Shown piece by piece: positions 1-49,076 of a stretch of 49,076 bases of DNA. The stretch comes from an uncultured Eubacteriales bacterium. GTDB lineage: Bacteria > Bacillota > Clostridia > Christensenellales > Aristaeellaceae. Position 1 is the stretch's first letter. Every line of letters begins with the position of its first letter. The notes under the pieces are model-generated. The model made no database searches and was not told the origin of the DNA. It saw only the letters and a program-made list of their open reading frames with translations. Location of the stretch: positions 1-49,076 of the forward strand of contig CADCJO010000008.1 in assembly GCA_902801765.1 (NCBI GenBank), in the 5' to 3' direction. The translations under genes were made by a program, and so were the position numbers.

Positions 1-13
1 GTATCCACTAAAT

Positions 14-70
14 GGGTCCAGGGGGCGAAGTCCCCTGGTGCGGGGGTACGGGGGCCGCACAGGCCCCTGC
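14..70. repeat. Partial copy of GC-rich interspersed repeat
   Basis: A GGGTCCAGGGGG...CCCCTGG hairpin is followed by a G-rich and C-rich palindromic stretch. The same layout occurs at about 12645-12705 and, inverted, near 48628-48660, so this is the edge of the same interspersed family. No coding function is seen between position 1 and the terminator at 125. Confidence 0.6.
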
Positions 71-124
71 TTCGTTTCACTTGGTGAATTAAAGTGCCCA
101 TAATCAAACCAAGATGAAGCATGG

Positions 125-166
125 CAAAAGCAAAACCTGCCGCCCCGAACCGGAGCGGCAGGTTTT
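125..166 (-). terminator. Rho-independent terminator of the xpt-BMP operon
   Basis: On the minus strand a perfect 12-bp stem (AAAACCTGCCGC / GCGGCAGGTTTT, 11-nt loop) runs into TTTTGCTTTT. It lies 20 bp downstream of the BMP-protein stop codon. The opposite strand also ends in a T-rich stretch, so it could act in both directions. Confidence 0.9.
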
Positions 167-186
167 ATTGTTATTCCTGAGAAGAA

Positions 187-1386
187 TCAGAACATGGTGT
201 TCAGCAGCTCGATGCCGTCGATCTGAACGTCGAAGTAAGGAGCGGAACGGAATTCGGATTCATGGAAGAAGCCGTCGGCGACCACTTCGGTGTCGGGGGT
301 GAAGGCGTCGTCGGTGTCCACGTCGGCGGTGTAGGAAGCCAGGGCAGCGCCATCCTTGGTGATGAAGCCTTCGGCGGCGGTGTCGAACACCTTGCGGGTG
401 CCGGCGATGAATTCAGCCTTGGCGGCTTCCACGGCTTCCACGGTGCCTTCGGCAGCCACGGCGGTGTTGATGTCGGTCAGCACGACAGAGCCGGTTTCGA
501 TGGTGCCGGTCCAGTCGATGTCGATGGCTTCGCCGGCGGCCTTCTGGTTGACGATGTATTCAAAGTAGGGAGCCCAGTTGATGCGGGAGGACACGATGAA
601 GGTGTTGGGGCAGCTTTCGATGGTGGAGCCGTTGTAGCTCACGTCGGGGATGCCGGCGTTTTCACAGGCAGTGGGAGCGCCCATGGAGTCGGCGTGCTGG
701 CTGATCAGGTCGCAGCCCAGCGCGATCAGGGCTTCGGCGGCAGCCTTTTCTTCTTTTTCATCGTACCAGGAACCGGTGAACTGCACCTTCATGGTCACGT
801 CAGGGCAAACGCTCTTGGCGCCCAGGTAGAAGGAGGTGTAGCCGGAAACCACTTCGGCATAGGTGAAAGCGCCAACGTAGCCCATCAGGGGAGCTTCGCC
901 CTTCAGCTTGCCGGCGGCCTTGATCTCGTTCAGCTTCATACCGGCGGCGATGCCAGCCAGATAGCGGCCTTCATAGATCGCGGCGAACGCGTTGTGGAAG
1001 TTGGCCAGGCCGGCGGTGTGGGCCATGGTGCCGGTGGCGTGGCAGAATTCCACGTCGGGCAGTTCCTTGGCGGCCTGCAGCATGAAGCTTTCATGGCCGA
1101 AGCTGTCGGCGAAGATGATGTTGCAGCCTTCGTCCGCCAGGTCCAGGGCGGCTTCGTAGCATTCGTTGGATTCGGGGATATTGCGCTTCACGATCACCTG
1201 GTCGTCGCTCAGACCCAGCAGTTCCTGGGCTTCTTTCACGCCGTTGATGAAGTTGAGGTCGTAGGTGGAATCTTCGTCATGCAGCAGGATCACGCCCAGC
1301 TTCACGTTTTCCTTGCCTTCGGCCAGCGCGGACACGCAGCCCAGGCACAGGGCCAGAGACAGCAGCAGAGCAATCAGTTTCTTCAT
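187..1386 (-). CDS. BMP/PnrA-family nucleoside-binding protein of an ABC transporter
   Basis: The 399-residue product has an N-terminal signal sequence (MKKLIALLLSLALCLGC, cleavage probably after SALA at residue 22; Cys17 makes a poor lipobox, so lipidation is uncertain). The rest is the BMP fold (PF02608): an opening VKLGVILLHDEDSTYD strand, then IIFADSFGHESFM and a YEGRYLAGIAAG segment typical of PnrA/BmpA. Family members bind purine nucleosides outside the cell and feed an ABC permease, which is not in this window. The start at 1386 is fixed by GGAGGAGG 10 bp upstream and by the signal peptide; the open frame extends further but that part is not protein-like. It follows xpt by 49 bp and shares its terminator, which supports a purine uptake and salvage role. 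Confidence 0.9.
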   Translation of the reverse strand: MKKLIALLLSLALCLGCVSALAEGKENVKLGVILLHDEDSTYDLNFINGVKEAQELLGLSDDQVIVKRNIPESNECYEAALDLADEGCNIIFADSFGHESFMLQAAKELPDVEFCHATGTMAHTAGLANFHNAFAAIYEGRYLAGIAAGMKLNEIKAAGKLKGEAPLMGYVGAFTYAEVVSGYTSFYLGAKSVCPDVTMKVQFTGSWYDEKEEKAAAEALIALGCDLISQHADSMGAPTACENAGIPDVSYNGSTIESCPNTFIVSSRINWAPYFEYIVNQKAAGEAIDIDWTGTIETGSVVLTDINTAVAAEGTVEAVEAAKAEFIAGTRKVFDTAAEGFITKDGAALASYTADVDTDDAFTPDTEVVADGFFHESEFRSAPYFDVQIDGIELLNTMF

Positions 1387-1435
1387 GTTTGGTTTTCCTC
1401 CTCCAAATGTGTTGGTTGGATGATGATGTATTTTG

Positions 1436-2014
1436 TCAGTCGTCGGCCAGGAGGATTTTTCCATCCTCGATGCCGGTGACGACTGCCAAAGACTGGATGT
1501 TGACGCCCATGGCGCGGATGTTCTTTCCGCCGGGCATGAAGCCCTTTTCAATGCCAATGCCGATGCCGATCACTTCGCATCCGGTCTGGGCGCAGAGGGC
1601 CATCATGCCCTGGCAGGCCTGGCCATCGGCCAGGAAGTCGTCCACGATCAGCACGCGGCTGCCCTTGGGCAGGAACTTTTTGTCCACGCGGATGATGTTT
1701 TCCCGCTTATGGGTGAAGGAATAGACGGACGCCTGGGCTACGTCGGGGCTTTGCACCACCGTCGCGGCCTTTTTGGCGAACAGCACGGGCACATCGCCCA
1801 TGGCCCGGGCGGTGGTCAGCGCCAGGGCAATGCCGCTGGCTTCCACGGTCAAAATCAGGTCGGGCTTCGCATCGGCAAAGCGCTTTGCCAGCTCTTCGCC
1901 CATCCGGAACATGAGCCCGGTGTCGATGCGGTGATTCAAAAACATATCCACTTTCACAATATCCTGCCCGATGCAAACGCCGTCCCGGGCAATGGCTTCT
2001 TTCAGCTCCTGCAT
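1436..2014 (-). CDS. xpt: Xanthine phosphoribosyltransferase
   Basis: The 192-residue protein matches Xpt, which joins xanthine to PRPP to form XMP in purine salvage. It carries the PRPP-binding motif VLIVDDFLADGQA, an N-terminal LNHRIDTGLMFRMGEE stretch and an ILTVEASGIALA loop. The start at 2014 has AAGGAGG at good spacing; the open frame extends 14 codons upstream without a site. A strong promoter lies at 2076-2104, and the BMP nucleoside-binding protein gene follows. Unlike the xpt-pbuX operon of Bacillus, no purine riboswitch is visible in the roughly 60-nt leader. Confidence 0.93.
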   Translation of the reverse strand: MQELKEAIARDGVCIGQDIVKVDMFLNHRIDTGLMFRMGEELAKRFADAKPDLILTVEASGIALALTTARAMGDVPVLFAKKAATVVQSPDVAQASVYSFTHKRENIIRVDKKFLPKGSRVLIVDDFLADGQACQGMMALCAQTGCEVIGIGIGIEKGFMPGGKNIRAMGVNIQSLAVVTGIEDGKILLADD

Positions 2015-2075
2015 GATGTTCGCCTCCTTGAAAACGATCCGGTAAAACCCGAACATTCAAAAAAAATACGCTTCT

Positions 2076-2104
2076 ATTGTACAGAAAATGAATTAAAAAA
2101 GCAA
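2076..2104 (-). promoter_or_regulatory. Sigma-A type promoter for xpt
   Basis: Read on the minus strand: TTGCTT, 17 bp, TACAAT. The implied transcript start is near 2069, giving a leader of about 55 nt. Confidence 0.75.
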
Positions 2105-2210
2105 GGGTTTTTCCAAATAAAATCGACATTTTCTTTGCTTGACGGATATGGGAAGATTTTTTCCGAATGTTTATATTCGGCAAATGTAAAGGGGACGCAA
2201 CTGTTCAACA

Positions 2211-2246
2211 AAGAAAAATCCGGGCAAGAGAGATACTCTCGCCCGG
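2211..2246 (-). terminator. Rho-independent terminator of the STAS operon
   Basis: On the minus strand the stem CCGGGC(G)AGAG...CTCT..GCCCGG is followed by ATTTTTCTTT. It lies 19 bp downstream of the stop codon at 2265. Confidence 0.85.
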
Positions 2247-2264
2247 CGCAATTATGAGGTAAAA

Positions 2265-2561
2265 TTATTCGAAGCGCAGCAGATCGGAAAAGCCGGTCAC
2301 TTCAAACACGGTCATCACCAGCTTGGAGGCATGGCGGATCAGGACGCCTCCCCGATCATTCAGCTTCTTCTGGGCTTTCAGAACCACGCGCAGCCCAGCG
2401 GAGGACAAATAATCCAGCTTTTCAAAATCAAAAATGATCTGATCGATGGAAGGATAATACTTGTCCAGCAGTTCATCCAGCTCGGGAGAAGTGGTGGTAT
2501 CGAGGCGGCCTTCCAGCGAAACGGTCAGCGTGCCGTCTGTTCTGGTTTCTTTGATGGTCAT
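2265..2561 (-). CDS. STAS-domain anti-sigma factor antagonist
   Basis: A single 98-residue STAS domain like SpoIIAA/RsbV. Such proteins bind a partner-switching kinase (anti-sigma factor) and are turned off by phosphorylation of one serine. The motif YLSSAGLRVV at residues 51-60 aligns with the SpoIIAA phosphosite, making Ser54 the likely acceptor; the Asp normally just before it is Ser53 here. Start chosen at the ATG with AAAAAGGAG 8-10 bp upstream. It lies 44 bp after the 177-residue protein, which is its probable partner. No sigma factor gene is present in the window, so the target is unknown. Confidence 0.88.
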   Translation of the reverse strand: MTIKETRTDGTLTVSLEGRLDTTTSPELDELLDKYYPSIDQIIFDFEKLDYLSSAGLRVVLKAQKKLNDRGGVLIRHASKLVMTVFEVTGFSDLLRFE

Positions 2562-2605
2562 AGGACATCGCTCCTTTTTGTTTTGTCAGTCCGGACAGGA
2601 TGCGC

Positions 2606-3139
2606 TCAGAATTGCTTGACCGCAACCAGATCAACGATTCCGCCGCGGATGGAAATGCTCACGTTGTCTGTCAGGGAAAGCAGCACGGACCGCTCAAACT
2701 TGTCCCATTCGGGCGTAGAAATCACGTCGTCCGTTATATCCACCGACCGGGAATAATCGCTGCTATTATAGTACACATCAATATCATTCCCCACGGACAA
2801 AGCCTGGACAAACGCTTCCCTGAGCTTTCCCAGGAAGCCTTTGGCGGCTTCGTTCGTTTTGCTGGTTGTGGACTGAATCAGCTGATTGCGCTGTTTGTTG
2901 CCCAGCTTCTGATGAGCGGTCAGATGGAAGGTGAATTTGCCTTCTTCATCTTCCAGCCAGAATTCAGCGCCGTCCACTTCGCCCGTCACACTGCGGAACA
3001 GGGAGATTATTTCTTCCGTGATCAGGCACAATTGCAGCCGCTGCTCCTCCGGCAATCCGGCGGTCAGCGCTTCGGTTTCCTGGTTCGCGTCAATGAATCC
3101 GCTTCCGGACGAATGAATCGAAATAAATTTGGATTTCAT
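2606..3139 (-). CDS. Conserved protein paired with STAS; possible divergent anti-sigma kinase
   Basis: The 177-residue protein is not recognised with certainty. Residues 29-50 (LPEEQRLQLCLITEEIISLF) resemble the N-box helix of RsbW-type HATPase kinases, where a Glu and Asn act in catalysis, but I see no clear G1/G2 ATP-binding boxes. The C-terminus ends in a VSISIRGGIVDLVAV strand. The gene is co-directional with the STAS gene 44 bp downstream, which suggests partner switching. It starts with AAGGAG about 9 bp upstream. An alternative is a non-catalytic partner that has lost ATP binding. Confidence 0.65.
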   Translation of the reverse strand: MKSKFISIHSSGSGFIDANQETEALTAGLPEEQRLQLCLITEEIISLFRSVTGEVDGAEFWLEDEEGKFTFHLTAHQKLGNKQRNQLIQSTTSKTNEAAKGFLGKLREAFVQALSVGNDIDVYYNSSDYSRSVDITDDVISTPEWDKFERSVLLSLTDNVSISIRGGIVDLVAVKQF

Positions 3140-3182
3140 GGGTCATCGTCTCCTTTTTATGCGCTGTGTTGCATTCCGAATT

Positions 3183-4631
3183 TTATCCCATGCCCACCAT
3201 GGTCAAAAGCACCCTGCCGGTTTCGACAGCTTCTTCCACCACTTCGGGCTGGGCCACCACGATAAACTGCGCCAGCAGCGACAGCATCAGACTGGCCAGC
3301 AGCAGGATGACCGCGCCGCCCAGACGGGAGGAGATCTGCGCGAAGGGCATCAGCTCCATGCGGTCCGCGGCGGACAGCACGGCCACGTCGCCGGTGCCGC
3401 CCATGTTGGACATGCATAGGCCGGCGGTAATGCCCGCTTCAAAGGGATAGAAGCCCACAAAGCGGCCGATGAGGGCAGCACCCACAAACGCGCCGATGCA
3501 GGTGGCCGCGCACAACGCCAAGTAGGTCCAGCTAAAGGTATCAATAACCTTGGCGATATCTAAGTAGCATATACCAATACCAATTAGTAGCATATTAGTC
3601 AAGTTTTTCATAACGAACTGGAACCACTGGAAGCAGGCCACTTCAATTCGCTCGGGCACGATGTTGGTGATCTTGAAGATGGCCACAGTGATGATCATCC
3701 AGGCGTAGGCGTGGATGGTGATGCCGGTGCCCAGGGCGTTCCACAGCCCCTGCAGGATGAAGCCCCAGGCGAAGAACGCGCCGGAGACCAGCAGGCCAAT
3801 GCCCAGGTTTTTCACTTCAATATGATCACGTTTTTGTTGCATTTCAGGACTGATTTCCAGTTCCTTGGGGTCCATGTGGCCGGCTTTCATCAACTGACCG
3901 TTTCCATTGAGCTTGCCCCGGATGACCTTCACCAATACACCCGCCAATACGATGGACACGGCATTGCCAATTGCGACAGCGGGGGTCATGATGGAGAGTG
4001 CCTCTTCTGCAGACAATGCGCCACTGGCACCAAAGATTTTGGACAATGGAGTCGCACCAGCACCCATACCACCGCCCATAATAGGCAGAGCAACTAACAA
4101 AAGCGCACCCACGGGACCTTTGTCATATCCCATGATAGCAGCCACACCCATGCACAGGCCGAAGGCCAGGATCAGGCCGCCAAAGATGGCCGGAAAGTAA
4201 CGGGCCGCGGCCTTCACCAGCAGCTTGCGGTTCATGCCCAGGATGGAGCCGGTGATCAGGGCGGCGATGTACCAATCCAGGAAAGCGCCGTCACCCTTGA
4301 AGAATTTGTTTATGGTATCTAACAAATTCAAATCCTTAAGAGGAAGTGAAAATGTTCCATCTGGGAGAAGATGAAAATAAGCCAGCAATGCGGAACCGAA
4401 AATGCACACGATGGCGCCGCCGCCCAGGAAGTCCTTGATGATGGGGGTATGGTCGCCGATCCAGCCCAGGATCTCGCCCAGCACCAACATGAACAGGAAG
4501 CAGCCCGCCATACCGGCAGGAAGCACGCCCAGGTAGGTCGCCAGCAGGCACACCACAGTGATTACAAGGAAAATCGGCCAGGGGAGGGTGAAGAAGGTCA
4601 ATGGCTTTTTCGCTTTTGCCTGATTACTCAT
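3183..4631 (-). CDS. 2-hydroxycarboxylate (malate/citrate) transporter, 2HCT family
   Basis: The 482-residue polytopic membrane protein matches the 2HCT family (CitS, CimH, MaeN/MleP), which moves malate or citrate with Na+ or H+ or in exchange for lactate. Both family re-entrant loops are visible: MGGGMGAGATPLSKI (about 185-199) and SNMGGTGDVAVLSAADRM near residue 420, followed by RLGG. Start has GGAGAG 7 bp upstream. It is downstream of malic enzyme on the same strand, pointing to malate as substrate. Several patches (3541-3610, 3955-4130, 4300-4380) use AT-rich codons unlike the rest of the gene. Substrate and coupling ion cannot be read from sequence. Confidence 0.92.
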   Translation of the reverse strand: MSNQAKAKKPLTFFTLPWPIFLVITVVCLLATYLGVLPAGMAGCFLFMLVLGEILGWIGDHTPIIKDFLGGGAIVCIFGSALLAYFHLLPDGTFSLPLKDLNLLDTINKFFKGDGAFLDWYIAALITGSILGMNRKLLVKAAARYFPAIFGGLILAFGLCMGVAAIMGYDKGPVGALLLVALPIMGGGMGAGATPLSKIFGASGALSAEEALSIMTPAVAIGNAVSIVLAGVLVKVIRGKLNGNGQLMKAGHMDPKELEISPEMQQKRDHIEVKNLGIGLLVSGAFFAWGFILQGLWNALGTGITIHAYAWMIITVAIFKITNIVPERIEVACFQWFQFVMKNLTNMLLIGIGICYLDIAKVIDTFSWTYLALCAATCIGAFVGAALIGRFVGFYPFEAGITAGLCMSNMGGTGDVAVLSAADRMELMPFAQISSRLGGAVILLLASLMLSLLAQFIVVAQPEVVEEAVETGRVLLTMVGMG

Positions 4632-4668
4632 AGTGATCTCTCCATTCTTCGCGATTGATAGGGAGGGG

Positions 4669-4710
4669 AGTTCTTAGTTCCAAGTTCTAAGTTCTAAGCT
4701 GGAAGTTTGT
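4669..4710 (+). repeat. Heptad array, AGTTCTA type (six units)
   Basis: Six consecutive 7-mers: AGTTCTT, AGTTCCA, AGTTCTA, AGTTCTA, AGCTGGA, AGTTTGT. The complementary array lies at 5041-5107, so the two can pair across the intergenic region between malic enzyme and the transporter. Confidence 0.8.
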
Positions 4711-4753
4711 TTGCTCAAATGAATGACAGCAAAGACATTTGGGCTTAGAACTT
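4709..4753 (+). repeat. 45-bp direct repeat, copy 1
   Basis: From GTTTGCTCAAATG to GGGCTTAGAACTT. It is identical to 5005-5049 except for one base (gaCagc versus gaTagc). The pair flanks the 249-bp inverted-repeat element at 4756-5004. Confidence 0.9.
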
Positions 4754-4755
4754 TT

Positions 4756-5004
4756 GTAACGATTCAGTCGTGTTTTTGCAGTAAAACAAACCAGTGTTAT
4801 CCACAACACAGGCGCCCTCTTTGTCATCCCGACCGAAGCGGAACGAGAGTGGAGCGGAGTGGAGGGATCTGAGAGAAATGCCATCACCCAAGCAGCATGA
4901 TCCCCAAACTTACAGATCCCTCCACTTCGGTTCGCGTCCCGCTCACCTCCGGTCGGGATGACAATGCGCTCACTTGGTTTGAATCGGCTTGATTGAATCG
5001 TTAC
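4756..5004. repeat. 249-bp element with 11-bp terminal inverted repeats and an inner long palindrome
   Basis: Bounded by GTAACGATTCA (4756-4766) and its exact complement TGAATCGTTAC (4994-5004). Inside, 4822-4963 is copy 1 of an imperfect palindrome that starts TGTCATCCCGACCGAAGCGG and ends GGTCGGGATGACA, with a loop region holding AGCAGCATGATCCCCA. Further copies are at 10721-10861 (inverted) and 21349-21491. No open frame of note. It is MITE-like in layout, but no transposase is linked to it. Confidence 0.8.
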
Positions 5005-5049
5005 GTTTGCTCAAATGAATGATAGCAAAGACATTTGGGCTTAGAACTT
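5005..5049 (+). repeat. 45-bp direct repeat, copy 2
   Basis: 44 of 45 positions match copy 1 at 4709-4753. It begins exactly where the inverted-repeat element ends. Confidence 0.9.
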
Positions 5050-5107
5050 AGAACTTTCAGCTTAGAACTTTTTAACAGCTTGGAACTTTGAACTTAGAAC
5101 TTTCTAT
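5041..5107 (-). repeat. Heptad array, complement of AGTTCTA type
   Basis: On the plus strand the units read TTAGAAC, TTAGAAC, TTTCAGC, TTAGAAC, then TTGGAAC, TTTGAAC, TTAGAAC from 5080. The array touches the malic enzyme stop codon. It is the inverted partner of 4669-4710. Confidence 0.8.
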
Positions 5108-6276
5108 CACAGCCTCGCCACGCCGCTGTCCCTTGCGGCCTTGGCGACGGCGGCAGCCACGGCGGGGCCGATGCGCTTGTCAAAGGCCAGGGGCAGGATG
5201 TACTGGGCGGTCAGCTCTTCGGGAGCCACCAGGTCGGCCAGGGCATGGGAAGCGGCCTGCTTCATTTCCTCGTTGATATCGCGGGCGCGAACGTCCAGCG
5301 CGCCGCGGAACAGGCCGGGGAAGCACATCACGTTGTTGATCTGGTTGGGATGGTCGCTGCGGCCGGTGCCGACTACGGCGGCGCCAGCTTCCAGCGCTTC
5401 GTCGGGCTCGATTTCGGGGGTGGGATTGGCCATGGGGAACACGATGGCGCTGGGGTTCATGGACTGCACCATTTCCTTGCTCACGATGTGGGGCGCGGAT
5501 ACGCCGATGAACACGTCGGAGCCCTTCATGGCGTCGGCCAGCTTGCCGGAGAACTTTTCGGGGTTGGTGATCTTCGCCATTTCTTCCTGAGCCGGGTTCA
5601 TCTGCTCGCCTTCGCAGAGGATGCCGAAGCGGTCCACCATCTTGAGGTGCTTCACGCCCAGGTTCAGCAGGTGCTTGCCGATGGCGATGCCCGCGCTTCC
5701 CGCGCCGTTGATGACGACCTTGGCTTCGCCGATGTCCTTTTTCACCACGCGCAAGGCGTTGATCAGCGCCGCGCCAACGACTACGGCGGTGCCGTGCTGG
5801 TCGTCATGGAACACGGGGATATCGCACAGCTCCTTGAGCCTGCGTTCGATCTCGAAGCACCGGGGCGCGGCAATGTCCTCCAGGTTGATGCCGCCGAAGG
5901 AGCCGGAGATCAGATAGATGGTGCGCACGATCTCGTCCACGTCCTTGCTGCGCACGCAGATGGGGAAGGCGTCCACGTCGCCGAAGGCCTTGAACAGGGC
6001 GCATTTGCCTTCCATCACGGGCATGCCGGCTTCGGGGCCGATGTCGCCCAGGCCCAGCACGGCGGTGCCGTCCGTGATGACGGCCACCAGGTTGTGGCGG
6101 CGGGTGAGGGTGAATGATTTATCGTAGTCCTTCTGAATTTCCAGGCAGGGCTGTGCTACGCCGGGCGTGTAGGCAACGGACAGGTCGTCCTTGTTCTTCA
6201 CCGGAACGCGGGAAACGACCTCGATTTTGCCTTGCCATTCACTGTGCAGGCGCAGGGATTCTTCCATGTAATTCAA
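5107..6276 (-). CDS. Malic enzyme, NAD(P)-dependent (decarboxylating malate dehydrogenase)
   Basis: The 389-residue protein converts malate to pyruvate and CO2. Visible are SVAYTPGVA (33-41), [19 protein letters not shown] (66-84), the FHDDQHGTA metal/substrate motif (156-164) and the Rossmann loop [13 protein letters not shown] (188-200). The start is probably the TTG at 6276: AGGAGG lies 8 bp before it, but 17 bp before the in-frame ATG at 6267. The longer open frame to 6357 runs through the promoter. With the 2HCT transporter downstream it forms a malate fermentation unit. A perfect inverted repeat overlaps its promoter. Whether it uses NAD or NADP is not clear. Confidence 0.92.
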
Positions 6277-6313
6277 TTGGGGCACCTCCTCAAATATATT
6301 GGTATTTGGTTTT

Positions 6314-6342
6314 ATTATACATGCTCTTGTTGGAAAAAACAA
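6314..6342 (-). promoter_or_regulatory. Promoter of the malic enzyme gene
   Basis: Minus strand: TTGTTT, 17 bp, TATAAT. It is close to consensus and about 40 bp upstream of the TTG start. Confidence 0.85.
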
Positions 6343-6358
6343 TGCCATATCTGGCATT
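6341..6358. promoter_or_regulatory. Probable operator of the malate genes
   Basis: AATGCCA-TATC-TGGCATT, a perfect inverted repeat with 7-bp arms, touching the -35 box of the malic enzyme promoter. The position suits a repressor, or an activator binding at about -40. No regulator gene is adjacent. Confidence 0.55.
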
Positions 6359-6495
6359 TATGAAAAAACATATCGAAAAAACGTCCACGTCTTTCAAAAC
6401 CTGCAAACGGAAGATTCCATGGCCTGATCTCGTTCATCTTCTCATCCTGTTTCTCTTTAATACTTTAAAATGTAGAACAGAGACTCCATAGCAGC

Positions 6496-6533
6496 CAAAA
6501 CAAAAGCCCGCGCCGGAGCAAGTCCGGCGCGGG
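6496..6533 (-). terminator. Rho-independent terminator of the LytTR regulator gene
   Basis: Minus strand: CCCGCGCCGGA-CTTGC-TCCGGCGCGGG followed by CTTTTGTTTT. The stem is a perfect 11 bp. Confidence 0.92.
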
Positions 6534-6545
6534 TAAAACACCGTT

Positions 6546-7316
6546 TCAGCTGAATTTCTTTTCCAGCTCCTCGTATTTTTCGTGGGTGATGAGGGCGTCG
6601 TGTTCGGTGCCCTCCAGCTGCACCACATAGGTCCACCGGCCGTAGGGCGTGATGTTGCGGATGCGGCGCAGATTGATGATATAGCTTTTGTGGCAGCGGA
6701 AGAAGATGGCGGGATCGAGGCGCGCTTCCAGGTCGCCCAGGGTTTCGCTGAGAACGTAGCGGCCATCGTTCACGGTATAGATCACGGTGGCCCGGTCCTC
6801 CCGCTGCACCAGCAGAATGTCGTCAAGATTGATGAAGGAAACGCCTTCCCGGTGATGCAGCATCAGCCGTCCCGCCGCCACTTTGGAAGGGCCGGGAATG
6901 GGCGGCGCTTCGGATACCTGTTTCACGCGGTGGAGCCGGTCGTAGATACGGCTCAGGGTCTGCTCCAGCCGGTCCAGCTTGAAGGGCTTCACCAGGTAGT
7001 CAAAGGCGTAGACCTCGAAGGCTTCGCCCATGTATTCCTCGTGGCCCGTGGCGAAGATCAGGATGCAGGCGGGGTTTTTGTCCTGCATCAGCCGGGCGCA
7101 TTCCACGCCGTTTTTTTCCGGCATGTCCACGTCCAGGAACACCACCTGGGGATTCAGCTTTTCGTACAGGGCCATGGCTTCCTCGCCGGTCACCGCTTCG
7201 CCTGCCACGAAAAAGCCGTCCGTAGTCTGGATTTTCTTGCGCAGGATCAGCCGCATCCCGGGATCGTCGTCCGCGATCAAAACGGAGATCAGGCTCTTTT
7301 CATCGTTGGCGTTCAT
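6546..7316 (-). CDS. LytTR-family response regulator
   Basis: The 256-residue protein has an N-terminal receiver domain (acidic pocket Asp16-18, phospho-acceptor Asp62 in FLDVDMPEKNG, Lys110 in LVKPF) and a C-terminal LytTR DNA-binding domain (about 150-256) with the usual FFRCHKSYIINLRRI segment. It is a cytoplasmic transcription regulator of the AgrA/LytR/NatR kind. The start at 7316 is set by GAGGG 5 bp upstream; the longer open frame runs back through the HEPN gene. No sensor kinase or likely target operon is adjacent, so it is an orphan regulator. It follows the HEPN-MNT pair by 31 bp. Confidence 0.93.
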   Translation of the reverse strand: MNANDEKSLISVLIADDDPGMRLILRKKIQTTDGFFVAGEAVTGEEAMALYEKLNPQVVFLDVDMPEKNGVECARLMQDKNPACILIFATGHEEYMGEAFEVYAFDYLVKPFKLDRLEQTLSRIYDRLHRVKQVSEAPPIPGPSKVAAGRLMLHHREGVSFINLDDILLVQREDRATVIYTVNDGRYVLSETLGDLEARLDPAIFFRCHKSYIINLRRIRNITPYGRWTYVVQLEGTEHDALITHEKYEELEKKFS

Positions 7317-7347
7317 TCTGTCCCTCGTTGTTTCGGTGAAAGAGTCA

Positions 7348-7749
7348 TTATGGAGCCGTTCGAGATGTGATGTACTGTTCCACTGCTTCCATAATGCGCT
7401 TCGCTTTTTCAAGCTGTATGACCGCGTCATCCTTCGCTGCCAGAAAGAAATCGTCATAATCAGCCTTTTCCCGAAGCCGGTAGCAGGAATCAATCATTTT
7501 GGAAATTTCTTTATCGAATATACCCGGCTTCACATAATGCTGGTTAAAAAACGCGATAATCCCGCTGTGCTTTCCCGAATCAAACCGATCCAGCGCGGTA
7601 ATGGCGCGCAGCGCATGGAAGACGGCGTAATAGGCGCGATTCACGGAAGCCCTGTATTTTCCGCTTGCCAGGTTTTCTTCCGCTGTTTCCAGGTCTTCCC
7701 GGGATCTTTCCAGCCTGTATTTTGACAGTTCCTTCACGCTGCTTTCCAT
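7348..7749 (-). CDS. HEPN-domain protein (HepT-like toxin)
   Basis: The 133-residue all-helical HEPN domain (PF05168-like) contains NRAYYAVFHALRA at residues 37-49, which gives the R38-x6-H45 motif of HEPN ribonucleases. HEPN proteins of this size paired with a minimal nucleotidyltransferase act as toxins or RNases that the partner modifies. Start at 7749 follows AAGGA 8 bp upstream and overlaps the partner gene by 16 bp. The R-x4-H-x-Y version described for HepT is not matched: the residues after His are Ala-Leu, so a different modification site, or none, must be considered. Confidence 0.85.
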   Translation of the reverse strand: MESSVKELSKYRLERSREDLETAEENLASGKYRASVNRAYYAVFHALRAITALDRFDSGKHSGIIAFFNQHYVKPGIFDKEISKMIDSCYRLREKADYDDFFLAAKDDAVIQLEKAKRIMEAVEQYITSRTAP

Positions 7750-8060
7750 AGCACGATTCCTTCTCTGTCCACGTTCTGATAGAAAGGCGCGATATGCCGC
7801 CACTTCAAATAGGTTTGCTGATCAATGTCCACGACGGAAAACACTTTGCCATATTTCAGGTTCAAATCCACAATCACGTCTGAAAGCCGATCTTCCTGCT
7901 CGGAGGTCAAACGCTGATTCACGAAAAGGGCGATGTCAATGTCCGATTCCGGCTGCGCAGTTCCTCTGGCCGTTGAGCCATACAGAACGATTTGAACCGT
8001 CTTGTCCGATAAAACGCTCAGCAAACCCTGAACCAGTTCATCATACATTTTGTCGTTCAT
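7734..8060 (-). CDS. Minimal nucleotidyltransferase (MntA-like antitoxin)
   Basis: A 108-residue MNT/pol-beta-fold protein. The signature GSx10DxD is intact: Gly28-Ser29, then Asp40 and Asp42 in SDIDIAL. Partners of this type add AMP to, and so silence, the HEPN toxin. Start follows AAGGAGG 7-8 bp upstream. The 16-bp overlap with the HEPN gene shows translational coupling, antitoxin first. Confidence 0.87.
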   Translation of the reverse strand: MNDKMYDELVQGLLSVLSDKTVQIVLYGSTARGTAQPESDIDIALFVNQRLTSEQEDRLSDVIVDLNLKYGKVFSVVDIDQQTYLKWRHIAPFYQNVDREGIVLWKAA

Positions 8061-8118
8061 TCACATCGCCTCCTTCCCTTGTCTTTATTATAGGATGATT
8101 TTGTTGAAAAAACAAGCA

Positions 8119-8688
8119 TCAAGCCATGTCTTTTTCCTGCGAGTGTTTTACCTGATAGCGCTTCATGGGCCTGCGGCCCAGGATCTCGCTGTAAATCACG
8201 CCCTGCAGAAGCGCCTTGGCCCGTTCGGACGATTCTTCCTCCTGCATGGGCAGGAAGTCGGCGGGTTCAGGCTCCGAAGTGTCGTTCAGCATGAAGTCAT
8301 GGCAGCAGTCGATGCCCTCGGTGCCCACGCCCTGCACGCCCATGACGGGGGTGTGCATGTGCGCTTCAAAGGGCTTGGCGTCCCGTCTTTTCGCGGCGGA
8401 TGCCTGGGCGGGCCGGGCCTGGGCGGAGACCGTCGGCGCGACGGGCTGCCTTTGCCCGCGCATGGCGTCCCGATCGTCCCAGCTGTCTTCCTCGTCCTCC
8501 CATTCGTCCGCGCGGCTCATGGCTTTGGGCTGAGGCGCGGGGGCGGACTGGGAATCAGCAGCGTTTTTTTTCTGAGGCGTACGCTGGGGTGTTTGCTTGG
8601 CGGCCTTGGCTTCGGCCTCCTTCCTGCTTTTCACGATGGCGTTGATTCCCCACCACAGGAGCACAATCACGACCCACGCAAATGGCAT
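8119..8688 (-). CDS. Single-pass membrane-anchored protein of the FloA/NfeD operon
   Basis: The 189-residue protein is not a family I can name. Residues 3-18 form one membrane helix (FAWVVIVLLWWGINAIV). A charged, proline- and glutamine-rich linker follows to about residue 105. The C-terminal third looks conserved: EAHMHTPVMGVQGVGTEG, then IDCCHDFML, and an amphipathic AKALLQGVIYSEILGRRP helix. Two His and a Cys-Cys-His cluster could bind metal. GGGAGG stands 8 bp before the ATG. It is the last gene of an nfeD-floA operon, so a role at FloA membrane domains is likely. Confidence 0.8.
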   Translation of the reverse strand: MPFAWVVIVLLWWGINAIVKSRKEAEAKAAKQTPQRTPQKKNAADSQSAPAPQPKAMSRADEWEDEEDSWDDRDAMRGQRQPVAPTVSAQARPAQASAAKRRDAKPFEAHMHTPVMGVQGVGTEGIDCCHDFMLNDTSEPEPADFLPMQEEESSERAKALLQGVIYSEILGRRPMKRYQVKHSQEKDMA

Positions 8689-8713
8689 ACGGCAGACCTC
8701 CCTTCGTTTCAGC

Positions 8714-8810
8714 GTTCAGAGATTAGAGTACAGAGTTCAGATTTTTTGGTTGAGCAACCTGCTGCATACGCATTCTTATCTGTACTCTGCACTCTGTACT
8801 CTGTTATCTG
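8714..8810. repeat. Inverted heptad arrays, CAGAGTA type
   Basis: Left arm 8717-8744 reads CAGAGAT, TAGAGTA, CAGAGTT, CAGATTT. Right arm 8776-8810 reads TTATCTG, TACTCTG, CACTCTG, TACTCTG, TTATCTG, the complement. The arms can form a long hairpin between floA and the downstream gene. Confidence 0.8.
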
Positions 8811-8813
8811 GTC

Positions 8814-9821
8814 TTACTTCTTCCCGTCCAGCGGCTTCACGCTTTCGGCGGTGGGAGCGGCGGCCTTGGCGATGCCGTTGCGCATTTCGGTGTCGGCGAT
8901 GGTGTTCTGCATCTGGTAGTAGTCCATCACGCCCAGCTTGCCTTCGCGCAGCGCTTCGGCCATGGCCAGGGGCACCTGGGCCTCGGCCTCGACCACTTTC
9001 GCGCGCATCTCCTGCACGGCGGCTTTCATTTCCTGTTCATGGGCGACGGCCATGGCGCGGCGCTCTTCGGCCTTCGCCTGGGCGATGCGGCGGTCGGCTT
9101 CGGCCTGGTCGGTCTGCAGCTGCGCGCCGATGTTGCGGCCTACGTCGATGTCGGCAATATCAATGGAAAGGATTTCGTACGCGGTGCCCTTGTCCAGGCC
9201 CTTTTCCAGCACGGTCTGGGAGATGGAGTCGGGGTTCTCCAGCACGGCCTTGTGGGTGATGGAGGAGCCGATGGTGGTGACGATGCCCTCGCCGACGCGG
9301 GCGATGATGGTCTCTTCCCCGGCGCCGCCGACCAGGCGCTCGATGTTGGTGCGCACGGTCACGCGGGCCTTGGCGCGCAGCTCGATGCCATCCTGGGCCA
9401 CGGCGGCCACGGGGGGCGTTTCAATGACCTTGGGCAGCACGCTCATCTGCACAGCCTGGAGCACGTCGCGGCCGGCCAGGTCGATGGCGCAGGCGGTGGT
9501 GAAGCTCAGGTTGATGCTGGCCTGCTTGGCGGAAATCAGGGCGTTGATGACGCGCTCGACGTTACCGCCTGCCAGGAAGTGGGTTTCCAGCATGTCGGTG
9601 GTCACGTCCAGCCCGGCTTTCCGGGCTTTGATGTAAGCGTTCACGATCTTCTGGGGAGAAATGCGGCGGAACCGCATACCGATCAGGGAGCTGATCTTTA
9701 CCGGCGCGCCGGACGCCCGGGCGTTGATCCACAGGCCCAGGGGCACATACCGGAAGAAGACCGATACCAGCACGATGGCGACTACAACGATCACGGTGAC
9801 GAGAATGAGCATTTCAGGCAT
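8814..9821 (-). CDS. floA: Flotillin-like protein FloA
   Basis: The 335-residue FloA/YqfA protein forms functional membrane microdomains. Residues 3-25 are a hydrophobic hairpin or helix. The next ~200 residues match the SPFH/FloA core ([52 protein letters not shown]). An Ala/Glu-rich coiled coil (about 230-290, with [18 protein letters not shown]) serves oligomerisation. Start follows AAAGGAGG. It lies downstream of NfeD in the usual pairing, separated by a heptad-repeat hairpin. Confidence 0.95.
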
Positions 9822-9841
9822 GGAATGAACCTCCTTTTTGT

Positions 9842-9938
9842 AGTTCCAAGCTTCAAGTTCTAAGTTCTAAGCTGATTTACTCGTATACTCCTGGTTCTGG
9901 CCATATTGGCTTGGAACTTGGAACTGAGAACTTAGAAC
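9842..9938. repeat. Inverted heptad arrays, AGTTCTA type
   Basis: Left arm 9842-9876: AGTTCCA, AGCTTCA, AGTTCTA, AGTTCTA, AGCTGAT. Right arm 9911-9938: TTGGAAC, TTGGAAC, TGAGAAC, TTAGAAC. The arms are complementary and sit between nfeD and floA. Confidence 0.8.
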
Positions 9939-9949
9939 TTTTCATCACA

Positions 9950-10450
9950 TCAAGCAGCAATTTCTTTCACGATAATCTTGTTTCCTTCCACCTTAGTGAC
10001 CTGCACGGGCCTGTCCTTTTCCAGGTAGCTGCCTTCGGTGACCACGTTCAGCCGCACGCCGTCAAACTCGGCAAAGCCAACGGGGTTCAGCACGGTAACG
10101 GTTTTGCCCGTCTTGCCCAGCAGCGCGTCGGTTTCCTCGTGGTCTACGGTGGGCGTGACCTCGTTCAGGATCAGCGCGGAGCGGGACAGCTTGCCGTTGG
10201 CGGCGGACTTGATGGACACCGATATGGCGATGCCCGCCAAGGCCAGCGCGATCAGCGTCACCGCCAGGCCCGCCACCGGGCCGTAGTTTCTCCAGGTGAT
10301 CACCACGCCGATCACGGTCAGGATCAATCCCGAAACGCCAGGCAGCCCGAATCCGGGCACGAACACCTCTACCACCAGCAGGCTGACCCCCGCCAGCAGG
10401 CACAGAATCAGCGGAAGATTGAGCACGATTGCGTTCAGAACACTTTCCAT
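9950..10450 (-). CDS. NfeD-family membrane protein
   Basis: The 166-residue short NfeD protein has two or three N-terminal membrane helices (about 10-30, 38-56, 58-82, with FVPGFGLPGVSGLIL) followed by a small OB-fold beta-barrel (about 95-166, KTGKTVTVLNPVGFAEFDGVR). It works with FloA in membrane microdomains. AGGAGG stands 11 bp before the chosen ATG. It is first in the operon nfeD-floA-membrane protein. Confidence 0.93.
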   Translation of the reverse strand: MESVLNAIVLNLPLILCLLAGVSLLVVEVFVPGFGLPGVSGLILTVIGVVITWRNYGPVAGLAVTLIALALAGIAISVSIKSAANGKLSRSALILNEVTPTVDHEETDALLGKTGKTVTVLNPVGFAEFDGVRLNVVTEGSYLEKDRPVQVTKVEGNKIIVKEIAA

Positions 10451-10484
10451 TCGCTTTCATGCCTCCTTTCCTTTTGATGGGCCT

Positions 10485-10513
10485 ATTCTATCATGAATTA
10501 AAAAATCAGAAAA
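10485..10513 (-). promoter_or_regulatory. Possible promoter of the nfeD-floA operon
   Basis: Minus strand TTTTCT, 17 bp, TAGAAT. The -10 box is good, the -35 poor. The site is 35 bp upstream of the start codon. Confidence 0.45.
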
Positions 10514-10643
10514 GCGGTTTTGCCTGAAAACAGCGTTTTCGCGTCTGAAATGTCAGGAGGGGAACGCCGGGCTTTCACCCCGGACCCGCATGCGCGGATC
10601 ATGTCTGACTGATAAACTGAAAGGACACTTTAATACACTTGCA

Positions 10644-10664
10644 TTTAGAGTACAGAGTTTAGAT
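10644..10664 (+). repeat. Short heptad array, CAGAGTA type
   Basis: TTTAGAG, TACAGAG, TTTAGAT in tandem, matching the array at 8717-8744. The preceding stretch 10553-10605 (CCGGGCTTTCACCCCGGACCCGC) resembles a fragment of the GC-rich repeat seen at 12296-12720. Nothing coding is seen between 10514 and 11028. Confidence 0.6.
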
Positions 10665-10720
10665 TGATATGCAATATGCTTTGAAATCGACCAACATATA
10701 TTATTTTACTCAATTAACAT

Positions 10721-10861
10721 TGTCATCCCGAGCGAAGCCGAACCAGAGGTGAGGCGTAGTCGAGGGACCTGAGCGTTGGGTATCATGTTGCTTGACTGCC
10801 CATGTTTCTCCCAGATCCCTCGACTTCGTTCCGCTCTCGCTCCACTTCGCTCGGGATGACA
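10721..10861 (-). repeat. Long palindromic repeat, copy 2 (inverted)
   Basis: 141 bp with ends TGTCATCCCGAGCGAAG and CTTCGCTCGGGATGACA. The loop on the minus strand holds AGCAACATGATACCCA, so this copy is inverted relative to those at 4822-4963 and 21349-21491. It lies about 100 bp upstream of the pyr promoter. Confidence 0.85.
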
Positions 10862-10964
10862 TCGGAGGTGGCGGCGCTCAGTGACGCGCTGGATGACATG
10901 GTTTGTTTCCCCAAACGCATAAAACAGTATGTGTTATCCGTTCGTTTTTTGAACAGATCGCCGA

Positions 10965-10993
10965 TTGACTTTTCCGAACGAATCGGGTATAAT
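10965..10993 (+). promoter_or_regulatory. Promoter of the pyr operon
   Basis: TTGACT, 17 bp, TATAAT, near consensus. TTCCGAA (10972-10978) and TTCGGAA (10996-11002) form an inverted repeat around the -10 box and may be an operator. The leader before the GTG start is only about 30 nt, too short for a PyrR attenuator. Confidence 0.9.
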
Positions 10994-11028
10994 GCTTCGG
11001 AACGTACGGAAAGGAAGTGGGAGAAAGC

Positions 11029-12333
11029 GTGCGTACCTTACTGACAGGCGGAAAAGTGTATCAGCAAGGCCGTTTTGTTTTGGCCGACGTCGCCGTGAAG
11101 AAAGGGCAGGTAGAAGCCGTTTCCGACAAGATTCTTCCCCGGCCCGGCGACCGTGTTTTGGATTTTTCAAATTGTTATCTTGTTCCCGGTTTCGTGGATG
11201 TGCACGTGCACCTTCGTGAACCGGGATTTGTTTATAAAGAGACCATCGAAACGGGCACCGCGGCGGCGGCCCGGGGCGGGTACACCACCGTGTGCGCCAT
11301 GCCGAATTTGAGCCCCGCGCCGGACACGCTGAAAAACCTGAAGGTGGAATTAAAAGCCATCCGGAAGGACGCGAAGATCGAGGTGCTGCCTTACGGGTGC
11401 ATCACCATGGATCAGCGGGGCCGGGGCCAGCTGGCTGATTTTACAGCGCTCGCGCCTTACGTCTGCGCGTTCTCCGACGACGGCAAGGGTGTGCAGGACG
11501 AAGGGCTGATGGAGCTGGCGATGATGGCGGTGCGCAGGACGGGCAAGATGATCGTGGCCCACTGCGAGGACGAAAGCCTGCTGCGCGGCGGGTACATCCA
11601 CGACGGGCCTTATGCCCGCGCCCACGGGCACGCGGGCATCTGCTCCGAAAGCGAAACCGCCCAGGTGGAGCGGGACTTGAGGTTAGCAGCCAAGACGGGC
11701 TGCCCCTACCACGTGTGCCACGTGAGCGCGAAGGAAACGGTGGCCGCCATCCGCGCTGCGAAGCGGCTGGGCGTGAACGTGACCTGCGAAACCGCGCCCC
11801 ATTACCTGCTGCTCACGGACAGCGATTTGCAGGAGGACGGGCGGTTTAAGATGAATCCGCCCATCCGGGAAACCGCCGACCGGGACGCGCTGATCGAAGG
11901 CCTCCTGGACGGCACCATCGACATGATTGTCACCGACCATGCGCCTCACTCCTTTGACGAAAAGGCCAAGGGCCTGGAGGGCAGCGCCATGGGCGTGGTG
12001 GGACTGGAGTGCGCGTTCCGGGTGCTGTACGATCGTTTGATTCGTAGTCAAAAAGTCCTGTCACTGGAAAAGCTGGTGGAGCTGATGTCCCTGAACCCGC
12101 GCAAACGCTTCAACATTCCCGGCGGCATCGAACCCGGTCAGCGGGCGGACATCACCGTGATCGACCCGGAGAAGCGCGGTACCATCGACCCGCGGATGTT
12201 TTTCTCCATGGGAACCGCCACCCCTTTCGACGGCTGGGAAACCACCGGGGATGTGTTGATGACCATGGCGGGCGGAAAGATAGCATATCAAGGGAACGGC
12301 GGGGCGTTGCCCCGCACCCCACCAGGGTACTGA
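11029..12333 (+). CDS. pyrC: Dihydroorotase
   Basis: The 434-residue type I dihydroorotase closes carbamoyl-aspartate to dihydroorotate, step 3 of UMP synthesis. Zinc ligands are visible: HVH in FVDVHVHLREPG (His59, His61), HCED, CHVSA and TDHAPH. The GTG at 11029 is preferred: GGGAG is 6 bp upstream and the protein then begins (V)RTLLTGGKV; the upstream in-frame GTG at 11017 has no spaced site. It is first gene of the pyr operon. The last ~11 residues (GGALPRTPPGY) and the stop codon come from the repeat that begins at about 12296, so the native C-terminus seems to have been replaced. Confidence 0.95.
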   Translation: MRTLLTGGKVYQQGRFVLADVAVKKGQVEAVSDKILPRPGDRVLDFSNCYLVPGFVDVHVHLREPGFVYKETIETGTAAAARGGYTTVCAMPNLSPAPDTLKNLKVELKAIRKDAKIEVLPYGCITMDQRGRGQLADFTALAPYVCAFSDDGKGVQDEGLMELAMMAVRRTGKMIVAHCEDESLLRGGYIHDGPYARAHGHAGICSESETAQVERDLRLAAKTGCPYHVCHVSAKETVAAIRAAKRLGVNVTCETAPHYLLLTDSDLQEDGRFKMNPPIRETADRDALIEGLLDGTIDMIVTDHAPHSFDEKAKGLEGSAMGVVGLECAFRVLYDRLIRSQKVLSLEKLVELMSLNPRKRFNIPGGIEPGQRADITVIDPEKRGTIDPRMFFSMGTATPFDGWETTGDVLMTMAGGKIAYQGNGGALPRTPPGY

Positions 12334-12720
12334 GTACCCTGGACCCGCAGCAGCGGATGCAACTTGGCGGGATAAACAAGCAAGGTTCCCACTGATACTT
12401 GAAGGAACGCGGAAGCCAGGCTTGGTATCGTTGTGCTTCTGGCCTGGCGTCCTTTGGACGCCAGCCCGGATGCAAAGCATCCGGGGAAAGCCAGGGAATA
12501 ATCCGTAGGGAAAAGTAAACTTTTCCCCTCGGATTTTCCCAGGCTTTCTTGGGCCAGAAGCCCACAAACTTTTTGTAACCCCAGCGAAGCAGGCGGAACT
12601 TGTCTGCTTATCCCAACTACGTTATTTCGCCAGTTGCGGGTCCAGGGGGGATCATCCCCCTGGCGCAGGTCTGGGGGCGCGCAGCCCCCAGCGTACCCCT
12701 TTTCGGCAGCAGTACAATGA
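12296..12720 (+). repeat. Composite GC-rich interspersed repeat between pyrC and carA
   Basis: The 417-bp gap between pyrC and carA is repeat sequence. It opens with CCAGGGTAC-TGA-GTACCCTGG (stop codon of pyrC in the loop). The segment about 12460-12660 (GGATGCAAAGCATCCGG, then GGGAAAAGTAAACTTTTCCC, then CTTGGGCCAGAAGCC, then TTTCGCCAGTTGCGGGTCC) matches 48828-49030 in inverted orientation at roughly 85 percent by eye. The tail matches 14-70. Short open frames inside are not protein-like. Confidence 0.8.
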
Positions 12721-12750
12721 ATTTGGAATATAAGAAAGGTCAGAATAGTA

Positions 12751-13833
12751 ATGGACGAGCGTCGCAAGATCGTGATGGAAAACGGGCTGGAAATGGCGGG
12801 CCGGGGCTTCGGGGCCAACGTGGACGCGGTGAACGAGATCGTGTTCAACACGGCCATGGCGGGGTATCAGGAAATCGTGACCGACCCCAGCTACACCGCC
12901 CAAGCGGTGGTGATGACCTATCCTCTGATTGGCAACTACGGCATCACCGACGAGGACTACGAAACCAAGACCCCCACCCTGGGCGGTATGATCGTGCGGG
13001 AATACAACGACATGCCCTCCAACTTCCGCTACACCAAAACGCTGTCGGAAATCCTGGAGGAAAACGGCATCCCCGGCATCCAGGGCGTGGACACCCGCAG
13101 GCTCACCCGCGTCATCCGGGACGAGGGCAGCCAGAAGGTGCTGATCACCGGCGCCGACACGCCCCACGAAGAGGCCATGGAGACGCTCAAAAGCTACCAA
13201 ATGCCCACCGACCAGGTGCCGCGCGTCAGCTGCAAAAAGAAGTGGTACGCCCGCACGGCCAACCACCGGTTCAACGTGGTGGCGGTGGACTGCGGCATCA
13301 AGCTGAACATCGTGCGCAAGCTGAACGAATTCGGCTGCAACGTGACCGTAGTGCCCTACGACACGCCTGCCGAAACCATCCTTTCCTTCGCGCCGGACGG
13401 GCTGTTCCTCTCCAATGGACCCGGCAACCCGGAGGATGTGACGCCGGTCATCAACCTGGTCAGGCAGCTCCACGGCAAGCTGCCCATCTTCGGCATCTGC
13501 CTGGGCCACCAGATGATCTCCCTGGCCTTCGGCGCGGAAACCTATAAAATGAAGTTCGGTCACCGGGGCGGCAACCATCCGGTGAAAAACCTGCTGACGG
13601 GCAAAATCGAAATCACCAGCCAGAACCATTCCTACGCCGTGAAGCCCGAATCCCTGGCGGGCACGCCGCTGACCATGACCCACGTCAATTTGCTGGACAA
13701 CACGCTCGAAGGCCTCCGCAGCGACGAGGAACAGCTTTTCTCCGTCCAGTACCATCCCGAATCCGCTCCCGGCCCCCAGGACAGCGCCTATCTGTTCGGG
13801 GAGTTCATCGCCATGATGGCGGGGAAGAAGTAA
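12751..13833 (+). CDS. carA: Carbamoyl phosphate synthase small (glutaminase) subunit
   Basis: The 360-residue CarA/PyrAA subunit releases ammonia from glutamine for CarB. The N-terminal CPSase small domain (1-150, TAMAGYQEIVTDPSY) and the class I glutaminase domain (about 174-355) are complete, with nucleophile Cys250 in FGICLGHQ and the His335/Glu337 pair in QYHPES. A GAAAGG site lies 11 bp before the ATG. It is separated from pyrC by the repeat and followed by a GNAT gene, then carB. Confidence 0.96.
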   Translation: MDERRKIVMENGLEMAGRGFGANVDAVNEIVFNTAMAGYQEIVTDPSYTAQAVVMTYPLIGNYGITDEDYETKTPTLGGMIVREYNDMPSNFRYTKTLSEILEENGIPGIQGVDTRRLTRVIRDEGSQKVLITGADTPHEEAMETLKSYQMPTDQVPRVSCKKKWYARTANHRFNVVAVDCGIKLNIVRKLNEFGCNVTVVPYDTPAETILSFAPDGLFLSNGPGNPEDVTPVINLVRQLHGKLPIFGICLGHQMISLAFGAETYKMKFGHRGGNHPVKNLLTGKIEITSQNHSYAVKPESLAGTPLTMTHVNLLDNTLEGLRSDEEQLFSVQYHPESAPGPQDSAYLFGEFIAMMAGKK

Positions 13834-13870
13834 GACACTTTGCTTAAGACCGCTTTCGCAGGAGGATAAA

Positions 13871-14401
13871 GTGAGCGAGTATTATCGTGACGGGGAAATA
13901 ACGATCCGCAGCATGGAACAATCGGACGCTGAAATCTTCTATACCACCTATCTCTCGTACGGCTGGCATCCGCAGAGGGAAACGTATGAGAACTATTACC
14001 GTGAGCAGTCCCAGGGCCGGCGGCTGGTGTTCATCGCCGAATACCGGGGCGCGGTCGCCGGGATCTGCACGCTGGTTCTGTATCCCACCGACGGGCCCTG
14101 GGGCGGAGGACAGTATCCGGAAATCCAGGACCTTTGCGTGTTCTTTCACGTGCATCAAAAAGGAATCGGCAGCAGGCTGCTGGACGCAGCGGAAGCCGAA
14201 GCCGCCAAACGGGCCGACATGGTGTATCTGGCCGTGGGCGTTCACTCGGGATACGGCGCGGCCCAGCGGCTGTACGTCAAGCGCGGCTACAACTTCGACG
14301 GCAGCGGCGTATGGTACAAGGGAAAACAGCTGGAGCAATACGCCCCCTGCGTGAACGACGATGCCCTGCTGCTGTTTATGTCGAAGAAATTCACACATTA
14401 A
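13871..14401 (+). CDS. GNAT-family N-acetyltransferase (between carA and carB)
   Basis: The 176-residue acetyl-CoA-dependent acetyltransferase has the motif A pyrophosphate loop [14 protein letters not shown] at about 97-110 and the motif B region [16 protein letters not shown]. Substrate unknown. The start is a GTG with GGAGG 5 bp upstream. It is inserted between two genes whose products form one enzyme complex, with 37 bp and 22 bp gaps, and so is almost surely co-transcribed with them. Confidence 0.9.
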
Positions 14402-14423
14402 GTTCAATCGGGAGGACGACACC

Positions 14424-17400
14424 ATGCCCAAGCGGACAGACATTCAGCGCATTTTAGTGATCGGCTCCGGCCCCATCGTGATCGGCCAGGCGGCGGAATT
14501 TGACTACGCGGGCACCCAGGCGTGCCTGGCGCTGCGGGAGGAAGGATACGAAGTGATCCTGGTCAACTCCAATCCTGCCACCATCATGACCGACACCACC
14601 ATCGCGGACAAGGTGTACATGGAGCCGCTGACGCTGGAATATGTGGCCAAGCTGCTGCGCTACGAGCGGCCGGACGCCATCCTGCCGGGTCTCGGCGGTC
14701 AGACGGGCCTGAACCTGGCCATGCAGCTGGCCCGGAAGGGCATCTTAGAAGAATGCCAGGTAGAGATTTTGGGCACGCCCTTTGAATCCATTGACATGGC
14801 TGAGGACCGGGAAAAGTTCAAGGAACTGTGCCTGCGCCTGGGCGAACCGGTGCTGCCCTCCAAGATCGCCAACAGCCTGGACGAAGCGCTGCAGGCGGCA
14901 GAGGAAATCGGCTATCCCGTGGTGCTGCGCCCCGCGTTTACCCTGGGCGGCACCGGCGGCGGCTTTGCCGACGACGAAAACGAAATGCGGGAGCTGGCGG
15001 CCCACGCCTTAAAGCTCAGCCCCGTGCATCAGGTGCTGGTGGAAAAGAGCATCAAGGGCTATAAGGAAATCGAGTACGAGGTGATGCGGGACAGCAACGA
15101 CACCGCCATCGCCATCTGCAACATGGAAAACATCGATCCCGTGGGCGTGCACACCGGCGACAGCATCGTGGTGGCTCCCAGCCAGACCCTGACCAACAAG
15201 GAATATCAGCTGCTGCGGGACAGCGCGCTGAAAATCATCCGCGCCCTGGGCGTGGAGGGCGGCTGCAACGTGCAGTTCGCCCTGGACCCCAATTCCTTCC
15301 GGTATTACCTGATCGAGGTCAACCCCCGCGTCAGCCGTTCCTCCGCCCTGGCCAGCAAGGCTACGGGCTATCCCATCGCCCGGGTCAGCGCCAAGGTGGC
15401 CGTGGGCCTGCGGCTGGACGAAATTCAGCTGGCGAATACCCCCGCCTGCTTCGAGCCGTCTTTGGATTATGTGGTCACCAAGATCGCCCGCTTCCCCTTC
15501 GATAAGCTGGACGGGGCCAGCAACAAGCTGTCCACCCAGATGAAGGCCACGGGCGAAGTCATGAGCGTGGGCCGCACCATTGAAGAAAGCCTGCTCAAGG
15601 CCCTGCGCTCCCTGGAAACCGGGGCTTGGCACATCGACAGCCCCAAGTTCCGCGATTCTTCCAATGATTTCCTGCTTACCTACATCAAGGACGGCAGCGA
15701 CCAGCGCATCTTCGCCATCGCCCAGCTGATCCGCAACGGCGTTGACTTGGGACTGATTTACAACGCCACCCAGATCGACCTGCTGTTCCTGGAAAAGATC
15801 AAGAACATCGTGGACTTTGAAAAGGTGTTGAAGGCCCGGCCCGGCGACCGGGACACTTTGTACAAAGCCAAGCGCATGGGCATTTCCGATCGGTATCTGT
15901 CCACCGTGTGGGGCATGAAGGAAGAGGAAATCGCGAATCTTCGGCAGCACTTCGGCATCGTGCCGGTGTACAAGATGATCGACACCTGCGCCAGCGAATT
16001 TGCTTCCTATGTGCCTTACTTCTACTCCACCTACGAGGACGAGAACGAGTCCATCGTGTCCGCCCGGAAAAAGATCATCGTGCTGGGCTCCGGCCCCATC
16101 CGCATCGGCCAGGGCGTGGAATTTGACTACTCCACCGTCCACGCCATCTGGACCATCCGCAGCGCGGGCTATGAGGCCATCGTGATCAACAACAACCCCG
16201 AAACCGTGTCCACCGACTACACCACCAGCGACAAATTATACTTTGAACCGCTGACCGTGGAGGACGTGATGAACATCGTCCAGCTCGAGCAGCCCGAGGG
16301 CGTGGTGGTGTCCCTGGGCGGGCAGACCGCCATCAACCTGGCCCTGCCCCTTGCCAAGCGGGGCGTGAAGATCATCGGCACCGGCGTGGACGCCATCGAC
16401 AAGGCCGAGAACCGGGATTCCTTCGAGAAGATCATGGAGGAATTGGGCATCCCCCAGCCGCCGGGACAGGCCGTGACCCAGGTGGAAGAGGGCGTGAAGG
16501 TGGCTGAGAAGATTGGCTATCCCGTGCTGGTGCGGCCCTCCTTCGTGCTGGGCGGGCGCGCCATGATGATTGTGGCCGACGAACGCGGCCTGCGCCACTA
16601 TCTCCAGTCCGCCGTGGACATCAGCGAGGATCAGCCCGTGCTGGTGGATAAGTACATCACCGGCAAAGAATTGGAAGTGGACGCGGTCTGCGACGGCGAA
16701 AGGGTGTTCGTTCCCGGCGTGATGGAGCACGTGGAGCGCACCGGCGTTCATTCCGGCGACTCCATTTCCGTGTACCCCACCTTCTCCGTGTCGCAAAAGG
16801 CCAAGGACACCATGCTGCAATACACCCAGCGCCTGGGCCTGGGGATCGGCATCGTGGGTCTGTTCAACATCCAGTTCATTGTGGACAAACAGGAAAACGT
16901 CTACGTCATCGAGGTCAACCCCCGCTCCTCCCGCACGGTGCCCTTCCTCTCCAAAGCCACCGGCTGGCCCCTGGCCGACATTGCCACCAAGGTGATGCTG
17001 GGCGTGTCGCTGCATGACCAGGGCATCGACGTGCTCTACCCCGCCGAAAAGAAGCGCTGGTACGTGAAGGCCCCCGCCTTCTCCTTCTCCAAGCTGCGGG
17101 GCATGGACGCTTACCTGACCCCCGAAATGAAGTCCACCGGCGAGGCCATCGGCTACGATAAATCCCTGACCCGCGCCCTCTATAAGGCCATGCAGTCCAG
17201 CGGCATGAACGTGGCCAACTACGGCACCATCTTCGTCACCATCGCTGACCGGGACAAGGAAGAAGCCCTGCCCCTCATCCGCCGCTTCTATCAGCTGGGC
17301 TTCAATATCGAGGCCACCAGCGGCACCGCCGCGTTCTTAAAGAGCCACGGCATCCGCACCAGGGTCAAAAAGAAGCTCAGCCAGGGCAGCGAAGAGATCC

Positions 17401-17606
17401 TGGAATCCCTGCGGCGCGGCCACGTCAACTACGTCATCTCCACCCGCGACCCCGGCTCCTTCGCCCACGAATCCGACGGCGCCCAGATTCGCCAGTGCGC
17501 CGCCGAAAACAACGTGACCATGTTCACCGCCCTGGACACCGTCCGCGTGCTCCTGGACGTGCTGGAGGAAATCACCCTGGGCATCTCCACCATCGACGCG
17601 GAGTAA
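14424..17606 (+). CDS. carB: Carbamoyl phosphate synthase large subunit
   Basis: The 1060-residue CarB/PyrAB is full length. It has two tandem ATP-grasp halves: [19 protein letters not shown] near the start and [18 protein letters not shown] near 555, with [17 protein letters not shown] and [17 protein letters not shown] as the matching carboxyphosphate and carbamate motifs. The C-terminal MGS-like allosteric domain is present (about 935-1060). The ATG at 14424 has GGGAGG 9 bp upstream; the frame's upstream extension into the GNAT gene is not CarB-like. It makes carbamoyl phosphate for PyrB and for arginine synthesis. Confidence 0.97.
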
Positions 17607-17618
17607 GGACGAGGGAGA

Positions 17619-17668
17619 GACGTGTACTTTCCTGGAGCCCAGGAAAGTACCAAAGGAGGCATAAGGGG
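17619..17668 (+). repeat. 50-bp hairpin plus ribosome-binding-site repeat, copy 1
   Basis: GACGTGTACTTTCCTGG-AGC-CCAGGAAAGTAC makes a perfect 12-bp hairpin, followed by CAAAGGAGGCATAAGGGG, which supplies the Shine-Dalgarno of the next gene. Copy 2 is at 18094-18143 (49/50 identical). Confidence 0.9.
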
Positions 17669-17672
17669 ATAA

Positions 17673-18074
17673 ATGAACTACCGCATCATTGACGGGGCGG
17701 ACGGGATGGACAGCGCGGAGGTCGCGGCCCTCCTGAAAACCACTTACTGGGCGAACACGCGCTCCCTGGAAACCATCGAAAAATCCATGCGGAACTCCTC
17801 CTGCTATGGCGTGTATCTTGACGAGGGAAAGAAGCTGGTCGGGTTCGCCCGGGTCATCAGCGATGACGCCACCACCTACTATCTGTGCGACGTGGTCATC
17901 GACCCGGCTTACCGGTGCAGGGGATTCGGGAAAGCGCTGGTTTCGTATATCGTATCCCTGCCGGAATACGCCGGTCTTCGCGGGCTGCTGCTGACGAAAG
18001 ACGCCCATGGCCTCTATGAACAATTCGGGTTTGAAACCGTGAATGGCCGGGCCATGGTCAAAGCGACCCCTTGA
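17673..18074 (+). CDS. GNAT-family N-acetyltransferase (after carB)
   Basis: The 133-residue small GNAT resembles YhbS/AttT-like members. Motif A is CDVVIDPAYRCRGFGKALV (about 69-87) and the C-terminal YEQFGFETVNGRAM matches motif B. The target is unknown. AAAGGAGG from the hairpin repeat sits 14 bp upstream and AAGGGG 4 bp upstream of the ATG. The gene is framed by the two 50-bp direct repeats, as if moved or duplicated as a cassette. Confidence 0.88.
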   Translation: MNYRIIDGADGMDSAEVAALLKTTYWANTRSLETIEKSMRNSSCYGVYLDEGKKLVGFARVISDDATTYYLCDVVIDPAYRCRGFGKALVSYIVSLPEYAGLRGLLLTKDAHGLYEQFGFETVNGRAMVKATP

Positions 18075-18093
18075 CGCGGGGTGAGGGCATGGG

Positions 18094-18143
18094 GACGTGT
18101 ACTTTCCTGGAGCCCAAGAAAGTACCAAAGGAGGCATAAGGGG
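18094..18143 (+). repeat. 50-bp hairpin plus ribosome-binding-site repeat, copy 2
   Basis: As copy 1 at 17619-17668 with one G-to-A change, which weakens one base pair of the stem. It precedes the methyltransferase gene. Confidence 0.9.
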
Positions 18144-18151
18144 GGATATGG

Positions 18152-18907
18152 GTGAACGAATACACGAAGCAGCATAAAAATGCCTGGGAATTTGACGCGT
18201 ACAATTTCTGGGTGGAGCATGCCGGCAAACCGGAAGAAAGAGCAAAAGAGGACGCGGAAAATCCCCGGGCGATGCTTCGGCGGTACGCGGATTACTTTGA
18301 CCGCTTTGAAGGCGTGAAGGTGGCCAACATCTGCGGCTCCTGCGGAAAGAAAGCCATTCCCTTGGCCCTGCTTGGCGCTGACGTGACCATCTTTGATATT
18401 TCTGAAGCCAATCAGCGGTATGCCCTGGAAACGGCGCAGGCCGCGCATGTCCGCATCGGCTTTGAAGTGTGCGACATTCTGGAAATTGATTTGGCAAAAT
18501 ATCGGGGATTCTTCGACGTGGTCTTTATGGAAGGCGGCATTCTGCATTATTTCCATGATCTGGACGCGTTTATGAAAATGATGTACGCCCTGCTGAAACC
18601 GGGCGGGAAGATGATTTGCAGCGACTTTCATCCGTTCACGAAGATCATGGATGCTCTAAAACTGGAGCAGCCCACCATGAGCTATTTTTCTACGGAAGTG
18701 TTTGAAGGGGAAATGGCTCACGCCCGTTTTTATTCGGAGGAAATACGCAAGCAGATTCCCAAATGCAGCTACCGGAAATATACCGTCAGCGAAATCATCA
18801 ACGGGATCATCAGCGTGGGCTTCACCCTGAAACGCTTTGACGAGCATCCCTCCTGGGAAAACGAAAAGCTGCCCGGGGAATTCACCGCGATAGCGGTCAA
18901 GGAATAA
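18152..18907 (+). CDS. Class I SAM-dependent methyltransferase
   Basis: The 251-residue protein has a Rossmann-like methyltransferase core. VANICGSCGKKAIPLALLG (about 56-74) replaces the usual GxGxG with GSCG, FDISEANQRYA is the acidic loop, and FFDVVFMEGGILHYFHDLD is motif IV. KPGGKMICSDFHPF follows. The substrate is unknown. The start is a GTG after GGGGGG from the repeat; an ATG 4 bp upstream is out of frame. It sits inside the pyr operon just before pyrK, though nothing in pyrimidine synthesis needs a methyltransferase. Confidence 0.88.
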   Translation: MNEYTKQHKNAWEFDAYNFWVEHAGKPEERAKEDAENPRAMLRRYADYFDRFEGVKVANICGSCGKKAIPLALLGADVTIFDISEANQRYALETAQAAHVRIGFEVCDILEIDLAKYRGFFDVVFMEGGILHYFHDLDAFMKMMYALLKPGGKMICSDFHPFTKIMDALKLEQPTMSYFSTEVFEGEMAHARFYSEEIRKQIPKCSYRKYTVSEIINGIISVGFTLKRFDEHPSWENEKLPGEFTAIAVKE

Positions 18908-18925
18908 AAGCAGAAGGAGCATTCC

Positions 18926-21254
<2,329 letters not shown>

Positions 21255-21348
21255 AATACCAAAGGCCTTCCCTTGAGGGGAAAGGCGTTGACTTAAGAGA
21301 AAGCGGCAAAGAAATCAAGTGAGAAACTTTTCATCAATCTCCATACTT

Positions 21349-21491
21349 TGTCATCCCGAGCGAAGGTGAGCGGGACGCGAACCGCAGTCGAGGGACCTAA
21401 GAGAAACGCATTCGACCAAGCAACATGATCCCCAGCTCCCAGGTCCCTCCACTACGCTGCGGCTCTCGCCTCCGCTTCGGTCGGGATGACA
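21349..21491 (+). repeat. Long palindromic repeat, copy 3
   Basis: 143 bp, TGTCATCCCGAGCGAAGG to CTTCGGTCGGGATGACA, with loop AGCAACATGATCCCCA. It is nested in a weaker outer inverted repeat (GGCGTTGACTTAAG near 21284 against CTTTAAGTTGACGCC near 21536). This fills the 356-bp gap between pyrF and the Nudix gene; no gene is seen there. Confidence 0.85.
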
Positions 21492-21610
21492 TTGTTAGCT
21501 GGTCTTTATAAAGCTTCTTGGTCGTTATTGTTTCGCTTTAAGTTGACGCCATTACCCGCCTTAGGCAACCTTTTGAAACCGATATATAAATAACTCGAAA
21601 AGGAAAAAAC

Positions 21611-22156
21611 ATGAAAACGCTCAAAAGTATCAACCAGGTCTGCGGCGGCTTTTTAAAAAAATTCGAGCTGCATTACGATGCGGACGGCCAGCCGGTGTGC
21701 TGGGAGGTCATTTCCCTGAACGACCTGAAAACCGCCGCCGATCTGGCCAGCCGCAAAACCGCCGTGGAGATCATCGCCCGTTTCGAAGATGGGGATTACC
21801 TGCTGTGCCGGGAGTTCCGTTTCGCCGTCAACGATTACGTGTGGGAGTTCCCCACCGGTGTCATTGACGGGGATGAAAGCCCAGAGGAAGCAGCAAAGCG
21901 GGAGTTGCAGGAGGAAACAGGTCTGGAGCTGGTGTCCGTGGATCGGGTGCTGCCCCCCGCCTGCTATTCCGTGGGCATCACGGACGAATTGATCGTGCCC
22001 GTGTTCGTTACCGTCCGGGGCGAAATGAAGCCCTGCGACGAAGCCTACGAGGAAATCCAATCCCACAAAATGTCCGTTCCGCAAATTCGGGATTTGCTGA
22101 ACCAGGAGAATGTGAAAATCACGGAAACCTGTATGCTCATTCTGTCCACTTTGTAA
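21611..22156 (+). CDS. Nudix hydrolase, ADP-ribose pyrophosphatase-like
   Basis: The 181-residue protein has a perfect Nudix box at 83-105 (GVIDGDESPEEAAKREL then QEETGL). The preceding WEFPTG and following YSVGITDE fit the ADP-ribose pyrophosphatase subgroup, which splits ADP-ribose to AMP and ribose 5-phosphate. Released ribose 5-phosphate could feed PRPP for pyrE, but that is only a contextual idea. It lies between pyrF and pyrE on the same strand. AAAAGG precedes the ATG by about 7 bp. Confidence 0.9.
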   Translation: MKTLKSINQVCGGFLKKFELHYDADGQPVCWEVISLNDLKTAADLASRKTAVEIIARFEDGDYLLCREFRFAVNDYVWEFPTGVIDGDESPEEAAKRELQEETGLELVSVDRVLPPACYSVGITDELIVPVFVTVRGEMKPCDEAYEEIQSHKMSVPQIRDLLNQENVKITETCMLILSTL

Positions 22157-22211
22157 TGCTGACGATTGATATAAAGCGTTCTTTATGTCATGAAGCAAGT
22201 ATTCATGAGAA

Positions 22212-22306
22212 CCCCTCAGTCGGCTTTGCCGACAGCTCCCCTGATAGGGGAGCCGATATTAGCCTCCCCTATTAGGGGAGGTGCCCCCACTGGGGGCGGA
22301 GGGGTT
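22212..22306 (+). repeat. Interspersed hairpin repeat (CCCCTCAGTCGGC type), long form
   Basis: CCCCTCAGTCGGCTTTGCCGACAGCTCCCC...GCCCCCACTGGGGGCGGAGGGGTT. It has nested stems (GTCGGC/GCCGAC, CTCCCC/GGGGAG, GCCCCC/GGGGGC) enclosed by CCCCTC/GAGGGG. A shorter, inverted copy is at 25356-25420. It makes up most of the 228-bp gap before pyrE. Confidence 0.85.
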
Positions 22307-22384
22307 ATAAGAAATGTTCATTCCTCATCCATTGACTTATGATTGAAAACACCCCCCAAGAAACGATAGAAGGAGAGATACGCC

Positions 22385-23026
22385 ATGACCACCGTCGCCC
22401 AAACCATTGCCCATGACCTGCTGTCCATCCGCGCCGTGTTCCTGCGGCCCGAGGAGCCCTTCACCTGGGCCAGCGGCATCAAGAGCCCCATTTACTGCGA
22501 CAACCGCCTGACCCTCACCGCGCCGGAGGTGCGCACCCATGTGGAGCAGGGCCTGAAAGCGCTGATCGAAACCTACTATCCCGACGCGGAAGTGCTGATG
22601 GGCACCTCCACCGCGGGCATCGCCCACGCCGCCATCACCGGGCACCTGATGAACCTGCCCATGGGCTATGTGCGCTCCGGGGCCAAGGACCACGGCCGGG
22701 GCAACCAGATCGAAGGCAAGCTGGAACCGGGCCAAAAGGTGGTGGTGGTGGAGGACTTGATTTCCACCGGCGGCAGCGTGATCGAGGTGGTGGACGCCCT
22801 CAGGGAAGCGGGCGCGCAAGTGCTGGGCATCGCCAGCATTTTCACCTACGGCATGAAGAAGGGCATCGAGCGCCTGGCCGCGGCCAACGTGCAGAACATC
22901 AGCCTGTCCAACTTTGACGCGCTGATCGAAGTGGCGGCGGAGGAAGGCTACATCCAGCCGGGCGACGTGGAGCGCCTGAAGAAATTCCGCGATAACCCCA
23001 GTGACGAAAGCTGGATGCAGAAATAA
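22385..23026 (+). CDS. pyrE: Orotate phosphoribosyltransferase
   Basis: The 213-residue enzyme joins orotate to PRPP to make OMP. The PRPP loop [14 protein letters not shown] (119-132), [16 protein letters not shown] at 26-41 and the flexible loop [11 protein letters not shown] (101-111) are all present. AGGAGAG lies 8 bp before the ATG. Confidence 0.95.
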
Positions 23027-23046
23027 GCTGTCTTTGAGGTGAACAT

Positions 23047-23487
23047 ATGGACATCCGCGCAATGACCATTCAGGATTACGATGCGGTGTACGCCTTGTGG
23101 ATGAACAGCAAAAACATGGGCTTCAACAACCTGGACGATTCCCGGGAAGGGGTCGAACGGCTGCTGCGCCGCAACCCCACGACATCCTTCGTCGCCATGG
23201 ACGGGGACGCGCTGGCGGGGGTGATCCTGTCCGGCCAGGACGGGCGGCGCGGATACATTTATCATATGTGCGTGGCGGAAGCGTACCGGCGGCAAGGACT
23301 GGGCTCCGAGCTGGTCAGCCGCTGCCTGGCCGCGCTGAAAGCTGAGGGCATCAACAAAGCCGCCTTGCTGGTGTTCAACCGTAACGAAGCGGGCAATGCG
23401 TTCTGGGAAGCCCAGGGGTTCACCGTCCGAAACGACGTGGCATACCGCAATAAGGAACTGACGAAGCTGATCCGAATAGACACATGA
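23047..23487 (+). CDS. GNAT-family N-acetyltransferase (between pyrE and pyrB)
   Basis: The 146-residue GNAT has motif A YIYHMCVAEAYRRQGLGSEL (about 75-94) and motif B NAFWEAQGF; the N-terminal IRAMTIQDYDAVYALW is typical of RimI-like members. Substrate unknown. GAGGTGAAC precedes the ATG. The gaps are only 20 bp to pyrE and pyrB, so it is part of the pyr transcript. Confidence 0.9.
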   Translation: MDIRAMTIQDYDAVYALWMNSKNMGFNNLDDSREGVERLLRRNPTTSFVAMDGDALAGVILSGQDGRRGYIYHMCVAEAYRRQGLGSELVSRCLAALKAEGINKAALLVFNRNEAGNAFWEAQGFTVRNDVAYRNKELTKLIRIDT

Positions 23488-23507
23488 TTTGAAAGGAGCC
23501 TTCTCCC

Positions 23508-24608
23508 ATGCGCCATTTGCTGAGCATCACCGATTTATCCGTAGAAGAGATCGACGCGCTGCTTGCCACCGCTTCCGACATTGAGTCAAACCCGGACAAG
23601 TACGCCCATTGCATGGAAGGAAAGAAGCTGGCCACCTTGTTTTTCGAGCCCTCCACCCGCACGCGGCTGTCCTTTGAGGCGGCTATGTACGAACTGGGCG
23701 GGCATGTGATCGGCTTTGCCGGGGCCAGCAATTCTTCTGCGGCCAAGGGCGAATCGGTGAAGGACACCATCCGCACCGTGGGCTGCTACGCCGACATCAT
23801 CGCCATGCGCCATCCCTTGGAGGGCGCGCCCTGGGCGGCGGTGCAGGCGGCCACCACGCCCGTCATCAACGCGGGCGACGGCGGGCATCACCATCCCACC
23901 CAGACCCTGGCCGACCTGATGACCCTGAAAAAGGAAAAGGGACGACTGGATCATTTGAAGATCGGCCTGTGCGGCGACCTGCGCTTCGGCCGCACGGTGC
24001 ATTCCCTGATCGGCGCGCTGTCGCGCTATCCCGGCAATGAGTTCATCATGATTTCGCCCCGGGAGCTGCGCGTGCCGGGCCACATCGTGGCTGACCTGGC
24101 GGAAGCGGGCATACCGTATCAGGAAGTGGAATCCCTGGAAGAAGCCCTGCCCGATTTGGACGCGCTGTACATGACCCGCATCCAGCAGGAGCGGTTTTTC
24201 AGCGTAGAGGAGTATTTGCGCCTCAAGGACAGCTATATCCTGGACGAGGAGAAAATGCGCCTGGCGAAGCCCGACATGATCGTGATGCACCCCCTGCCCC
24301 GGGTGAACGAAATCGACGTGAAGGTGGACGCCGACCCCCGGGCCTGCTATTTCAAGCAGGTGATGTACGGCAAACTCATGCGCATGGCGCTGATTTTGAA
24401 GCTGATGGGCGAAGTCAGCCTGGCCCCCAAGCCGGGCCGCGTGCTGATCACCACCGGCAAAAAGTGCAAGAATCCCCGCTGCATTTCCTCCACCGAACAG
24501 GGCCTGGAGCCCCTGTTCTACCCCGTGCACCAGGTCATGCGCCACGGCGAGCTGGTACGCATCCCCACCAAATACGTCTGCGCTTACTGCGATATGGAGC
24601 AGGTATAA
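23508..24608 (+). CDS. pyrB: Aspartate carbamoyltransferase with PyrI-like zinc-ribbon tail
   Basis: The 366-residue protein condenses carbamoyl phosphate with aspartate. The catalytic core (1 to ~305) shows [13 protein letters not shown] (Ser49-Arg53), [11 protein letters not shown] and [11 protein letters not shown]. The extra ~55 residues carry Cys320-x4-Cys325 ([13 protein letters not shown]) and Cys358-x2-Cys361 (VCAYCDME), matching the zinc domain of the E. coli PyrI regulatory chain (C-x4-C, CIS.E, C-x-Y-C). The nucleotide-binding half of PyrI is missing and no separate pyrI is seen. AAAGGAG precedes the ATG. Confidence 0.95.
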
Positions 24609-24673
24609 TACCATTCATCTTCTAAAGTGTTAAGAATATAAATGCTATAACATACACAGGAAAAGGAACCGCC

Positions 24674-25240
24674 ATGGAGTTTTTTCAAGGGATTTTTTCC
24701 CATTTGCCCGTACTGAAAACGGAACGGCTGATTCTGCGTCCGATGCGGATGCGTGACGCGGAGGATTTATTTGCTTACGCTCAAGACCCGGAAGTCAGCC
24801 GCCATGTGCTGTGGGACGCGCACCAGAGCATCCGCGATTCCCGCCAGTTTCTGCGCGCCGCCATTCGCCAGTACCGCCGCGGGCTGCCCGGCTCCTTCGC
24901 TATCACGCTGCGGGATTCGGGCCGCATGATCGGCACCATCGGCTTTATGTGGATCAACATGGATTACAAAAGCGCCGAGGTCGGGTACAGCCTCAGCCGC
25001 AGTTACTGGAACCGCGGGATCATGACCGAAGCCCTGCGCGAGGTGGTGCGCTTCGGGTTTGAGGAATTGGGGCTGAACCGGATCGAGGCCCAGCATGAAA
25101 CCAGCAATCCCGCGTCCGGCAAGGTGATGGCGCATGTTGGCATGCAGTATGAGGGCACACTCCGCCAGCGCATCAAAAATAAGGGATGCTACGTGGATGT
25201 AGCGCTGTACGCGATCCTGCGGGGAGACAGACGCTTGTAA
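24674..25240 (+). CDS. GNAT-family N-acetyltransferase, RimJ/RimL-like
   Basis: The 188-residue Acetyltransf_3 type protein opens with LKTERLILRPMRMRDAEDLF. Its acetyl-CoA loop is degenerate for the QxxGxG form (SYWNRGIMTEALREVVRF), as in RimJ/RimL, and ends NPASGKVMAHVGMQYEGT. Members acetylate protein N-termini, amino groups or antibiotics; the target here is unknown. It is the last plus-strand gene of the pyr region and is followed by a terminator. AAAAGGAAC precedes the ATG. Confidence 0.9.
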   Translation: MEFFQGIFSHLPVLKTERLILRPMRMRDAEDLFAYAQDPEVSRHVLWDAHQSIRDSRQFLRAAIRQYRRGLPGSFAITLRDSGRMIGTIGFMWINMDYKSAEVGYSLSRSYWNRGIMTEALREVVRFGFEELGLNRIEAQHETSNPASGKVMAHVGMQYEGTLRQRIKNKGCYVDVALYAILRGDRRL

Positions 25241-25253
25241 CGCAGCAGATAAA

Positions 25254-25300
25254 ACGCCGGGGCAAGGGCTGTGGGGGCCTTTGCTCCGGCGTCTTTTGTC
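25254..25300 (+). terminator. Rho-independent terminator ending the pyr region
   Basis: ACGCCGGGGCAA ... TTGCTCCGGCGT (12-bp stem with one G-T pair), then CTTTTGTCCTT. It is 13 bp downstream of the last GNAT stop codon. Confidence 0.85.
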
Positions 25301-25355
25301 CTTCATAATAGACAGCTGTTCAGTCGACCATGGAACCCAGGATGAGTGAAAATCT

Positions 25356-25420
25356 CTCCGCCCCCCTGCGGGGGCGCCTCCCCTGATCGGGGAGCTGTCG
25401 GCGCAGCCGACCGAGGGGTT
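25356..25420 (-). repeat. Interspersed hairpin repeat (CCCCTCAGTCGGC type), short inverted copy
   Basis: On the minus strand it reads AACCCCTCGGTCGGCTGCGC...GGGGGCGGAG. It lacks the inner CTCCCCTATTAGGGG unit of the copy at 22212-22306. Confidence 0.85.
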
Positions 25421-25443
25421 TCATTCGGGCTTTCTGATTTCAC

Positions 25444-25584
25444 CTATACGCTTCTGGCGGGCGTGAGATAGAAGGGGGAATTGCCCACGGACACGGCGCA
25501 GACGAACAGCACCACGCCGAGCGCGAGGAGCAGAAGAAACAGGGCCAGAATCACGTAATAGAAGGATTGTTTTTCTTTCTTCAT
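25444..25584 (-). CDS. Small single-pass membrane peptide (46 residues)
   Basis: The predicted product begins MKKEKQSFYYVILALFLLLL, continues with a hydrophobic stretch (to about residue 33, ALGVVLFVCAVSVG) and ends NSPFYLTPARSV. It is a basic-start, one-helix peptide. It begins 8 bp after the Nudix stop codon and has no clear Shine-Dalgarno, so translation would depend on coupling. Codon third positions are GC-rich as in neighbouring genes. Function unknown. Confidence 0.6.
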   Translation of the reverse strand: MKKEKQSFYYVILALFLLLLALGVVLFVCAVSVGNSPFYLTPARSV

Positions 25585-25592
25585 AGCGTTTG

Positions 25593-26231
25593 TTATTTTG
25601 TTTCGCGGGGAGCGCATACGGCATTGTAACGCGGCACGGAAGCGCCTGCGCCCATCAGCGGCATATCGCGGGCAGACAAAGCCTGACGGGCCAGCAGCAG
25701 GCCCACCAGCGTTTTCCCGTCCTGAATCTCACCGGATACGCACTGGGCGATGGCGTCGTCCAGGGGGATTTTTTTGATGCGCAGAAACTCGTCGGAATCG
25801 GGATGAGAGGGATGCTGGCTCAGGCCGGTGGCCAGGTAAATGGAAATGCGCTCGTTGCAGAAGCCGGGCGTGGTGTACATGCTGGTCAGCTTCTGCCAGT
25901 GCTCGGCCTGCAGGCCGGTTTCTTCTTCCAGTTCACGCTTTGCCGCGTCAAAGGGGTCTTCGGTCGGGGTGTCCAGCTTGCCCGCCGGGATTTCCCAGGT
26001 GCATTTGTCGATGGCCACGCGGTGCTGGCGTACCATGGTCACCATGCCCGCGTCGTCCACCGGCACGATGGCGGACGCGCCGTTATGGCGCACGATTTCG
26101 CGCAGGGCGGTTTCGCCGTTGGGCAGCGCCACTTGCCATTTTTCCACCCGGATGATTTTGCCGGGATAGATGTCTTCTTTGGATAAAAAGGTTTCCCGCA
26201 GCTGGCTGTCGGGGATCATTTGGTCAGCCAT
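25593..26231 (-). CDS. Nudix hydrolase, ADP-ribose pyrophosphatase (NudF-like)
   Basis: The 212-residue protein shows a NudF-type N-terminal beta region (KIIRVEKWQVALPNGETALR), then WEIPAGKLDTPTEDP and AAKRELEEETGL, a Nudix box with one extra residue before the first Glu. It likely cleaves ADP-ribose. The start is supported only by AGGAAAG at long spacing. It is the second ADP-ribose-type Nudix gene in the window, convergent with the pyr operon and coupled to the 46-residue membrane peptide. Confidence 0.9.
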   Translation of the reverse strand: MADQMIPDSQLRETFLSKEDIYPGKIIRVEKWQVALPNGETALREIVRHNGASAIVPVDDAGMVTMVRQHRVAIDKCTWEIPAGKLDTPTEDPFDAAKRELEEETGLQAEHWQKLTSMYTTPGFCNERISIYLATGLSQHPSHPDSDEFLRIKKIPLDDAIAQCVSGEIQDGKTLVGLLLARQALSARDMPLMGAGASVPRYNAVCAPRETK

Positions 26232-26348
26232 GTTTCTGTCTCGCTTTCCTGATTTTTATCATCCATTATTCCACGCGGAGGTCGGCAAATCCTGCCGCTC
26301 TGAAAAGAAAACACCGGAGAAACGAAGCCCGTTCCTCCAGTGAAATCA

Positions 26349-27236
26349 TCAGTCTTTTCTTTCGTCGCCCCAGAAGAACAGGGCCACGGTGCCGGGGCCG
26401 GTATGGCTGCCGATGACGGTGCCGATGGAATTGATCAGCACCTTGCCGTTCAGCTTGGGGAAGGCGGCTTCCACCAGCCGGGCCACTTCTTCCGCGTCCT
26501 CCTGGCAGGCGGAGTTGGAAATGAAGCACTTGCCGTTGTAGTCTGTGCCGTTCTTGGCGTGCAGCTTCATCTGCTCCACGATGCGGGCGATGACCTTTTT
26601 CTTGGTGCGGATTTTTTCCCGGGGAATCAGGCGGCCCAGGTTGTCCATGTTCAGCAGGGGGCAAATGCTCAGGGCGGTGCCGAACCAGCCCGCGGCCTTG
26701 GAGATGCGTCCGCCTTTGACGTAGAAGGTCAGGTCGGTGGAAAAGAACCAGTGATGCAGCTCCAGTTTATGTGCCTCCACCCATTCGTGCAGATGATCAA
26801 TGTCCATGCCGCCGTCACGGAAATCGGCCAGGGTTTCCATCAGCAGGCCGTACCCAGAGGAAGCGCCCAGGGAATCCACCACGTAGATTTTCCGGTCCGG
26901 ATACTTTTCTTTCAGCGTATCCCGGGCCAGCGCGGCGGAATTGTAAGCGCCGGAAAGGCCGCTGGACAGGCACACGTGCAGGATGTCCTTTCCCGCCTCC
27001 AGGAACGGCGTGAAATAATCAATGTATTCGCCTTCGTTGACCTGAGAGGTACGGGTGTCCGCGCCGTTCTGCATGGCTTTATAAAAATCGGCAAAGGGAA
27101 TGCTTTTGCCCAGGTCGTCCTCATAAGGCTTGCCGTCCAGTGTGAAGTGGAAGCAAACATATTGAATGCCGCGTTTTTCAAAATGTTCCGCGCTCAGGTC
27201 GGCGGTAGAGCAGCAGCTCAAAATATAATCCTGCAT
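26349..27236 (-). CDS. DegV-family fatty-acid-binding protein
   Basis: The 295-residue DegV/FakB-like protein has an N-terminal YILSCCSTADLSAEHFEKRG, VCLSSGLSGAYNSA (the loop that holds the fatty-acid carboxylate), and the C-terminal INSIGTVIGSHTGPGTVALFF closing motif. FakB proteins present fatty acids to a FakA kinase; no fakA is in the window. The start at 27236 has GGAGGGG 8 bp upstream. A consensus promoter lies just upstream. Confidence 0.93.
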   Translation of the reverse strand: MQDYILSCCSTADLSAEHFEKRGIQYVCFHFTLDGKPYEDDLGKSIPFADFYKAMQNGADTRTSQVNEGEYIDYFTPFLEAGKDILHVCLSSGLSGAYNSAALARDTLKEKYPDRKIYVVDSLGASSGYGLLMETLADFRDGGMDIDHLHEWVEAHKLELHHWFFSTDLTFYVKGGRISKAAGWFGTALSICPLLNMDNLGRLIPREKIRTKKKVIARIVEQMKLHAKNGTDYNGKCFISNSACQEDAEEVARLVEAAFPKLNGKVLINSIGTVIGSHTGPGTVALFFWGDERKD

Positions 27237-27307
27237 CAATTCATCCCCTCCAAAAAGAATCACCGGTCGGGGAAACTTCATCCCGGGCCGGTTCAAGCAC
27301 CAAAAGT

Positions 27308-27336
27308 ATTATAAGACAAACTTTCTGTCCTGTCAA
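27308..27336 (-). promoter_or_regulatory. Consensus promoter of the degV gene
   Basis: Minus strand TTGACA, 17 bp, TATAAT: a perfect sigma-A promoter, with a leader of about 65 nt before the start. Confidence 0.9.
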
Positions 27337-27350
27337 GTTTCAGCTTGGGT

Positions 27351-28151
27351 TTACAGATCCACGCCCGGCAGGGCGGTCACCGTGCGCACGAACGCGCCGT
27401 TCAGATGCTTCATCAGCGCCATCTGGGGCACGTTGCGGCGGAAAACGTGGGTGTACATGGTGTTTACGCCCCGCTGCCGCAGCAGGGCGCAGGCCGCCCC
27501 CAGCAGGTTCTTCGCCATGCCCTGGCGGCGGGAATCCGAGCGGGTGTAAATCATGAGCAGAGTTGCGCTGCTGCCCGCGCCGGTCACCACGGCTTCGCAC
27601 AGGGGCTGGCCGTCGCGGTAGAAGCCCAGGGCCATGAAGTGCTGCTGCTGCTGCCACAATTGCAGGTAATCCCGGGTGATGGGCTGGATACGGTGCAGGT
27701 TGATCCGGGAAAGGAAAGCGTTCTGGCTGGCCTCGTCCTGCAAAGGGACGGAGGCAAAGACCATCCCCATGGGCGCCTGGGGAATGCCGGCGGGAGGAAG
27801 GAAGCGGTACATATCCTCGCCGTCGTCGTTGCGCAGCCCGCAGGATTCATAGAACTTCAGCAGTTCCTGATCCTTCGGGTCCACCTGCGTGTAGAGCCGG
27901 GCAGGCAGCTCGGGAAACTGTGCCTTCAATTGCTCCGCTCTCGCCAGCAGCGCGCCGAACAGCAGGGCGCGGCCCGTGGGCTGGCAGTCGATCTGCATAA
28001 AGATATGGTTGGGCCGCTCGGGATACAATTGGCCCTGGAAGAACTGCATCACATAGCCGGTGCCCAGCTGGATGGACTGGTCGTTTGACACAAAAAATAC
28101 GTTTTCAGGCGGCACGCCCTGAAAAGGCGCTTGCGGATGGGTGATTCGCAT
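27351..28151 (-). CDS. Double-GNAT-fold acetyltransferase
   Basis: The 266-residue protein seems to hold two GNAT-like halves. The first (about 15-125, QPTGRALLFGALLARAEQL and KFYESCGLR) lacks a clear acetyl-CoA loop. The second (about 128-266) has MIYTRSDSRRQGMAKNLLGA, a good motif A, and ends near VFRRNVPQMALMKHLNGAF. The ATG at 28151 is preferred because AAGGGGAA then has 6 bp more spacing than for the ATG at 28157. Substrate unknown. Confidence 0.82.
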   Translation of the reverse strand: MRITHPQAPFQGVPPENVFFVSNDQSIQLGTGYVMQFFQGQLYPERPNHIFMQIDCQPTGRALLFGALLARAEQLKAQFPELPARLYTQVDPKDQELLKFYESCGLRNDDGEDMYRFLPPAGIPQAPMGMVFASVPLQDEASQNAFLSRINLHRIQPITRDYLQLWQQQQHFMALGFYRDGQPLCEAVVTGAGSSATLLMIYTRSDSRRQGMAKNLLGAACALLRQRGVNTMYTHVFRRNVPQMALMKHLNGAFVRTVTALPGVDL

Positions 28152-28254
28152 GAGCATTTCCCCTTGTTTTTATGTAAAGTGTTTGCTTTGTATCATGAAA
28201 AAGGATCAGGTTTTGATCATCAACAGGAAACAGTCATCCCTAATCCCTCTTCCC

Positions 28255-29706
28255 TCACTGCCACTCCACGCCGGAATAGTTCGCGCTGGGCGTCAGGTCA
28301 TACACCACGCGGCGCACCTGGGGCAGGTCGCGCTGAATCAAATCGACCACGTTTTCCATCACGTCGTAGGGCAGGCGGGCGGCATAAGCCTGGCTGCGGT
28401 CGCTCGCCTGGACGGCGCGGAGACAGATGGCGCATTCGCGCCGACTGTCCGGCAGAGGAAGCAGCACGGCAAAGAACTGCCAAAGCCGCTTGGCGGCGCT
28501 GGAACGTACCAGCTCTCCCCTGAAAATGGCGTCGGCGGCGCGCAGGGTGCGCAGCCGATCCTCCGTCACTTCGCCCAGGATGCGCAGGGCCAGACCGCTG
28601 CCGGGGAAGGGCTGCTGGGAAACGATTCCCTGCGGCATACCCAGAAAATCGGCAATGGAACGGATTTCCTCTTTGAACAGATCACGCACCGGCTCAATGG
28701 AAAGAGGCGCTTTGCCGTCGGTCTGCGCGGAAGGCGCGCTGCCGAACATCATGTCGCTGCAACTGACGCCGCGAATAACGGCTTGGAAGTCGCCCAGTTT
28801 TGTTTCCTCTTCCCGCAGGATACCGCGGATCGTTTCTCCGATCACCCGGCGCTTTTCATTCGCGTCGGTCACGCCCTGCAAAGCGTTCAAAAAACGATCC
28901 CCCGCGTTAATACGGGTAATATCCATCCCGATCTGATCCCGGTAGTATGCGATAAACTCGTCTGCCTCCCGTTCGCGGAGCAGGCCGGTGTCCACAAAAA
29001 TGCACTTGAGCCTGTCGCCCAGGGCTTTGTATGCCAGCATGGCGCTCACACCGCTGTTCAGCCCGCCGGTCATGGCGCATACGGCGCGGCCGTCGCCGAC
29101 AAGGCGGTTGATTTCCTCGATCGCGCGGCTGACGAAGGCATCCTCGTCCCACCAGGCGGTGCAGCCGCAGATGTTGAACGCGAAATTGCGCAGGATCATC
29201 GCGCCTTCCGGGTCGTTCTGCTCCACCTCGATCTGCATTCCATACAGAGGCAGGCTTTCGTGGGCGAAGCCGATCACGGTTTCCTGGGCGGTGCACAGCG
29301 GCTTGACCTCCTTCGGCAGCCGCATCTCCCGCGCGCAGGGCAGCAGGCGTTCGCCGTTTTCCACATCCCGCAGCAGATCCGATTCCTGATAGCGCAGTTC
29401 CATCACCGCGCCTTGCAGCACAGGCTCGCCCACCTCGCCGCCCAGGCGTTCTATCAGCAGACCCGCGGCGTCGCCCAGAGCCAGCGTGGGGATGCCCGCG
29501 GAAGGGATGCCCGCGTCCATACCGGATGGCGTGTGCCCCGACACGCCGCCCGCCAGCAATAATCCCAGGGGTTCCTGGGCCTGAATATCCTGCAGGGAAA
29601 TATCTCCCGGCACGACCTTACAGAAGATGCGTTCTGAACGCAGCTTTCGCGTAACGGCGCGGCTGGCAAAATTGTCATAATTCAGCACCAGCACCATATC
29701 GCGCAT
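28255..29706 (-). CDS. GMP synthase (GuaA) paralogue with altered active sites
   Basis: The 483-residue protein aligns with GuaA end to end: class I glutaminase domain (1-180), ATP-pyrophosphatase domain (205-360) and dimerisation domain (with QPFPGSGLALRILGEVT and a VVYDLTPSANYSGVEW end). The glutaminase nucleophile Cys is replaced (LALGDAAG, Ala76) and the catalytic His by Glu160, while Glu162 remains. The P-loop SGGVDSS reads TGGLNSG (213-219). It probably cannot hydrolyse glutamine and may not make GMP. Start at 29706 has GAGGAGG 7 bp upstream. A regulatory or nucleotide-sensing role is possible. Confidence 0.85.
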   Translation of the reverse strand: MRDMVLVLNYDNFASRAVTRKLRSERIFCKVVPGDISLQDIQAQEPLGLLLAGGVSGHTPSGMDAGIPSAGIPTLALGDAAGLLIERLGGEVGEPVLQGAVMELRYQESDLLRDVENGERLLPCAREMRLPKEVKPLCTAQETVIGFAHESLPLYGMQIEVEQNDPEGAMILRNFAFNICGCTAWWDEDAFVSRAIEEINRLVGDGRAVCAMTGGLNSGVSAMLAYKALGDRLKCIFVDTGLLREREADEFIAYYRDQIGMDITRINAGDRFLNALQGVTDANEKRRVIGETIRGILREEETKLGDFQAVIRGVSCSDMMFGSAPSAQTDGKAPLSIEPVRDLFKEEIRSIADFLGMPQGIVSQQPFPGSGLALRILGEVTEDRLRTLRAADAIFRGELVRSSAAKRLWQFFAVLLPLPDSRRECAICLRAVQASDRSQAYAARLPYDVMENVVDLIQRDLPQVRRVVYDLTPSANYSGVEWQ

Positions 29707-29757
29707 AAGCATACCTCCTCGCGGCAGATTGAGTCGAAACACGTATCTTATTATCAT

Positions 29758-29959
29758 TCGACATGAACAGAAAAATTCCTGCTGTGATGCTGTCCCTCTT
29801 TTAAATTCTTAACAAGATGTATGCTGTAAAGGGTGAAGTAAGACTTCGCTCAATACAGCATAGCTGGACAGGCTCATCTGTGGCAGGAAGGGCTTCGCGG
29901 CTATGCGAATCCCATCACAGAGCCTTGATAGGCTAATCATACCACAGGAGGGCGTGAAA
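29758..29959 (+). other. Structured leader upstream of tnpV; no gene
   Basis: The 200-bp gap holds nested inverted repeats: ATGCTGTA...GAAG-TAAGA-CTTC...TACAGCAT (29821-29861), then AGGCT...CTGTG with CACAG-AGCCT about 50 bp on. It may be a regulatory leader of tnpV or the left end of the mobile-element remnant. Confidence 0.45.
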
Positions 29960-30331
29960 ATGAAGAGTATCTTTGAACAGAACGGCGGAACCTATACCCA
30001 GGTGGGCGACTATCTCATCCCTGACATCTCTTTACCGGATGCGCCTGCTTATCCCATTGGGAAATATGGCAGGATGCGGAAAGCGTATCTGAAGGAGCAC
30101 CGTCCCGGGCTCTATACCCGGCTCATCCTTTCCGGCAAACTGCATGAACATCTGGCTGAGGTGGAGCGTACCTGCAATGAGCGTCTCAGCATAATGGTTC
30201 CACAGATGGCAAAGGCCCAGGGTGTTACAGAGGCTATGAAGGCGCGGGATCAGCTCGGCTGGGTCGGAAGGATGAACGAAATCAAGCACAGCGCAGAGGA
30301 AATCATCCTGGCAGAAATCATATTTGAATGA
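29960..30331 (+). CDS. tnpV: TnpV-like protein of Tn4451-type mobile elements
   Basis: The 123-residue protein is TnpV-like: the start MKSIFEQNGGTYTQVGDYLI, then IGKYGRMRKAYLKEHRPGLY, SGKLHEHLAEVE and WVGRMNEIKHSAEEII all fit. TnpV is carried by Tn4451-like mobilisable elements; its role is not known. AGGAGGG lies 8 bp before the ATG. It is followed by its own terminator and a broken DUF6076-like fragment. No intact recombinase is nearby. Confidence 0.82.
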   Translation: MKSIFEQNGGTYTQVGDYLIPDISLPDAPAYPIGKYGRMRKAYLKEHRPGLYTRLILSGKLHEHLAEVERTCNERLSIMVPQMAKAQGVTEAMKARDQLGWVGRMNEIKHSAEEIILAEIIFE

Positions 30332-30340
30332 GTTATCACA

Positions 30341-30379
30341 GAAAGACAGCCTGTCATTCGATAGGCTGCCTTTCTTTTT
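30341..30379 (+). terminator. Terminator of tnpV
   Basis: AAAGACAGCCT-gtcattcgat-AGGCTGCCTTT followed by CTTTTTG. The stem has one mismatch. Confidence 0.8.
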
Positions 30380-30404
30380 GCCGTTATTTCTTTTCTTGCT
30401 TTTT

Positions 30405-30632
30405 CTACGCACGGTATTGACTCTTGCATTCAGGAGAGCAGAAGTTCGTGTTTGTATGATCAGCGATGAATATCTTGCCGCAGTTTTTGCAGATGTGCAG
30501 CGGATTATCCTGATCGGTGAGCATGAAGCTGAATACCAGCGTGATCGCCAGCATCAAGGAATGAAAGTCCCATACCAGGGCTGGGGCATCGTCAAACAGC
30601 GTAATGCGGTACGTCGGAGCATTGCCGCTATT
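30405..30632 (-). pseudogene. C-terminal fragment of a DUF6076-like zinc-finger protein
   Basis: The minus-strand frame reads ...FDDAPALVWDFHSLMLAI, then TDQDNPLHICKNCGKIFIAD and NTNFCSPECKSQYRA before a stop. The C-x2-C...C-x3-C pattern with SPECKSQY is the end of DUF6076-type proteins that travel on mobile elements. The upstream part is missing (in-frame stop at 30633, then the ABC gene). A basic tail KSKKRNNGKKKG continues in the +1 frame, suggesting a frameshift too. The family name is from memory. Confidence 0.5.
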
Positions 30633-30651
30633 CTATATGCATTGTTCCGCT

Positions 30652-32382
30652 TTAGATACTCCACTCTGCGCTGGCAGTCTGCACCTGCGCCATACGGTGG
30701 AATGTGCTGTCCTCTTGAGCAAGCAAATCCTTGGGGCTGCCCTCTTCAGCAATCCTTCCATCGGACAGCACAACAATCTTGTCTGCGCCACTGACAGTAC
30801 GCATCCGGTGGGCGATGACCAAGACGGTTTTGTTCCGAATCAGGCGGGAAAGTGCCTCCTGAATGACCGTTTCATTTTCCACATCCAGACTGGCGCTGGC
30901 CTCATCCAGCAGAATGATCGGCGCATCCTTCAGGAAGGCCCGGGCAATGGAGATTCGCTGGCGCTCGCCGCCGGACAGCTCACTGCCGTTTTCTCCGGTG
31001 ACTGTATTATATCCCTGCGGCAGCTTTAGCGCGAATTCGTCGCAGTTCGCAAGTTTGGCCGCTGCCAGCACTTCCTCATCCGTGGCGTCCTTTTTCCCGA
31101 CGCGGATGTTTTCCAGAATGCTGTTATTGAACAGCGTCACATCCTGGAAAACGATAGAATAGACGCCCAGCAGCGTTTCCGGATCGATGCCGGAAATGTC
31201 CTGCCCGCCCACCGTGATCCGACCGTGGCTGACATCCCAGAACCGCGCCGCCAGGCGGGAAACGGTAGTTTTTCCACCCCCGGACGGGCCGACCAGTGCC
31301 GTGACCTGGCCCTGCTTTGCGGTAAAGGTCACATCCCGAAGAACGGTTTTCTCATGATCATAGGAGAATCCGACATTTTCAAAGCAGATGTCATATCCAT
31401 TTGGATGGAAGTTCGTCATTCCCGTCTGGGCCGGGCAATTCGTGATCTCATTCATCCGCTCCACCGGGACGGTCAGCAGGTTCAGCATACCCAGGTTAAT
31501 GAGGTTGCCGCTCATGGGCTCATACAGGCGGGAAGCTACCAGCAGGAAGGAGAAGAACTCCATCACATTCAGCCGCCCCTGCAAAAGCAGTGCGCTGCCG
31601 GCCACGGCCACCGTGCCGACGCCGATTTTCAGGATCAGTTGGGCAGAAACGATGAAGGCCGCCTGGCCCAGCTCCGCGCCGATGGCTTTCTTTTCCACAT
31701 CGTCGATTTTGCCGTCCAGTTCGGTCAGATAAGCGTCCTCCGCGTTGCAGCTTTTCAGATCGCGGGATGTCTCGATAAACTCCTGGACAGCGTCGTTCAG
31801 GCTCACCTTGGATTCGGACTGCCTACGGATGAAATGCTGCTGCACCTTTTTGGATGCCGCCACGATAAAGATGGCGATGGGGATCGGCCACACAGCCGCT
31901 AGAGCCATTTCCCATTTGTAGAAGAACAGGCCGACACAGATCAGCACAGTGGAGATCAGGCTGCTGTAGAACTGCGGGATCTGGTGAGAAGAGGCGTGCT
32001 CCAGAGTTTCGGCGTCCGCCATAATGGTGTTGGTCAGGTCCGCCAGATCCTTCTTTCCGAAGAAGGACAGCGGCAGCTTCCGCAGCTTTTCCGCCAGGGA
32101 AACGCGGCGCTTGCCGGATTCCACATAGGTCGCGAAGAACGTGGCGTTGTACTGCCAGACATTCGGGAGGAAGATCAGCACCAGGCAGGCCGCCGCAAAG
32201 AGCAGATAATACGCCCACCGTCCGGCGGCTGTACCGGACAGGTAATCCCCGGTAAACGCGAACAGCAGCCAGACGGGCGTCATCAGAGCGATGTTCGCGG
32301 CAGTGACCGCCAAAATCGCTTTGAGCATATCCGCCGCGCCTTTTTCCGTCAGCGCAAACCGTTTCATCAGATACCGCTTCAT
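30652..32382 (-). CDS. ABC exporter, permease/ATPase half-transporter 1
   Basis: The 576-residue half-transporter has a six-helix type IV exporter membrane domain (about 1-310) and a complete nucleotide-binding domain: Walker A GPSGGGKTT, Q-loop FQDVTLFN, signature LSGGERQR, Walker B IILLDEASASLD and switch IAHR. It overlaps the next half-transporter by 4 bp, so the two very likely form a heterodimer. Substrate unknown; the adjoining operons suggest export of a metal-related small molecule. It is the last gene of the operon starting at 38342. Confidence 0.92.
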   Translation of the reverse strand: MKRYLMKRFALTEKGAADMLKAILAVTAANIALMTPVWLLFAFTGDYLSGTAAGRWAYYLLFAAACLVLIFLPNVWQYNATFFATYVESGKRRVSLAEKLRKLPLSFFGKKDLADLTNTIMADAETLEHASSHQIPQFYSSLISTVLICVGLFFYKWEMALAAVWPIPIAIFIVAASKKVQQHFIRRQSESKVSLNDAVQEFIETSRDLKSCNAEDAYLTELDGKIDDVEKKAIGAELGQAAFIVSAQLILKIGVGTVAVAGSALLLQGRLNVMEFFSFLLVASRLYEPMSGNLINLGMLNLLTVPVERMNEITNCPAQTGMTNFHPNGYDICFENVGFSYDHEKTVLRDVTFTAKQGQVTALVGPSGGGKTTVSRLAARFWDVSHGRITVGGQDISGIDPETLLGVYSIVFQDVTLFNNSILENIRVGKKDATDEEVLAAAKLANCDEFALKLPQGYNTVTGENGSELSGGERQRISIARAFLKDAPIILLDEASASLDVENETVIQEALSRLIRNKTVLVIAHRMRTVSGADKIVVLSDGRIAEEGSPKDLLAQEDSTFHRMAQVQTASAEWSI

Positions 32383-34193
32383 GCCGTTTCACCTACTTTC
32401 CAATTGACAGCCTTCTGGTATTCCGCCCACATAGCTGCGTAGAGTCCGTTCTTTTGAAGAAGCTCGTCGTGTTTTCCCTGTTCTTCCACCCGGCCGTCCT
32501 TCAGCACATAGATCCGGTCAGCATTGCGGATCGTGGACAGGCGGTGGGCGATCATGAGCACCGTCCGTTCCCTGGCCATTTCCTGGAAGGCCAGCTGCAC
32601 CTGCGCTTCGCATTCCGGGTCAGCAAAGGCGCTGGCCTCGTCCAGAATCACCACGTCGGCATTCTTCAGCATAGCCCGGGCAATGGCGATACGCTGCTGC
32701 TCGCCGCCGGAGAGATAAGTGCCTTTGCTCCCCAATACTGTGTTGAGTCCTTCCGGCAAACGCCCGATGATGTCCATACACTGGGCTTTTTGAAGCGCTT
32801 CCATCATTTCGCCTTCGGTGGCGTCAGGTTTTGCGATGCGCAGATTGTCCGCGATGGAACGTTTGAGCAGGCGGCTGTCCTGGAAGACATAAGCCACGCG
32901 CCGCATCAGCGTTTCCTTGGAAATCTGACGGGCATCCACGCCGCCGATGAGCACCCGACCTTCCTGCGGATCGAAGAAACGGGAGATCAGCCCGGCCACG
33001 GTGGTTTTTCCGCTGCCGGAGGGGCCGACGATGGCCACGATCTCATTCTTGTCCGCTTTCAGGGACAGATGGGAAACCGCGGCGGTCGCGTCAAGCGTGT
33101 AACGGTAAGTCACATCCTGCAGTTCCACCGACGCGCCGCGAGGCTCCAGTGCACGCTTTGGCTCCGGCAGCGGCTGGATACTGAGAATCGTGTCCGTCCG
33201 GGCGATCGCGTCCTTGACCTTCATGTTGTTTTCGCTCATGAACATCACTTTCGTCATGGCCGTGGCAATGGCGGGCGTGAAGATGACGTAGAACAGGAAG
33301 TTCAGCAGGATATCCATCCGGTAATTATCCCCGCGGATCAGCAGCAGCGTCAGACCCAGGATGAAGACGAACGCGCTGTGGATCAGCACGGTGTATCCCA
33401 CCATGGATGGACGCATCATGCGGGTGTAGTGCATGCAGAAATCCCGGTAATCGTCGATGGATGCCTTGAACCGGTGGAAGGAAAACACCGTCTGCCCGAA
33501 GGTCTTGACCACCGGAATGCCCCGCACATACTCCACAGCCTCGTTGCTCATGCGTTCCAGGGCATTCTGGTACTGCCGCATGTCCTCCTGCATGGCCGGG
33601 CCCTCCATGCGCATCATCACGGCGAAGCTCAGCGCCACCGGGATCAGGCAGGCGACACCGTACCGCCAGTCATACAAAAACAGCATGGCCACCATGCAGA
33701 CCGGCATCGTGATCGCGCCCGCCATGTCCGGCAGGTTATGGGCCAGCAGCGTTTCGGTGGAGCCGGTCACCTCGGTCACGGTCCGGCGCACCTTGCCGGA
33801 ACCCATCTCGTCCGCAAAGCCAATAGGCAGGCGGGCGATGTGGCGCATCAGCGTCTTTTTCATATTGGCCGCCGTGCGGAACGCGCTGCCGTGGGAGCAG
33901 ACCAGAGCGCCTACATAGACAAGCCAGGCCAGGACGGCGAAAACCACGGCCATCCACCCGTTGCGCACGATGTCCGTCGCCCGGGAAAAGTCCGGCTGTA
34001 CCTCCAGCACCTCCCGGATGATGCGCCAGATGAAGACGAAGGGCAGCAGGGCCAGCACGCTGCTCAGCGCGGACAGGATCAGCGACAGGTATGTCAGCGA
34101 CTTAAAACGGCCCGCGTATTCCATCAGACGCCCAAAGGCCGTCGGCGACTTGCCCTGTTTCTTCTCTTTCAATGGATATCCCTCGCTTTCCAT
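32379..34193 (-). CDS. ABC exporter, permease/ATPase half-transporter 2
   Basis: The 604-residue half-transporter has membrane helices at about 32-305 and a nucleotide-binding domain with GPSGSGKTT, VFQDSRLL, YLSGGEQQR and VVILDEASAFADPE. The D-loop differs (AFADPE for ASLDPE), common in heterodimeric exporters and often tied to one degenerate site. The start at 34193 (MESEGYPLKEKKQGK) is chosen because the frame's upstream part is not conserved-looking. It has no good Shine-Dalgarno; a GGCGGCAGT...CTGCTGCCGCC hairpin lies just upstream. Confidence 0.92.
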   Translation of the reverse strand: MESEGYPLKEKKQGKSPTAFGRLMEYAGRFKSLTYLSLILSALSSVLALLPFVFIWRIIREVLEVQPDFSRATDIVRNGWMAVVFAVLAWLVYVGALVCSHGSAFRTAANMKKTLMRHIARLPIGFADEMGSGKVRRTVTEVTGSTETLLAHNLPDMAGAITMPVCMVAMLFLYDWRYGVACLIPVALSFAVMMRMEGPAMQEDMRQYQNALERMSNEAVEYVRGIPVVKTFGQTVFSFHRFKASIDDYRDFCMHYTRMMRPSMVGYTVLIHSAFVFILGLTLLLIRGDNYRMDILLNFLFYVIFTPAIATAMTKVMFMSENNMKVKDAIARTDTILSIQPLPEPKRALEPRGASVELQDVTYRYTLDATAAVSHLSLKADKNEIVAIVGPSGSGKTTVAGLISRFFDPQEGRVLIGGVDARQISKETLMRRVAYVFQDSRLLKRSIADNLRIAKPDATEGEMMEALQKAQCMDIIGRLPEGLNTVLGSKGTYLSGGEQQRIAIARAMLKNADVVILDEASAFADPECEAQVQLAFQEMARERTVLMIAHRLSTIRNADRIYVLKDGRVEEQGKHDELLQKNGLYAAMWAEYQKAVNWKVGETA

Positions 34194-34254
34194 ATACCGG
34201 ACAAAGGCGGCAGCAGTCTCAGCAAAGACCACTGCCGCCGCTATACGGTACGGT

Positions 34255-37200
34255 TTATTCCGCTGCGCAGTCCACCAGTTCATAGTTTGTCGGCTGATCG
34301 AAAGGAGGGCCATAGACGATCATCTCGTCCGACAGGAACCCGCCTCCGACGAAATCCCCGACATACTCCGCGCCTTCTCCCGTCGTGATCGTCACATTCT
34401 TCGTGCGGCAGTTTGTTACCTTCGTGACCGGAACGCCCAGCTCCGCCGGCTCATAGCCGCCGCAGTATCCGGTGATTCCGCCAATGTAGGAGCAATTGTC
34501 ACCCACCGTGATCTTTACATCCTCTGCCGTGCAGTCCTTAAAAAATTCAGAGCCAAACCCGCAGCCGGAAACGCCGCCGATACCATAACAGTTGCTGCCG
34601 ACTTGAATACTGCCATGCCCGATGCAGTTCGCGGCGCTGGTGTTCTGCCACCCGCCGCCGACAATACCCACGTTGGCTGTTTTTCCTTCTTCGATGGTGA
34701 TATTCACCTGAGCTTCGCAATCCGTAATCACACTGCCCATGGACGCTCCAACGATGCCACCGAACATGCCTTCCTCACTCATCTCATTGGGAACCACATG
34801 GATCACGCCATTTTCCAGCTTCACTCCGGAAATGGAAGACATGAAAGCATACCCCACCACGTCGGAGACCATCAGGAAACCTTCTGCCGAAACATCCTTC
34901 ACCGTCAGATTGGAGACGGAAGCATTGGCCAGGCAGCCGAACAGACCGGCCGTATAGGATTCACCCTGAGAAATGGTGAAATTGCTGATGGTGTGGCCGT
35001 TTCCGTCAAAGGTTCCCGTAAAGGCACAGTTCAGATCCGGGAATTCGGTGGGCTGCCCATTTTCATCAGAACCGGGCATAAAAACGCCCAGCGGCGCCCA
35101 TTCGCAGCCGTTCAGATCAATGTCGGCGGTCAATACATAATTCCCGGAAAGATTCTGGTTGACAGCAGCCAGTTCCTCGGCGGTGGCAATCTCGATCACT
35201 GCAGCAGCCGCGTCCTGTTTGACCCAGCTGATGACGCCATCGTCAGCCGTCAGCGTCAGAACAAGCTGTCCGCTTTCATTCGTGGTGAAGGCGTAAGGCG
35301 CGGATTCCGCTTCCCCTTCCATATTGCTATAAGCCACATACAGTCCCTTGCCGTCGCCCTTATCGCCCGTGTCTGCCGCAAAAGCCTCAAAGTCAGCGGT
35401 CTGTACACCGTTCATCATCGTGACGCCATGGCCGTTTTCATCGATGGTCATGGACAAGTCAACAGAAGCATATTCCTCCCCAAAGGGACTCATATCCGCC
35501 TGCCATGTGCCGACAAAGCCAAGATCATTCAGCTGCGCAAGGGCTTCCGGCGTATGCGCGGTATAGTCCATGTTCTCCAGGACAAACAGATCAATCACAT
35601 TTTCAGTCATCGCTTCATCCGCGTCCGCCGGGAAGCCCGCCGCCAGCCAGTAGGCATAGGGGCCTGCGTTGTATGCAGCCAGATCATCCACATTGCCGCC
35701 GTAGCGGAACTCCAGATGATAGGTGGAAGCGGGCGTGTCGGGCATCATGTAGAAATATCTGAACTCACCTGCGTCCTCGTCAGAGGTTTCGTAGAGAAAG
35801 CCCTCCATCATGCCGGCCAGGGACAGCTTTCCGGCGTAGGCGTATTCATGGCTGAAAATCTGATTGCCGCTTTCGTCCACACCGCTGATGCTCGTGCCGT
35901 CAAAGGTGATATTATTTACGCCATTGATAAAGAGGCAGTCAAACTGTGCGCCGTTGGAGCCGTCACCGAAGGCGTCAACCGCCTCCTGTCCGTAGATGGT
36001 GCCGTTGCATGCCGCTTTCAGCATCTCCGCCATGGCGGGGGCCGTCTCTTCGCCCAGGATCGCCGCGCAGGGGTCAAGCCAGAGCGCATCGTACTTCGGG
36101 TCCGTGATCACAGGAAACAGCGGCACATAAGTGCCTTTGACCGCTTTCAGCAGGTCAGCAGCTTCCGCAGCTTCGTCAACTTTGACATAGGGGAAGGCCA
36201 ACTCGGGATAACCGAAAGCCGCGATTGTGACCGTGTACTGTTTTCCCGCTTCAAACAGGGGACTCTCACTGCCGTTGCGGGCTTTAACCACGCCGTCCGC
36301 GTTCAGCATGCCGTTTTCATCCAGGGCGATAAAGTTCCCAACCGTGCCATGATGGCCCACGATTTCCTGCTCAACAGGCTTTTCCGCGCCTTCAGCCAGA
36401 ATCTGAACGTGCTGGATATTGGCCAGGTAATCGGTCATGGAGCCCGAAGCCAGCACAATACCCTTTCCGTCAAAGGTGATATCTTCAGCAGTCAGGCCGC
36501 TGTCAATGATGAAGTACGGAGCCTGCGCCGCGGCGGGGCCGCCCTCGAAGGACGGGGCGCGGTACTTGCCGCTGGCGTCCACCACGTTCACATAGTAGTA
36601 TCCGGGTTTCAGGCTGGCGGCATCCTGGAAGCTGATCGTCACATTGCCGTCCGCGATCTCCACGGTATAGCTGTCCATGGGCACGACTTCTTCATTGCGC
36701 ACACCCCAGCGGATGTCCAGCACCTGGAGATCGAAGTCTTCGGGCAGGGCATTGGCCAAGGTCACCAAACCGCCGTCAACAGATTCCACCGGCAGCGCGG
36801 AGCCTTCCACTTCCAGGAAGGTCTTGCCAGTCTTGCCGTCAAAGGCGTTTAGCACGGCTTCCTGGGCGGCTGCGCTGACCATGGTCGCGCCGGAAACGGC
36901 ATCAGCGCCGCCGGGGGTCATGTCCATGGCAGCCACTTCATCTCTGCTCTTCCCGACAAAACTGTCCAGCAGGCCTGCATTCACAGCCGCGTCGAAATAA
37001 GGTTTGTTCTTGTTTGCCCAAAATTCTTCATTGCCCTCCTGCACAGAGCCTGGTCCGCCGGTGCCGTTATCCTTTACGGCGGTGATGACGCCGCTGTCAT
37101 CCACTTCAACCGTCAGCCTGACATTGTAAAACGGGGGATGAATGAAAGGCGCGGTGGAGGGGTAATTGCGCTGATCCACATTGGCGTCACCCTCCAGGGT

Positions 37201-37281
37201 CTGATCAGCGAGTGCGCAGCATACGGACAGCGCAAGACAAAGCGCAATCACGAATGCGGTTATCGAGCGAAATTTTTTCAT
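34255..37281 (-). CDS. Large secreted FMN-binding, ZinT-like, GLUG-repeat protein
   Basis: The 1008-residue exported protein has a signal peptide (cleavage after CCALA, residue 25) and then an FMN-binding domain (about 50-150) with the flavinylation motif DAVSGATMVS, where Thr133 would take FMN covalently. A beta-rich stretch follows, then a ZinT/AdcA-like metal-binding region (about 370-595, YHLEFRYGGN, GPYAYWLAAGFP, VGTWQADMSPFG) and a GLUG-type beta-helix C-terminus (about 695-1008, GLFGCLANASVSNLTV, FGGIVGASMGS). No sortase signal or other anchor is seen. GGAGG precedes the ATG. With flavodoxin upstream, extracellular electron transfer or metal capture is plausible. Confidence 0.8.
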   Translation of the reverse strand: MKKFRSITAFVIALCLALSVCCALADQTLEGDANVDQRNYPSTAPFIHPPFYNVRLTVEVDDSGVITAVKDNGTGGPGSVQEGNEEFWANKNKPYFDAAVNAGLLDSFVGKSRDEVAAMDMTPGGADAVSGATMVSAAAQEAVLNAFDGKTGKTFLEVEGSALPVESVDGGLVTLANALPEDFDLQVLDIRWGVRNEEVVPMDSYTVEIADGNVTISFQDAASLKPGYYYVNVVDASGKYRAPSFEGGPAAAQAPYFIIDSGLTAEDITFDGKGIVLASGSMTDYLANIQHVQILAEGAEKPVEQEIVGHHGTVGNFIALDENGMLNADGVVKARNGSESPLFEAGKQYTVTIAAFGYPELAFPYVKVDEAAEAADLLKAVKGTYVPLFPVITDPKYDALWLDPCAAILGEETAPAMAEMLKAACNGTIYGQEAVDAFGDGSNGAQFDCLFINGVNNITFDGTSISGVDESGNQIFSHEYAYAGKLSLAGMMEGFLYETSDEDAGEFRYFYMMPDTPASTYHLEFRYGGNVDDLAAYNAGPYAYWLAAGFPADADEAMTENVIDLFVLENMDYTAHTPEALAQLNDLGFVGTWQADMSPFGEEYASVDLSMTIDENGHGVTMMNGVQTADFEAFAADTGDKGDGKGLYVAYSNMEGEAESAPYAFTTNESGQLVLTLTADDGVISWVKQDAAAAVIEIATAEELAAVNQNLSGNYVLTADIDLNGCEWAPLGVFMPGSDENGQPTEFPDLNCAFTGTFDGNGHTISNFTISQGESYTAGLFGCLANASVSNLTVKDVSAEGFLMVSDVVGYAFMSSISGVKLENGVIHVVPNEMSEEGMFGGIVGASMGSVITDCEAQVNITIEEGKTANVGIVGGGWQNTSAANCIGHGSIQVGSNCYGIGGVSGCGFGSEFFKDCTAEDVKITVGDNCSYIGGITGYCGGYEPAELGVPVTKVTNCRTKNVTITTGEGAEYVGDFVGGGFLSDEMIVYGPPFDQPTNYELVDCAAE

Positions 37282-37314
37282 AACGGAACCTCCTTTATGC
37301 TGTTCTGTGTTCTG

Positions 37315-37731
37315 TTACGCGAGCGCCGCGCCCAGCGCCTTGCAGGCAGTCAGGCCATCCTCATCCGGCGCTTCATTCACCGTTACGCTGTCCGCGGCCA
37401 GGGTGATGCCCTTTTCCGCGCAGCGCGCCTCCCAGGAGCGCATCCATTCACCGTCGCCCCAGCCGTAGGAGCCGAACAGGGCAGTCTTTTTGCCGGCCAG
37501 CGCCGCTTCGATGCTCTCCAGCATCGGGAGGAATTCGCCGTCCTCCAGTTCTTCCGCGCCCATGGCCGGGCAGCCCAGCGCCACAGCGTCATAGGCTTCC
37601 ACGCCATTCACCTCCGTGCAGGTCAGCAGATCGGCCTCCGCCCCAGCCGCCTTCACGCCTTCCGCCACGGCCTGCGCCATAGCCTCCGTGTTGCCGGTTC
37701 CGCTCCAGAAGATTACCGCAACTTTGCTCAT
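37315..37731 (-). CDS. Flavodoxin, short chain
   Basis: The 138-residue flavodoxin starts MSKVAVIFWSGTGNTEAMAQ; the phosphate loop SGTGNTE (10-16) and the FMN ring loops LGCPAMGAEELED and FGSYGWGDGEWM are complete. It is a soluble low-potential electron carrier that often replaces ferredoxin when iron is scarce. Start at 37731 has AAAGGATGG upstream. It lies between DUF3793 and the secreted flavoprotein in one operon. Confidence 0.95.
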   Translation of the reverse strand: MSKVAVIFWSGTGNTEAMAQAVAEGVKAAGAEADLLTCTEVNGVEAYDAVALGCPAMGAEELEDGEFLPMLESIEAALAGKKTALFGSYGWGDGEWMRSWEARCAEKGITLAADSVTVNEAPDEDGLTACKALGAALA

Positions 37732-37793
37732 GAGAATACCATCCTTTCTTTTGTGGTCTATTCCAATCCCTTGCGGGGTCATGAATAGCATGG

Positions 37794-38342
37794 TTATTTG
37801 GCCACCGCCAGTTTCTCCAGGGAAAAACCGCGGGACAGACAGTCAAGATACACCTCCGTACAGTGCCTGCAGCGGGAGAACTGACGGATCGCGCTTTCCA
37901 CATCGTCATAGACTTTCCACAGCCCGCTGAGCTTGCATTCATCCTTCCGGTGCATGAATCCATCCACATCAGCCGGGGGATAGCCCAGGAACAGCCCCAC
38001 TTCGTGGGGGAAGTCTTCCTCCGTGCGCAGACGTGAAATCAGCCTGACGAGACAAACGCTGGCGCCCTCACACGTGTATCCGCATTCTGACAGAAGCTTT
38101 CGGGACAGGGGGTCGCGCAGATCGCGCTCCAGCAGTTTCGGCCGGTACAGATACAGCAGCGCCTTTCCATCACGCCATCTCAGGGGCAGAATGCGAAGAC
38201 CCTTATGGCTCAGCCGCTGGTTCAGCTGCCGCAGTTCTTTGGTCATTTGTTTCCGGCTGTCAAAAGCGCAGGTGAACATATTCCCGGTTTTCAGGCAGGC
38301 CATGGTCGGAGCACAGCAGCGAATCAGAATTTCGTTGGACAT
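37794..38342 (-). CDS. DUF3793-family protein
   Basis: The 182-residue protein fits DUF3793: start IRCCAPTMACLKTGNMF, middle LRILPLRWRDGKALLYLYRP, then HEVGLFLGYPPADVDGF, GLWKVYDDVESA and a Cys pair in SRCRHCTEV. The family's function is unknown; from memory it often lies beside flavodoxin or iron-transport genes. Start at 38342 follows GGAGG at 5 bp. It is first gene of the exporter operon, with two operator copies upstream. Confidence 0.85.
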   Translation of the reverse strand: MSNEILIRCCAPTMACLKTGNMFTCAFDSRKQMTKELRQLNQRLSHKGLRILPLRWRDGKALLYLYRPKLLERDLRDPLSRKLLSECGYTCEGASVCLVRLISRLRTEEDFPHEVGLFLGYPPADVDGFMHRKDECKLSGLWKVYDDVESAIRQFSRCRHCTEVYLDCLSRGFSLEKLAVAK

Positions 38343-38374
38343 TTCAGCCTCCCTCAAACAGTGTCTGTTTATTA

Positions 38375-38390
38375 GTTAGTCAAATCTAAT
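38375..38390. promoter_or_regulatory. Operator GTTAG-N6-CTAAT, site 1
   Basis: GTTAG-TCAAAT-CTAAT, about 33 bp upstream of the DUF3793 start. It is the same 16-bp pattern as sites 2-4 (38451, 47805, 48113), with one outer base changed. Confidence 0.7.
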
Positions 38391-38450
38391 CATTGCCCTA
38401 AAGAAAAGCCGTTAAGGCATTTGAGGAGTTCATGATGCGCAGCGGCATTA

Positions 38451-38466
38451 GTTAGTCTTTTCTAAC
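38451..38466. promoter_or_regulatory. Operator GTTAG-N6-CTAAC, site 2
   Basis: GTTAG-TCTTTT-CTAAC, a perfect inverted repeat just downstream of the -10 box of the promoter at 38473-38501, overlapping the expected transcript start. That position suits repression. Confidence 0.8.
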
Positions 38467-38472
38467 ATTGAT

Positions 38473-38501
38473 ATAATAGCATGTTTCAAATGAGTTGTCA
38501 A
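38473..38501 (-). promoter_or_regulatory. Promoter of the DUF3793-flavodoxin-exporter operon
   Basis: Minus strand TTGACA, 17 bp, TATTAT. The transcript would start inside operator site 2 and run to ABC half-transporter 1 at 30652. The -35 box is 8 bp beyond the stop codon of the upstream gene. Confidence 0.88.
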
Positions 38502-38508
38502 GGCATTA

Positions 38509-39141
38509 TCACGATTTCTTCTTATATCCGCAGTCACAGTATGATCCGCCGGAAGCCAGCGTGTATTTCCGAACGAAATCGCAGGCTCCGCCTGCTTCAG
38601 CCATGGTGTAGTCCAGATGGCACATGGCGGGGACAAGATCATACAAGCCCAGATCCTTCATCAGCGTGCAGATGCCGCATCTGGTGAAACGGGCTTCGTA
38701 GCCGCTGCCGTCCACATAGGGAAGGAATTCCATGTTCCAGGAATAGGGATTCCTGTCTGCCGCTTTCAGTGCTGCCGTGGCCTTCATGCCCTGAACGTCC
38801 TGTTCGCTGAACTTCTTCTTTCCCATCATCCGGCAGAACCACCGCATAGGCGCGGTCATCATGGATTTCGCATAGTATTCCGTCAGCTGCTCAACGGACG
38901 GCCGCTCCTTCATAGAGAGCACAAAAGCTGAGAGCATGGCGCAGTTGACGATGTTCATCTTGAAGCGGTCAGCATTCTCAAACTCCGGGAGTTTTGCGAT
39001 GATCTCCCTGTACTTAGGTTTCGCAGCTGTTGTTGCCCGCGCAGCTTCTGTTTCGGTGAGGCCAAGCACGGATACAAGATGATTCCGAAAAGATTTCCGG
39101 AACAGGATCCACATGCCCATAGGCATACCGGCGTATTTCAT
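38509..39141 (-). CDS. ATC-hydrolase-like cysteine-rich protein 1
   Basis: The 210-residue protein resembles the L-2-amino-thiazoline-4-carboxylic acid hydrolase family (PF14196). Its C-terminal half is Cys-rich: FTRCGICTLMKDLG, VPAMCHLDYTMAEAGGACDF and GGSYCDCGYKKK, a layout suited to thiol catalysis or metal binding. Founding members open a thiazoline ring in cysteine synthesis, but most homologues are uncharacterised. AGGAG lies about 11 bp before the ATG. It is the last gene of the methyltransferase operon, 83 bp after the preceding gene. Confidence 0.75.
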   Translation of the reverse strand: MKYAGMPMGMWILFRKSFRNHLVSVLGLTETEAARATTAAKPKYREIIAKLPEFENADRFKMNIVNCAMLSAFVLSMKERPSVEQLTEYYAKSMMTAPMRWFCRMMGKKKFSEQDVQGMKATAALKAADRNPYSWNMEFLPYVDGSGYEARFTRCGICTLMKDLGLYDLVPAMCHLDYTMAEAGGACDFVRKYTLASGGSYCDCGYKKKS

Positions 39142-39224
39142 ATCAGACAGTCTCCTTGATCAGGCGGGTTTGCATCATCCCGCCGGTTACCCCCTCATAG
39201 GACTGAAAAGCATGACTTCCGCTT

Positions 39225-40064
39225 TCACGCCTCTTCCCGGAATGTGATCTTCACGATCTTCATCCTGACAAGACGATCGCAGAACCGGATCATCAGTTTG
39301 TGCAGCGGACTGACATGATCGTAAATGTCACGGTAGCCCCGCATATAGCTTTTGGCGGTGACGGAAGCGAACTGGCTGCTCCAGCCTTCCAGCTCCCGTT
39401 CATCCTCCAGCGAGAAGAACGCGCTTACGTCTGTAATCCCTGCTTCCTTCAGCCAGGTGGAACGCATCATCTTCGCGCCGCGCCGGTTGCAGGAATCAAA
39501 GGCAATGACGGAGCCGGGAAAGCGTTTCGCCATGCGGGAAAACAGGTTTTTGACATCCTCCGTTCTGAAATAATAGAATACGCCTGCCGCGAAGAATACA
39601 GCACCGCCGGAAGCGTCCACGGCATCCATCCAGCGCGGGTCATTGAGGTCGCAGGCGATGTTCCGCTCCCGCTCTCCGGCGGGCAGCAGCTCGCTCCGCA
39701 CGGCAATGACGTCCGGCAGGTCGATGTTGTAACCATGGCAGCGCCCGTTGTCGCATTTCCGGAAGGTGTCGTCCAGCCCGCAGCCCAGGTTAACCACGGC
39801 AGCTTTGGGGTGGTCCTGAAGATATGCCTCCACTTCACACCGGAGGTCATATTGGCGCTGCGCTACCTCCAGCGCTCCGAACAGACCGAAGACGGATTCC
39901 ATCTTTTTGCGCTTCTCCGCGAAGTCATAGTCCAGGGAATCGCAGATGCGTTTTGCCTCCGGATCGGAAAACAATTGCGGAAAGCGCTCGGAACAGACCA
40001 GCCGGCCAAAGAGAGGGATCACCAGGGTCTCCTGTACGGTGTTTTTCTCAATATGGTATTTCAT
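39225..40064 (-). CDS. SAM methyltransferase, LCMT/TcmP-like
   Basis: The 279-residue protein resembles the leucine carboxyl methyltransferase (PPM1)/TcmP group, which methylates carboxyl or hydroxyl groups: VVNLGCGLDDTFRKCDNGR (about 90-108) parallels the LGAGLDTRFYR motif, YNIDLPDVI is the acidic loop, and VFFAAGVFYYFRTEDVKNLF follows. Substrate unknown. GGAGG lies 9 bp before the ATG. It is one of four methyltransferases in this operon. Confidence 0.88.
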   Translation of the reverse strand: MKYHIEKNTVQETLVIPLFGRLVCSERFPQLFSDPEAKRICDSLDYDFAEKRKKMESVFGLFGALEVAQRQYDLRCEVEAYLQDHPKAAVVNLGCGLDDTFRKCDNGRCHGYNIDLPDVIAVRSELLPAGERERNIACDLNDPRWMDAVDASGGAVFFAAGVFYYFRTEDVKNLFSRMAKRFPGSVIAFDSCNRRGAKMMRSTWLKEAGITDVSAFFSLEDERELEGWSSQFASVTAKSYMRGYRDIYDHVSPLHKLMIRFCDRLVRMKIVKITFREEA

Positions 40065-40111
40065 CGGTTCTTCCTCCGGAATCAGGCAGACAGGCTGTTT
40101 TCAGATGATAG

Positions 40112-40891
40112 TCACTTTCTGCCGGTCAGCAGCGCGGAGCCGCTCAGCGCCATCCAAGCGGCTTCGGACTTCTTCATGAATCTGCCGTCCGTCGTGTCGA
40201 TGAGCTCCACGTGCCGGAAGCCCATGTCACGGAGCTTCTTCACAAAGGCCTGCATATCGCCGTACTTGGATTTGGAGAAGATGTCGTGCAGGGCGAAGGT
40301 TCCGCCTTTTTTCAGCGTGCGCAGGGTTTCCAGCAAGTACTTTTGCCGATCGCCGGGGATATTGTGGTAAACATAATTGCTCACCACGGCGTCAAAGGTC
40401 TCGTCCGGGAAATCCAGATGGGTGGCGTCTCCCTGCCGGAAGGTGATCCGGCTGACCCCCTCGGCCCGGGCGTTGCTTTCGCACAGACTCTTGCTGAAGG
40501 AAGCGTATTCCTTGCCCCAGCGGTCGATGCCAATGATCTCGGCCTTGGGATTCCGCTTGCCCACTGCGATCCCCAGCGCGCCGCTGCCGCAGCCCACGTC
40601 CAAAACCTTACCGCCTTCCGGCAGACTCACATAGGACGCCGTGCCCTCGATGATCTGTCGGGCCATCTGCCGTTTTCCGTTGTAATCAAAGGCACGGTAC
40701 ATGCTGATGGCCCAAATGCTCAGCCCGCAGAAGATGACCGCGATCACCCCAAATGCAATCGTCAGCACTGTTCTCAGCGTGCCGCCCGGCAGCAGCTGAA
40801 ACGCCGCCGCCGCGACGGTGCATCCAAGGAACGTAAACAGGAAAGAATACACCATGCCCTTGGGCATCCAGTTTTTGTAATCAGGTTTCAT
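40112..40891 (-). CDS. Membrane-anchored SAM methyltransferase
   Basis: The 259-residue protein has two N-terminal membrane helices (about 15-35 and 41-63) and then a class I methyltransferase domain: VLDVGCGSGALGIAVGKRNP (96-115), GIDRWGKEYASFS, GDATHLDFPDETFDAVVSNY. The hydrophobic anchor places catalysis at the inner membrane face, suggesting a lipid-like or membrane-bound substrate. GGAGG lies 8 bp before the ATG. The gap to the upstream methyltransferase is 12 bp. Confidence 0.9.
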   Translation of the reverse strand: MKPDYKNWMPKGMVYSFLFTFLGCTVAAAAFQLLPGGTLRTVLTIAFGVIAVIFCGLSIWAISMYRAFDYNGKRQMARQIIEGTASYVSLPEGGKVLDVGCGSGALGIAVGKRNPKAEIIGIDRWGKEYASFSKSLCESNARAEGVSRITFRQGDATHLDFPDETFDAVVSNYVYHNIPGDRQKYLLETLRTLKKGGTFALHDIFSKSKYGDMQAFVKKLRDMGFRHVELIDTTDGRFMKKSEAAWMALSGSALLTGRK

Positions 40892-40903
40892 ACCGGTTCC
40901 TCC

Positions 40904-41527
40904 TTACTTTCTCGCAATGACAGTGATCCACGGTTTCGACGGATGATGGTCACGACTCACCCTGGAAAAGCCTGCCGCTTTCAGCGCCGCTTCAATTTGC
41001 TCCGCCGTATAGCATTTCATCCCGTCGATGATGCCCTCGTACTTCTTGCCCGTATCGTCAGCGCCGTCCGATTCGTTGCAGATCATGAAGACCCCGCCCG
41101 GCTTCAGGATACGGGCGACCTGGGCGAAACACTTCTCCAGCCCTGGCCAGAAGTAAACCGTCTCAAAGGCGGTCGCCAAATCGAAGGAACTGGCCGGAAG
41201 CCTAAGGTCGGACACGTCCCCTTGCCGCACCTCGCACCGGCCCGCGGCAATGGCCGCCTGATTGAAGGCTTTTGCCTTTTCCACGGACAGATCGGAATAG
41301 TCAATGGCCGTCACATGCGCCTTCGGATACTTTTTCAGCAGCTCCCCGGCGTTGCGTCCGCCGCCGCAGCCCAGGTCCACAGCCTTCTCAGGCGTGATGG
41401 GCGGCAGATGGGAAAAGCCCCAGTCGGCCATGACGGCGTGGCCGGAGTTCATACCGCTCAGCATCACTTTCCCGAGAAAGCCCTCCGGTTTCCTTGTCTG
41501 GCTGACAAACTTTTTGAACAGACCCAT
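40904..41527 (-). CDS. SAM methyltransferase, soluble
   Basis: The 207-residue class I methyltransferase has AVDLGCGGGRNAGELLKKYP (49-68), AIDYSDLSVEKAKAF, GDVSDLRLPASSFDLATAFE and KPGGVFMICNESD. I chose the ATG at 41527 (MGLFKKFVSQTRKPEG, AAGGGG about 9 bp upstream) because the fold starts there. An ATG at 41581 with GGAGG 9 bp upstream adds 18 residues and is a real alternative. Substrate unknown. Confidence 0.88.
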   Translation of the reverse strand: MGLFKKFVSQTRKPEGFLGKVMLSGMNSGHAVMADWGFSHLPPITPEKAVDLGCGGGRNAGELLKKYPKAHVTAIDYSDLSVEKAKAFNQAAIAAGRCEVRQGDVSDLRLPASSFDLATAFETVYFWPGLEKCFAQVARILKPGGVFMICNESDGADDTGKKYEGIIDGMKCYTAEQIEAALKAAGFSRVSRDHHPSKPWITVIARK

Positions 41528-41612
41528 ATTTCCATCCCCTTTTTTGAGCTTTTCTTTGTTTTCCGCGTAGTAGCTGTGCATCGCCCGTATCCTCCAAATG
41601 TTTCATTCACCG

Positions 41613-42608
41613 TCAGAACAGCATGTTCAGTCCCGCCACCGCCAGCCCCGCAACGGGACAGACGATCAGCGTCCACAGCAGTCCGTGCTCCGGGATGGCC
41701 AGCGTTTTCAGCCACTCCCAACGTTTCCACGCCTTGCAGTGCTCCGCGCCTTTGATGAAGGGTTTGGCCTTCGGCGGAAGCCAGCAGTCGAGGATCAGGA
41801 AATCGGACAGGCTCACCATGGTCATTTCCACATAGCCCGCCCAGAACAGGTTCCAGAAGCCGGTCATTCCCGCAAAATGCGCGCTGACCGCCCAATAGAC
41901 AAGCAGCACAAGATACAGCGGATACAGGATCAGCTTCATGGTGCGGACATCCTTCTTCTCAACAAAAGGAGCCGCGGCCTGTCTGATTTCCTTCGGGAAC
42001 ATGGTGCTGTACGCCTGCGGCACCAGCAGGAAGCCAAGTCCCGCCACTGCGTTGAACAGCAGGGACATTGCCAGTCCGTCCAGGATGATTCTCGGCCAGT
42101 TCATCCATTCACCCCCCCTGATTATCAGCGTGATCCACGCCATCAGCGCGCACACTAACGGAAACGCGATCAGTCGGATTATCTGGTTTTTTATGTTGAA
42201 GCTGCGGTCATCCCAGCTTTTGCAGCCCCTTGTCTCCGGGTAGAATTGCACAAAATACTTTCTGGTGATCACGATGTACTGATCCTGCACCAGAATATCG
42301 AACAGCTTGTAGCCGTACAGAAACAGCATGTACCGGCCGAACAGCAGCCAGAAGCCGTAACCGCGCCTGAGACCATCCGCACCGAGAAAGAAAAGCACAC
42401 CCGCGTATCCCGCCGCCGCAAGAGCCGTGAGCAGATAACCGATCATCTGTCTGCCGACAGGCGGATCGGGATGCTCTTTCGCCGCCTCCCGGATGTCCCG
42501 CGGCAGAAAGCGCATGAGCGCCTTTGTGGCCGCAAAATGCGGAATGATCAGAATGAACGCCAGCGAGAGGAGACAAACGGCTGCAAGGGCAGCCAGCGTC
42601 GTGATCAT
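41613..42608 (-). CDS. Polytopic membrane protein, fusion of families A and B
   Basis: The 331-residue protein has about eight membrane helices and no name I know. Its first half matches the stand-alone gene at 43867-44367: YGFWLLFGRYMLFLYGYKLFD against FGFWQFFMRFVLIFTIYKVYD, then FNIKNQ against YNIKSQ, each followed by an FP...AW helix. Its second half resembles the stand-alone gene at 42640-43149 (LILDCW...IKGAE...W..W against LFIDTIW...IPGTED...W). Start at 42608 has GAGGAGG 8 bp upstream. It is probably a membrane enzyme or transporter subunit of this pathway. Confidence 0.8.
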   Translation of the reverse strand: MITTLAALAAVCLLSLAFILIIPHFAATKALMRFLPRDIREAAKEHPDPPVGRQMIGYLLTALAAAGYAGVLFFLGADGLRRGYGFWLLFGRYMLFLYGYKLFDILVQDQYIVITRKYFVQFYPETRGCKSWDDRSFNIKNQIIRLIAFPLVCALMAWITLIIRGGEWMNWPRIILDGLAMSLLFNAVAGLGFLLVPQAYSTMFPKEIRQAAAPFVEKKDVRTMKLILYPLYLVLLVYWAVSAHFAGMTGFWNLFWAGYVEMTMVSLSDFLILDCWLPPKAKPFIKGAEHCKAWKRWEWLKTLAIPEHGLLWTLIVCPVAGLAVAGLNMLF

Positions 42609-42639
42609 GCTGCAGACCTCCTCTTTTCCCAAATCAGCA

Positions 42640-43149
42640 TTACATCATTCTTCCGATCAGCCAGTATAATCCGCCCACCAACGCCGCCAGCGGTACCGAG
42701 AACGGAATCAGCTGCAGCATTTTCCATTGCTTCACATGGACGCTGTGCCAGGTATCATTCAGATCTTCCGTGCCGGGGATCAGCCACCAGTCGGACAGGG
42801 CCACCCAGATGGTGTCGATGAACAGCCAGTCAAAGAATTCCGCGCCGAGGAACAGCGCATAAAACTGCCGGCAGCAGTCCCACCAGCTCCTCGCGCCGTT
42901 GATCCAAAGGATCATGACGCCGGGGATTACCAGTATCCATGCGATGAGCAGGATGTAGGCAAACCGCTTTCTTTTCCGGAATTCCGCTTCGGTAATCAGG
43001 CCCAGGGCCTTGACCCGGTCAATCATCGCCTGCGGATAGAAGAAGATGCCGCCCACGGGGCCGCGTTTGTGCACAAGAACAGCCATGTAGGCCGCGTAGC
43101 ATACCCACAGGATCAGGATCTCAAGGATGATTCTCCCAAACATGCCCAT
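42640..43149 (-). CDS. Polytopic membrane protein, family B (stand-alone)
   Basis: The 169-residue protein has about four membrane helices (residues ~8-26, 64-84, 95-112, 145-165). Notable is AEFFDWLFIDTIWVALSDWW followed by IPGTEDLNDTW, the part shared with the second half of the fusion protein downstream. It begins right after the UbiE-like methyltransferase (3 bp gap), whose stop lies within its GGAAGTGAG site. Function unknown. Confidence 0.8.
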   Translation of the reverse strand: MGMFGRIILEILILWVCYAAYMAVLVHKRGPVGGIFFYPQAMIDRVKALGLITEAEFRKRKRFAYILLIAWILVIPGVMILWINGARSWWDCCRQFYALFLGAEFFDWLFIDTIWVALSDWWLIPGTEDLNDTWHSVHVKQWKMLQLIPFSVPLAALVGGLYWLIGRMM

Positions 43150-43152
43150 TTC

Positions 43153-43833
43153 TCACTTCCCGCACCGGAAACAGCCAATTCCCTCAACAGCTGAGACCTC
43201 GGCGTTCTGATACATCCGGGAAAGCCTCTCCCGCAGACTGCTTTGCGTTTCATAAGGCGCGGTGAAAAAGCCTTTCGGCTGATAGAGATGCCTGATGAAC
43301 CAGTCCGTCCGCCCGCACTCGTCTTTAATATAGAAACATCCGCAGAATGTGCCGCCTTTTTTCAGCACGCGATAAGTCTCCCGGTACGCGGCTTCCTTGT
43401 CCGGAAAGGCATGGAAGCCGTTCAGGGACAGCACGATGTCGAAACTCTCGTCCACGAATGGCAGCGCACCCACATCACCCTGCGTGAATGCCACGTTGGC
43501 GATGCCGAGCCGCTTTGCTTTCTCCTGCGCCGAGGCCATCATGTCCGGGGAATAGTCCAGGCAGGTGATCTCCGCCTGCGGCAGCGATTGCCAGACCGGC
43601 ATGGTCAGCACACCCGTGCCCACCGGCACCTCCAGCAGCTTTCCCGAAAAGTCCTCCGGAATGCCGGAGAGGGCCTTCTCCAGATAAGCTGCGTTCTTCT
43701 CTCCGTCCATGTTCCATACCACGCGGCAGATCGCCTTCCCCAGCCATGTGGAATAGGTCATCATGCCGTCGTAAAAGCTGGCCTGTCCGCCGGTGGTCCT
43801 GTAGGCGTTCCTGATCTGATCTTTCCTTGTCAA
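43153..43833 (-). CDS. SAM methyltransferase, UbiE-like
   Basis: The roughly 226-residue protein has LLEVPVGTGVLTMPVWQSLP as motif I, CLDYSPDMMASAQEKAK, GDVGALPFVDESFDIVLSLN and KKGGTFCGCFYIKDECGRTD. It ends in a short Cys pair (CFRCGK). The start is unsure: a GTG at 43845 touches its own GGA, while the TTG at 43833 has AAGGAG 11 bp upstream, so I use the TTG. Substrate unknown. It sits between the stand-alone family A and B membrane genes. Confidence 0.87.
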   Translation of the reverse strand: MTRKDQIRNAYRTTGGQASFYDGMMTYSTWLGKAICRVVWNMDGEKNAAYLEKALSGIPEDFSGKLLEVPVGTGVLTMPVWQSLPQAEITCLDYSPDMMASAQEKAKRLGIANVAFTQGDVGALPFVDESFDIVLSLNGFHAFPDKEAAYRETYRVLKKGGTFCGCFYIKDECGRTDWFIRHLYQPKGFFTAPYETQSSLRERLSRMYQNAEVSAVEGIGCFRCGK

Positions 43834-43866
43834 GATGATACTCACTCCTTCGTTTTTGAAACTTCG

Positions 43867-44367
43867 TCACTGGAACAATGTGCATACCCAGGCCGCGATT
43901 GCCGAAGCCGCTGGGAATATGACCAGGAGCTTCAGCAGCTGGCTTTTGATGTTGTAACCGTATTTCTTCAGGGGATACACACTTCCCACCTCCGGGAAGT
44001 AGTACTGGAAGAACTGAAACTTCATCAGCAGAAAGTAGTCAAAGCAGACCAGGTCGTAGACTTTGTAGATCGTGAAGATCAGCACAAATCTCATGAAAAA
44101 CTGCCAGAAGCCGAAACCGCTTCTGAAGCCGTCCCAGATGGAAACGATTCCCACACCCAGGATCATGAGGACGCTGAAGCTCATGAGCGTCCAGCCGATG
44201 GTTCTTGCACCGACAAACAGTTCCTTTTCACGGGGAAGGATCGCCTCCCGCGCCTCTCTGGGGGCAGAGGAGAAAAGCTCCTTCTTCTGAATGAACGCTA
44301 CGGCCGACAGCAGCATCAGCGTGATCGCCGCGCAGAACACGACGGCCAGGAATATCGTGAGCAGCAT
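43867..44367 (-). CDS. Polytopic membrane protein, family A (stand-alone)
   Basis: The 166-residue protein has about four membrane helices (3-24, 58-78, 85-105, 143-163). The conserved core FGFWQFFMRFVLIFTIYKVYD and YNIKSQLLKLLVIFPAASA is repeated in the first half of the fusion protein at 41613-42608. GGAGGGATCAT precedes the ATG. Function unknown. Confidence 0.8.
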   Translation of the reverse strand: MLLTIFLAVVFCAAITLMLLSAVAFIQKKELFSSAPREAREAILPREKELFVGARTIGWTLMSFSVLMILGVGIVSIWDGFRSGFGFWQFFMRFVLIFTIYKVYDLVCFDYFLLMKFQFFQYYFPEVGSVYPLKKYGYNIKSQLLKLLVIFPAASAIAAWVCTLFQ

Positions 44368-44382
44368 ATGATCCCTCCAGGA

Positions 44383-45096
44383 TTATTTCTTCACGCTGAC
44401 CAGCAGACCGTTTTCCTTTTTCACCAGCTCGTACGCCTGCGCGAGGGGATGTCGATCTCCCACAATACAGTAATCGCAGCAGGGCGATTCGACGCAGGTC
44501 CCTTCCCGGATCAGGCAGGCGTGGAGGTTCTGCATGGCCAGATGGTCGCAGTTGCACATGATGGGCAGCACGTCCTCCATGTGATGGCGTTTGGCGAATT
44601 CCGCATTGGGGCATTGGGTAAAGCTGTAGCGGATCACGCCGTTTTCCCTGTCATAGGAGCAGGAACCCATCCGGAAGGAGCCGGGGAAGCGCTTGATCTC
44701 CTCGACCCGTATGTCGTTGGCCTTCTGAAAGATCCGGCTGGCGAGGCGGTTGTCCAGCCTGCGGTTGAGGTTGAAGATTTTGCCCAATGCGTCGAATGAC
44801 CCCATAAAACAGTCAAAAATGTCCTGCTGTACTTCTTCCAGTTGTGGCTTAACCGGAACGACTTTGTACCAGGCGAAGATCAGGATCGGGTCATAGATGC
44901 TGACCTTGATCTTCGCGCCGGCCATGGGCGGCTCATCCCTGAGAAACTCGCAGTACTGCAGCTGGATCTTCTCCCAGAGCTGTTCGCAGGTCTGATCATC
45001 ATAATCACGATGCAGAAGCCGCAGAACGCATTTCTTTGCCTTCTTTGTGTAGATTGCGTGTCGGGCGCGGTCGATGGGCAAGTCCTTTTCTTTCAC
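44383..45096 (-). CDS. ATC-hydrolase-like cysteine-rich protein 2
   Basis: The 237-residue protein resembles the ATC hydrolase family (PF14196): FTQCPNAEFAKRHHMEDVLP, then MCNCDHLAMQNLHACLIREG, then TCVESPCCDYCIVGDRHP. Eight Cys and several His in the last 90 residues suggest a metal or thiol site. The start is the GTG at 45096, which overlaps the stop of the upstream gene by 4 bp (GTGA). It is only distantly similar to the other ATC-like protein at 38509, so they likely do different steps. Confidence 0.78.
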   Translation of the reverse strand: MKEKDLPIDRARHAIYTKKAKKCVLRLLHRDYDDQTCEQLWEKIQLQYCEFLRDEPPMAGAKIKVSIYDPILIFAWYKVVPVKPQLEEVQQDIFDCFMGSFDALGKIFNLNRRLDNRLASRIFQKANDIRVEEIKRFPGSFRMGSCSYDRENGVIRYSFTQCPNAEFAKRHHMEDVLPIMCNCDHLAMQNLHACLIREGTCVESPCCDYCIVGDRHPLAQAYELVKKENGLLVSVKK

Positions 45097-46097
45097 TGTG
45101 CTTCGCCTTCTTTTGTGTACTGTTTCCGGATCGCATCCCACCCAGGCATCTGTGCTTTCAGCTCCCGCCAGCTGGACATGGGGAATTCCGGCCTGCGGGC
45201 AAGTACCTTCTCGAACTCCTCATCCAGCATCTCCATCTCCTCAAAGGCGTTCCGGCAATGCTCACAGGCGATGAGATCCCCGGCGGTTTTCCACTTGGCC
45301 ATGCCGAAATAGAGAAGCTGCATGACTGTGCCTTTGATTCCGGGGGCGTAGTATTGATCATCGCCCTCCGGCAGAATCGGGATGCCCTGTGCCTTCAACA
45401 TGGTGTACGCCTCCCGGGAGGCCATGCGCATGAGCCTTCGCTGTTTCCCAGTGGAGCCTGTCAGATCCCCATTGCAGGTATAGGCCAGATAGCAGATGGG
45501 AAGCACTGCCGCCAGATGGCAGATGAGATAGGCCTCCATATCCGGCTGCCAATGAAACTTGTAGCCGGTTCTGCCAAACATGTCTGTCATCTTTGATCTT
45601 GTGGGGGCGTCAACTTCGCCGTGCAGACATCCAATGTCCATGGCGCCAACACCAGCCCGTTCGCAGATCAGCATGCCTTTTTCATGATCCCGTTTGCCCG
45701 CAGTGGCCTGAAAACCGAACAGCACCTGCTTTTCGCACACCGAATGATCCAGAATTGCCTGCTGCATATCGGCGGGACGCATGTTGTTGCCTACCAGCAC
45801 AATAATCGGAGCATGAATGGCCGCCAGCGGTTCAAGGATCGCCGGCATTTTGTTGTACGGCATGACGGCGAATACTGCGTCATAGGCTTTTTCCTCTTCA
45901 ATGCCGCCGATCACCCTCGGGTGATCCAAGGTGGTCTTCCGCTGGAGATGATGGCGGATCCGCAATCCGTTCCGCTGCAGCTGCTCTTTCCATGGACCGC
46001 GGGCCAACAGCGTCACATCATTCTCGGCTGTGCAAAGGACATGCGCCAGACAACAACCGATCACGCCGGAGCCGTAAACCAGTACCTTCATCTTCAT
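45093..46097 (-). CDS. Ketopantoate reductase-like NAD(P) oxidoreductase
   Basis: The 334-residue protein has an N-terminal Rossmann fold (KVLVYGSGVIGCCLAHVL, about 3-20), then VTLLARGPWKEQL, VFAVMPYNKMPAIL and a helical C-domain, as in ApbA/PanE ketopantoate reductases. No pantothenate genes are near, so it probably reduces another 2-oxo acid or ketone in this pathway. ATG at 46097 has AGGAG 4 bp upstream; the ATG at 46091 is equally possible. Confidence 0.87.
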   Translation of the reverse strand: MKMKVLVYGSGVIGCCLAHVLCTAENDVTLLARGPWKEQLQRNGLRIRHHLQRKTTLDHPRVIGGIEEEKAYDAVFAVMPYNKMPAILEPLAAIHAPIIVLVGNNMRPADMQQAILDHSVCEKQVLFGFQATAGKRDHEKGMLICERAGVGAMDIGCLHGEVDAPTRSKMTDMFGRTGYKFHWQPDMEAYLICHLAAVLPICYLAYTCNGDLTGSTGKQRRLMRMASREAYTMLKAQGIPILPEGDDQYYAPGIKGTVMQLLYFGMAKWKTAGDLIACEHCRNAFEEMEMLDEEFEKVLARRPEFPMSSWRELKAQMPGWDAIRKQYTKEGEAQ

Positions 46098-46129
46098 CGC
46101 TCTCCTGATGCTTTCCGGGGCGGCCCGCT

Positions 46130-46897
46130 TCATACCGGCGTCTCCATAAACTCATCGATGGCCTTCAGCACCGGCTCGGTGTACTGCTCCCCGCCAAAGA
46201 GCCACTGTTCGTGCTGCATATCAAATTCACGGATTTCCGGATCGCGAAAGTACTTCCTGTAGCGTTTCAAATATTTCTCGCCCATCTTTTTGGCATAGAT
46301 GAAGTGGACCAAAGTGTGTTCCACATGGATGCCGTCTTCAAGATGCGTGAGCAGATCCGTGTAGTACTCGTTCCGGATGGATTCGGGCCTGAATTTTGAG
46401 AAGCAGCCCATGAACCTGTCAGCCGTTTCATCGTTCATCTCAAAGAATGACTTGAGCTTTTCCCTGGCCTTGGCCTGTTTCTTTTCGCTGCCGGTGAAGC
46501 TGGTCAGCAGCGGCACCACGAGCTTCGACTGCAGCCAGGCGCTGAACTTTCCGCTCTGGTCGAGATCGGGGCTGCCGAAGATGCCGTGATCGATATGCAC
46601 CTTCCGCCGCATGATCAGCTGCCCCACGAAGGTGCTGCCCAGGGAGGAGCCGAGCGCCCCGTCCAGCTTCCCACCGAAGTGCTCCTGAATGTATCCCTCG
46701 ATCCTCTCCGTCACCGTGATCATATCCGGGAAAACTGCGCCGCTTCCGTCAAAGCCGTCATAGTTGACGCAGATCAGGTGATATTTTTCCCCAAGCCTGT
46801 CCAGTACTGTGGCGAAATTCGTCTGATAATCGCAGGCTGTACCCGGAAGGAGCATCAGCGTTTTGCCGGACAGATTGCCCATCTCATCAAACTGCAT
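46130..46897 (-). CDS. Alpha/beta hydrolase 1
   Basis: The 255-residue alpha/beta hydrolase has LMLLPGTACDYQTNF as its oxyanion strand and the nucleophile elbow LGSSLGSTF (Ser85). An insertion rich in Lys and Phe (about 125-200) forms a cap. A late Asp and His (His209 or His230 region) could complete the triad. GGAGGCGATATAA precedes the ATG, and the upstream gene ends 1 bp away. Substrate unknown. Confidence 0.87.
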   Translation of the reverse strand: MQFDEMGNLSGKTLMLLPGTACDYQTNFATVLDRLGEKYHLICVNYDGFDGSGAVFPDMITVTERIEGYIQEHFGGKLDGALGSSLGSTFVGQLIMRRKVHIDHGIFGSPDLDQSGKFSAWLQSKLVVPLLTSFTGSEKKQAKAREKLKSFFEMNDETADRFMGCFSKFRPESIRNEYYTDLLTHLEDGIHVEHTLVHFIYAKKMGEKYLKRYRKYFRDPEIREFDMQHEQWLFGGEQYTEPVLKAIDEFMETPV

Positions 46898-47788
46898 TTA
46901 TATCGCCTCCTTCATCAGCCGCACCATCAGATCCCATCCCTCTTTGGCCTCTTTCACGATCGGGAAGACGGGATAGCAGTGGAACATCCCTTCGCCGACG
47001 ATCATCTTCATGGCTGCCTCAAAGGACGGCGCGCAGGCATACAGCGTTTCGTCAGAACCATAGATGAAGGTCACCCGGGGGCAGCCCGTAAAATCGCCCC
47101 GCTGCAGCCAGATCATGTAGTCCGGCACGCTGTTGTCCCCGTGGCGCATGACCTCCACGGCGGTTTTCATATACTGGGCCGGGATGGCCACATCCTTTTT
47201 GTCCAGTTCAACCATCCGCTGCCACTCTTCTTCGGTATCCACACAGGTCCCCGGTGAGAGGGCCATGATATAGCCCGGCATCGGCGTATCCCCGTGCCCG
47301 GCATTGATGTATGGCACCATGCCCAGCGCCAGATTCCCGCCTGACGATGTGCCCAGAACGGAAATACGCTCCGGGGCGTAATCCCTGAGCATCACTTTAT
47401 AGGTCTCATGGATCATCTCATAGGCTTTGGTCAGCGGATAATCCGTGCACAGTGGATAGTAGGGGATGAACAGATCAAGTCCCGTTTCCTTCGCAAACCG
47501 CAGCGCATTTTTGACGGAGGCCGGCCTCGGCGCGCTGATCATACCGCCGCCGATCAGGAAGAGATTCGCCCTGTTCGTATGTTCTTTGTGAATCAGCTTC
47601 AGCACGGGAAAACCCATGACGTCGATCCGGCTGAATTCAAAAGCGTCGTCCTTCAAAGCCGGGATGCGGTTCTTTGCGTTCTGCTTCCTGCGATCCTCCA
47701 GGAGCTCTTCCGTCGTGACGCTGAGCCATCGCTTTTTGAGACCTGCCGCCACAACCAGCTTTTTCAGCAATTCATACTTGAAAGACAT
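46898..47788 (-). CDS. Alpha/beta hydrolase 2, HSL/alpha/beta-hydrolase-3-like
   Basis: The 296-residue protein has the nucleophile elbow LGTSSGGNLALGM (Ser148), as in the hormone-sensitive-lipase group. The usual HGGG oxyanion motif reads IGGG (79-82), so the His is lost. YGSDETLYACAPSF and CYPVFP near the end hold the likely Asp and, less clearly, His. GAGGTGAGG is 4 bp before the ATG at 47788. Operator site 3 lies 17 bp upstream of the start. Confidence 0.86.
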   Translation of the reverse strand: MSFKYELLKKLVVAAGLKKRWLSVTTEELLEDRRKQNAKNRIPALKDDAFEFSRIDVMGFPVLKLIHKEHTNRANLFLIGGGMISAPRPASVKNALRFAKETGLDLFIPYYPLCTDYPLTKAYEMIHETYKVMLRDYAPERISVLGTSSGGNLALGMVPYINAGHGDTPMPGYIMALSPGTCVDTEEEWQRMVELDKKDVAIPAQYMKTAVEVMRHGDNSVPDYMIWLQRGDFTGCPRVTFIYGSDETLYACAPSFEAAMKMIVGEGMFHCYPVFPIVKEAKEGWDLMVRLMKEAI

Positions 47789-48068
47789 TTGCCTCACCTC
47801 GTTTGTTAGAGTCGACTAACCTCTCTGCAAAAAATAATGCACGTTCAGTGCTTATCTGTTTAGTCCTTCCTGCTGCTTTTCTCTGACATTTCTTTCGGCT
47901 TGGCCCGGATCTGTGCTTTTCCGGTTTGACCGCGTCTTTCGGAATCGCCCAGGATCTGCCCAGTTGCTCTGCGCCTGGAATTCTTCCGTCCAATACATAC
48001 TGATTCACCCAGCGCACAGAGATACCCCAGCGCCTTGCCGTCTCCTGTACAGAGCAATAGCCTTTCAC
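47772..48068 (-). CDS. Small helix-turn-helix DNA-binding protein
   Basis: The 98-residue protein opens with a MerR/excisionase-like helix-turn-helix: GYCSVQETARRWGISVRWVN and DGRIPGAEQLGRSWAIP, then a basic tail KPEKHRSGPSRKK. The GTG at 48068 has GAGGTG 5 bp upstream; a GTG at 48086 has none. The last ~25 codons run through operator site 3 and 17 bp into the hydrolase gene, so the frame may have been extended by loss of an earlier stop. It could regulate the operon or be a mobile-element leftover. Confidence 0.65.
   Translation of the reverse strand: MKGYCSVQETARRWGISVRWVNQYVLDGRIPGAEQLGRSWAIPKDAVKPEKHRSGPSRKKCQRKAAGRTKQISTERALFFAERLVDSNKRGEANVFQV
47805..47820. promoter_or_regulatory. Operator GTTAG-N6-CTAAC, site 3
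   Basis: GTTAG-AGTCGA-CTAAC, a perfect inverted repeat, just upstream of the ribosome binding site of alpha/beta hydrolase 2. A weak -10 (TATTTT) lies upstream on the minus strand; a promoter here is possible but not clear. Confidence 0.75.
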
Positions 48069-48112
48069 AACAACACCTCGTATCACGGGCAGCAGGATCA
48101 GGAGGTGAATAG

Positions 48113-48128
48113 GTTAGCAACCTCTAAC
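48113..48128. promoter_or_regulatory. Operator GTTAG-N6-CTAAC, site 4
   Basis: GTTAG-CAACCT-CTAAC, located immediately downstream of the -10 box at 48132-48137, the same geometry as site 2. Confidence 0.8.
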
Positions 48129-48131
48129 ATT

Positions 48132-48159
48132 ATTATACTCCATTTTCCGCAGAAGACAA
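48132..48159 (-). promoter_or_regulatory. Promoter of the hydrolase-methyltransferase operon
   Basis: Minus strand TTGTCT, 16 bp, TATAAT. It drives the HTH gene and probably all genes to 38509, over 9 kb. Confidence 0.8.
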
Positions 48160-48229
48160 GTTCAAAAATGAAAAAACCACAAAAAGATCAGTTCACTTGC
48201 AATAAGAAGCCTCTCGAAATCTCGTATAG

Positions 48230-48480
48230 TCTCTGAGTTCAAAGGATTGCTCACGGCGTTCAGCATAATACGATTGTAACTATTTAACCGCCAGTGTTTC
48301 GATCTTCCAACCTTCGCGTCTGCGATCATCCGGTGGAATTTTGTCTGTGTACCCGCGCCTATCTGGGATAGGCAAACAGTTCTGTTCCATCGAAGAGATG
48401 CAGGACATAAACCACTGCCAACATTGCATTGATTATCTTGACGATTAAGCAAAGGGAAGTTTGAAATAAAATGATATTCT
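48230..48480 (-). pseudogene. Decayed serine-recombinase-like fragment
   Basis: A minus-strand frame contains GAGTQTKFHRMIADAKVG, close to the GTNTKRR..F.RMIADAKAG stretch of large serine recombinases (TnpX type). Right after it, the next frame reads KIETLAVK before a stop, which fits the expected KIDLIVTK continuation and indicates a frameshift. The rest is unrecognisable. I see nothing else coding in 48160-48620. The match is from memory and short. Confidence 0.35.
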
Positions 48481-48627
48481 ACCATTTTCAAGTTTTTACA
48501 GCGACGAGAGCAATGTAAAAGCCCTAAAACAAGTGAATAAGGCATCGACTCAAAAAGTCTTAATTCACCCTTGACAAAGATTGTCTCAGTCTTGTTCTCA
48601 AGGACAAATTTCAAAACCAACGCGGAA

Positions 48628-49030
48628 GATACGCTGGGGCTGTTCGCCCCAGACCCCAACCAGGGTACTGAGTATCCGCAGCCTCAATCGTCGCAACTCG
48701 CCATCATGGCGAGATTGCTCGTTTCGGCTATCCGCAGCCTCAATCGTCGCAACTCGCCATCATGGCGAGATTGCTCGTTTCGGCTGATCTCAGCACGGAC
48801 AGAACATCCGCCACTGGCGGCTGTCCGTGCTTCGTCCCTGGACCCGCAACTGGCGAAATCACGCAGCTGGGATAAGCAGACAAGCTCCTCCTGCCGCGCT
48901 GGGGTTACGGAAAGTTTGAGGGCTTCTGGCCCAAGAAAGCCCGGGAACATCCGAGGGGGAAAGTAAACTTTCCCCCTCGGATGATTCCCTGGCTTTCCCC
49001 GGATGCAAAGCATCCGGGTTGGCGGCGTTC
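48628..49030 (-). repeat. Composite GC-rich interspersed repeat, inverted copy with insertion
   Basis: The outer parts (48628-48672 and 48828-49030) match, inverted, the repeat at 12296-12720: CTGGGGCTG...CCCCAG, CCAGGGTACTGAG, GGACCCGCAACTGGCGAAAT, GGGGGAAAGTAAACTTTCCCCC, GGATGCAAAGCATCC. The CCAGGGTAC hairpin is split here by the tandem units at 48673-48784 and a further AGCACGGACAG...CTGTCCGTGCT stem (48796-48832). Confidence 0.8.
48673..48784 (+). repeat. Tandem 56-bp hairpin repeat (two identical units)
   Basis: Two identical units, 48673-48728 and 48729-48784. Each contains CTCAATCGTCGCAA, the perfect hairpin CTCGCCA-TCA-TGGCGAG and ATTGCTCGTTTCGGC. Confidence 0.92.
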
Positions 49031-49076
49031 TCCGCAGGCTCAATCGTCGCAAGTCCGCTTCATGCGGACATTGCTC
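49031..49076 (+). repeat. Diverged hairpin unit at the window edge
   Basis: CTCCGCAGGCTCAATCGTCGCAA, then GTCCGCT-TCA-TGCGGAC, then ATTGCTC. The flanks match the 56-bp units, but both arms of the hairpin differ together, keeping it paired (six of seven pairs). The unit is cut by the window end. Confidence 0.85.

What the first reader, a model, noticed from the sequence alone, without database searches (positions are those of the whole stretch)
30652..48128. Candidate undescribed metal-responsive small-molecule island: methyltransferases, ATC-hydrolase-like proteins, hydrolases and an exporter under one operator
Seen: two co-directional operons (38342 to 30652 and 48068 to 38509). They encode four SAM methyltransferases (one membrane-anchored), two Cys-rich ATC-hydrolase-like proteins, two alpha/beta hydrolases, a ketopantoate-reductase-like enzyme and three related membrane proteins. 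They also encode a heterodimeric ABC exporter, flavodoxin, DUF3793 and a secreted FMN/ZinT-like protein. Known: flavodoxin often replaces ferredoxin in iron shortage, and ZinT binds zinc. Inference: the enzymes build or modify a small, perhaps thiazoline- or thiol-containing, metal-binding molecule that is exported and recovered. There is no NRPS or PKS, so standard cluster tools could miss it.
Basis: partly seen in the sequence, partly recalled or inferred. Interest (0 to 1): 0.82.

Follow-up and report, generated by a model that had tools for sequence, protein, structure and literature searches.

The report
Iron-controlled gene island in gut bacteria
This bacterial DNA carries a set of enzyme and transport genes that seems to be switched by iron, recurs in ever-changing combinations in many gut bacteria, and probably serves to win iron through a small molecule that we could not find described.

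Summary
The gene set is real. The two operons share a palindrome, TTAG-N6-CTAA: 4 copies in the window, 0.09 expected. Of 9 copies in the genome, 4 are here and 3 precede an FTR1/P19/FtrD iron locus. One ATC-like protein has 402 relatives; the best 80 loci (many gut or rumen bacteria, including Faecalibacterium) carry the same families in shuffled order and 118 copies (6.9 expected; other spacings 0-8), also before DtxR-type repressors, FeoB, FTR1 and ZIP genes. Iron control is well supported; co-occurrence holds in 33 of 42 well-covered loci.

Corrections: the ABC pair resembles the importers YbtPQ/IrtAB; a control pair from the same genome resembles a drug exporter. The ATC-like proteins have a V4R/H-NOX/TRAPP-like fold; 140 of 141 keep Cys155, Cys174, Asp177 and Arg191. 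The small membrane proteins form one unnamed four-helix family with two invariant aspartates (84 of 84).

Whether the enzymes make or dismantle a ligand is unknown. Of 12 island genomes none has an NIS synthetase and 10 have no NRPS condensation domain. Verdict: new variant of an iron-acquisition locus.

The parts
48132..48159 (-). Promoter-like site of operon 2 (TTGTCT-16-TATAAT)
   Evidence: consensus match only, 0.6 expected in shuffles
48114..48127 (.). Operator copy 1, TTAGAGGTTGCTAA, directly after the -10 hexamer of operon 2
47772..48086 (-). HTH_17 (excisionase-type) DNA-binding protein, first gene of operon 2; a similar protein with an operator in front of it lies in L079 (by eye)
47806..47819 (.). 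Operator copy 2, TTAGTCGACTCTAA, just upstream of the 299-aa hydrolase
46898..47797 (-). Alpha/beta hydrolase (Abhydrolase_3, HSL type), 299 aa
46130..46897 (-). Alpha/beta hydrolase-like protein, 255 aa; only a sub-threshold Pfam hit
45093..46133 (-). Ketopantoate-reductase-like (ApbA) protein
44383..45141 (-). ATC2, ATC_hydrolase family (PF14196), Cys-rich
43867..44367 (-). MEM family four-helix membrane protein (166 aa) with two invariant Asp
43153..43845 (-). Class I SAM methyltransferase (MT_D, UbiE-like)
42640..43149 (-). MEM family membrane protein (169 aa)
41613..42632 (-). Two MEM domains fused in one 339-aa protein; separate genes in relatives
40904..41581 (-). Class I SAM methyltransferase (MT_C)
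40112..40891 (-). Methyltransferase with hydrophobic N-terminus (MT_mem); nearest NCBIfam models ArsM and UbiE types, below cut-off
39225..40064 (-). LCM-type methyltransferase (PF04072)
38509..39141 (-). ATC1, ATC_hydrolase family (PF14196); V4R/H-NOX/TRAPP-like predicted fold; 402 relatives in the genome collection
38473..38501 (-). Promoter-like site of operon 1 (TTGACA-17-TATTAT)
   Evidence: consensus match only, 0.6 expected in shuffles
38452..38465 (.). Operator copy 3, TTAGAAAAGACTAA
38376..38389 (.). Operator copy 4, TTAGATTTGACTAA
37794..38357 (-). DUF3793 protein
37315..37791 (-). Flavodoxin (short type, over the TIGR01753 cut-off)
34255..37281 (-). 1008-aa protein with a signal-like N-terminus (by eye): FMN_bind domain with a DxxSGAT motif, a stretch weakly like AdcA (ZinT-like), GLUG-like repeat below cut-off
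32379..34313 (-). ABC half-transporter 1, YbtP/IrtA-like
30652..32382 (-). ABC half-transporter 2, YbtQ-like

Best explanation
It is an iron-starvation-induced metal-acquisition island. A DtxR-type repressor sits on the TTAG-N6-CTAA operators when iron is plentiful; when iron is short both operons are expressed (operator shown by computation, repressor and response inferred). The ABC pair imports a metal chelate as YbtPQ and IrtAB do, the secreted FMN/ZinT-like protein captures or reduces metal outside, and flavodoxin replaces ferredoxin (inferred). The methyltransferases, ATC-like V4R-fold proteins, hydrolases, reductase and membrane proteins tailor a small, probably lipophilic ligand at the membrane. 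I commit, weakly, to the view that the cell makes this ligand itself from a primary metabolite, without NRPS or NIS, and that lineages vary its structure by shuffling paralogues.
For: Operator: 4 in the window vs 0.09; 9 sites genome-wide, 4 in the island and 3 before FTR1-P19-FtrD; FeoAB with one mismatch in the extended form. 118 sites in 80 relatives vs 6.9 expected, other spacings 0-8, 88 of 118 within 350 bp upstream of labelled genes, stretches that make up 22% of the bases. Sites before DtxR, FeoB, FTR1, ZIP, DUF2325 and DUF6110 genes. Importer-type ABC with an own-genome control. Conserved, shuffled gene set. HMA-like, ZIP and P1B-ATPase genes near ATC1 in relatives.
Against: No ligand-building enzyme was recognised among the families seen. 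3 of 42 well-covered loci have ATC1 with none of the other enzyme or membrane families and 6 have only one; in L096, L127 and L133 it stands beside ZIP and, in the last two, FTR1-type permeases, so ATC1 may act in plain metal handling. No DtxR gene was found in this 81%-complete assembly. Genome-wide the exact operator (9 places) is rarer than the reversed control pattern (34), and with one mismatch the extended form (5 rows) does not exceed its control (13), so the FeoAB match alone is weak. HMA and ZIP suit zinc or copper as well as iron. Only 22 of 42 well-covered ATC1 gene runs have a box.
Confidence: 0.45

Rival explanations
1. The island imports and dismantles foreign chelates (siderophores of other bacteria, haem, or iron-binding dietary phenols). 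The ABC pair brings the complex in and the hydrolases, ATC-like proteins and methyltransferases destroy or mask the ligand so that iron is released; the enzyme mix varies because the menu varies.
For: Importer-like ABC pair; hydrolases and a reductase but no recognised scaffold builder; V4R/H-NOX/PoxR-like fold, a superfamily with haem- and phenol-binding members (PMC5847659 passage); no NIS genes in 12 of 12 and no condensation domain in 10 of 12 island genomes chosen.
Against: Known siderophore breakdown (recalled) uses esterases and reductases, not several methyltransferases; the membrane families would be unexplained.
Confidence: 0.25
2. No small-molecule pathway: an iron-limitation programme of metal trafficking and membrane or cofactor remodelling. 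ATC-like proteins are thiol metal binders that work with ZIP, HMA and P1B proteins; the methyltransferases and membrane proteins remodel lipids or quinones.
For: ATC1 with ZIP and FTR1-type genes and little else in some loci; three conserved Cys plus Asp in nearly all ATC proteins; HMA-like, ZIP, P1B-ATPase and DUF6110 genes close to ATC1.
Against: Does not explain several distinct ATC groups and several methyltransferases in one island, or the siderophore-type ABC pair.
Confidence: 0.2
3. One reading: the ABC pair exports a small metabolite made by the operon, under metal control.
For: Exporter fold of the ABC pair; the NCBIfam models listed first are of MsbA type, though far below cut-off; TetR genes beside ABC pairs in some relatives.
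Against: Single-unit best matches are YbtP/IrtA and YbtQ, whereas an own-genome MarR-linked pair matches the TM287/288 exporter; iron operators sit before ABC1 in 7 cases.
Confidence: 0.08

Closest known systems
Yersiniabactin and equibactin type loci (YbtPQ importer, DtxR-family or AraC regulator)
   Same: YbtPQ-like half-transporter pair, iron-type operators, AraC gene before the secreted-protein and ABC genes in Faecalibacterium loci. PMC6814731 (passages) reports an equibactin-related siderophore cluster with a DtxR/MntR gene beside a salicylate synthase gene in a Clostridioides island.
   Different: No NRPS, salicylate synthase or adenylation gene recognised in the island; ATC-like, MEM and LCM families not mentioned in the passages seen.
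IrtAB mycobactin importer
   Same: Heterodimeric ABC importer with exporter fold; second-best single-unit match to ABC1.
   Different: No SIP-type domain among the Pfam hits of ABC1 or ABC2; no mycobactin synthesis genes recognised.
P19/FTR1/FMN-binding iron assimilation clusters (PMC8238504, passages)
   Same: Same operator in this genome; both kinds can include FMN-binding proteins.
   Different: Separate locus (contig 36); no methyltransferase or ATC-like gene seen by eye beside FTR1.
ATC_hydrolase family PF14196 and V4R/H-NOX/PoxR superfamily
   Same: Pfam match over cut-off; predicted fold matches H-NOX, TRAPPC3 and PoxR/MopR domains at TM about 0.4 or less; Cys cluster as described in PMC5847659 (passage).
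   Different: Up to five paralogue groups within one locus (16 groups at 45% linkage); activity on the thiazoline unknown.
tolI of the tolyporphin cluster (PMC8401325, passage)
   Same: An ATC_hydrolase family gene inside a small-molecule cluster.
   Different: Cyanobacterial tetrapyrrole pathway with hem genes and P450s; none recognised here.

Membership tests
DtxR-type iron regulon | Shared palindromic operator at island promoters and iron-transport genes | tested here: met
   the FeoAB site is weak
DtxR-type iron regulon | The same operator in front of a DtxR-family gene | tested here: met
   L073 (4 sites), L115 (2), L101 (1); PF01325 and PF02742 over cut-off; these are relatives, not this genome
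DtxR-type iron regulon | DtxR gene in this genome | tested here: not met
   PF02742 none, PF01325 one sub-threshold hit within a MarR gene; assembly 81% complete; FUR also none
DtxR-type iron regulon | Iron-dependent expression | not testable with these tools
   needs transcripts
YbtPQ/IrtAB siderophore importers | Two ABC half-transporters closest to YbtP/YbtQ/IrtA | tested here: met
   ABC1: 6p6i_A 328, IrtA 285, YbtQ 273, MsbA 236 bits; ABC2: YbtQ 267, TM288 258, 6p6i_A 255 bits (best 60 of 258 rows each); margin small for ABC2; control pair
YbtPQ/IrtAB siderophore importers | Uptake of a metal chelate | not testable with these tools
   needs transport assay
NRPS or NIS siderophore cluster | Condensation or IucA/IucC domains in the locus | tested here: not met
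   none among the island proteins scanned; NIS 0 of 12 genomes; condensation 2 of 12, not in the window
L-ATC hydrolase | PF14196 over cut-off | tested here: met
   85.3 and 35.9 bits vs 28.1
L-ATC hydrolase | Hydrolysis of 2-aminothiazoline-4-carboxylate | not testable with these tools
   needs assay
Opine metallophore (staphylopine type) | Opine dehydrogenase and nicotianamine-synthase-like genes | tested here: not met
   the only PDB match of the reductase at E<=0.01 is 2-dehydropantoate 2-reductase 3hwr, and Pfam gives ApbA; no nicotianamine synthase among the Pfam hits shown

The most novel reading that the evidence does not exclude
A large, undescribed class of metallophores made without NRPS, PKS or NIS enzymes, whose structures are diversified across gut Bacillota, Faecalibacterium included, by mixing paralogous V4R-fold ATC-like enzymes, two-aspartate membrane enzymes and methyltransferases under one iron operator.
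Probability: 0.3. Interest if true: 0.9.

Novelty: new variant of a known kind. Interest (0 to 1): 0.72.

Why it matters
How strictly anaerobic gut commensals such as Faecalibacterium acquire iron is, to my knowledge (recalled), poorly known. An iron-controlled, recombining island that standard cluster tools would probably miss because it has no NRPS or PKS gives a concrete gene set to delete, express and extract. It also points to an unnamed membrane-protein family and places several ATC-like paralogues in an iron context.

Tried and rejected
MerB-like chemistry for the ATC proteins (a CxxD...C resemblance recalled from memory): not borne out, the predicted fold (pLDDT 95) lists H-NOX/TRAPP/PoxR chains first and no MerB among the 50 rows shown. 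Opine-type metallophore: not supported. Gene fusions as clues: of 17 long ORFs listed, most show one domain at the C-terminal end, so probably 5' extensions; three show two labels and were not followed. PDB profile searches with the ATC and MEM alignments gave nothing credible, and the MEM model has no PDB fold match below E=2.5. Shr haem-receptor domain in the secreted protein: below cut-off in the window protein and weaker in the L034 homologue. Flavinylation as the common theme: the DxxSGAT motif is in the window protein but in 0 of 9 homologues listed. DtxR, MarR and FUR scans of the own genome did not identify the regulator. The ten literature searches (PMC open-licence papers only; listings, then passages of six papers) showed no description of the island or its operator; one search asked among others for a literal pattern that papers would rarely print.

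Limits: ORF calls and family labels are mechanical (longest non-overlapping ORFs, HMMs from few seeds; methyltransferase labels may cross over). The MBL count (43 genes in 36 loci) included small HMA-like proteins and was corrected to 26 in 26; with that correction the count of loci with two or more further families fell from 35 to 33 of 42. The 42 loci are those of the 80 with at least 5 kb on both sides of ATC1.
Full report
Observation. The window is the whole of contig 8 of a 2.40-Mb, 93-contig, 81%-complete assembly. The membrane set is larger than stated: the 339-aa protein is two members of one family fused, and its halves, the two other window proteins and 49 proteins of 20 related loci fall in one family by iterated profile search. 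An HTH_17 protein starts operon 2.

Operator. TTAGN6CTAA occurs 4 times in the window and nowhere in it outside the island, against 0.09 expected; none of 100 shuffles reached 4. Copies 1 and 3 lie directly after the -10 hexamers of two promoter-like sites, the place of a repressor site; such promoter matches are common by chance (0.6 expected per stretch). In the whole genome there are 9 sites: 4 in the island, 3 in front of a gene run with FTR1, Fe2+ transport protein (PF10634) and FtrD-like domains, and one each on contigs 13 and 31, which I could not link to iron. The genome total is no excess in itself: the reversed control pattern has 34 places. What counts is that 7 of 9 fall at two promoter regions. 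An extended form with one mismatch precedes a FeoA-FeoB fusion gene, but its control gives more rows (13 against 5), so that match alone is weak. PMC8238504 (passages) describes P19/FTR1 clusters as iron assimilation systems, so iron is the natural reading.

Relatives. The membrane protein gives matches in 38 of 200 genomes of the family, 18 of 50 genera. PF14196 is found in 17 of 60 genomes searched, own included. A profile of ATC1 gives matches in 17 of 391 genomes of the class, 5 of them (own included) at E below 1e-100, in four families. The island is thus patchy. In the genome collection ATC1 gave 402 relatives, of which the best 80 were kept, at 70-91% identity; the record titles show mostly metagenome bins, many from rumen or gut, and also Faecalibacterium prausnitzii, F. 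longum and Hominifimenecus. In those 80 loci there are, by HMM, 148 ATC genes (80 loci), 86 MEM (44), 41 LCM (39), 37 MT_D (35), 55 ABH255 (33), 34 ABC1 (30), 28 ZIP (28), 26 MBL (26), 27 MT_C (26), 23 MT_mem (23), 24 ABC2 (22), 21 MT_F (21), 21 ketopantoate-reductase-like (20), 18 HMA-like (18), 9 DUF3793 (9), 9 of the secreted protein (9) and 6 flavodoxin (6). Many loci are cut by contig ends. Of the 42 with at least 5 kb on both sides of ATC1, 33 have two or more further enzyme or membrane families within about 10 kb, 6 have one and 3 have none (an earlier count of 35 used wrong MBL labels). Of the 20 loci chosen by the membrane protein instead, 16 hold ATC genes. The order of genes differs from locus to locus.

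Operator in relatives. The 80 loci hold 118 TTAGN6CTAA sites against 6.9 in Markov samples and 10 for the reversed pattern. Spacers of 0 to 12 other than 6 give 0 to 8. The sites lie in 54 of 80 loci; 1 of 118 lies inside a labelled gene; 88 of 118 lie within 350 bp upstream of labelled genes, stretches that make up 22% of the bases. The 20 MEM-selected loci, which overlap with these, hold 45 sites against 2 for the reversed pattern. The consensus is GTTAGN6CTAAC. Genes with a site in front include three DtxR-family repressors (PF01325 and PF02742 over cut-off), FeoB, FTR1, ZIP, DUF2325 and DUF6110 genes (one or more of each kind scanned with Pfam, the others named by similarity). Against this: no DtxR gene was found in the window's own incomplete assembly, nor FUR, and only 22 of 42 well-covered ATC1 gene runs carry a site.

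Transporter. Among single-unit solved transporters listed, ABC1 is closest to 6p6i_A (328 bits; partner of YbtQ in 8vsi, YbtP by recall), then IrtA (285), YbtQ (273) and MsbA (236); ABC2 to YbtQ (267), TM288 (258) and 6p6i_A (255) (best 60 of 258 rows shown). Two-unit P-glycoproteins list higher because two stretches are summed. As a control, a MarR-linked pair from the same genome matches TM287/TM288 best (452 and 486 bits), with no YbtPQ or IrtA in the 60 rows shown. Against this, the 25 NCBIfam models shown include no siderophore importer and begin with MsbA-type models, all far below their cut-offs. I therefore read the pair as an importer of the YbtPQ/IrtAB kind, with a thin margin for ABC2.

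Protein families. The ATC1 model (pLDDT 95, 73 sequences) matches H-NOX, TRAPPC3 and PoxR/MopR domains (best 6mx5, E 5.9e-4, the only match below 0.001, TM about 0.4), in line with the relation of ATC hydrolase, V4R and HNOB stated in PMC5847659 (passage). In 141 aligned members (two from the window) Cys155 is kept in 141, Cys174, Asp177 and Arg191 in 140 each and all four together in 140, Asp203 in 137, Cys202 in 136 and Thr194 in 135; they fall in 16 groups at 45% linkage, and a locus holds one to five different groups. The membrane family has four long helices (pLDDT 89), two Asp invariant in 84 of 84 aligned members, and no solved-structure match. Both patterns suggest shared function with varied specificity, which is inference.

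Metal genes beside ATC1. In relatives HMA-like proteins, ZIP transporters, P1B-type ATPases and DUF6110 proteins stand next to or near ATC1; of two HMA-like proteins scanned one passes the Pfam cut-off and one falls just short. I saw none of these in the island of this window.

What it does. Iron control is the best-supported step. Import of a chelate is inferred from the ABC pair. That the enzymes act on a small ligand is inferred from their kinds. Whether they make or break it is open: no scaffold-building enzyme was recognised, 12 of 12 island genomes chosen lack IucA/IucC, and 10 of 12 lack NRPS condensation domains (several of the 12 are incomplete; the window's genome has two such domains in one frame on contig 38, with no operator site on that contig). 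I lean to a self-made ligand because several methyltransferases and membrane proteins are hard to explain in a breakdown route. PMC9674144 (passage) lists a STRING cluster named after the ATC hydrolase with the numbers 7 and 14, which I read as 7 of 14 genes, as enriched in one co-expression module of F. prausnitzii; this fits a co-expressed set.

Novelty. The ten literature searches showed no description of the island. Its parts belong mostly to known families; the combination, the membrane family and the scale of shuffling appear new. I score it as a new variant of an iron-acquisition locus, interest 0.72. The recount from 35 to 33 of 42 did not change my odds.

Noticed in passing
window 29903-30331: A TnpV-type transposon protein (Pfam) lies just downstream of ABC2, on the other strand; a similar protein lies downstream of ABC2 in L033 (2404-2745, seen by eye), hinting at transfer.
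   Followed up: partly
window 48673-49076: Direct repeats: a 56-nt unit twice in tandem and a third, 83% alike 46-nt copy ending at the last base of the contig, plus a 22-nt inverted repeat at 48943-48988.
   Followed up: partly
window 28255-29757: A 500-aa protein resembling GMP synthase, with an unusual ATP-loop sequence (TGGLNSG); judged by eye, no family search.
   Followed up: no
G000 contig 38, 1251-5600: An NRPS frame of about 2075 aa with two condensation domains in the window's own genome, without the iron operator on its contig.
   Followed up: no
L073:1363-1821, L115:6620-7000, L101:2776-3168: Short DtxR-family repressors (127-153 aa) with 4, 2 and 1 operator copies in front; in L115 beside FeoB. 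Candidate regulators.
   Followed up: partly
L153:1344-1742 (G000 contig 36): An AraC-like gene (by eye) divergent from the FTR1 gene; the three operator copies lie between them.
   Followed up: no
G000 contig 13 45307-45320 and contig 31 27344-27357: Two further operator copies not clearly tied to iron genes; the first lies about 100 bp upstream of a ferredoxin-like gene (by eye).
   Followed up: partly
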